From contig JABAKD010000005.1 of NCBI GenBank assembly GCA_012845835.1, positions 9,288,823-9,352,822 on the forward strand: a stretch of DNA of 64,000 bases, given 5' to 3'. A program made the translations under genes and the position numbers. Positions within the stretch are counted from its first letter, which is position 1; every line of letters starts with the position of its first letter. The notes under the pieces are model-generated. The model saw nothing but the letters and a program-made list of their open reading frames with translations, was not told the origin of the DNA and ran no database searches. Shown here in pieces: positions 1 to 64,000 of this stretch. This DNA is from Undaria pinnatifida. Lineage: Eukaryota > Sar > Phaeophyceae > Laminariales > Alariaceae.

Positions 1-325
1 ATCTATATCGGTAAATGTTGTCGGCGACAATAAACTGTTGATACGGTCAATCGATAGATGTTGTCCTCCACAACAGAGTGTGAAGAGTGTCCGTCGATGG
101 CGATTGCCAGGACACAATGACTGTGCGGGGTGTCCATCGATATAGCCATTGTCGACGGCAATATATTGTGAAATCAACCCATCTATAGCCATGGTCCACC
201 ACAACAGATTTGGAAGCTTATCCATCGACAGACACTGCCCACCTAAAATATATTGCGCAGCCTATCCACCGATGAGTTTTTGCAGGCCGCAATATATTGG
301 GGAAGGCATCTATCGATAGACAAGG
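1..325 (+). repeat. Degenerate ~44-bp tandem repeat
   Basis: About seven to eight units built on TCCATCGATAGAC, a short run, TTGTCCACCACAATATATTG and a spacer. Units have diverged strongly. It lies in the intron just before the first exon in the window and is cut by the left edge. Confidence 0.7.
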
Positions 326-463
326 AAAACTACTCACGGAGTCAACAACGACAAGTTGTCGTGCTTTGATATCTTCAGCGCCGTGTTTAACGTAGTCTAA
401 CTCACATTAAGCACACCCCGCAAACGTTTGTCGTACCCGGTAACTTTTTTATGGTATCTGCAG

Positions 464-625
464 CCCCAAGACGCGAAGAGAGAACTATCGGACGGGCTGC
501 ACGCGCTCGACAAGCAAGGAGACAAACGGCTTCCTCCCTCCAGCATTGTCACCGCACTCAAGCGCATGGGGATCGAGCTTCGCATGAAGCAGAGGGACGC
601 CGAAAAAGCTCTGCGCGTCTTTGAG
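464..625 (+). CDS. Exon 1 in window: degenerate EF-hand
   Basis: 54 codons, phase 0 in and out, between a CTGCAG acceptor and a GAG|GTAGGT donor. It reads PQDAKRELSDGLHALDKQGD... and ends ...KALRVFE. The loop DKQGDKRLPPSS keeps Asp at positions 1 and 5 but has Ser at 12, so calcium binding is doubtful. The reading frame enters from an exon beyond the left edge of the window. Confidence 0.7.
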
Positions 626-3600
626 GTAGGTATGCATACCACCCTTTGACGCCATACGCCTTACCTGATGCGCGCGGGAGCGTTATTTCATTCTACCTTT
701 TTACTAGGGCATTTCACTGATTATGACCCGAGGTGCGGTTTGAGTCGGGTCAGGAGGTGTTCCAACTCTCACGTGGCGGGTCGTGACTGGGTGTTGCTCA
801 AGTTTTTTATGAAATTTTGTTGCATTGAAGTAATTTCTCGACCACCATTAGTTTCTCGCGGCCAGGGAATGTTGTAGATCACTCTCTACTCAGTACAGTA
901 GGGCTGTGGTTAAAAGGTAAATATGGCATATTTTGGCCTTTTTACAGCTACAGTAGGTTTTCATGGGTTGGATGGCCTCGGGTTGTGACTGTGACGCTCG
1001 TCGGGTTCAACACTACTCCGACATGTTTTCCTTCCCCATCGAATTTGTTCTCGTCAAAACCCTAATAGTCTGATGACGATTCTTTTATATTTATTGTTGC
1101 TACTTTTTGGGAGATGCCGGTTCGTACTCGGATGGGACACGGAGATTCTGGCACGCGAGGCTGAAAAGGAGCCCCTGCCTTTGTTGCTGCCGTCGTCAAT
1201 TCGAAACCCGTTTCGCTCGAAAAAGCGTTTCCACACCCGAAGTAGACGATATCTGCCCTTGAACACCCCCCCCCTCCCGTGGTTTGATGCGAGCGTCCAA
1301 GAAAGAAAGCCACGGGGAACCAAGACTGGAAACCCATGTATGCACGGAGTCTAACATCCATCCCCACCTCGGGCAGGTCATGGTCTAGATCATCTACAGG
1401 AGTTGATCTAGTATCTGCCGTTATGGAATGCTGTGCAAGATCTGCACATAGAGAGCTCAAATCTAACTCAGAAAACACGTGCTAGTTTGTGCCGATCGCA
1501 CGGTTCCCCCCCGGTAACGTTACCTGTAGATCATACAGATCTTCCCTCTCGAAGTATCTAGATCATTACACGTGGGGATCAGTGATCCGTCCGACGTGTG
1601 CGTCCATTCCCGACCTCCCCCCCTCCGCACCAGCATTATACGGACGCGAGGGTCTATGGTCTTCAGACTACGACCATGCATTTTATGACTGCACCGCCCC
1701 CCCCACCTATCTCGAAAGGGATGCGAGGCAAATGTTAAAACCACGCAAGGTGAGCAACAAATGAAGTACGCCACCCCCCCCCTCCATGACCATACCCCCT
1801 TCCCCCGTGGTTTTATTTGAACGTCTAGGCCGAGGACACGTGTTCTGGTCGTCGAGAGGTAGAGTTCTCGTCGCTTGTTGACGCGGTGGGCAGAGCTTGG
1901 AGAGCGGAGGACCTCCATTCCAAACAGCACTCGCTAACCGGTAAGGAGCAATTGCCGCATACGCCAGCGTATACAGCACCCCCTCGTTTTTTTTTTTAAG
2001 GCCAATTTGCTCTACGCGACGGCCGGTATAGTGCAGACAAACGCCGAGCGACGCCCCCATGGCTAGACCTCGACATTTTTCGTGCCGCCACCATTTTCTT
2101 GTTGTGTTCCCCCCCCTTGGGTGTTGGACAACAAACATCGTTCACACGTCGTACAGATCACCGAGTCTCGCTTGATGATCCAAATGTTTCGGGGAAGATC
2201 TGTATGGTCTAGCTCATGATACCCGGTGGGAACCGTACGATCTCCATCATCTAGCAAACTCTTTCAAGGGTTAGATCTGTCCTCTTTATACACAGATCCT
2301 GCACGACATATCATGGCGGCAGCAGATGCAGAACCTACTGTAGATGGTCTATATGATCTATATGATCTATCTGTCCGAGGTGTCAAAGCTTTGAAATTCG
2401 TCCGAGGGTGTGTGATATTCTTGCGTGGTAAACGTTGAACCAACTTAACTGTGGACGGTACGCGAAAACGCACCAAAATCTTTTGTTCTGGCGAAACGGG
2501 TGAAATGCCCGAAAAAAGAAGATCCCTGCCTGGTGGTGGCACGTTTGCGCACAACAACCACCATAGTTGTTCGTCAACTAGCTTCTATCCCCTAAAATAT
2601 ATGGGGATGATTAGATAAGGCTTTCAATTATCGGCATGTTCCGCTCACAAACACCAGCACCGCCATACTTTTGTCAAATTTCGGACGGCCATCAGGGAAC
2701 AATAAGCTGGACGGAAAAGTGGTACGCCTCCAACGGGAGTTCCGCTCGATATCGACAACAAAGTTCACCAACCCGAAGACGGGGACCATAACCTACTCTT
2801 ACAAGATGGGCAAGGTGAGCTGGTGGAGGCGGTAAATAATCGTTTCTTTTCACAGGTCGGGTCGGGTCGGGTCGGGTCGGGTCGGGTCGGGTCGGGTCGG
2901 GTCGGGTCGGGTCGGGTCGGGTCGGGTCGGGTCGGGTCGGGTCGGGTCTGGTCGGGTCGGTGTCGGGTCGGGTCGGGTCGGGTCGGGTCAGGTCGGCTCG
3001 TGTCGGGTCGGATCGGGTAGGGTGGTACGACTCCAACGGGAATTCCGCTTGACGTCTACTACACACAAATTCTTAATCCAAACGTGGGGACCAAAACCTA
3101 TTTTTACAGTATGGGCAAGGTATGTTGATGGCGGTAAAATAATAAACAAAAAAAGTCCGTACCAGACAATAGTATTTTATATATGAAAATCTATACATTG
3201 TGTGATACCGAGGTACTTATTTGTTTGGGTCTTTCAGCTGTCCGAACGTTTGCTGTACGAAACGTAAAAACTTTATTTTACCCTCCTCACCAGTTCGGAT
3301 CTTTTTTGAAAATGATTCCTGCAGTATATGCGTTTCATAACTTTTGCCAAGCGTTAGCCGTTTTACCACTGCAAAAAACTCCCCACACTGTTTCCAAGTA
3401 TTTTTAGCTAAAAACGTGGGTGTCGCTCTAAGCGGGATATGCTGCGGGCTTGATGATATCCGCAGGTATTCCGCAAGCTTGATGAGGACGGCGACGGAAC
3501 GCTGACCTCGTTGGAGTTCAAGAGAGGACTCAGAAAACTGGGGATCGGGGACTACCTCGGAGAGAAGGATGTCCGCAGGTGAGCCACAATAAGTTTGTGT

Positions 3601-6600
3601 TGGTGTCTTACTCGGGGCTTTTAACGGGTCGGGTCACTTATCGCGGGTCCGATGGGATTCAGGGAAACCCGACCCGACCGATGAAGTTTGAAAATCTCCA
3701 GACCCGACCTGACCCGAATAGACCCGACCCGACCCGACCCTACCCTACCCGACCTGACCCGACCCGACCCGACCCGACCCGACCCGACCCGACCCGACCC
3801 GACCCGACCCGACCCGACCCGACCCGACCCGACCCGACCCGACCCGACCCGACCCGACCCGACCCGACCCGACCCGGAGGCTCCTCACTTGAGGAACGCT
3901 ATACCTCACCCCAAAAATAACTGATTTGGGGACAAGAGAAAGTTTTACCCCCTTGAAAATAATCCCATGGCCTAGGTAAACAACGAAATTAAATGTCGAA
4001 AAGAACGAAATGATCTCGACGATTTCGGGTTCAACAATCGTTTCAGTAAAAAAAAAGTTATACCTCTGTCGTAGCACGCGCCGCGTCATGATGCCGAAAT
4101 CTCCTCGCACCAAAACTGTGGCGCAGTAACCGCACGCCTAATCGGTCGACAGGACGCACTTCAGTGTAAACGAGGGCGTCACCTATCACGGTGTTCCCTC
4201 CCCCTCCCCCCTCTCACCTTCACTCCCGTTTGGCCGGATCCCTATCCTGACCTACTCTCAACATGATGTACATATCCAATTGCGAAGATCATCTTCAGAC
4301 ACGACTATGGCGAAAACACCACTCGCCGACTCGACCGACAGGGTGTTTTACAGCTCCTTCGACCGCGGCCTCAGCGGTAGTGTCGCCTATCACGACTCAC
4401 TCGCCCCGTTCCCCCCCCCGCTTTACTCCCGTTTGGCTCGACCCCTACCCCTACCCTACCCTCGACGTATTGAAGACATCCAGAAACATACCGGTAGCGA
4501 TCAGGAGAACTCACAGCTGGCGTTTTCGAAACAATTTCGCACATCAGACAGAGTCAGATCCCTATAACATGATTCATATGATATATGTCTTTCGGGGAAG
4601 ATAGATCCCTGATCTATGTGTGATCTGTATGGACCGTAGACGATGTTGCCGGGTGGGAACCGTATGAGCTGCATGATCTAGCCCATATTGCCTCTATTGG
4701 ATCTGTACTACACAGATCCTGCACAACGTCTTATATCACAACGACCGATTTAGGATATAGATGATCTGTACGATCCGTATCGTGATCTGCCCGATGTGTG
4801 ACGATGCTACGATAGAGGTGCGCCACTTTTTTTCTTAATACTACCCCTCATTTTGGAAGCTTAAGACCCCCCCCAAAAGCTGATCTGGAGAACAATCGAA
4901 ACCGCTACCGGATTGAGAAATCCCATGACCCAGGTACAACAACCAGAATCATGCGCAAAAATGACCGATTTCAGACGATTTGGGGTTAAGGAGCACCGTC
5001 AATCGGAAAACAAAATAGCTAAAAAAAGGTATACCTTATACCTCGATCTAGATCGTGGTCTGTCCGATGTGTGCGTGTCATTTTCATTACCAAAAAACAT
5101 CCCTGCCCAATATTCGCGCGTCGAATCGAATCAACGGACAGGATTTTCCGGTCCTTCGACCGCGCTCTCAGTGGGAGTGTCGACTACCACGAGTTCTGCG
5201 ACTTCCTCCTGCATGGGGCCGTGTCCGGCAAAACACGACATCACCACCGTCGTCATCAGCATCGTGCAAACCTGTATTCCTCAAAGGTCAATCACAACAA
5301 CGGGCACGGTTATTCGTCTAGCGGGCACAACAAGATGCCGCGCCGCCGTCGACAAACTCATTATCGTCGCCACGGACGAGGTGGCGGCGGCGGCGGCGGA
5401 ACCGATGACGGTTGGGGGGGATACGAAAATGATGGAAGCTGTTTCGGGTCTTCGGAGGATTGGGGAAGCAGCAGCAGCGAGGACGACGATTACGGCGAGT
5501 TTTTGTCTCCTGATCCTAAATTATCTGAAGCCCCCAATAATTTTATCGTTCACCTTCGCACTATTTGCCGAAGGCGGGAAAAAGAGAAAAAAGCAAAATT
5601 CCTACTTGATGCTGTTTTTTCAAAACAACTTTTATTCCGCTGTAAGACTTCGATGTCGAGTGCGCTTACCTCGGTGGAAGTGGGGATGGGCAGTTAAACG
5701 CTATCGCAGCTGAAAACTCGTTTTTGGGGACTAATTACTTGGAATTAGCATAGGGAGGGGTTCGGGGCTCTAAAGGGGTCAAGTTACCCTCGGGTCCAGT
5801 CACTGAAATAGGTACACGGAGTACATATGTAACATGTACTTTTATTAGCCATTGGCCTCAGTATTCTTTCCGAGTGTAGTATATAGGTAGCATTCATATC
5901 TCCCCCAACAAAAACATGGGACTAGGCAGTTAGACGAAGCGCTTCGTGAAAGCCAACAAACAGTACTGATACTCTCCTTTTTGACGCCCTTTTTTTTCTT
6001 TCTTTCTTACTTTTTTTCATCGTTTAAAGGCCCCCGTGTAGCTTACGGGTGCGGCCGTGGAAGCAGGGGTAGGCTGTTTAAGCCGTCCCCGGATCCCGTC
6101 ATTAAAATTGGCATTACACCACTTACACATTTCCCACCTGCTTGCCTTCGTGTCTGCGCTGGTGTATTATTTAGGCAGCATTCGTCTCCCCGAAGTAACC
6201 ATTAGCTTGAAAGAGCAATGCGACTTCGTTTTATAAAGGTAGCAGGTAGACGGGCATGTGATGGGATGGGGGGGGGGTGGTGCAAGGGCGGCAGGTGGAT
6301 CGGATAGATGCCAGCCCAGAAGCAGGCCCAGAAGAAGGGAGCAAACTATCGTTGCGTATTTTTTTGTTTGGTTTGTTTCCCTTGGTTTTCTTGTTAGTTT
6401 TGCGGGGTTTTTTTCACCAGTGATCGATTTTGCCGGATGGTGGCAAACATAATAATGGGTTGAAAAAAATCGTCTCTTGCTGCCGCTTTTGTCGCTTTTG
6501 TTTTTTGCGTAAAGGGTCTGATGTGGAGTACGGGTACGGGTACGACAGCGGAAGCGGGGACGGGCTGTTCGAGCCACCGCCGGATCCGGTCATCGACGCG

Positions 6601-9600
6601 GCGCGCGATGCGATGGTACAGTTCGCGCCGTCCGGGGAGCGGCAGCAGCGGGTTCGAGACTACCTCCGGGGAAAGGATAAGAACGCCTCCGGAAAGGTGA
6701 TTTACACGACGCGACCACACGTAACTTAGTAGGGCTGTGAGTTGGCCTGGCCGTAAGTCGTTGGCTAGATAGATATCATTCGGCTAACTATTTTACGGTT
6801 AGTCGCAAGCAGTAAGTTTTTGTGGATTTCTGTGTGATTGCGTGTGACTGGGCGTGTCTGTTGCCCGATCTGTGTCGTTTAACGCCTTTGCAACTGGCAA
6901 CCCTTTTTGTAATTACTTGGATTTTAGTATAGGGAGGGATTGTGGAGTACCTAAAGGGGTTAAAGTTTTCATTCGACGCGAGTCGACGGGGAAACAAAAT
7001 GATGCTAAATTATTGTCGCGATGAAAAAAGAAAGCGCATAACTGTCGCAGTGGGGAGGGGGGAGGAGGGCCCGCTCTGTGACCCCGGATCTGAGTTACTA
7101 CTGGGAGGGAGGGAGCGCGAGAGTAGTGCCAAGATACTAAAGGGGATGAAGAGAGCAAAAAAAAGAAATGGAGACCATGTGTCGCGCGGGAGTTTCAACG
7201 AACGTGAAGGGGATGAAGAGAGCAAAAAAAAGAAATGGAGACCATGTGTCGCGCGGGAGTTTCAACGTCGGCCACCAATGCTGCATGGTGTCGTATCTTA
7301 ATTCAATGCGTGCTACGATACGATAATGGGGATAGCAAATTTTAGGCTTCATACTTTCTTCGGGATGGCGTGGTGACGGGGCTCCTTAGCCGAACATCAT
7401 CAGAATGTCTTTCTTGTTTCGTAACATTGTTTCGAACGTTGTATGCCTAGACTAGGCCATGACATTTTTTCAGCTGGTTGCAGTTTTTTTTTTTTCTCAA
7501 CTTTTGCGTTTGGATGAGATGTAGAGCTCCTTGATTCATAGAGCTGTGAGTCGGCAGAATTTCACGACTAACAATTAAGCGGCAGATGCCATTAGCCAAC
7601 TAACCGACATTAGTCGGCAACTCGGCTGGAGAAGCCTGAAGCGAGCTGATGGCCAGCCGACTAGCCGACTTAAGTTAAGCGAGCGAAGCAAGTCAAATCA
7701 GCTACCGTGGCCCCGGCCCAGAAAATACAAAATTCGTATCGCATTGTTCAACAACCATTCCTGCAAGTACGGAAAACTCAATAAGTCGGATAGTCGGCAC
7801 CTCCGGCAAAACGACCAACTATTAGTCCGACTAATAACTACAGCTCTATCAGTCCAGGAGCCCCAAGAAGGTTGTACATGCGCCCCTACTGTACTATCAG
7901 CAGCACGCGTCATTTTCCAATTTTTCCTTTGTTCGTTCTTTTTTTTTGTTCTGTTTCCTTTCCGCGAACAAAAGATGCCGGAGAGCAAATTCCACCAGTT
8001 CCTGCGACGCTCAGGGGTCGAAAACACCCTCGGCAGCGACGGAACGTGCGCGCTGATAGAGAGGATGGACCCTCGAGCTACCGGGTACATACGCTACATC
8101 AAATTCCTCGATAAGGTATAAGGGATATACGTGCATTGGAACCGCTTGTGGGGCGCCGTACGTGGATGAGCAAGCAATAGGTTATATATATGTATTTAAA
8201 ATAAGAAACCGGTTACGGAGTGTCATACGTAGACGAGTAAGCTATGTATAAGATAAGAAACTGCAAGCGATTCAGTTGTTTCATGCGTTTGTTGATTCAC
8301 GTGCTCGCGTTTGTAGAGAGGACGGATCCACGAGCTACCACGTACACATCCTCTACGTCAAATTCCTCGATTATATATATAGGAACCGGCGTTAACCACC
8401 CATGGAAGGGGGGGGGGGAGGGGTACTCGTTTCATGCATGGCCGTAATCGTAGCATGGCCATAAACCCTCGCATCCCTATGATGCTGGGACGGAACACGC
8501 CGGGTTTCGCCGACTAGGCAGGCATCGCGCGCACCAAGCGCGAAGCGTCGTGAGGTGTTTGGCGTGTCGCATGAAGAGCGGCGTACTGCATCCTACTCAG
8601 ACACCACTTGCGAGGCAGACTTCGGCACCTTGTGGGTACTTTCTTGCATATGGATGACAGCTTCTAACCGAATAATATGTTTTCTGGTATGGCCACCTCC
8701 AGAGGGGGGCAGAGAGATTCACGCATTTGGCATGATTCATTCGTAATGCCATTGGTGACGATTCTGCAGAACTGTTAACTCTACGTACGGGTAGCGGTGT
8801 TTCTCTAACGTTAACTCGATGGTGTGTTTGGGAGAATGTCGTTATGCATTAAGACGGAGGGGACCGTCGCTCTTATCCATTCGAGCTGAAGGCAAAGGCT
8901 TGAATGCAGAGTTCGTTGAGCGAGAGCCAGGGGTTGAGAGACAGAGGTTAAGAGAGATACCTGGTAGAGGTTAAGATATAACTAGAGAGATAGCCACAGT
9001 AGAGAGCGAAGGAGACAGGGGTCATCTTGATTCTTCTAGCTCCAACTTTTTTTGTGCGTTTAAAGCTTTCATTGACTTTTTGTATGTCCGTGATGTCGAC
9101 CAGGTTTTTGACAAGGCCAAGTCTCCGGATGACACAGCGGCAGCAAACGAACCCATCAAGGGCGAAGATGAGCCTAAGGCGGCGGACACCACCCCCATTC
9201 TTCATCGCATTCAAGAGGCGGTTCTTCAGGTACAAAGAGCAAGCCTTGTTCCATGCTAGAATAACTGTTTTGATATATTCTTCCACGCCAGAGTCATTGG
9301 AGGCTGTCTTATGACCATGGACTACTAGATTCTAGCGTTGAGCTATTGTGAGAACGACAACAACATCTCAGCAGCAACTCTCAAATCGTCCATTTTGACA
9401 ACCTTGACGATGGCAACTTTTACATAGTGCAAAATTGCGCTCGAATGTGCCATCGCAGTCCCTCGTCAAAAACAGGCCGTATCACGGACTGTTCCGCCTT
9501 TCTGATGACACGGGATCGGGACTAGTAACGCTGGAAGCCCTCAAGCACACCCTCAATATGATGGGGGCGAAGATAACACAAGACGAGGCTCAAATGGTCG

Positions 9601-12600
9601 CCGACAAGCTGGCGGCGCGAACAGACGGGCTTGTCGACTACGAGGGGCTGTATCGCCTTTTGCTGGAATCACCACCTCCCCAGGTGACTACCGTCTTATT
9701 GGATTATGAGTTATGAGGTCCATATATTACGAATCTATTTGCCGTGCAGTCACGACGTGAATGCTATTCTAGCTACTGTATTGATTTATGATCAAGAGGA
9801 CGGGTTGGATTATAAACTTTTGAAGTCCGCCCGCGTCTAGTCGGTGTGTCGTCACCGCGTACATGTTCCTCTAGTTGCTGAATTATTGTCAAAGGGGCGT
9901 GTTGTATTATGGACTTTGAGGTCCATACACCTCTATATTCCTTGCTAATGATTTCCCACCTAGGGGGCGTGTTGGACTATGGACTTTAAGGTTCCTAGTA
10001 CCTGGTATGTATCTAGTTGGTGTGCAATCACTAGGTATCTGTTCCTCTAGTATTGACTTCTCATCAAGGCGGTATGTTGGACTGTGGACTTTTGAGGTCC
10101 ATAGGTATATAGTTGATATGCAGTCACTACGTAAAAAATCCTCTAGTTACTGACTGCTCATCAAGGGGGCGTGTTAGAATATGATTTTTTTAGGTCATAC
10201 ATACTTATCTAGTCGATGTGCAGCCACTACGTAAATGTTCCTCCCGCTGCTGACTTTTCATCGATGGGGAGTATTGGATTATGGACTTTGAGGTCCATAA
10301 TCATCTGGTGATGTGCAGCCACTACGACTATTCTCCTCTGGCCGGACTGCCTCCTCATCAACGGGACGCGTTGGATTATAAACCTTAAGGCCCATACATA
10401 TGTATCATGTCGATGTGCAGTCACTACGTACCTGGTAACTGTTGCTCTAGCTGCTAATTTCACATCGCAGGGGCGTTCTAGACTGTACCAGGTAGACTTT
10501 AATGTCCATGTACACGCATCTATTCGACGCGCAATCGCTACGTAAATGTTCCTCTAGCTACTGTGCTAAGCTTTCATCGAGAGGGTGTGTTTGATTATGG
10601 ACGGCGATAGAGTCCAATCGTGTGTTGCCGGTGTACAGTCAAAACGCACGAGTGTAATGAGTAGGCATCGACACGCATTGTATTTCCACACCTTATCGTT
10701 GGCACTCGCCATACATGGTCTACGTCTGTCTTATTTGTTTTAGTAACTAGTTTATCTGTCGACAATGTGCAGCGTGAGTGTCCATCACGAAAACTGACAA
10801 AGAAGCAGGAAACGAAGGCCATTTAGGTATTTTTTGCCGTCACTTTCCAGCTCAACACGTAAGAAAATCTTACACTTAACGACTTTCCGGACAAGTCGTG
10901 GTCAAAGATGCTTCTCTCTTCCCTCATTCGATGTCTATCTTCATTTCCATCACGCATAGACTGTGGTATTCCCACTGCTCGTCGAATTTGTATAGAATTT
11001 TGCAGGGCTCTTCACGGGTCGGATCATTCCGCGCGGGTCGGATCGGGTCAGGGTGTCCGGACCCGACTCAATCCGACCCGACCCCACCCGACCCGACCCG
11101 ACCCGACCCGACCCGACTGGTGAGAATTGAACAAATTCTTCCCCGGCCCGATCCGCCCCGTGAGATGGCGAACCCCTCCTGACCCGACCCGACCCGACCT
11201 CCGACTTGGTTTTGTAAACCTCGTGATTCAACCCGTGGGCCGGGTCGTGATCCGTGAACAAGCGCTGGAATTTTGCTAACTAACCAACTCTTTCGAGTAA
11301 GCCCTTGAAACAGCAACTGCTAAGTTAAAAAAAAGTTAGCAACATTTTGACTGCGCCTAAAACAAGCAGGGGGCTCTACATAGCACGCGTCTTTTCTTAC
11401 GTGCCGTGACGTGCCGTGCCGTACCTCCTGCCTACCGGTTTTCTTTCGTATGCGTGTGTTTTGCAGCATCTGTGCGCGAGGCCTTTACGGACCCCATATT
11501 CAGGGGGCGGCGCGCTCATTTGGCCACCCCCCGCGGTCCTACCGTCGACAAACTACGCCGCTGGAATTCTCGGTCAGGGGTTGGGCTCGGCGCCCGGGGG
11601 GGGAGGCAGCGGCGTCCGCAATGACCTCGTGCTTGAGGAAGTCGCCTCCAGGTGAGCGAAGCATTTGAGTTACGAAAACTCTCTTCGAAACCGGAGGAAA
11701 CGACAACGACTACTGTAAGATGGTATGCACTGTAGCTGTCGCTAGGATCTCGCGCGGCAGGATATATATGACTGTCGTCATCTTGTCTCCCTTGGAGGTG
11801 AGCGGCGGCAGGGGCGGCAGCGGCGGCGGACGTCTAATCCGGCCTAAGCGATATCAAGAGAGATCCCTATGTTTTCGGCGCCGTGTGACTGGGGAACTCG
11901 CATTTTCTCGTAACTGTAAGTTGGATCGTACCAACACTCTACGAGAGAAACGTGCGCGAACAGCACCAGTTCGAGTGGGATCGTGCCGCGCCCGCATTGT
12001 AAGAGTCCTCGCATTACAGTTCGGACACCAAGATTGTTAACCTCGAGCCCCCCCCAACCGAGAAAGTGCTCTACGCTGTAAACGCTTCTTTTTTTTTTCG
12101 TCGTCGCTTTTTCCCTCCTGGAGTCTAAAACAACCCAGGTACAACAGTGAGCTGAAAAGCGACCAGTGCTGGTCGCACGAGTACCAACCTTTTACGGAGA
12201 GCGTGAAACACATCACGCACAGCGCATCATCGTGCTGCTGCTGCTGCGCCCGTCGTGTATCTCCTTATCGCTGCAAAATCGGGCACATCCCCAACCCCAC
12301 CCCCTTTAGCCGGAGCTGCTTCATAGTGGCCGATGCTGGAGTTTGTCATTTTCGCCTTTTCGCCTTTTTTCACCGTGTTTTTTTGCCGGTTGAGATCCCC
12401 AAGACAAGTGGTACCATAGAGGCAGCACTTTGTTTTGCTCTTTCTTATTTCTTTTTTCTTTTTTTCCTGAAAGACGACGGACCTCCTTAGCCCAAAATCG
12501 TCCGAATGTCGTTTCTGCTTTTCAATATCATCATTGCGTTTGTTTGACACCTCTTGGCCATGAGATTATTCATCATTATTCGGGTTGCGCTTTCGATTTT

Positions 12601-15600
12601 CTCGAAATAAAAACTAGTTTTTCGGTGGCATGGGTAGAGATCCTTATGAGAGGAGCCTTGAGAAAAAAAAACAAAAAAAAAGAGTCACCGTACGGAAGCA
12701 ATGCGCCATCTTTTTTCCGGGGCTTTTAACTCGGGGGGCTCTATACCTCTGTCCGAAAACCTGACATGGGGGGGGGGAGGGAGGGGAGTTCTACCCGATG
12801 GATAACCGCATGGCCAAGGTGTACCACGAAAATATTCCAAGAAAATAGTGAAAATTCCGACGATTTTTGGTCAAGAAACCCCCGTGATTCAGAAAGACGT
12901 TTCACTCCGAAGTTGATACCTTTATCGTAGCATGCGTCAGTAACCTTCCTTGCGGTCGGGGCGCGGCCGAAGCTTCTGAGGTTCCCAACACGAGGAAGCT
13001 CAGCAATCTCATCCGAAACGTGACTCCGAAGGCCTCTCAATTGCGCACTCCCGACCGACGCTTTCATGCGCTACAGTGCTCAGCCCCCGGCCGGAAACGC
13101 CGGGCCCATAAAGTGCAAACCCTACCCTCAATCGCGTAATCCGACCAACGCTTCCATGCGCTACAGTATTTAACAGTCCTGAGACAAAAAATACACTCGT
13201 AAAAAAAACGATCAGACTAACCGATAGTTTGTTTCCTCGCTTGAGGAGCTCAAACCCCCGGCCGGAAACGCCGGACTCATAAAAGTGCAAACCCTACCGC
13301 GGGATGACTCAAGAGCGCAGACGCGGGGGGCTACGTTTTAGAGGCAGCACGTTTCGTCTGAAAAGGTTTCTGACTGACGGAGCTCCTTAACCGGGAATCG
13401 TCGGGAATATCTAGCAATTTCTCGTCGTGTACCTCGGCCATGGGGGTTTTTCGTCCGGTCTCTATCAGTTTTATTTTTCTCCAAACCGGTTTTTGTAGGA
13501 GAGGTCTTAAGCTCCCAAAATTGAGGGGTAGTATTAAGAAAAAAAAGTGGTGCACCTCTTTCGTAGCTAGCGTCTGCACCTCTCCTGTAGTATGTGTCTC
13601 GGACGGGTCAAAGCAGGGCCCAAATCGCAGGGGTTAGGGTTTTACCGTTGTGATGAGGGAAAACGGCAACCTCGCGATCCAGCAATAACGATGGCGCGAG
13701 CTCGTCAGTCACGCGGCGAGAGGGCTTGTCCTGGGTCCTCGCGGAAGATGGGGAAGATTACGCTGGCAAGATGTGGTGAACGGTTTCGAGTGCCGCCCTG
13801 CGATTGCGGTTCTTGTTTTAACGAGCAACTTGGAGTAGTTGCACATAATAAGAGGTTGGGTCTATGTTTTGTTTGACTCTCTTTCCTGCTCCTACAAATG
13901 TTCTCACGTGGTCATGTGAGTTTGTCCCCAAACCCGGGTGTGCGGTTCTAAGACAGTAAAGATAAACATCACGAACACGGAATGTATTTTGCTGGTCCCC
14001 TTGACTATCACCAGGGTGCGACAGCGCGTGCTGGAGAAGACGCAACTGTGGGGGCCCACCTTCAGTCTCTCCCGCCAGTTCGAATTCCACGACCCAAGGA
14101 ACAGGTGCGGCGCGCAAACCCTTTTTGCACACGAGCCCAGCAGGTGCATCGTTGATAAAAATATCATTCTTGGTCTGTTAACGTAGTTGGAATGAGCTTG
14201 TTGGGTGCCATTTGCTATTTCTTTAGTTTTTTACTGCTTGTAACAGTAGAGTTTCCCACTTATTCGCAAAATTGGTTGGCGCCCACAGGCTGTGTACGAG
14301 GCGAACGGAATTATCCTTGCATTGGTTGAATAAATTTGGTTGGGCTACGGTTACGGTTAGATATCATTTAATGTGTACGTTAACTATTTTCTCGAGTAAG
14401 TGATGAGGTACTCTCGCTTGTATTTTTTTTTGTGTGTGTGTTTTTTCGAAAACTCTCCTAATGGATTCCCAACCATGTCGGCGTTTAGATTTTCGGCTAA
14501 TCGTGTGCTCTATAAACCATTGCGTTCATTAAAAGTTGACCAAATAAAACCAACAATCCCGTCCCTCTAGAAATTACCAGCTAAACAAAACACTTTTATC
14601 CCTCTACAGCCCTAGCCTTAGTCAACCCTTACTTTCCTTCTATTGTCCATGTGTGTGCATCCAACTGCAACCGGAACGGTGACTAACTGCTACTTTTTTT
14701 CTTCTCGGCGATGATGGAGCAGCTCGGTGTTTATACTTCCCTCTGCATAGCCCTTACATTCCTAAAACTAACCATTCATGCATGCTAAGACAGAGGTGTC
14801 ACTTTCAGGGTGAAACGCTTTCCTGAAAGAGGGAGGGGGGCGCTCCTTAGCTCCCAAAATCGTCGTTAAAAAAATCGTGTTTTTTTTGTTCGGAATAGTT
14901 TTCGTTGTCGTATTCCTCGTGTTTTTTTTGTTCGAAATAGTTTTCGTTGTCGTATCCCTTGGCCATGGAGTTATTCATTGCGGCAGCACATTTATTCTCC
15001 ACCCCCGAATCGGAGTTTGGGCGAGGATACATGTAGGTCTTGAGCTACGCAAAGGCGAGGAGGTGATCGGACAAACAAAAAAAATGGTGCGTCTCCGCCG
15101 CAGCATGCGTAACGCGTGCTACGATAGAGGTATACCTTTTTTTGGCGAACTTTTTTCTGAATGACGGGGCTCCTTAACCCGAAATCGTCGGAAATTTCAT
15201 CACTTTTTGTTTTGCATGATTTTCTCGTTGTGTACCTAGCTTGGCGATGGGATTTTTCATCCGGTCTATCTAGCGGTTTTATTTTTCTCCAAAATCTGTT
15301 TTTGGGGAGAGGTCTTAAGCTCCCAAATTGAGGAGTAGAATTAGAAAAAAAAAAAGTGGAGAACCTCTACCGTAGCAAGCATCCCGCCTCAACTAACAAA
15401 TAAGCTCAACCCTTCACGAGTAAAAAACGAAAAATAACCAGTTGACTTAATTTATTTTGTTCGACATTTTTTCCATACCCCTTAGCTCAACTTACCAGTT
15501 TCCATATGTTCCATCTGTCTGCAAAGGGGGATGGTGACGGTAGAAGATTTTTCTTCGGTGATGGAGCAGCTCGGTGTTTACCTCTCCGGACAGGAAACAG

Positions 15601-17935
15601 ACCACATCAGACGCCTCTTCGACAGGTACTATTACTGCTAAACGTTATTTTCGTCCGCGTTTGCATATCGCCGAATCATGGCTTGCTTGCTTCTCTGGTT
15701 TTTGTGTTCGCGATCCGCGTTGTATGTAGAGAGTGATCAAAAGCATCTCTTTGACACAAAAACTTTAAAAAGCCAATTTCTCAACCCTCAAACTTTAGTC
15801 TATATTATTCCAAGCGTCTTGTCCTTTATAAAGAAAGCGACAACACTTCAAGAAAAAAAAAATTACCAGTTGAGTCATCCCGCGCTATATAGAGGTGCAG
15901 CAGATTCTAAGAAATTTTCTCACAAGGAGCTCACTATTGTTTTTCACCCGACGCAACACAACTTCAAATAGACATTCGTTCGCGCGCAACCCTGACCAGC
16001 ATTTGTATGTGCTGGACCAGTCCTGAATAAAACACATATGCTCGGTAATATTATCATACTAACCGATGCTTCCCACGCTTGAGGAGCTCAACCGGTAAGG
16101 TATACCGTTTCTTGGCTCAAAAAGTACCACTTTTACCGTGGCAAAAGAGCCTTCACACGGTAGGGGTGCAGCAGCATAAGTCCCTGAGCTCCTCACACGA
16201 GGAAACTCAATATCTCACCCGATACTGCATGACTTCGAAGGCATTCGTTCGCACAACCCAACCAAGCTTTTACGCCTTAGTTCCTAAAACAATATATATA
16301 TATGCACTCGTGAAATTTCTTCATCAATGACTAACCGCTAGTTCCTCACTACTCAATCGGACACAAGTACATTTGTCAATCCAACAACGGCAACCCCCTA
16401 GCGTGGGACGACTCTCATGACCTTGTTGATGATTCCAGGCTATTGACAGAGGTTTAGACGGAATACAAGAGCATGGCCTCGTTTGTGCTGAAAATAGTGT
16501 AGGACACGCCCTGCCTTGCATAATAATTCCAGCCTGGTCGCAAAATAAGAGATTCTTAACTGGCGTCGCGAACTGTACCAGGAGCACCGTGCTACAGAGT
16601 TGGCCCCTTTATAACTGACCACTAGTAGTCTGTAAAAATAAGCCACGTTTATGAAGGATTATCATTGTAGTTGGGAAAAATAGCATATTTTGACCCAGAC
16701 TGGTACAATGTTCTTGGTGCACCAAATGTTTCGATTTTGGGTGGGATCACTTTTACAGTAGTATTTTGCGAAGGATAGCGTCTGGCAGAGGTGATCTCGC
16801 GAAGAACGAGGTTTTCTCGGAAGCGATGAACGTGCCTACGTTGTTGTTGTTGTTGTTGTTGTCGTTGTTCTCATACTAGCGAGTTTCTAATATATTGTCC
16901 AATTTTTGGATCATAGCTCTCGGAAGTTTGCGGCGTTGCGTGGACCAATCCTGCAGGAGCGAACAGTCTCCCATTTACCATTGCCAATAAAAGTATCCCA
17001 TGATAATAAAAACCCAAGATGTTTGTTTTTCTTAGAAGCTAAAAATATATTTAAAGCTGAAACACTGTTCTCGGTCTGAAACTATCTATCAATTCATTAT
17101 CGGCATAATCTAGTCCGCGCTCACGACATAATATGTGGTACAGTACAGAAACTCCCCTCTACTATGCTGGTACGTGCAAGCTGAAAAAATCGCACTATAG
17201 CGGCAATCAGAGTCACTCCGCCCACGTCCACTGCTGGTTGTTCCCATCTGTGCCAAGCGATTTCACAGGCGCTAGAGTGGGAAGCAGGCACTGCTCAACC
17301 GGCACTATAGCGGCAACTGGCACTGCTCTACTCGTTGTTCCCATCTGTGCCAAGCGATTTCACAGGCACTATAGCGGGAAACCGGCATTAATCAAACGGC
17401 ACTATAGAGGGACCACTGCTACTACTACTGTACCTCGAATGCGAAGACCCAACCTTTCTTTGCTTTATCTTCTCTAAACCTTGGCGCACAATCGGCTGAC
17501 CAATCAGGTACGGGGACGGAGCGATTGACTACACTGATTTCTGCCAAAGCATAATGTTCGATCGCCAGGAAATGGAAGCGCTGGCGGGAAAAATCAACTC
17601 CCGCTTTGCAGAACTCAGGTGGGCTTTGTCGCGCTTTGAACGCTCGGTGTTGACAGCGTTTCTGTCCGTAGCTGGTTAGGTCCATCGACGTTGATAAGGT
17701 TGGCTTGTGTGATTTACCAGCAGAGCTTTTTCACACACTGGAGAAACGGTTAACGCGCGGCGTGCACGAGACGAAGTTTTTTTCTTCTATCCCCGAGCTC
17801 GTTGTTTTGAGTGTGTTTGGGGTAAGGCTTGCATGAATCAAAGCTTGTGTCAATCAATCATCTCGTTTGCCCGTGTAGTTGGTTGGTTCGTCGGCGTTGA
17901 TTGGCTTGTGTTGGTTTAATTGGCTGACTGGCTAA

Positions 17936-17989
<54 letters not shown>

Positions 17990-20900
17990 CCACCCCCCCC
18001 CCCCCCATTTACGGCATGCTCCTCGCCTCATGCTTTTGGTGCTCGAGGGCACCTTGTCCCTTAGTCGATACCATAGTTGACGGCCAGCGCTGCGTCGTAT
18101 GATACGAACAGTTAGTTCAGGGCTTTATTTCCACGGGTCATGATCAAACTCTCGCGGGTCGAGTCGGGTAGGGACAGGTCAGGAGATATTTCGGACTCTC
18201 ACGGATCGGAACGGGTCGGGCCAGGGGGCTTTCAAAATCTCCCGGGTCGGTTCGGGTCATCCTGTCCCGGCCCGACCCCTAGGGAGGTGACCCAACCCGC
18301 GAAAACCCCTGCCATTTTTCAGGGCTTTTCACGGGTCATGATTTTACCCACGGATCATGTCAGAAGGTTATCAAAACCTCGCGGGTCGTGTGGGGTAGGG
18401 TCAAGAGATGTTTGATACCAGGTACATCACGGGACGGGTCGGGTCGGGAAAGAAGGAATTGAAATCTCGCGGGTCGGGACGTGTTTACCCCGACTCGGCC
18501 TGACCCGTGAAAAGCTTCGCTGTTTTTCTTCTACCTTCCTGTGAAGGGTTTATGGATGTGATTCAACGCTGAAGCTCATGCTGCAATAGTAAAGGTGACC
18601 CGAACGAGTTGTCCCACGGTAGAGGGTTTTGCACACTTTTTGGAGGCCTTGACATTTCTGGCCGGTTGAGTTTCCTCTCCTCCAAGTGTGGAGCTATCAT
18701 CATCATCGGTGAGTATGATACTTTTACGAAAAGGAGGATCGTGTTGGTCGGGTTGAGCGAGCGAATGTCTTCGAAGCTATTATGTCTCGGTTAATTTTGT
18801 TTTAGCTCTCCTCACGTTAGGAGCTCAGAAAGTTCTTAGAATTTGCTGCACCCCTAGCGCGGGATGGCTCAGATAATTCTCAGAATCTGCTGCACCCCTA
18901 GTGCGGGATGACTCAGAAATTTCTTAGAATCTGCTGCACCCCTAGCGCGGGATGGCTCAGAGAATTATCCAAAATCTGCTGCACCCCTAGCGCGGGATGA
19001 CTCAGAAAATTTTCAGAATCTGCTGCACCCCTAGCGTGGGATGGCTCAAAAATTTCTTAGAATCTGCTGCACCCCTAGCGTGGGATGGCTCAGAAAATTA
19101 TCAGAATCTGCTGCACCCCTAGCGTGGGATGGCTCAGAAATTTCTTAGAATATGCTGCACCCCTAGCGTGGGATGGTTCAGAAAGTTCTCAGAATCTGCT
19201 GCATCCCTAGCGTGGGATGGCTCAGAAAAATTTTAGAACCTGCTGCACCCCTAGCGTGGGATGGCTCAGAAAGTTTTTAGAACCTGCTGCACCCCTCGCG
19301 TGGGGTGGCTCGAACCCGTAACCTTAACCTTGACCCTAACCTCAACCCCAACTGAACGCAACAATGTGTAAGGCTAGTGCTCTTCGCGTCGTACACAGGC
19401 GCGAGTAGTGAGACGTATGCACCAGTATGGACCTGGCACATCGTAGGCTGACTCCCGATTTCACTTTTTATATTTTTCTGGCGGAGGCATGAATTGCGTC
19501 AGCTGTGATATATGCGTGTACCACCTGTGATTTGTTTGTGATTTTTCTCTGGGGTATTCCTTAGCTCCAGAGTGACTGGAGCCTGTCCTGTGACCACGGA
19601 CTTGATTTTGCGAGTTAATGTGAGAACAACGACAACAACAACAGCGCGCGCCAGCGATGGTGCCGTCCGTATAAGTGGCCCATATTACTGATGACCTACA
19701 TGCCGTTGTCGAACGACAAGATAAGAACAACACTCGATAACGATAACCTTTAGCTCAAACACCGGGAACGATAAACAGGCGCAGGGGCGTTGACATTCGA
19801 TCGGCGTTCGACATGTACGACCTCAGCAAGACCGGCTTCGTCAGCCGGAGAGATTTTCGAGAGGCCATGAGGAAGCTAAAGGTACGAACACACATCACCA
19901 CGTTGAGAAAAAAGTGAAACGCCGAAACCCACGGTACTGGGCGGGGGCAGGCACGAGGTATCCCTTTTTTTTTCCTCTACCGAGGATAGGTCACCGCCGC
20001 GTGTTGGACAGTAAGATCTCACTCAAAATATATATACACTTGGAAGTATACCCGACGCGTGCTACGATATAGGTGTCACTTTTCGCCTGCAATGGTTTCT
20101 GCATGACCGGGCTCGGAAATACGCCATTCCAGACCAAAAAAAACGTACAAGTACGCCATTTTTTTTTTGTGCATGCTTCTCGTTGTCTACAGAGTACTTA
20201 GGCCAGAGGTTTTTTTTATCTGGTTGGCAGCAGCAGTTTTATTTTTTCTCCAAATAAATCTGTTTTTTTATGGGAGAGGTCTGAAGCTCTCCCAAAACTG
20301 AGGAAACAAACCTCCAGAAAAAAAATGGTGCACCTCTATCGTAGAACGCGTCACCCCTATACTAATTCCAAGTAATTTTTACAGCTGTAAAAGCATTAAC
20401 CCCTTTACAACTGGAAACCCGTTTTTGGGGAAAAAATACTTGGATTTAGTATAGGGAGGGGTTTGGGGGCTCTAAAGGGGTCAAGGTCGTCGGCACAACC
20501 ATGCCAAACTATTCTTCGGTGGTGTATATATTGCGAAACCGGAACGCATAGAGATAGCTATCCCGTCGCGCGAGTGTGGCTCTGAGCTACTGAAAAAGGA
20601 AGCCTTACGGTAAGCAGTGGGGCGCCCCAATAAGGCGGTCTGAGTAGTGCGGTATCCCGGTACAAGGCGGTCAAAATCGCTTTAGGTTCCACTGGGGAAA
20701 ATCAAGTGCACTCGTATTAACCTGGAATGAATAAGGCGGCTTCCCTCTATAAGGCGGTCGCATTGCTATCGCACACCACCGCTTTACACCTTACTGTAAA
20801 CGCATGCTATGATAGGAGTACAGTGGGGGTTCCTCGATAAGGCGGTCTGAGTAACGCGGTATCCCGATATAAAGCGGCCAAAATCGCTTGGCACGACTGG

Positions 20901-23900
20901 GGAACTGCATTCATAACCTGGAATGAATAAGGCGGTTTCCCTATATAACGCGGTCATAGTGCCCTGACACACCACCGCCTTACTGGGCGACCCCTCTACA
21001 AGGCGTTCATAGTGCCCTGGCACACCACCGCCTTACTGGGTGACCCTTATATAGTGCTGCTGTGCCCACAAGCGACCCCCCCCAAACCGCACTAGTCCGT
21101 CTGACGAGCGGTTTTTGGAAGGATGCAGTTCACCCTTCATGCAACTCGCCGAACACGTCACGGCGCTTCGCGCTTGGTGCAAGCAATGTCTGCCTGGTTG
21201 GTGAAACCCCGACGTGCTCCATCCCAGCGTTGTAGGGGTGCGAGGGTCAATGGTCCTGCGACTACGGCCATGCATAAATATCGAGTACACCCCAACCCGC
21301 GCCCCCGCCCAACCGCACTAACTAATGTATCGCGTTCAGAATAGCCTACATTTGGTCGAATATTGGTGCGGACGGTAGTGCTGGCTATACCGGAAGCCAA
21401 CACGGGTGTCAGACAACACCCCCCCTACGGCAATGATTTTTATCGAAACATTTTTCTCCATAACATGGCAAGAGCGGTGCTCTCAAGACGATAAAGGTAT
21501 ACCTTTTTGTGGCTGAAACGTCGTCTGAACGACGGGGAGATCCTTAACCCGGAAAAATCGCGAAAAACAACAAAATCTCACTTCGTTTTTTTTTTGTTTT
21601 TGTGCAACCTGCTTCGCTTGTACAGTACGCCTATTCCATGCGTGGAACGATAGCGCACCGGTTAAAACTTTAAGCTTTTCTCGAAAATCAATCAGCTCTT
21701 TTAGGGTGAGGCACAGAGGTCCGACCGCGCGTGCTGCGTGCGATGGAGAGATATTAATAGCACCGTTAGACTTTTGCGTTTCTGAAATTTCGGGGGTTCT
21801 TAACGCCAAGCCGCCGGAATGTCATCGCTTTTTTTCAAATAAATCCGTTTCTTTCTTTCTTTTTTTTGGTGTATAGACCTCGCTAGATCATGTGTTTGTT
21901 CTCGTCGGGGCTCACCTTCAGTTTGCTCAAAATCAGTTCTTGCCTCAGAAAAAGAAAAAAGAGCTCCCCAAGCGAGGAGCCTCAGAAGGCAAAAAATATA
22001 CCAGGTATATATCTACACCGTAACAGGCGGTATAACAAGGGGCGGGGGGGGGGCGGGTGAGTGCGTGCGTGCGGCGTTTGTGCTTTCCGCGCGCGTTGAC
22101 CCATGCTGCGGAGTGTACTCCCACGCGGCCATGTAGGGGTGCAGCAGATTCTAAGAAATTTTCCGAGCTCCTAACACGAGAAGCCGGCTCAACATCTCAC
22201 CCGAAAAAAAAAACTTTCGAAGAGATTTCGTTCGCGCGAAACCCGACCAACAAAAACACTTCGATGCGCTGGTGGTCCTCGAAAAAACAAGACCTACTCG
22301 AAAACAAGTATCATCGTCGTCGATAGATAGATGTATCTCCATGCTTAAGAAGCTCACCCAGGTCAGAAAGTTTAGCCGAAAAAAGTGCAGCTCCTACCGT
22401 ACGGGTGCACCATTTTTGTTTTCTGGGGGAGTCGCTCTACGGTAGCCCCCCCCCCCCGACTTTTCTTCAACCTGCCCCCGGCCAAATCTCCTGAAGTACA
22501 ATGCCCCCTTTGCCACTCCGACGTCATTGTTGGATAGTCCTTTGCAAAAAAGAAAATGTGTGTGGCGGTATCTTTCTTCCATAGCGCCCTTCCTCGTGTC
22601 GAGCAGCCATGAAATGTTCGGTAAAGGAAATCGCTGGTTTTCGGGGGTGGGGTGGGGGGGGGGCTATCGTAGAATCAGTCGGCTCCTATTCTATTGAGGA
22701 TTTCTTCTACAAAAAAATAAAACTGATTTGGCGTAAGCCAAAAGTGCAACCCGATGCCCAGGCCCATGGCCTAAGGGAAAAAAAAACATTTTTTTTTCTG
22801 CAGAAACAAGAATGATGTTTCCGGCGGTTTGGGGGGTTAAGACGCAGGACTCCGGAAATTTTCGCACGCAACTAACCCCACACCAACTTGAGTCCAGGTA
22901 TAAGCCACTTTTCCCAAATATACCAAATATAATCCGGAGTAAACGTGGCTTCGTATTTGCGCCCAGACTGGCACCTATCATACCCAGGTAGATACTTAGA
23001 AAATATTGTAGCCGGCAAGCTTACTGTTAGAATATATAGCAAGCCACCACCACCACCGCAGCCCTAGAAATGACGCGTGACATCTTGACGTGTGATGTTT
23101 ACACCACAATACCATAAGCTTTGGTACTGTTTTTTGGGTAAAATTATTTTTTTGCTCCTCAGCCCTTTATCGTCGGAATCATGCCGTTCTTGTTTTCTTC
23201 AATGTTACTCTTGGTATCGTGGTATGGGGTCACGCCGTGGGATTTGTTCATGCGGGGTTGCACCACAGTTCCTTAAACGAGGAGATGAGAGGGTTTTTTT
23301 TTTAACAGGGCCTTTTCACGGGTTGGAGAGCTGGTCACGGGTCGGGCCGGGTCGGATCAGAGTGGCCCGGCCCGACTGGTGAGATTTCGAACACCACCTC
23401 CCGACCCAACCCGTTCCATCCCGTGATATTTCGAACACCACCTCCCGACCCGACCCGTTCCATCCCGTGATATTTCGAACACCACCTCCCGACCCGACCC
23501 GTTCCCGTTCCATCCCGTGAGATTTCGAACACAACCCCTTGATCCGACCCGAATCGGCCCGCGAGATTTTGGAAGAATCCTGTCACGACGCGCGGGTCAG
23601 GTCATGACCCGTGACAAGCGCTGGCAAATTAGGTACACCCCTTTACAGCAGCATGCCTCTCTTGCGGTTCTCGTGTAATTCTCGCCCACCACCGCTCTCG
23701 TGTCCATTGTCCACCCTCGTGCCGTTTGTCAAGGTGCCGGTAACGGAACACCAGCTGCAGTCCCTCTGCTCGCGGTTCGGACAGCTGGGGGACCCCGACA
23801 GCATTAGCTACGAGGATCTCTTCTTTTTCGTGCATTCAGCCACGCCAGAGCTCAACACCACAAGGTAAAATGAACGAACTCCTCAAGGGTATGCTTTTTC

Positions 23901-26900
23901 TTTTATCACATGGCAAACAGCGTTAGCCACAAATGTTTCTTCTTTTTTTGCGCGATCAGCCATGCCAGAGCTCAACACCACAAGGTAGAACGAATGAAGT
24001 CTAGAAAAAGAGCATGCTTCTCTAAGGTAAATGAATGATTTCCTAAAAAAGGGCATGTTTTTTCTTAATCGCATGGCAAACAAACGGCGTTAGCCACGAA
24101 CGTCGCTTCCTTTTTCGTGTAGTCAGTCGTGCCCAGAGCTTTCCGCGACAAGGCAAATACCAAGGATATACCCTGCTTATCACATGGAAACCCTACCAAT
24201 ACCGTCACCAAGGAAAACCTCGGCGCGAGATACGATGGGGTGCGCACCCGATATTTTTGCGGATCCTCCTTGGAGGAGCTCTATACTTCAACAAAAAAAT
24301 GACGAGCACAAAAAGCTGAAAAGCGGGAATGCTGGACCCAATGCCCGATAAAAATGAAGGCAGGTACCGAGGGAGGGCGAAGGGATCATACCTGTGACCA
24401 CGGCTTGTCCAGGAGGTCGCTTGCTGAGGGGGAGACCTCTTACGAGTTGAGCCGGAGAGCTAACATGACGACTAAAACAAGAAAAAAAAAAACTGCTTCA
24501 AGAAAAAAAAAGAGCTGGCTTCAAGGAAGGCTGCACGCTCGCTCTTTGAAGAATCCCAAGGCCTATGCACGCAAGGCACAAAACGAAAAAATTCTCAAAA
24601 CGAAAAATTTCTCCCACTGTATGTAGTGGTCGCACTTCATGGGCCAAACGTTTCTGACTGGTTGAGCTCGCTCAAGAGAGGAACCACCGGTTACTGTATG
24701 ATGCTTCTATGAGCATTTCAGTTTTAGTGTAGGGCTAGGGCGTAGAATTTTCGGTCGGGTTGCGCGAACGAGTCTGTCTCCAAAGTAACGTTTCGGATGG
24801 TGAGATCTTGAGCTCCCCATGTTAGGAGCTTAGAAACTTCTTAGAATCTGCTGCACCCCCTATTTTTTTTTCACACTCATCTACTTTCCAGCTTCTGGAT
24901 TAAAACCGTTGTCACAGGTGTCGTCCCTTATCCCCCCCGGTTCTTGCCTTCAATTTTTATCGTGCATAGGGTTCAGCAAAACCCACTGCTCGTCGATTTT
25001 TCATCGAGTGTCGTGGGGTGACTCATCAGTGAGATTCCAGGTAGTTTTGGGTAGTTCCTCGGTTAGAGAGCATCCCCATCGTAGCACTCATCGCCTTTCT
25101 TGCCACATCACGAACCCACCAACGTGGCCTGTTACCGTAATTTGAGGGAATTGATCCGTCTGCGCTTCAACTTTTCCGCACTGCTCTCGTTTCGGCAAGG
25201 ACACCCGGGCGTTTCAATGACTTGATTGCTACCGTAGTGGCCCCTCTATAGTGCCAGTCGAGTAGTGCCGGCTGCCCACAATAGTGACCGTTGAGTAGTG
25301 CCGAATGCTCTCAATAGTGCAGTTTGATTAGTGCTGGTTACCCGCAACAGTGCCTGTGAAATGACACATACGGGTACCAATAGTAGTGACGGTATGAGGA
25401 GTAGTGCCGGTAGCCGCTATAGTGCCGGTATTTCCCTCTATAGTGCACATACCGGCACTGTAGAGGGACCACTACTGTACGAAGTATTTCCGGTTGGCAC
25501 ACACCGGCAATATAGAGGGACCACTACTCTGCATGATACGATACTCTCACATTACTAATAGTTCATTTCCCTGGAAGCAAGCCCGTCCGTGGTCGCAAGA
25601 AAAAATATTGACAAAAATAAAAACACGATGGCAGCCGGGGGTCTCCCCGTTGCCGGTACAGTGCCCGAGAACTCGCTCGGTACCACTGGAACCCGGTATA
25701 CTTCTCTAGCAGCATTAGTGTTCTTATGTTATATAGGATTTAGTGGGCTATTACTCCGTTTGACCACTTGCAAAAGGTTAACCAATAGCTTACCCAAACT
25801 AAGTCTTACAATATACCCACTAGTAGTGCCGATGTGCCCGGTATACTGCCGTATTGTTGGCTGCCTCATATCAGCACTAACGGGAGACCACCACTACTGC
25901 TGTATGTGGAAGTCTCTGATGCACGGCCCTGGGCGCTCCATGTGTGTGTGTGTTCTTCACATTAAACCGTTCTTCTACTCGTCGACATCCAGCACACCCA
26001 GTGTCCGTACTGATTCTTCACCCTAGAAAGATCAGCTCTGTGGTCACAAGCTACGACACAGAGATAATGCATCGTAATGCATTCGACAACGCAATGTCAT
26101 GCCCTAGTACTGGGTACGACAGGCACAACATACATACGTCAGCGACAGAAATACATTGGAAGAGAGAAATACGAAATAAACAAAAACAAAAACAAAAACA
26201 AAAAACAAAAACAAAATAAGAAAACAAATAAAAACAAAGATAAAAATAAATCAAAAAATGAAACAAACAAAATGAAGGGGAAATCGAAGAAACAACCCAA
26301 CCGGAAAGGAGAGCCAAAGCTCGGAAAAGAAACATACCAGGTAATAAAATGAAATAAAATAAAGTAAAGCAAAACCAAAATAAGATAATCCAAACACGAG
26401 CCAAAAACCTGGACACGGAAGGAGGGAACAAAGGGGAAAAAAATACCCCAGAAAAAGACGAAAAGTGCTATGTACCTACTAGTCGGCCTGGTACCTTGCT
26501 ACCCTGTCTGCCATCTCCTTCCTGCCTTCGTCCACCGCGGTCTCCCTTCTATTCCTCCTGTTGCCCCCCCTGCCCCCATTCCCTTGGACGGCTTTCCTTC
26601 TACTCCTCCTGTTTCCCCCCCTCCCCCCTTTGTGTTCTTCTCATTAAACCAAAATACCTGAGCAAAAAACTTGGTATCCAGCTGCACTAAATCTCGTGTT
26701 GCCGGGCCGTCGAGTTTCCTGCAGGCCAATGAAGTCACAGCCGAGTTGCTGGCCTTTCGCCAGTACACGCTCGTCATGCCCATACCCGTTCTTCCCCTTT
26801 ACGGCCAGGGTACGCACGTTGTAGGTCGCTACCGCCACAAGTGCCGCCTTCCGTCTCTTACGAGTCTCGCGTGCTGCTTTCTCAGCCAGCCGACGAGAGG

Positions 26901-29900
26901 CTCGTCCCCTCCTCCGTTTCTGTTTCTGTTGTTTCTTTTTTCTCTCTATTAATGTGAAGGTTGCCAGGGAATACCGGTGAAATTCAACATCTTGTTCTAT
27001 ATCCTCCGGCGGATGGGGCAAAATAAAGCGTAAGCTCACCACACTCCCACGCATTGTCATACATGTGTGTCAATTTAACTCAGTTGTATTAGCAATCCAG
27101 CACCTAGCTGGCGTATCCTTCAGTTTCCGTGTTAGCGACAGCGCGAGTTGTCCATACCGGCGGTCACCGTATTTTAAGCTCACAGAAAAATTAATCGCGT
27201 ATGTCTAGCTAGCCCATGAGGTTCTGTATGATTGATTGCTACCGCAGAGTCGCGTAGTGCTACGACGACGATTGAGGTAGAGACGAAACCCATTTTCGGC
27301 AGCAGGGGAAAAAAAAAAGTGAGTGACGTAGGGAGCTCCTTAACCCAAAACCGTCGGATTTTTCGTCTTAACCCAAAATCGTCGGATTTTTCGTCTTAAC
27401 CCAAAATCGTCGGATTTTTCATTTTAACCCAAAATCGTCGGATTTTTCATTTTAACCCAAAATCGTCGGATTTTTCATTTTAACCCAAAATCGTCGGATT
27501 TTTCATTTCAACCCAAAATCGTTGGATTTTTCATTTTAACCCAAAATCGTCGGATTTTTCATTTTAACCCAAAATCGTCGAATTTTTCATCTTAACCCAA
27601 AATCGTCGGATTTTTCATCTTAACCCAAAATCGTCGGATTTTTCATCTTAATCCAAAATCGTCGGATTTTCATTTTTTTGCGCAAACACGCCTCGTTTTT
27701 TATACCTGCTGTAGACCAATGGCATCGTTTCTTCGGGGGAGAAAACGTCTAATTTTCTCCCTCCAAAGATCAGTTTTTTTGCTTGAGAAGATAGACAGCT
27801 CCTCGAGTGATAAGCCCCAGAAACAAACATGGTGAACCCACGAAGATGGTGCACCTCTACCATAGCATTGCGCCAGAATAGAGATACTTACACACATCGA
27901 CGCTCGGAGACAGCGGGCGCGAAAACGGGTTTTCGACCCCCGAGGTCGGGGATCAACGGATCCCAGGCTGAGGCCGAGATGGTAGACTAGATTTTTCGGG
28001 ATTTCCCGATTCGATCACGGTCTTCACGGATCGATCATTCCATAGATATATCTGTGTATGGAAATCTCTGATGCGTGGCTTTCTGGGCGCTTGCTTGGCA
28101 GGGGTGGGCGGGCCGCGGTAGATGGCAATGGATACGATGGCATCCGGGGGGCGGGCAGCGGGCCGGTCTTGGCGAGGGACAACGTGCAAAGGTAAGCTAC
28201 ACTAGGACGCGTTCTTGGCTGAGCGGCTCATTCTGAGTGAAAAAGCAGTGTTTGACGCTCTGATTGATATCGTATTCTTCGAACATGGAGATCAATTGAT
28301 GTGCTTGGATTGATATTCGTTAGTTAGCTTTTGCCACCACCCCTACACATTTCGTTTGCTTGGACGGCAGAAAATAATGTTAATGCACCACGTATATATC
28401 CTCAATTCGTGTGCATTCAATATCTTCTCCCCGAATCCCGAAAACATTTTTTTTTTTCCCGAGGTCTTCTTTTTTTTTAGAATGTTGTGAGTTCTCAAAC
28501 GTTGAAAGTCGTGCGGTACATTGTCGAAATGACAAGTGCAGAACTGTAGTCAATATATATGAATTTATTGTCGCCTTAGCTATCAATTATCGGGATAGCA
28601 GTTTTCTTGTTTTTGCAATATAATTATCGCCTTAGCTATCAATTATCGGGATAGCAGTTTTTTTGTTTTTGCAGTATAATTATCGTCTTAGTTATCAATC
28701 ATCGGGATGGCATAGTTCTTGTTTTTGCAGTATAATTATCGTCTTCGTTATCAATCATCGGGATAGCATAGTTCTTGTTTTTTCAACATACACAAGTACG
28801 TTTCTTTTCGTTTACCTAGGCCATGGGACTTCTGTCCATCGGGTTTCCCCTTTGATTTTTCTCAAAATCTGTTTTTTCTTTTTTTCTGTTGGGGTACAGC
28901 GCTTCCTTACCCGACAAAAAAAAACTCCGACAAAAAAAGCGTGCACTTCCCCTACCTTCGATTGTATCCATACCGTAACAGTTACCCTGTATGTTTTTGT
29001 TAGCCTTCGTGCGGGCTCAGGTGGTACACAGTGGAGTGGAGCCATACGCTACGGTACGGGGGTCGGTCCCTTTTATGGGACCTCTTTTTTGGAAGTGGCT
29101 CGGGCTCACTCGCGCGAGTGACGCCCCCCCCCTATTCCTCTGCGGGCTTAACCTTTCGTTGCTGCTCGTTGGTTGCCGTATGAAACCGCCATCGAATGGT
29201 TGGCTAACTGCGCCGCGCCAAACAAACCACCTCAAGCATATCTTTTCTAAACGTTGAGGTACAGAGTCACGCGGGCGAGTGACTGAACAAAAAAATAGCA
29301 GGTGAAGCAAGCTGGTACCCACACTCCCGTAGCTACGGTCCCCCACACGACCAACTACCGCCTCGGTTTTCGATTACCCACGCATTGGAAACGAACAAAA
29401 AGACGCATCGCAAAAGAAGTATATACACCTTGTCCGACAAACCCACGCATTTGAAACGAACAACAAAACGCATCGCAATAGAGGTAATATACACCTTGTC
29501 CGACATAAAACAACAGAAATACTTGCACCAAGTGCGTTCAGCACAGGATATCTAATGAAAAACATAAACACTGATCCAGGCCGGGCGGCTTTCGTATCTA
29601 GAAAAAATGGTGCGTTCCACACCAACTTCAGCGAAACGCCTCCCGAATTTCGTTTTTCCAGCGCTTTGACGGGTCTTGATCCGGCCCACGGGTCGGATTA
29701 GGAGGTTTTCAAGACCTCGCGGGTGATCAAGTCGGGTTGGGTCAGGGGGTGTTTGCAATCTCACGGGTCGGATCCCGTCGTTGCAGGAGGCTTTCAAATA
29801 TCACGGGTCGGGTCGAGTCGGGATACTCTGACAAGATCCGTGATCTGACCCAGGAAAAGCCCTAGGATTTTCCTGTAAATCTTGGGTTTCTTTTTTTCCT

Positions 29901-32900
29901 AGTGTTATTAATAGGCTATAGGTATGTAGGTGTTCTGTGCTGCGGCGTACCTGGTACCTGGTGTTTGGTTTTGACAGATTGGCATCGAGGAAGCTTTTCC
30001 TCAACCATTTGCATCAACATCTCCGTACTGTGGAAACTTGCGATGTGTGTGTCTGTCTGTCTCGTAGCTTGTGACCACAGAGCTTGAGTCTCTCTAGGAT
30101 GACGAATCGGCACGGGACACGGGGTGTGCCGGATATCGACGAGGATGGAAGTAACCGGGATCAATCACGAGTCGGGTCACTTCTCGCTGGACCGGTCGGG
30201 TCAGGCTGACCCAACCCGATAAGTGATACTTGAAACGTTCCTGAGCTGACCCGACCCGACCCGACCCGACCCGACCCGACCCGACCCGACCCGACCCGAC
30301 TCGACCCGACCCGACCCGACTCAACCCGTGAGGTCTTGTAAACCCTGATCCGACCCGCGGATCGGTTCGCGACCCGTGAATAGCCCTGGAAATAGCAGTC
30401 CAATGTGAAGAATACACACAAAAAAAAACACACACACACACACACTCCCCTCCCTCGATCATTTGGTTCGTTTGACCCTTCGTTCGGGCGTCAGGTGGTA
30501 CAGCGGGGTGGCGTCAGGGGAGGAGAAGCGGCTGTTCGACCAAGTTTATGGCCGTTTACGGAGGCAAGCAGAAGATATGACAAAAACGAGCTATATAATT
30601 TGATGGATAGTACCTTCTTCGAAGGGGGACGATAATAGTGATATAGTGATATAGTGATATATATATTTGTTTTGTCATCCAATAATGTGCACAGGCAGCA
30701 TGAGCTCCAACTACAGTAGGTCGACCTCCTATGAAAATACATCCACAAAGTAGAAGAAAAATCGACGGGAACTTTCTTGTGGCATGTTCACATGCTTTAT
30801 TTGTGCGAAAACCTTACCTTCGCACCTTTGGTAACCCAAGCGTAATTTTTTGTTTTTAAGGTGGAAACTTTGAAGGTTCATAGAAAATACCTATTATACA
30901 GTACTGCTACAACAATCCATACATGTCCATCAGGAGGTATATCTAAATCACACGATTTACTGCTCGATTTTCTCAATCTGTCTCTATTTCATGCTTGCCC
31001 TTCGACTGTGTGCAGCGTTGGTGTCAAGTCGCAGAACATGGTCTAAACAAACACAACTATTTATTTATTGTGCGAAGCATTCGCACTCTTGGTTGGCGTC
31101 AAGACTTAATGACCCTACCCCGCGGAAATCTCTCGCTAACAGTTTCAAGCACCAGCAAGACGTGGGCTTGAAGAGAGCCGCGCCTCCCAACCCTTTGGCG
31201 AGAGACAAAATTGATGCAAAGGTGCGATTCATCTGTACGTAGCTCAACTTGTTCGTTGGGTTTTTTATTTTTATTTCAATAAACTATTCTAATTTCGCCA
31301 GCAGCTGTTACTTCGACCTTTTTTAGAGTCGATGCTCATCTTTGCAAGCTGCGCGATACACCGTCCGCTCGTTTTTTTACATATGTACTCTCCTTTCGAT
31401 GTAAACGACTCCCGTGGATGTTGCCGGCGTGAACATCACACAACAACAAAAAGTTATCAATAATAGTAGTGGTAGCTACTAGATTATGGTTTGTTTGTTG
31501 GATTGGTCTGTTTCTCGGTCGAGCCCCACCACCCCCACAACCATCGTGAACACACGGCCACGATAGAGGTTTACTATTAATACTTTCTTTTTTGCCTTCT
31601 GAGGATGGCTGTTTTTGAGTGCCGTCTGAGGGTGGCTGTTTTTGAGTGCCTTCTGAGGGTGGCTGTTTTTGAGTGCCTTCTGAGGGTGGCTGTTTGTGAG
31701 TGCCTTCTGAGGGTGGCTGTTTTGGAGTTCGTTCTAAGGGTGGCTGTTTTAGAGTGTGTTCTGAGGGTGGCTGTTTTTGAGTGCCTTCTTAGGGTGGCTG
31801 CTCGCGCGAGCTCTATGTCTCCTGAGGCGAAAAACACTGTTCTTCTTTTTGCAAACGCAAAAACCGACACCAGGCACGAACATGAAGAATCCCATGGGCT
31901 CAGCACAAAATTATTTTGCCAAAAAAGAAAATGAAATTCCCACGAGCTTTGAGTTTCTTTAATAACCACACTCAGGATACAGTAGGGGGGGCGCGCTTGA
32001 GTTTTTGTTTTTGCAATGGCTCAGGGCCGCTCGCGCGAGTGACCCGCCTGTTCCTTCGTGGTCTCAATCTTTCTTGTGGCTGAAATAATCGTTGTGAACC
32101 CGCAATGTAATGATAAACCTACGCTGCGCCTTACAAATAACCTAAAGCAAACCTGTCCTTGAGGTATACTAAGAGTCACGCGTGGTAGTGGTGAAAACCC
32201 GGTAGTGCAAAAAAGGGGGTGTATCATAACATAATCGTAACATCCTCATACCATCATCGTAACATCATAATAGCATCATCGTAATATCATTATAACGTCA
32301 TCGTAATAGCATCATCATAACATCATCATAACACCATCGTATTATCGTCATAACATCATCATAACACCATCACAACATCATCATAACATCATCGTGACAT
32401 CATCATAACATCATCATAACATCATCATAGCATCATAACATCATCGTAACATCATAACATTCTCGTAACATCATCACAACATCATCCTAACATCATCGTA
32501 ACACCATCATAACATCACCATAACATCACCATAACATCACCACAACACCCTCATAACATCGTCGTAGCATCATCATAATATCATCACAACATCATCCTAA
32601 CATCATAGCATCATCGTAACACCATCATAACATCATCATAACACCATCATAACATTATCACAACATCACCATAACATCATCATAACATCATCATAACATC
32701 ATCATAACATCGTCATAACATCATCATAACATCACCATAACACCATCATAACATCATCGTAGCATCATCATAACAACGTCACAACATCATCCTAACATTA
32801 TCACAACATCATCTTAACATTATCACAACATCATCATAACATTATCATAACGTCATAATAACATCATCATAACACCATCACAACATCATCATACCATCAT

Positions 32901-35900
32901 CATAACATCATCATAACATCATCATAACATCACCATAACATCATCATAACATCATCATAACATCATCACAACATCATCCTAACATCATCATAACATCATC
33001 ATAACATCATCATAACATCATCATAACATCATCATAACATCATCATAACACCATCATAACATCATCATAACATCATCAAAACATCATCATAACACCATCA
33101 TAACATCATCATAACATCATCATAACACCGTCATAACATCATCATAACATCATCATAACATCATCATAACATCATCATAACATCATCATAACACCATCAT
33201 AACATCATCATAACATCATCATAACATCATCATAGCATCATCATAACATCACCATAACATCATCATAACATCATCATAACATCATCATAACATCATCATA
33301 ACATTATCATAACATCATCATAACATCATCATAACACCATCATAACACAGTCATAGTATCCCGTACCCTTAGTACAACCCTTTTGGATCCCGGGTATATC
33401 GAGACCAAAGAAGGACATCATGACAAGTGCGGTGCTATCCACCGTCTCCGTCAGCGCGCAGCAGTACGAATGGCGTCATCATGTGCATCTTGATGTATTG
33501 CTGCAGTGCGAATGAGATCGTGTCATGCATCTTCGACGTCAGCTGTGAGTTCGACGGTTGTAGCGTCGCTACTCATCTTTGCACGCTGCGTTGTTGGTAT
33601 TTTTCCTGCAGGGCGAATGGGGTCATGTCGTGCATCTTGGTGTATCACTGGAGTGCGGACACGAAAATGTATCACCAATATCCAAGCAGGCCGGGTTGTT
33701 TCGAACGGCCGATGCTGTAAGCGCGAGACTATCAAACTTTGCTGGCCAATTTTTCCCTGTGCTACAGTCGAGTCTCCGGGGGGTCGCTTTTATTGGTAAT
33801 TTTTTCCCTGTGCTACAGTCATGTCCCCGGGGGGGTTGATGCCCCGTCATTCAGATAACCCTTTAGACGGTGACTGCTTCCCCTATCGCAGCAAGAGCCC
33901 GTGCTACCGTAGGGGGTACAGTACCTCCGAGTGGCCCCACACATAGGGATGCAGCGGAAGTTTCTGCAAGCTCCTAGCTTGAGGAGCTCAACATCACCCA
34001 TCATCCATCATCATCCATCATCATCCATCATTGTCCATCATCATCCATCATTGTCCATCATCATCCATCATCATCCATCAACATCAACATCAACATCCAT
34101 CATCACCCAACATTATCCATCATCATCCATCAACATCAACATCAACATCATCCATCATTATCCATCATCATCCATCATCATCAACATCAACATCCATAAT
34201 CATCCATTGCCACCCATCATCATCCATCATCATCCATCATCATCCATCACCATCACCCAAAACATGACTTCGAAGGCATTCGGTCGCACCACCCGACCAA
34301 CACTTCTCTCTCTATATATATGTTCCTAGAACCGATAATACATACCTGGTACTCGTGAAAATTATCAGACTATAACCGGTAGGGCTTTCGCCACTCGAGG
34401 AGCTCACTCAACCGGCCAGAAACGTTTGGCCCAAAATAAAGTGCAACCCCTTTAAGAGCCCCAAAACCCCTCCCTAGGCTAACTTCAAGTAAATTTGTCC
34501 CCCAAAAAGGGTGTCCAGTTGTAAAGGCGTTAAGAAGTGCCGTCATTCAGAAAAAATTTCAGCCAAAACCAGTTCTAGCCGTGTCGTAGCATGCATCAAC
34601 CGACACACGGTTAAACGCCCTTACAAATGGAAACCCTTTTGGGGGACAAATTTCCTTGAAATAATATAGGGCGGGATTTTGGGGCTCTTAAAAGGGGTTA
34701 AGACGGCGATATCCTGTTGTTGAAAGTGTCCCGCGACTGAATATTTAACTTCGGTAAGTGTTTGGGTAAACCGGCGAGCGGGGGTATTATTTTTGACCAC
34801 ACGGTCGATCGGATAGGGCACGAAGAGGAAAAGGGACGCGAAAAACAGAAAAATGGTTCGAGATCGGAACCAAACCAAGAATGATACTATTAATAGTAAT
34901 ACGCGGGAAAGTAGGCACACAAGGGAATTATTGTGTGCATGCGTAGGCTTCCTGTTTTTAAAGTTTATTTTCCCTTGTTTTTTTTTTGCTCTCTGGAAAT
35001 GCTGGCGGTCACGTTTGCACGTCTGAAAAGGGGGGGGGGGGGTGATGTGGATACCAGACCGTATCCCCTAGATCGTACCGCCTCGTTATCACTATAATCC
35101 TTCAAGGTCATCCTGGCTCCTCGAAGGTGTTCCCACGTTGCTGACCGTCGAGCGTGCGGTTACGCATATTACCCACCTCCGTGTGTCTCCACACCTCCAT
35201 CTTGAGGGGGAGATTGACCTTCCACGGGCTACGGGACTGCCGTCCCTCAGTAATAAGAACAATTATAACAATATCACCACCACCACCACCAACAACAACA
35301 CCGACTTCGTTGTTGACCTCCTGCGGTGTTTTGAAACACCGAGTTCACAACAAACATTGAGTCAGTTTTCACCGGTTCGCAATGCACGACGTAAACACAG
35401 TTTTTTTTTCAACAAGACCGCATTCCTTTCTCCGTCCATCTGCACAACTTTTCGTTCACAAGCACTGGACGAAAAAACGTTGAACGAGCCCATCTTTCTC
35501 CACCTGTACAACGACAGGTTTCCTCTCTCCCACCGGAAGCGACAATACCTTCGCCGAGGATACAGTACGCCTCCCCCCCTCCCAGCCCCAGCCGCATCGC
35601 GAACCGGTGTTCGCCTGACTCTCCGTCGAGAACAGGACCGCGCATTTGGGGCTGCCACACGCCTATAGCCAGGAAAGGATCGTTGTCTATTTCTCGCAGC
35701 ATGAGGTGAGATATAACGCGGAAAATGTTTATTTTTCTAGATTTGAGGTTAAATGAATAGAGTATGACAACGTTGCCAAGAAAGGGTGATTGTCTATTTC
35801 GCGCGGACCGAGGTGAGATATGACACAGTCAGAAAGAAGACAGTCTCTCCTTTTTTAGTTACGCCTAGCCCAACTTATCCCTCGAGGCGTGATGAAGTTG

Positions 35901-38900
35901 CGAGTACGTATGCTCCCTTAGTTGCGGTTGAATTCGTCATTTCTCCAAGCTGTTTTATTTTGCCTTGCGTGAAGCGTGCACGGTTTGGTGGATGTGTCCG
36001 GTGTGCTTCTCCGTCGCCTTAATACCTTAAAGAGACTCTTCTTGAGCGAAACGATTCTTCAGGGTAGATACGCCCAGTCCAACTTTTTTGTCTGTCGACG
36101 CAAACCAACGTGATCATGCTTCGATCCGCCGACGCGATAATGCTCCCTCTAACTCTGTTTCTTTTGGATACATCGTTTATTCACTGTACCGTCTCTCGAT
36201 CGCAAGGTAGAAATTAAGCGATGTCTTGAAATCAGCCTTACAAATAAATAGTTGTTTTCATGCCCATGCCTACGAATTGGGTATTCTCAATCGTCTCCCT
36301 TGCATGTCGACACTAAATGAATGATATACCAGGCAATCGTTTTCTCGCTAATACCACTACGTTTTACACCTGCGTGCAGCGGGCACGGTTGCTGGATGTG
36401 TCCGGTGTGCTTCTTCGTGGAGAACTCGTCCAAGAACAAGCTGTGCGAGATATGCACGGCACCAAACCCAAGTAAGCATGTAGCCGTTGAATCGAACGGA
36501 TGAGATAGCCGCTGAAGCTAACGCCGCGCAGAAGGAGCTTACGTACGTCTTTTTCCTACTGCGAAAAATAATCCCACGACAGACTGGTTCTACGATAGCC
36601 CCCGCCAAAACCAGCGATTTCCTGTGACGAACGTTTCATAGCTGCTCGACACGAGGAAGGATGCCATTTTTTAAAAGTCTCCGCAAATTGTTTTGTGTGC
36701 AAAGGTCTATCGAACGGTGACGTCGGGGTGTCAACGGACAGCGTATTTCGGGAAATTCGAACGGGAGCTGGTTTCAAAACCGGCGATTTCGTTAGAGACT
36801 ATTATGTTGGGGGGGGCTACCGTAGAACGACTTACGACACATGCTACGACTTGTTTTCTTCTTTCTGAGGCTTCTTCCTCACATGGAGCGCTCTACATGT
36901 TACCCAAACTCTAATTTTTCAGTGAAACAGGAAAAGCGCTACCCGATTGAACACTACCCATGGCCTTATTAGGTGTACCAAAAAAATATCGTTGCCAAAA
37001 AAAAAGGATAATTTTCAGACGACGTTTGGGCTAAGGAGCCCCCGGCGTTCGGAAAATACTTTAGCGCAAAAAAACAATGCGACACTCGGTTGCAGCGCGC
37101 GTCCCACTCTAAATCCCAGTAGTTTGTCCCCAAAAAATCCGGTGCGGTTGTGAACGGGTCATTTAGCTCCTTCGCGGCTTCGGAGGAAAAAAAAAAACGC
37201 CCAAAATAAGAAACAAGCGGCGATTGGTTCGTCTCCCCGACGAAGAAGGAAACCCGGGTTCGCGCAGCTGGGGGAAGGGGCGTGTGTCTGAACCAGCCGT
37301 GTAAGGGGCTGTGGAAAAGACACGTGCCCAGTCAGCAAGCAGCATGGCGGTACTCGTACTGCTACCTTCTGCACACTCTTCCGTCGTATAATAAAACCGC
37401 TTGGTGAGATTGCAACCATCTTTGTTTTTTTTGGGGGGCGGGCGGTACACTGCAATCAAGATGTAATTCAGGGCTTTTCACGGGGTCGGATCACCGCTCG
37501 CGGGTCGGGCCGGCCCAGGGTGATACGACCCGACCCGACCCGTGAGATTTCCTAGACTCTTCCTGACCCGACCCGCGAAACTGTGAATACCTCCTGACCG
37601 GACCCGGCTCGATCCGCGAGATGTTGGAAACCTCCTGACCCGATCCGCGGAACGGATCCTGACTCGTGAAAAGCTCTGGGTATAGCCAAATCCAAAAGGG
37701 CTAGCGGTATATATATATAGACTGGTTGCCCCGGTGGCGTATCAGGTTATCTTCGAGCCTGGTATGGGTCAGTTTCGTGAGTTCGAGCCCCGCCGAGTGC
37801 ATACTCGTTTAAATTCGTGGGAACTTTTTCTTGAGCACAAATTGACTTGCGGAAAACGCGAGAGCGTGAGTTAGCAAAACACTCGATGAAAAATCGACGA
37901 GCAGTGGGACTGCTGAACCCTATGCGCGATAAAAATTGAAGGCAAGAACCGGGGGGAAGAAGGGACGACACCTGTGACCACGGCTTGTCCAGAAGCTGGA
38001 AAAGTAGAAGTGTGAAAAAAAAAAAAAATAGACTGGTTGTACGATAGTGCCCCCCCCCAAAAAAAAAACAACAGCGATTTTCTTTAACGAACGTTTTCAT
38101 GGCTGCTCGACACGAGGAAGGATACCATGGAAAAAAAACATATTTAATGTATTTTCTTGTTTGCAAGGGACGATGGAACGATGGCGTCGGGGTAGCAAGC
38201 AAGGGGCAACGCAATTCAGGAGGAGGATATGGCCGGCAGCTGGTTTTTCAAAAACCGGCGATTTTTGTAAAAGTAAAAGTTGAGGGGTGCCACCGTAGCG
38301 ACTCTACGCCGTACCTGGATATCAAGATGTAATCAAGTGGGACGCGCGCTGCGAAAGGGGTACGAGTATTACAGCACTTTTTGGCTGAAAACGTTCTCTG
38401 GATGACGAGCTTGCCTTCTTAGCGCAGAATCGTCCGGAAAAAAATGCTCTCTCCAATATTTTTCGTTGTAAACCTGTTATAATAGGCCGTGGGGTTTGTT
38501 CGACGGACACAAAATTTTTATTTCCGCCCCCCAATCAATATTGTGCGGGGTGGAGAACCTTAACTCCGCACAAGGGGAATGGTTGCCTCAGGTAAAGTGT
38601 GAATATGGTAAGGCACCCACGAGGCAGTTTCATAGTCCTACCCATTACTGTCTCTGGAGTGGCCACACCAGAAAACAAAGTAACTCATTGGCGCTGTCAT
38701 GCATGAGCAAGAAAGTAGGCACAAGGTGCCGAAATCCGTCTTATGAGCGGTTCTAGTAGGATGCAGTTCACCCTTCATGCGACTCCCGAACACCTCACGG
38801 CGCTTCGCGCTTGGTGCAAGCAATGTCTACCTGGTTGGTGAAAACCCGACGTGCTCCGTCCCGGCCGAGTAGGGATGCGAAGATCTATGGTCATACGACT

Positions 38901-41900
38901 ACGGCCATGCACAAATTGAGTACACCCCCAATCAGCTTTTGGGTATGTTGTAAAGAGCTCCTCCAGGTGAAGAGCCTCGGGGAAAAAAAACTTGTGCACC
39001 TATACAATAGCATGCGCCGTGGGTACAGTGCGGGGGGTCCCGAATAGTGCCGGTTTAGTAGTGCCACTGGTCTCTACAGTGCCGGTGAAATCGCTTGCCA
39101 TGACTAGAACCCCCTACGAGTATAGTAGCTCTCAGTAGTAGTCCTCTCCCCCAATAGTGCCGGTGCCCTGAATAGTGCCGGTATATTCGGCTGGCACATA
39201 CCAGCACTAACGGGACCCCCCCCCCCCCCCCCCCGCCCCCGCCTCCGCCCCCCACACTGTATGCTTAAACAATACTCAGTCATGATTACGTCCATGAACA
39301 TTTCCGAAAAGCCGAACCACGAACGGTCACGGACACTATCGATAATCGGAAATTGACTTTTACCGACGAGCCATTGTTTCGCTTCCCCCCCACAAAAACA
39401 GGACACAAGGATTCTCAGGTGCTTCAACAGTGCACCAACTGCACTTTTGCTAACCCGGAGCTATCGGTGGAGTGCCAGATGTGTGGCGAACCCCTGCCCT
39501 ACGGACGGGCAAGGCGCAGCGTTAGGGTGAGAAGAAAGAAAGAAAGAAAGGAAGAAAGAAAGAATGAAAGAAAGAAAGAAAGAAAGAAAGAAAGAGAGAA
39601 AGAGAAAGAAACGCCGAGCCTGTGCTGTATCATACCAGGTACATCACACGTCTCCATGCACCTTTTTCAACCCCTCAAAAAACAAAAGATGGGATGGCAG
39701 CCTGATAAAAAGGAGATGATGTGCGTGACAGCGGTAGGGTAAGAAGAAGAAGAAGAAAAGAAAGGCCGAGCCTGTCTGTGCCTTACAGTTGATCACTCAC
39801 CCATTTATGGTACATTATGCTCCTCAATCAAACCTCACCCCCTCAAAAAAAAAAAACTGTGGGGTTTCATGTAAATATGGCGGTTTCGCCAGCCCGGAAG
39901 TATTGGTGGAGTACCAGGCATCACTACTACGCAAAGCGTATTATATAACATGGATGTAACCGTTTTGCCAACCCGGAAGTACTGGTGGAGTGTGCCAGAT
40001 GTGTGACCGTGCCAACCCGGAAGTAGTTATTTTTTCACTCTGAATGATTCTACGATAGCCCCCACCAGAGCCGGCGAATTGTTTAACGAACGAACGTTTC
40101 ATGGCTGCACGACATGAGGAACGATTATACGAAAAATACAATCTTCCTATGTTTTTGCTTGCAGAGGACAGTCGAATGATGACGTCGGGGTGCCAACAAG
40201 GGGCACCGTATTTCAGGAGATACGGCCGGGAGCTGGTTTCGAAACCGGCGATTTCGTTAGAGAAATGTTGGGGGGGGTACCGTAGTACGGCTCCTCTCTT
40301 TTGAGCTCAAAACGTTTTTCTCGCCGACGGGGATTCCGATAGATCACGATCTAGATCATCTATCATTCACACCTTGGACAGATCACGATCTAGACCAAAG
40401 ACGTCGGTTGACGTTCTAGTTTTGATCCATCAAGGCGTGTTTGGACTTGTCATGCTAGCTTTAGTGTGTGGAGTTCCTTGACAGCTGTCCGTCAAGTCCG
40501 CCAAGGGCCAAGAGCGCCGTCAACCCACATTTTTTTTCATCTATTAATTGACGATTCACATCTCGGACAGATCACGACCTATATAATCTAGATCACGTAG
40601 GTCAATATGTTGTCGCAGATCCTGTATCTGCCGTTGTGCGATGTTGTACAGAAGCTGCACATACCGCTCTGTCCAAAAAATATAAGCGGCCTTTGGACAT
40701 TAATCTTGAAATAAAATGTCGGTTATATTTCCGGGCAGAGTGGTGAGAGTATTGTTGTTGTTGTTAGATGATGCCAGCAGTATGGCTCCCCCCCCGTGTA
40801 ACATGAGCTGTTGATAGAATTCGATGCGAGTCGACGAAGGAAGAAATCGCCGGAGCCTCCTCGCGATAAAAACGAAGGCGCGCGCGTATAGTAGTGAGGA
40901 AGGGGAAGAAGAGCCTGCCTGGTGATCCGGGGTCTAACTTAGGTATAGGGAGGGAGAAGGGGAAAGAAAGTGCGAAGATAGAATCAGGATTCGCAAAAAA
41001 AAATAATAAATAAAAAACAAAAAAAAAGACCAAGCAGATCTTCCCCTGGATAATTTAGATCATCAAGTGGGGATCGGTGATCTGTCGGATGTGCATTTTT
41101 TCATTTTTGTTTTCATTTTTATTTCTAGGATGCCTAGTAATACTCTGTATTCGTACTCCTTCCGATATTAAAGCGGAGAAAAAACAAAATACACCACCTA
41201 CCATACATTTGACAGAGCAGTATAGTGGAAACTACAGTGATAAATAAGATATGATGTTAGATCTAGCTCAAAATTCCCCACCTAAAGTAAAAATACCAAC
41301 ACCAACCATTATGGTGGAGAAAAAACATGACATTTTTTTTTTTAAACAAAATAATAGGACCCCTCCCATTAAAAAACTCACCTACGTAGTATATTACAAG
41401 TACCAACAACGCAGCTTGCAAAGACGAGTACTGACCGGAAATTCGCCGAACTCACGGCTGACGTCCTTAAAATATTTTTATCAAATAGATAGCATCTTCA
41501 CATTTGGCGTCGTCGGCGCGGTAATCGATCGATATTTTACCCCATTCGCTCAGTAGGTAACATTAGCGTTGTTGACAGGATAATCGATCGACGTTTTTCC
41601 CAGTTAACACTTTCACATTTGGCGTCTTCGGCAGGCAATTGATCGATAGTTTACCTCGTTCGCTCATTAGGCAACACCTTCATATATATCCGGCGTTGCC
41701 GGCGCGGGAATCGATCGATATTCTACCCCGTTTGCTACACCTTTACATTTGGCGTCGTCGGCACAATAATCGATCGATTGTTCACCCCGTTAGCTCAGGA
41801 GGTAACATTTTCACATCTGACGTCGTCGACACAGTAATCGATCGATGGTCTACCCCATGAACTCAAGAAGTAACATATTCACATTCGGCGTCGTGGGCGT

Positions 41901-43811: not shown

Positions 43812-44262
43812 GGGCGATAAAATCGTATCACTCGAATACATACTCAATATTTGTACTATGTAATATTACTACCTTGTTAGCTATTGATAAACCGTTTTCG
43901 TTATTGAGGGGATATCTCCAATATTCAGCGCGGCGGTGCCCACCCGCATTCGTGCGGTGCAGCCGCTTGATTCGTCGAGGCTGGTCTTTCGGCCTCAGGC
44001 AGCTTTTTTTCTTCACGTTTTACGCCACCAAACCTCTAGGCGGGTCCCCCTGCGGACCTCGAGTCCCCCCAAGAGTTGAGATTTGGGTTAAGATTGAGAT
44101 CGGCTTGGGCCTGGGACGACGCGAGCAAGATTTCGTAAATAATTAAAACGCGGTATAGCTGTGAGCTCGACCAGTTCAGTGGTTGTCGACACCAGTATTT
44201 TTTTTTGCAAGCTGGGTGATAACTTCGGCCGCGCGTTTTTGACAGATTCTACTCCTGTTTGA

Positions 44263-44574
44263 GGATGTAGGTCGACGACTGCCCTGAATGCTGCACTGGA
44301 CCATTGTAACCAGGGTGATTTCAGCCCACAATCATTCTACGCACTGATACACCACACAACCCATATATTAGGAGGGGGACAAATTGAAAGTGGCTGGGGC
44401 GCGGTCGTCGGTGGTGCGACGTCCCGCCGAAAGACACTTGGAAAGCTGAAAGCAGGACGGGCAGGCGGAGCAACCCGACACCACCGGCCAGGGATCCACA
44501 CGAAGTCTAGAAAACGGCGAATAATGGGTCGGGCCCCGGCCGGAGCAGGAGACCCCATCCAATCCAATCCATAA
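44263..44574 (+). CDS. Coding-like open frame without ATG
   Basis: 103 codons open to TAA. It reads STTALNAALDHCNQGDFSPQ, SFYALIHHTTHILGGGQIES and GWGAVVGGATSRRKTLGKLK, with a basic C-terminal part. Possible acceptors are GGATGTAG| (44270) or GTTTGAG| (44262). The - strand is also open here, so the strand is uncertain. Confidence 0.3.
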   Translation, partial: GCRSTTALNAALDHCNQGDFSPQSFYALIHHTTHILGGGQIESGWGAVVGGATSRRKTLGKLKAGRAGGATRHHRPGIHTKSRKRRIMGRAPAGAGDPIQSNP

Positions 44575-44929
44575 CATTACATGATCGGCGGCAGAGCTAA
44601 ATAATACGGCGTACAGCAGCAATTTCCCGCAAAAAGCACTTGGCAAAACAAAAACAGCAAACGGCTGGAGTTGTGGCTGCGATCACGCGATAGGTGTGAA
44701 CCAAATAATCGTGCTGATTCTGCTATTCTTGAGAGAAAAAAAAACAAATGTTTCAGTGGATTACTACTGTAGCGAACATAGAAGCATGGTGGTCGGATTA
44801 CGAGGGCGAGCGATATGCCTTTCGAAGTCAAGTTTGGGGTGATGGTGAGATGCTGAGCTCCCCGTTTTAGGAAAGCTCAGAAATTTCCGCTGCACCACCT
44901 ACCGCGAGGGTGACTCCGTATCGTACGGT

Positions 44930-46400
44930 AAAGGTACACCCTTTTCGTCTGAGGCTCCTCGCTTCACAAACTACTCTCATATACCTCACACAAAGCACTC
45001 TTTTTAGAGTAAACTGAAAGCGAACCCGCCGCGATGACCAACGCCATGGCCTAGGCATGAAAAACATTATTTCAAAAGTTGCTAAAAAAGAATGGAGGCA
45101 TTCCGACAATTTTGGGTCAAGGTACACCCTTTTTTGTCTGAGGCTCCTCGCTTGACAGACTACTCTATCAAATACCTCACACAAAACACGGTAAAGGTAC
45201 ACTCTTTTTTTCTGAAGCTCCTCGCTTGACAGACTACTCTATCATATACCTCACACGAAACACGGTAAAGGTACACCCTTTTTTGTCTGAGGCTCCTGGC
45301 TTGACAAACTACCCTATCAAATACCTCACACAAAACACGGGAAAGGTACACCTTTTTTTTGTCTGAGGCTCCTGGCTTGACAAACGACTCTATCATATAC
45401 CTCGCACAAAAAAACACGGTAAAGGTACACCCTTTTTTTGTCTGAGGCTCCTGGCTTGACAAACTACTCTATCATATACCTCACACAAAACACGGTAAAG
45501 GTAACACCCCTTTTGTTGTCTGAGGCTCCTCGCGTGACAAAAACTACTCTATCATATACCTCACACAAAACACGGTAAAGGTAACACCCCTTTTGTTGTC
45601 TGAGGCTCCTCGCGTGACAAACTACTCTATCATATAACTCACACAACACACGGTAGAGGCGACACCCTTGTTTTGTCTGAGGCTTCTCGCGTGACAAACC
45701 ACCTCTTATCATAGACTATACCTCTCACAAAACACGGTAAAGGTACACCCTTTTTTGTCTGAGGCTCCTCGCTTCACAAACTACTCTATCATATACCTCA
45801 CACAAAACACTCTTGTCAGAGTAAACTGAAAGCGCACACGCCGCGATGACCAACGCCATGGCCTAGGCATAAAAAACTTTATTTCAGAAGTTGTAAAAAC
45901 AAGAATGGAGGCATTCCGACAATTTTGGGTCAAGGTACACCCTTTTTTGTCTGAGGCTCCTCGCGTGATAAACTGCTCTATCATATACCTCACACAAAAC
46001 ACGGTAAAGGTACACCCTTTTTTGTCTGAAGCTCCTCGCTTGACAGACTACTCCATCATATACCTCACACAAAACACGGTAAAGGTAACACCCTTTTTTT
46101 ATCTGAGGCTCCTGGCTTGACAGATTACTCTATCAAATACCTCACACAAAACACGGTAAAGGTACACTCTTTTTTGTCTGAGGCTCCTCGCTTGACAAAC
46201 TACTCTTGTGATATACCTCCCACAAAACACTCTTTTTTCGGTGTAAACTGAAAGCGCACCCGCCCCGATGACCAACCCCATGGCCTAGGGAAATATATAT
46301 ATATATATATATTTCAGAAGTTGCAAAAAACAACAATTGCGGCATTCCGACAATTTTGGGTCAAGGAGGGTTAAGGAGCGCCCCACGGGGTCAAAATCAT
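44930..46400. repeat. Family D element with its arm amplified to ~13 copies
   Basis: The ~75-base unit has GGTAAAGGTACACCCTTTTT, TGTCTGAGGCTCCTCGCTTG and ACAAACTACTCTATCATATA. Three units (44900-45120, 45757-45935, 46175-46365) carry the element's middle (GACCAACGCCATGGCCTAGG, GGCATTCCGACAATTTTGGG), so whole elements and arms are interleaved. Confidence 0.9.
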
Positions 46401-46799
46401 TCAGGAAATATTTTCGCTAAAAGGGGCTGCCTCATACCGCGGCAGGCGTCATGGGCTCGGAAAAATCATGCCAGAGGGGGCGTGTCGTCGTGCGCGTTGT
46501 GCGATATGAGAGTCATCCCACGGCAGGTGTTATGTTTTTGGTGGAGCAATGTTAAGGTACGGCCTCGAAAGGCCTGCTTTGATAGGTAATTGGCCGTTTT
46601 CGTATGATACGTTGGCGTCATCTATTCGGGGTTGTCAGGAAATGAAACCGAGGCATGCGCCTCGCTTGGCCAGGTGCTATCCGGGACTCTTGTGGAAAAA
46701 ATAAAGCTGCTTATTTACTAATGCTAAGAAAGTGCGCGCACGTCGAGGACGTGCTCAACAGGCAGACCTGAAGGGGACCACACCAATTACTTGAGACTG

Positions 46800-47050
46800 A
46801 ACGTCGCTGACCGGTTGGGCTCCTCACTTATGTGGAATTCTATCGGTTCGGTTAATAATTAAATACGACAACTTTTGACGATTAGGTTTGACGAAGGACC
46901 AACGCTTATATTTGTTGGTCGGGTCGGGTTGCGCGAACGAATGTCTTCGAAGTCATCATGCTTCGGGTGAGATGTTGAGCTCTGTTCACACATGTTAGGA
47001 GCTCAGAAAAATCTTAAAATCTGCTGCACCCCTAGCGTGTGGGATGATTC
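46800..47050. repeat. Family E element
   Basis: GCTGACCGGTTGGGCTCC, GGTTGCGCGAACGAATGTCT, TCGAAGTCATCATGCTTCGG and ATCTGCTGCACCCCTAGCGT, so it is nearly full length. Confidence 0.75.
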
Positions 47051-47054
47051 ATGA

Positions 47055-47229
47055 CAACGAGAGGATAGACTGGGGAGGCTTTGATCGCGAATCGTGCCGT
47101 CTTCAGGTATAAGCCGGGCACACACACGATGAAGTTACCGCCGAAGGCCGGGAGCATACATGCGTCCCCTGCATGATCGTTCGTCGTGCTGACGCTTCGA
47201 AGCATGTCAAGCAGCGTTGCAGCTGTCAT
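47055..47229 (-). CDS. Coding-like open frame, unknown
   Basis: From an ATG at 47229 it reads MTAATLLDMLRSVSTTNDHA, GDACMLPAFGGNFIVCVPGL, then YLKTARFAIKASPVYPLVV before entering a family E arm. Codon use looks coding. No family recognised; it may be an exon or a transposon remnant. Confidence 0.3.
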
Positions 47230-47622
47230 TTTATTTTACTGGCCGCCAATTACTTGGAATGAAGTCCCGTCATCATATATATATAGCGTTCAAAAACCAA
47301 GCTCAAAATCGCGCAAAAAATATGAACCGCGTGCATCGCACCCCATGCATCGTGCTCATATCGTGCACACGATACAGCTTCCACTCTGATTCGCGCTCAT
47401 ATCGCACACGGCACAGCCCCCCCCCCCCCAAAGCAAGTCCACTATGTATGGTATGCCACTATCTATGCACAGCCAATGGGTATCGGTGGGTGCTCTCAAA
47501 CGCCCGATGTTCAAACATTCCGTAAGCCTAGCGCTTGGCAATGCATAGCGGCGGCGTCAGTTCGGACTACTCGGGTAAGCACAACACCCTTCGCGAAGCT
47601 TACCACCCGCATGGGTACCAAG

Positions 47623-47813
47623 TACAGTGGGTATCCCGATTTAAGAGCGCCCAGTGACAAGCCGAAACAAGCGCTCTTAACTACACATTGCTTTTTCGTG
47701 TGGTGAGATGTATATATAGCGTTTAGTACAGGCGGGACATGCCGATTTGACGTCTCTCACGTCCAGAATGCTCTTATCCTGGGCGCTCTTAAATCGGGAT
47801 ACCCACTATTGTA
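47623..47813. mobile_element. Pogo-like MITE with ~30-bp terminal inverted repeats
   Basis: The left end TACAGTGGGTATCCCGATTT, AAGAGCGCCCAG is the near-perfect inverse of CTGGGCGCTCTTAAATCGGG, ATACCCACTA at the right. TA lies at the outer borders. 191 bp and non-coding. It shares CAGTGG and the A/T-rich step with families A and B but has its own inner sequence. Confidence 0.8.
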
Positions 47814-47834
47814 GACGATTTTCCTCCCTGCTCG

Positions 47835-48190
47835 ACGCATGCTACGGTAGAGGTGCGCCAATTTCTTTATGAAAACTACTCGAATGAGGAGCTCTATAAT
47901 ATACCCCACCTTGAAGACTAATTTTGAGAAAAAAGAAAAAAAAGTACAACCCCCCGAAGAACAACCCCATGATCGATCGAGAGGTGCACAAAAAAACAAA
48001 ATGTTGCACAACAAGAACGCCACTCCGACGATATTGGGTTAACCCCTTTAGAGCCCTAAAAGCCCTCCCTACACTAATTCCATTTAATTTTTCCCCGAAA
48101 ACGGGTTTCCAGTTGTAAAGGCGTTAAGGATCTCCGCTTTCAGAATATACTTCGGCCCAAACGTGCCACCCTCTGTCGTAGCACGCGTCG
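47835..48190. repeat. Family D element with nested family C
   Basis: ATGCTACGGTAGAGGTGCGC to CTCTGTCGTAGCACGCGTCG; a family C MITE (48031-48127) replaces its inner GGCTTAAGGAG junction. Confidence 0.75.
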
Positions 48191-48199
48191 TGAGTCACA

Positions 48200-48460
48200 T
48201 GGTCCTACGGTAGAGAGTGTGCATCCTTTTTTTTCTGGGGCTCCTAACCTATTGAGGTGCCTTATAATAGTATACCCCTCGGGAGGAAAATGAAAGTGCA
48301 ACCGGGTGAAGGGATCCGTGGACATTGGTGTACGAAAACAAAACAAAAAATCGTTTTGCCAAAAAAAACAATAATGACCAAGAAGGAGCCCCGTCAAGAA
48401 GTATAATAAAAATGACCGAAAAACGTGCTAACCCCATATGGTGGCGCGCGTTGAGTCTTA
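48200..48460. repeat. Family D copy
   Basis: GGTCCTACGGTAGAGAGTGT, GGGGCTCCTAACCTATTGAG and AAGGAGCCCCGTCAAGAAG. Confidence 0.65.
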
Positions 48461-48599
48461 ACCTTTTTAGCACCGCAGTCCCGACATGGAGACCAAACAC
48501 TTAAAGTTAGACTAGGACACTTTAAGGAGTTGGAAACGTCAGGGGCATTAAGGGCATCAGGGACTAACTGCCGCAAAAGACACTTACCGCTACGGACGA

Positions 48600-48860
48600 G
48601 TCATCCCAGGGTAGTCGGTTACACTTTTTGGGCCAAACGTTTTTGTCCGGCTGAGCTCCCCTCAACCATCGCTCAGCATGATAAGTTTACGAGTATATGT
48701 TTGTTTTAGGACTATATACAGATTAATAGCGCATGGAAATGCTGGACGGGTTTGCGCGAGCGAAGGCCTTCGAAGTCATGTCCCGGGTGATATATTGAGC
48801 TCCTCGCCATGCTAGGAGAGCTCAGAAACTTCTTGGAATCTGCTGCACTCCTAGCGTGGG
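48600..48860. repeat. Family E element
   Basis: GTTTTTGTCCGGCTGAGCTC, GAAGGCCTTCGAAGTCATG and AATCTGCTGCACTCCTAGCG. Confidence 0.7.
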
Positions 48861-48960
48861 ATGACTTGGACGCGGAAAGGGAAGTTCGTGTTCACGCTTG
48901 TCCGGTAAACCACCGAAACCCGGCTTCGGACTTCCTGGATAACACAAACATTTCCCGAGC

Positions 48961-49038
48961 AGGATGGAGGGTCTTAAGCGCTGGAAACCGCGCACCAAGT
49001 CCGTGGACTTCAAGGGCGCTTCATATTGGCGTAAATAA
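48961..49038 (+). CDS. Possible terminal exon
   Basis: After a TTTCCCGAGCAG| acceptor it reads MEGLKRWKPRTKSVDFKGAS, YWRK, then TAA, with clear coding-type codon use. Downstream (49150-49330) the bases around its end, GCGTTAATAAAACAGTTACA with TTGGCTTCAGTGGC, occur twice more. No upstream partner is identified. Confidence 0.35.
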   Translation, partial: RMEGLKRWKPRTKSVDFKGASYWRK

Positions 49039-49334
49039 AAGAGTTAAATTGGCTTCAGTGGCCGTCACAATCCAAAAATCGAGGCGCTGTTCACTCGGGC
49101 TAGCATCACTGATCGCTAGCACGAAAAAATGCGCTTTCCCCATTTGTTAAAGGCGTTTTATGTTGGCGTTAATAAAACAGTTACATCGGCTTCAGTGGCT
49201 TGGCATTAACAAAACAGTTACATTGGCTTCAGTGGCCGTCAAAATCCAACAATCGAGCGCTGTTCACTCGGTCTAGCATCGCTGATCGCTAGCACAGAAG
49301 AAAAATTCGCTTTCCCCGTTTGTTATAATCATAA

Positions 49335-49500
49335 CTTTTTCATTTCCCAGCTTCCGGACAAAGCCGTGGTCATACGTCTCTTTCCTTCTCCCTCCCCCCG
49401 AAACCTGCCGTCAATTTCATCGCGCAGAAGGTTGAGCATTTATTCCGCTGCTCATCGATCTGCATCGAACTTTGCCTACTCGCGCTCTCGCGCTTTCGGC
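49335..49500 (-). repeat. SINE copy, inverted and diverged
   Basis: CCCAGCTTCCGGACAAAGCC, CCGTCAATTTCATCGCGCAG and CTGCTCATCGATCTGCATCG match the reverse of the SINE body. Confidence 0.55.
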
Positions 49501-49539
49501 GAGGCAAGATAAAAAAGAACAATTGTGCACCTATATTGT

Positions 49540-49905
49540 GGCTGGTTCTACGATAGCTCCTGCCTGGTTGGTGGAAACCCGACGTGCTCCGTTCCGGCAT
49601 AGTAGGGATGCGAGGGTCTATGGTCATACGACTACGGCCATGCACAAACCGAGTACACCCCGCCCCCCCCAAAAAAAACCCCAGCGATTTCCTTTAACGA
49701 ACGTTTCACGGCTGCTCGGCACGAGGAATGATTCTATGCAAAGTATTCTTCATGAATTTTCTTGTGTCCAAAGGACTCTCCAACGCTAACGTCGGGGGGG
49801 GCAAGGGGCACCGTATTTCAGTAGATACCGCCGGGATCTGGTTTCAAAACCAGCGATTTCGAGGAAGAAAAGTTGGCGGGGGCTACCGTAGAACAACTTG
49901 TGTGC
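49540..49905. repeat. Family I element with nested family H piece
   Basis: GTGGCTGGTTCTACGATAGC; a family H fragment (49559-49660, GCCTGGTTGGTGGAAACCCG); then AACCCCAGCGATTTCC to GGCGGGGGCTACCGTAGAAC. Confidence 0.7.
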
Positions 49906-50139
49906 ACCACCCGAGGTTCGCACCCCAGCGAAGCCGTCAGCAAGGATGACAGCAATCTACCGCTGACCCATGGTCAAACTTGCCCAGCGCAAACGTGCGA
50001 GGTCACTTTGACCTTGAAACGGGAGTTCTGCCGGGAATGGTGTGCCCGAGCGTCATGATCCTTCTTTCGAGTACCGCTTGCTAGGGTTACGAACATGAAG
50101 AAAATCATTTCCACGCTGCAAAAAAAAACTTATGCTGGG

Positions 50140-51090
50140 TCGGGTTATCGTTGAGCTGGCAACCTTCTCCCCATCTGCGCCGTTCACTGCTCGTAGGACT
50201 ACGAGCTTAAAAAAAGCGTCCACATTGCCCTGTGCACAACTGAGGCATGCCACAGTATCACCAAGATCATCTACAACATCTACAGTAGATCTCGTATCTG
50301 CTGCCGTCATGAGATGTCGCGCAGGATCTGCACATAAAGGGTACAGATTCAGCGCTAGAAACGTCCGCCATGTCATAGTAGATCGTACCGATCCCACCCG
50401 GTAACTCGAGCTATAGATCATACACTCCTTGAAAGATCTAGATCATCAAGCGAGGATCGATCGGCGATATTGTTCGACGTATGAAAGCATGCCCTGTCAC
50501 TCTATAGCTATAGAGAACGCGATCTGCTGAAAATCACGCCCGTCATCATCCTACGTTTCAACCATCGTGATTCTACTTTGGAGCACAAATTACTGGGGCT
50601 GCGAGCACAAAAAAAAGCGCCCGCGTTGTACTACATGCGCCGTTACTTATGCCGAATGTCGTTGCGCCGGCAGTTTCGTCCCATCCGTGCCTTTCACTCG
50701 GGCCACGATCACACCAAAGTGCCCACGGTGCAAATATTATGCTGATTTTATATTTGGCTCGTCCCTTCTATTATCGTCGCACTTTTCTTTCTCCTCCTTC
50801 CCTAGACGAAACTCAGATCCGGGGTCACCAAGAAGGCTCTTCTCTCCCTCCCCCACTACGGTACGCGCCTTCAATTTTATCGCGGGAAGACTCCAGCTAG
50901 TTCTCCCCTCGTCGACTCGCATCCAACTGTTAGTTGAGGCGGGCATTTAGTTCGAGGACCGTTCTACTAGGCTCACGACCAAAAAGAAACGTCTACTTTG
51001 CACGCACGTGCTGTTACTTGAGCCTGATGTCGTTGCGCCGGCGCTCTTCTCCCCATCTCGCCGGCCTCGCGCTGGCCCCTCCCGTCGTGT
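50140..51090. repeat. Cluster of families F and K and a third repeated unit
   Basis: 50205-50490 is family F, 50790-50945 family K. A further unit (CCTTCTCCCCATCTGCGCCG; TACTTATGCCGAATGTCGTT; TTGAGCCTGATGTCGTTGCG) occurs three times, at 50155, 50645 and 51015. Confidence 0.55.
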
Positions 51091-51409
51091 GAGAGTCCTC
51101 TGCACCGGCGGTTACATGGAGGGTTTTCAAACGAACCAGGTCGTGGTGAAGGCGGGGGCAAGAATGTACGTCATGAAAACAAAACACTTGAAAGCATGAC
51201 ACCATTTATCCCGCCATTGCCGAAGGAACGGAACATCCCTGAACCGTCTTCACCCCTTCAGAGCTGCATTAAAAAAAAATGGCCAAAAAATCGTCCCATA
51301 ATAACTTCAAGTAACTCGTCCCCCAAAACACGGGTGCAGTCCTAAAACGGGTTAAGATGGCGTAGCGAACGCGGCGCGGTAACCTTTTTTAGCGTGTGCG
51401 ATAACTTAC

Positions 51410-51513
51410 CTCGCATGTAGCGGTGCACGCGCTTGTACTTGTCGGGGTTGAGGATTCTGTCGCGTTTCAACTCTTCCGCGTCCCTCGCGCGACTCCGCGC
51501 GAGAGCCGAGACC
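51410..51513 (-). CDS. Exon of a - strand gene: basic helical segment
   Basis: On the - strand a CTTCCGACTCGCAG| acceptor and an ATGCGAG|GTAAGT donor bound 104 bases, phase 2 in, 1 out. It reads VSALARSRARDAEELKRDRI, LNPDKYKRVHRYMR, a charged amphipathic helix. No family recognised. Splice sites and codon use make it the most secure - strand exon. Confidence 0.65.
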
Positions 51514-51904
51514 CTGCGAGTCGGAAGGGAACAGGTGTTTCAGGGTGGATCAACCATCAGTGATTCCGTCCGTTGCTCGTAGGACCAAGGGTATGGCAGG
51601 AAAGGTACGCCCTTTTTCACTATCGGATCTGAGCGACTCGCACGAGCGACTCTATACCTCACTGACAAAAAAAAGGGCTTCTTTGTCGCAGCGTAGGTTA
51701 CCATTCCATGGCCGTCTCATACAAGCACAATAAAAATGTCACGAAAGCTTAACCCCTTTAGAGCCCCGAATCCCTCTCTATACCCAATGCAAGTAATTTT
51801 GTCCCCAAAAACGGATTTCCAGCCGTAAAGAGGCTGAGACCAAAAAGGAAAAAGTGGGGTCACTCGCGCGAGTGACCCCGAGCCACTGCAAAAAAAAAGG
51901 ACTT

Positions 51905-52195
51905 CAAAAGTGACCCCCCTGCCGTAGTCACAGAAAACAAACTTTAACTCATTGGCGCTGTCATCCATAATCAAGAAAATAGGCACAAGGTGCCTAAGTC
52001 CGTCTTACGGGCGGTTCTTGGGAGGATGCAGGTCACCCTTCATGCGAATCGCCGAACACCTCACGGCGCTTCGCGCTTGGTGGTGCAAGCAATGTCTGCC
52101 TGGTTGGCGAAACCCGACGTGCTCCGTCCTGGCATCGTAGGCATGCGAGGGTCCATGGTCTTACGACTACGGCCATGCACAAACTGAGTACACCC
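51905..52195 (+). repeat. Family H copy
   Basis: AACTCATTGGCGCTGTCATC, GGCACAAGGTGCCTAAGTCC, CACGGCGCTTCGCGCTTGGT and ACTACGGCCATGCACAAACT; nearly full length. Confidence 0.75.
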
Positions 52196-52861
52196 CTCCC
52201 TACCATAGATTTAGCCGCTGTGCAAAACACAAGGCTCAGGCGACACAATGAAACAACCCCCCCCCCCCCCGACAACCATCGTACACACCTCGTAAACTGT
52301 TCTGCTCGTGTTCTGAGAACCGCAGCGTGCTTGTTGCCCCTCTTGAGCATGTCCTCGTTAACTCTTTTCACCCTGGCTACCTACACGGGAAGCGCGCATC
52401 GTCAGCAAAAGGCAAAGCGAAGCGGGGGGGGGGGGGGGGGGGGGGTGCTTGTCGTCCGAGAGCCCCCGCGCGCGCGCTCAAAAGCTTCACAACGAACAAC
52501 GGGTTCGGTTACAAACCCGTTGACTGTGCTTACTAGATACGATGGGAATAAGACAACGGTTTCTTGATATTCTGGGGGGTTTCCAATAATAGGTTGGCTA
52601 CTCCGTTCGACGTTAAGCGCACAATCAGCAAGATCTTATGGGGTCCAAGCAGATCAACCGGCAAAACGACGAATACGATAACATCAAGCGTCTACGAAGA
52701 CCTTGCAGCAGTGCGAGTATTACCACGATGCACGCGTGTCCCAAAAGCCACCCGGTATTGCAGTTTCAACACATCCCTTACCCCAGCTGCTCCGTGTCGT
52801 CTGGCCCATACTTGAAACCGTAGTTCTTTCCCTATTTTTTCATCTCCTCTGAAGGTCCAAA

Positions 52862-52990
52862 GGGGTCAGTTTTTGCCCTCTACAGCAAAACGTCCAGGAA
52901 CTACTTCGTGCCGGATACAGCGGGAGACGAACGGAGTCGAGGAGAAGGCAACGTGCACACCGTTTCTTGTGGCCAAATCTGAAACCGCAG
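52862..52990 (+). CDS. Possible exon, frame uncertain
   Basis: A polypyrimidine run and TCCTCTGAAG| acceptor precede it. One frame reads PKGSVFALYSKTSRNYFVPD, TAGDERSRGEGNVHTVSCGQ, then stop; another stays open as RPGTTSCRIQRETNGVEEKA. Neither is linked to other exons. Confidence 0.3.
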
Positions 52991-53014
52991 TGTACGGTAT
53001 ATCCGATATTTTTA

Positions 53015-53240
53015 GGGCGTTTCACGGGTCGGATGGATCACTTCTCGGTATACTAGTCGGATCGTTTCGTCAGGGTGACCCGACCCCGACCCGTGACATC
53101 TGAAAACCTCCTGACCTGACCCGATCCGACCCGCGAGTTTTCCAAAACCCTCTGGTCCAACCCGGCTCAACCCGCGAGGTTTTCGAACACCTCTTGATCC
53201 TACCGGCGGGCCGGGTCATGACCCGTGAAAAGCCCTGGAT
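53015..53240. repeat. Family G element
   Basis: TTTTTAGGGCGTTTCACGGGTCGG to CATGACCCGTGAAAAGCCCTGG, with both terminal repeats and a short, diverged core. Confidence 0.85.
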
Positions 53241-53432
53241 GTTTATTATTCCCAAACAGCTGTCTTAAAAGTACGTACAAACCACGGATTTCTCCTGTTC
53301 GGTTCCCAAACTCCAGCAAAAATCCTCTCCATTGTTACGACCGTGATATTTTTGCACGTGGTTGCTAGTAATACATGGAGACCGTATTGATCGGTATCTT
53401 GCGCTACCGGTATCTTTTACACGCCACCGCAC

Positions 53433-53542
53433 CTGGTCACCACCCGCCGTAGTCCCGAACGACCCCTTCCGTTGCGCCAGCGAAGTCTGGAACCACACAT
53501 TATCGGTCTCCGCATCGTAAGTCACGCGGAACACCCACGTCC
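53433..53542 (-). CDS. Probable exon of a - strand gene
   Basis: The - strand acceptor GGTGGTCAG| and donor GACCAG|GTGCGG bound 110 bases, phase 1 in, 0 out. It reads TWVFRVTYDAETDNVWFQTS, LAQRKGSFGTTAGGDQ. The alternating pattern suggests beta strands. The frame stays open to 53265. Family unknown. Confidence 0.45.
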
Positions 53543-53544
53543 CT

Positions 53545-54150
53545 GACCACCCCGCACCCTCCACCGCGCTCAGAGCGAGCGTGTACTACATATACCACGG
53601 GCGAAGAGAGTTGCGTGCGTGGTTTGGGTTGGAGCGAAAGTGGGCGGGCGGGGACCAATTGGGAAGACGGGAGGAGGGCGCGCGGGGGGGGGGGGGGAGG
53701 GGGGGGGGACTTAAGCACACCGAAATACTTATCCTACCGAATACAGTATATCTAACAAGTTTGTCCCCCCCCAAAAGTGCATGGAATGTACTATAGATGT
53801 CACCAACGACGCGTTGTTGTTTGAAGTTGGGGAGAGAAGGCGGGCGATGAACCGATGGGGAAGTAGGGGTGGAGCGGGGGGAGGAGGTTGTAATCACTAC
53901 CATGCATGGCCAGAGTCTTAACAAGAAAAAAAAAGACCGTCGCACCCCCACAACGCCGGGAAAGAAAAGAGCACATTGGGTTTTCACCGACCAGTCAGAC
54001 CCGAACACCCCGCGCCCTCGACCGCGCTCAGAGCGAGCGTGTACTATATATGTCACCATGAAAACTCGTCGTTCGTTTTGGCTTAGGGCGAGCGGGAGTG
54101 TTACAACCGGTTGGGAAGTGAGGAGGAGAGCGGCGGGGGGGAAGGGTTAG
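53545..54150 (+). repeat. ~430-bp tandem duplication
   Basis: CGCGCTCAGAGCGAGCGTGT, ACTACATATACCAC at 53570 recurs at 54022 (GTACTATATATGTCACCATG), each followed by GCGTGGTTTGG/TTTTGGCTTAGG and G-rich text. A long G run lies at 53680-53710. Confidence 0.55.
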
Positions 54151-54339
54151 CCCTCGTACCACAGAAAACACTATATTTTACTGTTTCTGAGTTCACCGTC
54201 CCCGAAAACGAAGGCGAAGTTCCGAAAGGGATACTTAGAGACGCCTTTGGACGTGCAACCTAGCGCCAATACGCCACATCATCTACGCGGCGAGTTGCCT
54301 CGCGCCCCCTCGCTAGACATGCATACGCGCGCGGGTGAA

Positions 54340-54426
54340 AAACAGGGACTATTGGGAACGCATTTTCGACGCTCAAGTACGGGACGCTGCAGAGGTGCTG
54401 AGAGTGCTGATCGAACCGACTTAAAG
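54340..54426 (+). CDS. Possible terminal exon: helical segment
   Basis: Acceptor GTGAAAAACAG|, in phase 2. It reads DYWERIFDAQVRDAAEVLRV, LIEPT, then TAA. An amphipathic helix with good codon use. No partner exon found; the same bases are also open in another + frame ending at an AAG|GTGGGG donor. Confidence 0.4.
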
Positions 54427-55179
54427 GTGGGGAGCACAAGTCCCGAGCCCCGGTACTAACGCGAAAAACGTTCTACATTAATTCCAAGTAACTTGTCCAA
54501 AAAAACGGGGGTGTAGCTCTAACAGAGATAACGCCTTGGGGTGGGTTTCCACATCCTTTGGAGTGCGTGTCTCAGGAATCAGGAAGGGCTTTGCTTCAGG
54601 CGACCAAAGCACTCACGCGGCCAAAACACAGTTGTTACCCTCACATAAGCCCTGCTACTACCGCAAACGTGATCACACTCTTTTTTCTTCTTTTTTTTCC
54701 TTCTATTCTCTTTTTCTTTTTCTTTTTTCTTATTTTTTGCTCATCCCATTTACTATCTTCGCTCTTTATCTTTCTCCTTCTCCGTCCCTAAACATAATTC
54801 AGACCCGGGGTCACTAAGCAGGATTTTCTTTCCCCTCCCCACCATTAATACGGTACGCGCTTTAATTTCCATCGCGAGAAGAATCCAGCACTTTCTTCCC
54901 TCGTCGCCTCCCATCGGGTCGGACACTCTGATTCCGAGCACAAGGTCCCGGAAAAACGAGTTGAACTCTACATGGGTTTTAATCATCACCACATCAAAGT
55001 TAGTCCATGTCTACAGGACAGGCTCCGATAGCTCTGGGGTGGAAGACATTGCGAGTTTCGGACGGCAACCTATTTTTATTCTTCAGATTTTGACTTCAGG
55101 CCCTTACAATTGAGCGCGGCGTGTCTCGTTCCCAGCCCGGCAGGTGAAAAAACGTTGGATTCGGCGCGGATATTTTCGT

Positions 55180-55370
55180 TGCAGCACTTTATAGGGGTCT
55201 CCCCAGTAAGGCGGTGGTATGCCAGACGGCACTATGAACGCCTTATAGGGGGAACCCGCACTATTCAATCCAGGTTAGGAGTGCAATTCCCCAGACGCGC
55301 CAAGCGATTTTGACCGCCTTATATGGGGATACCGCACTATTGGGGGGACCCCTACTGCAGTAAACGGGAG
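55180..55370. mobile_element. Family A pogo-like MITE
   Basis: TATAGGGGTCTCCCCAGTAA, GGCGGTGGTATGCC, central TATTCAATCCAGG, and right GGGGGGACCCCTACTGCAGTA. Both TIRs are visible. Confidence 0.75.
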
Positions 55371-55530
55371 TCTGCTACTCACCTGCAGGACTGGGAAGGA
55401 AAAACGCCGCTGTTTTTCTGAGAGCCTCACTTCTACATCTGAAAACTAAAACTCCAGCTGCAAAACTCTCTCATACCTCGTAGGAAAGACAAACGCTAGG
55501 GCGTGTGATATTATACAAAATCAAAATCAC

Positions 55531-55776
55531 CTGCAGATGAGACTGCTCTTGCTCCTCGTCTTCTTCCTTCTCCTCGCTCTCCTTGGCCGTTCTTCCTTTC
55601 CTTCTCCTGCTCCCCTTCCTTCTGCTTTCCCCCTTCCTGTTGCTGTCCCGACGCCTGCTATCGTCCAACTCGACGCGAGGCACGGGCGAGCTACTCTCGC
55701 GGTGAAGCACAATCCTCAGCGGAGAAAGAGACCACGTGCTCAAACCAGGCCGGGTCAGAAGGACAAGAGTCGATCC
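55531..55776 (-). CDS. Probable exon of a - strand gene: charged low-complexity segment
   Basis: The - strand acceptor CCCCCAAACTGCAG| and donor CTGCAG|GTGATT bound 82 codons, phase 0 in and out. The other two frames have stops. It starts GSTLVLLTRPGLSTWSLSPL and RIVLHRESSSPVPRVELDD, then a Lys/Arg-rich run and an acidic EEKEEDEEQEQ end: probably a disordered or coiled-coil linker. Confidence 0.5.
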
Positions 55777-56114
55777 CTGCAGTTTGGGGGAGAAGAGGGT
55801 CATCGTTGTAACAGCGGCGACGACCGTCATCGCTAAAAAAAACAAAACAAAAAAGTCCGCCCCGTTAAGGCACGCAACACAGACAAAAAAGGCACCAAGC
55901 GCGCTTTTTCGCCCAGATTTTTCTTTGTATTAACATACCTCAGCACAACATGCAGCGATACTTGTTGCTGTGCCGTTCCCTAGATGTTACCTGGACATAA
56001 CTAAGGTTGGATTCGGGCAGACAACCGATAGCCTGGCTCTCGATTGTCGGCGCAAGGCGTGCACGGATGCGGGCAATTCTCGATAATACTGATTAGGTTC
56101 CGAGCCGCGCGCCC

Positions 56115-56515
56115 GGATAGAGGTAGCACATTTCGTTTTTTTTTTTCTTTTCTGGACGACGGGGCTCCTTAAGCCAAAACCCTTGGAAGGTCGTTCGTAT
56201 TTTCAATCTGATTCTTTGGTGTCCCTAGTCCATGGGACTTGTTCACGGGAGTGCACTTTCCGTTTACTCATAATCATATAGTGGGTGGGTACCTGGTCTT
56301 AAAAAGGTTGGATGAGCTTTTCGCGCTATTTGTTGTTGTTGTTGTTGTTTTTTGCTGATGTTGTTTATTTTTACTTTTTTTTGGATATGGTTTTTTTTCG
56401 TGTTTTATCACAAAATTCTCCAAATTTACGGCCAGCCACTTCAGGTTTAACTTTTCACACCTTCTCAAGTGAGGCAGAGCCTCCGACAAAAACTGGTGCA
56501 CCTCCATCTCAGCAT
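56115..56515. repeat. Family D copy with SINE-like insertion
   Basis: CGGGGCTCCTTAAGCCAAAA, TCCCTAGTCCATGGGACTTG and GGTGCACCTCCATCTCAGCA. A TGTTG run and extra text at 56280-56400 interrupt it. Confidence 0.6.
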
Positions 56516-56829
56516 GGGTCAATAATTGGCTTCCGTTGCGTTTGCAATTTGGAGCGCACGGTTAAGTTCCTCGCGACGTTAAGGTATGGTGCAGGGGCGG
56601 CAATAACATTTTCTGACGCACCCACCTTAGCACTCGAGGAAATTTACAGCTCACGCGACAACCGACCGCGAGACTAAACAAAACCTACAAGCCCGATACG
56701 CAGTCTCATCTGGCGCTTGCTAGGTGTACACCAAACAACAGCGACAAACACGCGCGGGGCTCCAGCACTGTCGGCTAGCTCCTCGCCTGAAGAGCCCGGT
56801 CGGCGAGGAATTCGTCGGGCAGAAAGCGC

Positions 56830-57200
56830 TACAGCAGTAGGGGTCCCCCAGTAAGGCGGTGGTATGCGAGAGGGCACTATGACCGCCTTATAGGGGAAGC
56901 CGCCTTATTCATTGCGGGTTATGAGTGCGATTTTTCAGTCATGTTCAGCGATTTTGACCGCCATATATAGGGATACCGCACTACTCAGACCGCCTTATCG
57001 AGGGACCCCCACTGTACTCCATCATAGCATGCGTGTTACAATAAGGAGTAAATCGGTGGTATGCCAGAGCAATGTGACCGCCTTATAGAGGAAAGTCGCC
57101 CTATTCATTCCAGGCTTTGAGTGCGATTCCCCAGTCATACCCAGCGATTTTGACCGCCTTTTATCGGGATGTCGCCTTATTCAGGGACCCCCACTGTACG
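56830..57200. mobile_element. Two family A pogo-like MITEs in tandem
   Basis: First: GTAGGGGTCCCCCAGTAAGG to CGAGGGACCCCCACTGTACT. Second: GTAAATCGGTGGTATGCCAG to CAGGGACCCCCACTGTACGA. Between them and after the second lie copies of CTACCGTCGATGCGTTTTAC-type text. Interior TGACCGCCTTATAG and TTGACCGCC are conserved. Confidence 0.8.
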
Positions 57201-57204
57201 AACT

Positions 57205-57740
57205 CCTACCGTCGATGCGTTTTACAATAAGGACGTTATGATCCATATCTACGTTTAACGTGCAGTTACTTCGCAAGCGTAAACTAAGCGTCTTGTTCTA
57301 CTAGATTGCGGGGAATTACAACGTGCGGCGAAACTTAAAGTTGTTCCTTCTTGCCGGTGTACTGTATTAAAACCTATCTATCGGGAGGTTGAAGTGATCG
57401 CATTGCAGGGTAACTATTAATAGCATACCCACCGTAAGTATCAGGGAACGTTCCGTAGGTATCAGAGAACGTTCCAGGAAACACGCTGTAGGACGGACTG
57501 TCGGCTCGTATATACGACAACCATATACAGCTCACTTTCCAGTCCTCTTCCTTACCGCACCGCTTACGAGGTAGTATAACGCGTGTTTTGCACATGGCTT
57601 CGTGACAAAACAGAAACCAATCTGGAGAAAAAAAAACGCGACACCTCGGCCTACAAGAGCACACATCGGCATATAAGAGTACGAGGACGACCATAGACAC
57701 TCAATACACAGTACCTGTCGCTACGAACTCGCGCAGAAAA
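57205..57740. other. No recognisable feature
   Basis: A - strand frame (57374-57700) is open but has no convincing splice borders; a short duplication (GTATCAGGGAACGTTCC / GTATCAGAGAACGTTCC) at 57436-57475 is the only structure. Confidence 0.4.
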
Positions 57741-57793
57741 AAATATATATGTGGTTATGGTCAACATGCCTGAGTTGACGTACGGCGGACGCT

Positions 57794-57928
57794 TCAGGAA
57801 CCTCGAAAAGAGCGCCCCAATAGGTTGGCTTCGCGCGAATCTATTCCATCATAAATCCGCGGAGTCGGAGAGGCCATCCTTGGTATGTCGGCTGGGAGGG
57901 GATGCGCAGCGCAGCGCCCTTCCCCTCT
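57794..57928 (-). CDS. Possible last exon of a - strand gene
   Basis: After a - strand GGTATGGGCAG| acceptor, phase 0 reads DRRGEGRCAAHPLPADIPRM, ASPTPRIYDGIDSREANLLG, RSFRGS and stop. The phase matches the donor at 58032. The + strand is open too, so this is tentative. Confidence 0.3.
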   Translation of the reverse strand, partial: RGEGRCAAHPLPADIPRMASPTPRIYDGIDSREANLLGRSFRGS

Positions 57929-58031
57929 TCTGTCCTGCCCATACCATCCAAGTACCGGCAAAAAACATACATTTCGAGAAGCTAGCATTTGCTTACAATT
58001 ACGTTGCTGGACCATAACAAGGTTTGCTCAC

Positions 58032-58108
58032 CACATCTTCTGGGGACGTCTCGGCCGCCATCAGCTCGCAATCGCTTCGCCCGTCGAACACGTCCAAATT
58101 TTTTAGCC
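58032..58108 (-). CDS. Probable exon of a - strand gene
   Basis: The - strand acceptor CGTCTTGCAAG| and a strong donor GATGTG|GTGAGC bound 77 bases, phase 1 in, 0 out. It reads LKNLDVFDGRSDCELMAAET, SPEDV. The pattern Leu-x2-Leu-x-Val-Phe-x-Gly-x-Ser-Asp-x-Glu-Leu is like the first helix of cyclic-nucleotide-binding domains, but the following beta-roll (PGE) was not found. Confidence 0.45.
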
Positions 58109-58539
58109 CTTGCAAGACGCAATGACGGCGAGCAGATGGGCGTACGAAAACAAAAAAACAATATGTCAAGCAACCAAACAAATACTGTAAACGGGCGGCC
58201 GGCGCATCACGCAGCTTGCGAAGATGAGTATCGACCCTGAAAAAAATACCGAACTCACAGCTGACGTGTTTAGAATACTTTAATAAAATACTGCTGTGTC
58301 GGACAAACAAAAAAAAAGTTCTTTCAACGACCACATTGGTTTGGTAAACGACAACAACACCGGCTCTTTCAAGCCCATTGCCGTTTCGCGGCCAATCACC
58401 TGTTCTGGGCTAGGAGTCCCAGCGTTTAAAAATAAAACAAAAAATGCTCTGATACGAACGGAAGGGATACATCCGTGCACCTTCTCTTCCATCTCTACGA
58501 CGCCACAGACCCCTTTCAGATACAGCAGTATTGACCCCT

Positions 58540-58705
58540 CTTTCGTGCCGGTTGCCCGCAATACTGCCTGTGAAACTTTCTTGGCACAGATGGGAACAAT
58601 CTATAGTGGCAGTAAGCGCAGTAGTGCCGGTTGCCGGTATAGTGCTGGTATTTCCCTACATAGTGCGCATACGGGCACTATAGAGGGACCGACCGCTACT
58701 GTACC
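58540..58705. mobile_element. Family B pogo-like MITE
   Basis: CGTGCCGGTTGCCCGCAATA, TAGTGCCGGTTGCCGGTATA and right end GGCACTATAGAGGGACCGAC. The left end is lost. Confidence 0.65.
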
Positions 58706-58759
58706 CGCCCCCAGTTCATTCACGCCACGTATTGACGGAAAAAGAGTAGAATAAAAACC

Positions 58760-58978
58760 AGGCTTTTCACGGGTCATAACCGAAAAACCGGCCCGGGGCC
58801 GGGTCAGGAGGTGTTGGAAATGTCACGGGTCGAGTCGGGTCGAGTCAAAAGGTGTTCGAATAATTCCACGGGCTGGGTCGGGTTGGGTCAAGAGGTTTTG
58901 AGGTATCACCCGCCGTGCTGGTTCACCCTGAACCGATCCGACCCGCGAGAAGCAATCCGACCCATGAAAAAAAAAACT
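58760..58978. repeat. Family G element
   Basis: CAGGCTTTTCACGGGTCATA to AATCCGACCCATGAAAA; decayed core. Confidence 0.75.
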
Positions 58979-59369
58979 TGAATTAAAACCACCACGAGAG
59001 TTAGCGAGCCTGCGTGCTGCGTACAAGGTAACTGCTTTTCGACGGCTGTTACGTTAGGGAGGCGTTTTGTTTTTTTCTGAGGCTCTTCACTAGAGGAGCG
59101 AAACTCTGAGCCACACCCATAAGTCAATTTCCATGAAAAAAATGTAACAAGGTATCACTCTGTCCGGAAATTTACGCAACTGTTGTACATCAACATTGGA
59201 ATATACTGTTTCTTATAATCCCGGACATAGTGGTAAGCTCAACCCGACGAATATCTCCATGGGCGAAGGTAACCAGCGGAACAATACAAACGAGATTCCA
59301 CAGGTACTGGATAGTTTCTCGCTTGACTGTCAAAAGCCCCATCAGTCGACACAAAATTGGGACCAAAAG

Positions 59370-60130
59370 TCCCACAATCGCAGAGGTGAGGGTCTATGTA
59401 GTAAAGCTACGGTCAGGCACATCATGATTACCCCCCCCCCCCTCCGTCCCACAATCGTAGGGGTGTGAGGGACTGCCGTAAGGATACGGTCATGCATAAT
59501 CATGAGCAACCCCCCCCCCCCCTGACCGTGCGCGATGCCTGACCCGTCGATGGAAACCCAAAGTATTCCGCCCCGGAATTGCAGGGATGCGAGGGTTTAT
59601 GGTCATACCATTACGGCCAAGCATGACACCACGTAATAAGTGTACCCGCTTGGCGCAAGCAATGCCTGCCTGGTTATGTGAAAACCCGACGTGCTTCATC
59701 CCGGCATTGTAGGGGTGCGAGGGTCATACCACAATGGTCATACGACTACGGCCATGCACAAACTAAGTACCCCCCCTCCCCCCCTAAAACATGCTGCCTG
59801 GTCGGTGAAAACCCCGACATGCTCCGTCCCGGCATTGTAGGGGTGCAAGGGTCATACCACTATGGTCATACCACTCCGGGTACGGCTACTGCTGTGCATA
59901 AAATGAGCACACACACCCCTGGCGTAGCGGTGCTCCATCTCGAAAGAGGCGCGTTGTACGCGATCACGTGACCAAAAGCGAGCAACAAATTAGAACGCGC
60001 CCCGCCTAGAAAACAAGGGCCGTGTGGTGCATGGTTACCGGACTAAGGGAAACAACAAATGAGTACGCCCCCCGTCTCGAACGGGGTGAGTGGTTAATGG
60101 CCAACTGACTAAGCCAAGCAACTAATGAGC
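59370..60130. repeat. Cluster of about five family H 3' ends
   Basis: The block GGCATTGTAGGGGTGCGAGG, TACGACTACGGCCATGCA and AGTACCCCCCC recurs at 59430, 59570, 59690, 59820 and in weaker form at 59940-60120 (CGAAAGAGGCGCG, GAGCAACAAAT). C tracts of 10-14 separate the units. Confidence 0.8.
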
Positions 60131-60598
60131 ATGCACCCCGCCCCCCTTCCAAAATACCAGGTACGCCTGTTCACCTTGCGCAAACTTGTGGTACAGCCCC
60201 AGGCCCGTGCCCACCCTGACCCCAGCGCACACCGACTTCACCTTCCCCCCCTTCCCGTGCCGCGCCTCCTCTAGATAACTCCCTGCCGCTTCCACCTCCC
60301 TCGCCCTATCCAGAACCTGCTGGATCTCGGATGCTCCCACCCCTTCCCCAGCCGCCCCCCCCGCCAAGCTCGCCGAGTTCCGCTGCCTTTTCCCCCCACT
60401 ACCGACTTTTCTGCGGTTCTTCGGACCCCCAAGTGTTTTTGATAGGATTCCTTTCCGGGATCCTACGATTTCTTTGGTGGGGAGTTCCCCCTCTTCGGAT
60501 TCTTCTTCGGAGTCGGGGGAGGGGATGGGGGATAGTATGACCCCGCGGAGGGGTGACGCAATGGTAGCGTCTGACGCCTTTTCGAGCACCCATGACAA
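60122..60598 (-). CDS. Coding-like - strand frame, acidic N-part and conserved-looking C-part
   Basis: About 155 codons open up to a tandem array. It reads DATIASPLRGVILSPIPSPD, SEEESEEGELPTKEIVGSRK, ... GASEIQQVLDRAREVEAAGS, YLEEARHGKGGKVKSVCAGV and YHKFAQGEQAYLVFWKGG. A CTG|GTATTT donor could end it near 60160. The acid/base-rich lead followed by a helical part recalls a retroelement gag or a regulatory protein; family unknown. No in-frame ATG is required if it is an internal exon. Confidence 0.45.
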   Translation of the reverse strand: MSWVLEKASDATIASPLRGVILSPIPSPDSEEESEEGELPTKEIVGSRKGILSKTLGGPKNRRKVGSGGKRQRNSASLAGGAAGEGVGASEIQQVLDRAREVEAAGSYLEEARHGKGGKVKSVCAGVRVGTGLGLYHKFAQGEQAYLVFWKGGGVHAH

Positions 60599-60619
60599 GT
60601 ACTCGTCCGAAGGCTGTTT

Positions 60620-60825
60620 TTTTGTTTCGTTTCGCGCAGACGTTTTATTTCGCGTAGAGATTATTCGTTTAGCGCAGGCGCCGTTTCGTTTCGCGCAGGT
60701 GTTGTTTCGTTTCGCGCAGGCGCCGTTTTATTTCGCGCAGTCGTCGTTTCGTTTTATGCAGGCGTTGTTTCGTTTCGCGCAGACGTCGTTTCGTTTCAAG
60801 TAAAACGCCATTTCGTTTCGCGCAG
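60620..60825 (+). repeat. 20-21-bp tandem array, about 10 copies
   Basis: The unit GTTTCGTTTCGCGCAGGCGCC is present with point changes (GACGTC, GTTGTT, TTTATTTCGCGCAG). Confidence 0.88.
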
Positions 60826-60999
60826 AGGGGTTGACACGTCAAGCGTGCGTTGTCGGGAAGAGATAACATGTTGGGGCGGGGCGGGGCGGGAAGGCAAGGC
60901 AAGGTAAGGTCGGATACGGCGACGCCGTTGGAAAAAAAAACGCTTTTAACTTACACAAATAGGAAAAGTGTGAGGCTGAAAAGGGCCTGACTGACCGGA

Positions 61000-61460
61000 C
61001 TCCCCAACTGAAGGAATTACACAACAGGGTATTTGCGATGTACCAAGTTTGGTTGCATAGAGGTTGGGTAGGAATACATATGGTACATAGTATTGAACCC
61101 GTCGAACACAACAATACAAGGCCAACTCAACCCACGAAAAACCAGCCATAAATTTTGTTGTAAGAAATACGTTTTCCTACCATGTTTCAATATTTTAACC
61201 TAATTTTCCCATGAATTGGTCGGCCTTGGGCTATATATTATAAGAAACTAAAACACAGTACTGTACAGGCTGTGAGATCGAAGATTTCGTCGAAGCTCAT
61301 CGTTGCAAGCTGTGTGTGATACTCCCACCACGCGTATTACTGGGTGTGTGTCCTCATTAAGGATAAAGGTCGGCGACTCCCCTTGAAACTACAATGCAGC
61401 TTGTACCAGGGTCAACAGGGTGTGGGTGATGTACATAACATAGTCCGGTTTCATTGCTAT
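61000..61460. other. No recognisable feature
   Basis: No exon or family member was recognised, apart from a short GTAAGGTCGG-type pentamer patch before it (60870-60915). Confidence 0.35.
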
Positions 61461-61474
61461 TCTCACATTTTTTC

Positions 61475-61765
61475 AACCCAACCAAAGTCTAGAAAAAAAC
61501 GCAAACATCCTACTGTCGCCGGAATAGTTTCAAATCAAAACATTTGCCAACTACCTCTAGGTCATGGGATTTTTTCAATGGAAAAAATCCCAAACACCCT
61601 ACTGTCGTCGGAATATTTGTAAATCAAATTGGTTGTTAAATACTTTTAGGTCATGGGATTTTTTCATTGAAAAAAATCGCAAACACCCTACTTTCGTCGT
61701 ACTACTTTTTATCAAATTATTTGCTGAAATACTTTAGGCCATGGGATTTATTCAGTGGGGTAAGA
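61475..61765 (+). repeat. ~92-bp tandem repeat, 3 copies, of a family D centre
   Basis: The unit has AACACCCTACTGTCGTCGGA, ATACTTTTAGGTCATGGGAT and TTTTTCATTGAAAAAAATCG. TAGGCCATGGGATTT is the central block of family D. Confidence 0.8.
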
Positions 61766-61879
61766 GTGCCTTTTTAAAATCAAAATCACTGCTTGTTTAT
61801 GTCAGGTATAGAGCTCAAACGAGGACAGCCTCAGAAACAATTTAGAGGCATCCGTACTGTATATATCGAAGAATACGTT

Positions 61880-61975
61880 CTCAGCCGAAACAAGCTCATC
61901 CGAGGCTTGCGACACACAAATACTCCCGACTGCTGCGATTCGACGCCAACCCACACATACTACTTGTACGTACAA
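61880..61975 (+). pseudogene. Ghost copy of the open frame at 62181
   Basis: CCGAAACAAGCTCATCCGAG, GCTTGCGACACAC, CTGCGATTCGACGCCAACCC repeats 62194-62265. It translates as RNKLIRGLRHTNTPDCCDST against RNKLVRGLRHTRIPDLCDST. Confidence 0.6.
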
Positions 61976-62180
61976 AGACTACGTACACAAATAATATAAT
62001 TGATCAATACCTACAAACATCGGTATGTATGTAGTCTACGTATGCAATTAAATAATTAACCACTAGGAGGGTACCGAGTTGCTACTTTCGTTATTGCACG
62101 GACTGTGTACGCAAAGCGAAAGGCAGCAAACAACGGTTTGTCCTCGTTTTGACTACCCTTCTGTCGTGTTGTACATATAG

Positions 62181-62378
62181 CCGGCGACGCTTACCCGAAA
62201 CAAGCTCGTCCGAGGGCTGCGACACACCAGGATTCCCGACCTTTGCGATTCAACCCCAACCCAGACAGCCGTTGCGGTAGCAGCCGTCGTCGCTATCGCC
62301 GCCCGTGGGTGGTCAAAGGCGGACCGAGCGATGGCGGCAGTGCCCGCACCAGCAGCAGACGCGAGCTGGCCTGTGTAA
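62181..62378 (+). CDS. Coding-like open frame, unknown
   Basis: 65 codons: TLTRNKLVRGLRHTRIPDLC, DSTPTQTAVAVAAVVAIAAR, GWSKADRAMAAVPAPAADAS, WPV, stop. A second frame (62243-62458) gives an Arg/Ser/Gly-rich product and is equally open. A decayed copy upstream suggests that the true exon lies here. Confidence 0.35.
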   Translation, partial: PATLTRNKLVRGLRHTRIPDLCDSTPTQTAVAVAAVVAIAARGWSKADRAMAAVPAPAADASWPV

Positions 62379-62439
62379 AAAAACGCCGCGCAAATGGAGG
62401 AGGGGGTGGTAGGGATGAGGGGGGCGAGGGGGGGATACT

Positions 62440-62962
62440 CATTTGTTGCTTGCCTTAGTCATTCGACCATTGACCACGCACCCTTTGCGAGACGGAGAAC
62501 TGTTCCTACTCCTAATAGAGACACCTCCAACAGCTGGGCGCTTATTAAGCTTTTTCCATATATTACGTAGAAATTGTTTGCTTATCCTTCCCCTTTCTGT
62601 TTCGCCGTCTGCGGCCACCATCTACCTCCTAGGATAGCGATCGTTTGCTCGCTACTCTCTAGTCCACGAAACTCTTCCATGTCACATACGTCTAATTTCC
62701 TCATCTCCTCTAAGGCATCCCGTTCCTCCTTGTATATAGCACATTCTCCTTCTGTGTGAGTCCTCCTCTCTATCGTTGTCCCACACGAGCACATATTTGT
62801 AGCCACGTCCTCCTCCTCCTGACTACTGGTATATCTCTTTCTTCTGTCTGTAGGTCCAGGTCCTCTACACGAAATCGAAGTTTCAGCTTTTTCGCGTAGT
62901 CCTATTGAGCCGTGCAGATACAACCTAATTCCAATATATTCCCTCAAGCCCCCGTATATGAC
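62440..62962 (-). mobile_element. LINE 3' end: C-terminal part of reverse-transcriptase ORF, frameshifted
   Basis: The - strand reads DVATNMCSCGTTIERRTHTE, GECAIYKEERDALEEMRKLD and TIAILGGRWWPQ, then, after a frameshift near 62590, GRISKQFLRNIWKKLNKRPA to a stop at 62440. The CxC...H...C knuckle followed by GxRWWP and a basic end is the usual C-terminus of non-LTR retrotransposon polyproteins. The polymerase domain is missing. Confidence 0.75.
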
Positions 62963-62964
62963 CC

Positions 62965-63190
62965 CGAGTGCATACTCGTATAAATTCGTGGGGACTTTTT
63001 CTTGTGCACAAATTGACTTGCGGAAAGCGCGAGAGCGTGAGTTACCAACACTCGATGATAAATCAACGAGCAGTGGGATTGATTGCTGAACCCTATGCGC
63101 CATAAAAATTGAAGGCGAGAACCGGGGGGGACAAGGGGCGGCACCTGTGACGACGACTTGTCCAGAACTGGAAAGTAGACGCGTGTGAAA
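62965..63190 (+). repeat. SINE copy without tRNA head
   Basis: CGAGTGCATACTCGTATAAA, ACAAATTGACTTGCGGAAAG, CGCCATAAAAATTGAAGGCG, GTGACGACGACTTGTCCAGA. It joins the LINE fragment tail to head on opposite strands and ends in an ATATAA-rich tail. Confidence 0.75.
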
Positions 63191-63283
63191 TATATATAAA
63201 TATATATAAAATCATTCCTTGAATATCGAGTCATTCCTTGGTGTCATGGACTTTGGTCAGGAGTTTTTTGTCTCGGCCTAAGT

Positions 63284-63460
63284 ATGCGATTCGCGGAACT
63301 GGAATTCTCGGTCGAATATAGCTTCGTTCGAGCGCCGCCTTCGGGGGGCGGCTCCAACGCCCCTCGCCCTGCCGTGTCCGTTCCGCACATCGACGTGAAC
63401 GCGGACGGGTGCCGAGCGAGACGAGCGAGTGTCGAGGAGGAATTTTGGAAAAAATGTTGA
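63284..63460 (+). CDS. Possible small gene or first exon
   Basis: 58 codons from ATG: MRFAELEFSVEYSFVRAPPS, GGGSNAPRPAVSVPHIDVNA, DGCRARRASVEEEFWKKC, stop. Codon use is coding-like. The opposite strand (63244-63549) is also open, so strand is uncertain. A dispersed repeat origin cannot be excluded. Confidence 0.35.
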   Translation: MRFAELEFSVEYSFVRAPPSGGGSNAPRPAVSVPHIDVNADGCRARRASVEEEFWKKC

Positions 63461-63669
63461 ATCTTAATGGCTGCAACGCCTGAATGATTTACAAAATTGG
63501 CATCACTTCCAAACGGTACGTGATAATGTTTGGAATATTGCGGTGGCATACTCTCGAGCGTTAGTGTCTTTGCTGTACTTTTTTACTGGTTCGTTTGGTT
63601 TCTTGCTCGGCATTTTATTGCTTTTGTTTCTGCTCGTTTTGCCAGCTGGAAATTCAATTTTTTAGTGTG

Positions 63670-63800
63670 GGTTCACCTTAAACGTGACACAACTTACCGA
63701 CGATATTCAACAACTTCGTGACACAAATTACCGACGGCAAGACGTTTCGTGACAAAATAACTCCCAAATCATGACACTTTCACGTAACAGAATTTCGAGA
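63670..63800 (+). repeat. Short degenerate tandem repeat
   Basis: The block TGACACAA(C/A)TTACCGACG recurs with variants (TTCGTGACACAAATTACCGA, CGTTTCGTGACAAAATAACT) about every 35 bases. Confidence 0.55.
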
Positions 63801-64000
63801 CAAAACCAAGCAGATAGAGCCGTCTCTTCGGCCTTTGGCCCTGGCTTTAGCACGGCCGCTGACACTCCAGGCAGCCTCTGCTGTAGGCATGAACGAATGC
63901 GGTTGATTCGCAGCGAACTATCCCGCTGTGCTCGCTTCTATGTGGCCATTGTCCATGCCATTTCATGTCACCTCCCTTCTGTTTTGAGCTCGTCGTCGTA

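Follow-up and report, generated by a model that had tools for sequence, protein, structure and literature searches.

Short local duplications have reportedly been surveyed as doublets by Thomas et al. 2004, as close direct repeats by Achaz et al. 2001 and as tandem-duplication insertions by Messer and Arndt 2007, and these surveys are said to concern near-identical copies of under 100 bp. The copies that we describe here, which lie beside the exons of a brown-algal gene and are referred to as ghosts, are like them in being short, near their source and mostly tandem or nearby, but they are old and decayed, and they are still legible because one member of the pair is an exon under selection. A second relative is the repair-mediated duplication of Pace et al. 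(2009; PMC2671141), which, in the parts of that report and of the others cited below on which we draw, covers 50 to several hundred bp, has its source within a few kb and sometimes includes exons or splice sites. Tandem cases were excluded there, inversion was possible and partial exon/intron donors were just 4/824, whereas the copies described here are nearly all direct and obey a side rule, in that the splice site carried by a copy goes with the flank of the exon on which the copy lies. Tandem and degenerate exon duplications (Ivanov and Pervouchine, 2022, PMC9013439; Exonize, PMC12343006) likewise place exon copies, degenerate ones included, in introns of the same gene, but the tools as presented in the cited sections aim at whole or near-whole exons, whereas ours cover an exon in part and never match it at more than one splice site. 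Exon shuffling in the brown-algal ROCO genes (PMC11378527) also involves within-gene exon duplication, but whole 72-bp phase-2 LRR exons stay coding in the cases described there, whereas here broken copies occur in genes that are not built as repeat arrays. Duplications of the short local, repair-mediated, and tandem or degenerate exon types have all been described before, as the portions cited of PMC2671141, PMC3188502, PMC9013439 and PMC12343006 attest, and the mutation type that we favor below is itself already known. Our literature searches turned up neither a description of brown-algal half-exons that are dense and decayed nor one of the density of half-copies over exons or of the side rule.

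The DNA analyzed is a window of 64,000 nucleotides from Undaria pinnatifida, in which positions 464..39526 of the plus strand represent part of a multi-EF-hand gene of brown-algal type, 21 exons of which are supported by homology (Table 1), the 5' part of the gene lying beyond the window. The exons were set without reference to the ghosts, by tblastn with five orthologues from Hapterophycus canaliculatus, Laminaria digitata, Pylaiella littoralis, Phaeothamnion confervicola and Chrysoparadoxa australica, and were used in place of an initial gene-finder run that over-predicted (118 segments); their boundaries were placed by eye at splice consensus, the ends of exons 5 and 17 being uncertain. The protein assembled from them matches an unnamed H. 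canaliculatus protein and a partial L. digitata one, and further those from P. littoralis, P. confervicola and C. australica. The tblastn identity to L. digitata is 75–100% in 10 of the 12 best exon matches and 62 and 68% in the other two, which extend into intron. EF-hands were recognized by Pfam in both orthologues scanned, and a RanBP2-type zinc finger was seen in the Chrysoparadoxa orthologue below the Pfam cut-off. This long EF-hand protein gene (464–39526) is conserved from brown algae to Chrysoparadoxa and Phaeothamnion and is without a name in the records found. Exon 17 (30495–30564) has an apparent GC-AG donor, which a myosin exon from another contig (stretch L036, 2463–2576) may share, and a search of the window against Rfam gave no match at gathering score.

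Table 1. Exons of the EF-hand gene and their decayed copies, in window coordinates.
Feature	Position	Strand	Description
Exons 1–7	464–625, 1829–1940, 2696–2814, 3466–3578, 5142–about 5496, 6515–6696, 7975–8115	+	
Exons 8–14	9104–9229, 9459–9683, 11467–11651, 14015–14104, 15527–15625, 17508–17618, 19779–19881	+	
Exons 15–21	23734–23864, 28102–28191, 30495–about 30564, 31143–31221, 35518–35705, 36380–36471, 39402–39526	+	
Ghost of exon 3	3022..3143	+	donor side, downstream; score 54; exon part 75/95 identical, one frameshift
Ghost of exon 5	4327..4395	+	acceptor side, upstream; score 35; exon part 41/51
Copy of the surroundings of the exon 5 ghost	4178..4278	+	pairs with 4382–4482; 70.6% over 102 columns, E 3e-8
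Ghost of exon 6	6003..6102	+	acceptor side, upstream; score 32; exon part 52/73, no frameshift
Ghost of exon 7	8299..8384	+	donor side, downstream; score 42; exon part 59/72, two frameshifts and one stop
Ghost of exon 12	14626..14733	+	acceptor side, upstream; score 27; exon part 43/54, three frameshifts
Two ghosts of exon 15 with intron parts	23917..24166 (23917–24001, 24084–24157)	+	donor side, downstream; scores 43, 30, 29; self-BLAST 81.7% and 72.4%
Ghost of exon 17 (weakest)	28993..29044	+	acceptor side, upstream; score 23 vs. inverted 14; absent with exon-only query
Ghost of exon 19 (not listed earlier)	35775..35824	+	donor side, downstream; score 30; exon part 30/39
Ghost of exon 20 (zinc-finger exon)	35958..36014	+	acceptor side, upstream; score 38; exon part 36/39, one frameshift
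Two exon-internal ghosts of exon 21	39884..40005 (39884–39917, 39963–40005)	+	downstream; scores 20 and 27; match without splice site

When each exon with 60 bases on either side was aligned to its own surroundings (±2 kb, tandem arrays masked, both orientations), a decayed direct copy was found for 10 of the 21 exons, at spacings of 107 to 1473 bp and with best scores per exon of 23 to 54. Inverted copies above background were found for 0/21 exons, the top inverted score over all of them being 15. All nine loci at which a reading from the sequence only had pointed to decayed copies are thereby confirmed, and the ghost of exon 19 is additional. The pairs 2707/3022, 4342/5142, 6022/6515, 14679/15527, 23734/23920 and 24087, and 35966/36380 are clear; so is 7975/8300, limited to the 3' part of the exon, and so are 39402/39884 and 39963, which are exon-internal only. 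The 29004/30495 pair is present but weaker. The copy noted at 4142 matches the surroundings of the 4342 ghost and so is a duplicate of a duplicate, as are copies at exons 15 and 21. Arrays of a 5-base GGTCG/GACCC unit lie at 2855–3023, 3701–3876, 11060–11117 and 30248–30328, and the first of them occupies precisely the interval that separates exon 3 from its ghost, as though it had expanded at the duplication junction.

Could these matches be chance similarity, low complexity or an assembly artifact such as merged haplotypes? With exon-only queries nine of the 21 exons still stand out (score 21 to 47, against a maximum of 17 when each exon was tried on both strands at 20 other places in the window), but exon 17 falls to 12 and its ghost vanishes, and some matches elsewhere are of low complexity (stretch L023). 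The absence of inverted copies, the ceiling of the distant controls and the recurrence of such copies in other genes (below) speak against chance, and for the set as a whole we reject chance and low complexity on the inverted, distant and segment controls. Merged haplotypes are judged unlikely from divergence: identity between exon and ghost is 438/545 in exon parts and 148/193 in intron parts (aligned stretches, one ghost per exon), and a divergence of about 20% in the exon parts is far above the heterozygosity within one kelp, which is given for Undaria as 0.48% in the part of PMC7058681 cited here. We regard an explanation of this kind as scarcely credible.

The sequence-only reading had also held that one copy of each pair keeps a clean frame while the rest decay. 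In 7 of the 10 ghost-bearing exons a ghost carries a frameshift (and in one exon a single-base stop); the ghosts of exons 5, 6 and 19 are free of frameshifts in the aligned parts. Mismatches between exon and ghost number 39/216, 39/219 and 54/219 at the three codon positions, and 43/128 changes are synonymous against 25% expected if random, a pattern that fits a neutral ghost together with some synonymous change in the live exon. At residues that differ, all five orthologues match the live exon far more often than the ghost, the agreement with exon, ghost and neither being 27:2:5 (P0001), 23:6:1 (P0002), 21:2:20 (P0005), 24:5:17 (P0006) and 26:1:4 (P0007), which supports the earlier proposal that local duplication recurs and that one of the copies is under selection. 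At exon 15 the two ghosts jointly hold four L. digitata residues that are missing from the live exon (V in both, A and M in one, S in the other). Most simply, the ghosts retain the residues of the ancestor that the kelps share, but this is not certain, since at two of the four sites Phaeothamnion has the residue of the live exon.

The same data bear on whether the ghosts might be functional alternative exons, either mutually exclusive or cassette. Several have one good splice site, those of exons 5, 6 and 19 lack frameshifts in their aligned parts, and duplicated tandem exons often turn mutually exclusive, according to the part of PMC9013439 cited here. Against this, none of the 10 ghost-bearing exons of the gene has a ghost with both splice sites, and the frameshifts in seven and the preference of the orthologues for the live copy point the same way. 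Alternative exons are judged unlikely from splice sites and frames, and on the sequence we would call such a function very improbable.

Close direct copies are not confined to this gene or to exons. When the window was compared with itself after removal of arrays, there were 22 direct and 0 inverted pairs less than 500 bp apart at E<=0.01. Twenty random 10-kb stretches, sampled at 700-kb steps along the same contig (C52), held 79 direct pairs within 1 kb and 3 inverted ones, all but one of the 20 stretches having a direct pair, compared with 28 direct and 2 inverted in the first 60 kb of the window. On other contigs the ratio of direct to inverted was 16:0 in 29.5 kb (L029–L033) and 24:3 in 24.5 kb (L034–L036), all three inverted pairs lying in L035; these counts are of BLAST matches, and a single array may count several times. 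Pairs less than 1 kb apart (107 pairs) have a median match of 107 columns and a median spacing of 287 bp. Hence the duplication process is special to neither the gene nor exons, and the idea that exon-intron units are what is duplicated is not borne out, since close direct repeats are equally common in random stretches, other genes have half-copies of the same sort (below) and no ghost of this gene has both splice sites.

Close pairs might also arise from transposable elements or other dispersed families that have captured exon pieces. Dispersed repeats are abundant in the window and some close pairs of the random stretches are members of such families, but among pairs more than 2 kb apart in the window inverted equal or outnumber direct ones, unlike the close pairs, and exon sequences score no higher than 17 against distant parts of the window. 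On the orientation bias we reject dispersed repeats as the cause of the close direct pairs, and we consider it highly improbable that they account for the ghosts.

The same phenomenon was found in other genes of the genome. Among 16 myosin-domain exons on four other contigs, 7/16 have a direct copy and 0/16 an inverted one at score 22, a threshold raised from 20 after an inverted score of 20 had appeared (at 20: 7/16 direct, 1/16 inverted). These 16 are all the matches within four stretches, out of 75 listed genome-wide; the first stretch was examined before the other three were retrieved, and the queries had ±80 bases rather than the ±60 used in the window. The gene in the window was chosen because of its ghosts and the myosin exons were not. 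Predicted exons in other stretches, which we use as supporting evidence only, the predictor giving 47 segments against 15 in reversed decoys, have a direct copy in 14/47 and an inverted copy in 3/47 cases at score >=20, and in 8 of the 14 the match includes a splice site. Some of the predicted exons belong to ketol-acid reductoisomerase, PetC and WDR35, and in each of these a half-copy lies where the side rule would place it; for the reductoisomerase, seven exons were predicted, one of them with a ghost. In L036 (2463–3229, reverse complement coordinates) a myosin exon end is followed by six more matches downstream within 650 bp, which form a decayed half-exon array.

The arrangement of the copies around their exons follows the side rule. 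Ghosts that carry an acceptor (exons 5, 6, 12, 17, and 20) all lie upstream of the exon and those that carry a donor (exons 3, 7, 15, and 19) all lie downstream, that is 9/9 exons with a splice site in the match, while exon 21 is matched exon-internally. The rule holds in 8/8 informative exons of the window, exon 19 being uninformative since its mirror position would fall in an exon; the nearest ghost of exon 15 is uninformative for the same reason and the second is informative. The rule was noticed in the window and afterwards tried on the other sets, where it holds for 7/8 predicted and 7/7 myosin exons (14/15, one-sided p 5e-4), giving 22/23 over all informative cases (p 3e-6). The exception is a low-complexity predicted exon (stretch L023), and one agreeing predicted exon (L017, + strand, 6679) lies opposite a coiled-coil reading frame and is doubtful. 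The side of the myosin copies was called by the end of the domain match, with plain splice sites in 5/7 and unclear ones in L036 2463–2576 and L033 2510–2815; one myosin exon (L036 5898–6086) has an extra exon-internal copy upstream and a donor copy downstream.

We propose that frequent small head-to-tail tandem duplications, leaving half-exon copies that are silent and decay neutrally, are the best explanation of the ghosts, and we consider this probable. Such duplications would strike introns, other DNA and exons alike, and a breakpoint inside an exon would yield a new copy that takes in the exon only in part, along with a single splice site and the intron next to it. The side arrangement must follow from a tandem duplication with one breakpoint in the exon, because the copy still joined to the remainder of the exon is the live one. 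The half-exon would probably go unspliced, and thus be silent and drift, while selection would maintain the intact exon, so that an exon-ghost pair would diverge more slowly than an intron-intron pair and be recognizable for longer. Exons would in this way serve as dating marks of a general process. We infer that tandem duplication was the first event and that subsequent insertions and deletions parted the copies; candidate triggers are slippage, end joining and unequal exchange.

In favor of a tandem unit, the spacer is shorter than 60 bp in 33/107 pairs, and in spaced pairs it also matches the outer flank directly in 17/71 and inversely in 0/71 (score 20). Against it, match length is near the spacing in 9/20 pairs at 60–67% identity versus 2/41 at >=78%, the most similar pairs being presumably the youngest; array masking accounts by eye for some of this low contiguity of high-identity pairs, but not for all. 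The spacers of exons 6 and 20 have weak further matches at other offsets only (288 vs. 485 and 209 vs. 404). Repeats and arrays make up 51–55% of the spacers of exons 5, 12, and 17 (43% in the gene overall) and none of those of exons 6, 7, 15, 19, and 20. Contiguity of the units is supported in part, and a purely contiguous-unit model is not confirmed, as the most similar pairs are mostly spaced and the spacers of exons 6 and 20 match weakly.

An alternative is spaced capture, in which a break or stalled fork leads to the copying of DNA from close by and its insertion away from the source, through repair-mediated duplication by synthesis-dependent strand annealing or through template switching. 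That many high-identity pairs are spaced, and that no counterpart was found of the 347-bp spacer of ghost 20, would agree with this, as would the match lengths and distances, which resemble those of the human repair-mediated duplications in the cited parts of PMC2671141 (mean 162 bp, most within 5 kb) and fall within a source distance of about 5 kb and a length of 50 to about 600 bp. However, inverted copies are nearly absent here, whereas those parts of PMC2671141 include a captured exon in opposite orientation. A copy inserted apart from its source could land on either side, an expectation that we derive from the model, and the side rule, first in 8/8 and then in 14/15 cases, is not expected under it. 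We therefore regard spaced capture as rather unlikely.

Exons appear to be better represented in such pairs than introns. A local direct copy was found for 16/52 exon segments against 22/230 single-copy, ghost-free intron segments, although the segments overlap by half and the p value of 2e-4 is optimistic. A simulation with a slowly evolving exon copy predicts a 1.57-fold excess versus the threefold observed, a shortfall that counts against the proposed explanation. The model may oversimplify, or duplication may strike exons, or their copies be retained, more often than is the case for introns. In this gene, which was chosen for its ghosts, 284/2909 exonic bases lie in ghost matches of at least 80% identity, compared with about 2% of exonic bases in human and 0.08% in fly by other methods, as given in the part of PMC9013439 cited here; the density over exons looks high, in a comparison that rests on figures from differing methods.

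How far does this process contribute to the gene itself? The earlier suggestion of a source of new EF-hand exons is unsupported for this gene, as no ghost has both splice sites and the order of the exon-encoded blocks is that of the Chrysoparadoxa and Phaeothamnion proteins. A contribution to its length is plausible, recognizable close direct pairs making up 8.6% of the first 60 kb of the window and 8.2% of the random stretches, against 1.0% and 0.5% for inverted pairs. Intron lengthening other than by transposons is an open question, and here one type of mutation is traced in 10/21 and 7/16 exons. Since selection holds the exon copy, the direction of every pair is known and its other copy is largely neutral, so that in brown algae it becomes measurable how often small tandem duplications arise and how much they add to intron growth. 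Close to half of the coding exons of this lineage may carry a decayed partial tandem copy, with local tandem duplication a leading route of intron growth, a generalization to which we give somewhat less than even credence. If true, half-exons would be a genome-wide fossil record of known direction, live copy versus neutral copy, and each exon in turn could reveal the rate and age of duplication and the codons that it had before. For annotation, gene predictors and homology searches may meet exon-like half-exons.

Other features of the window include an 11-base satellite of about 100 copies at 32223–33347 and a 75-base array at 45115–46230. Two open frames on the minus strand, at 26644–27069 and 62582–63211, resemble by eye pieces of non-LTR retrotransposon proteins.
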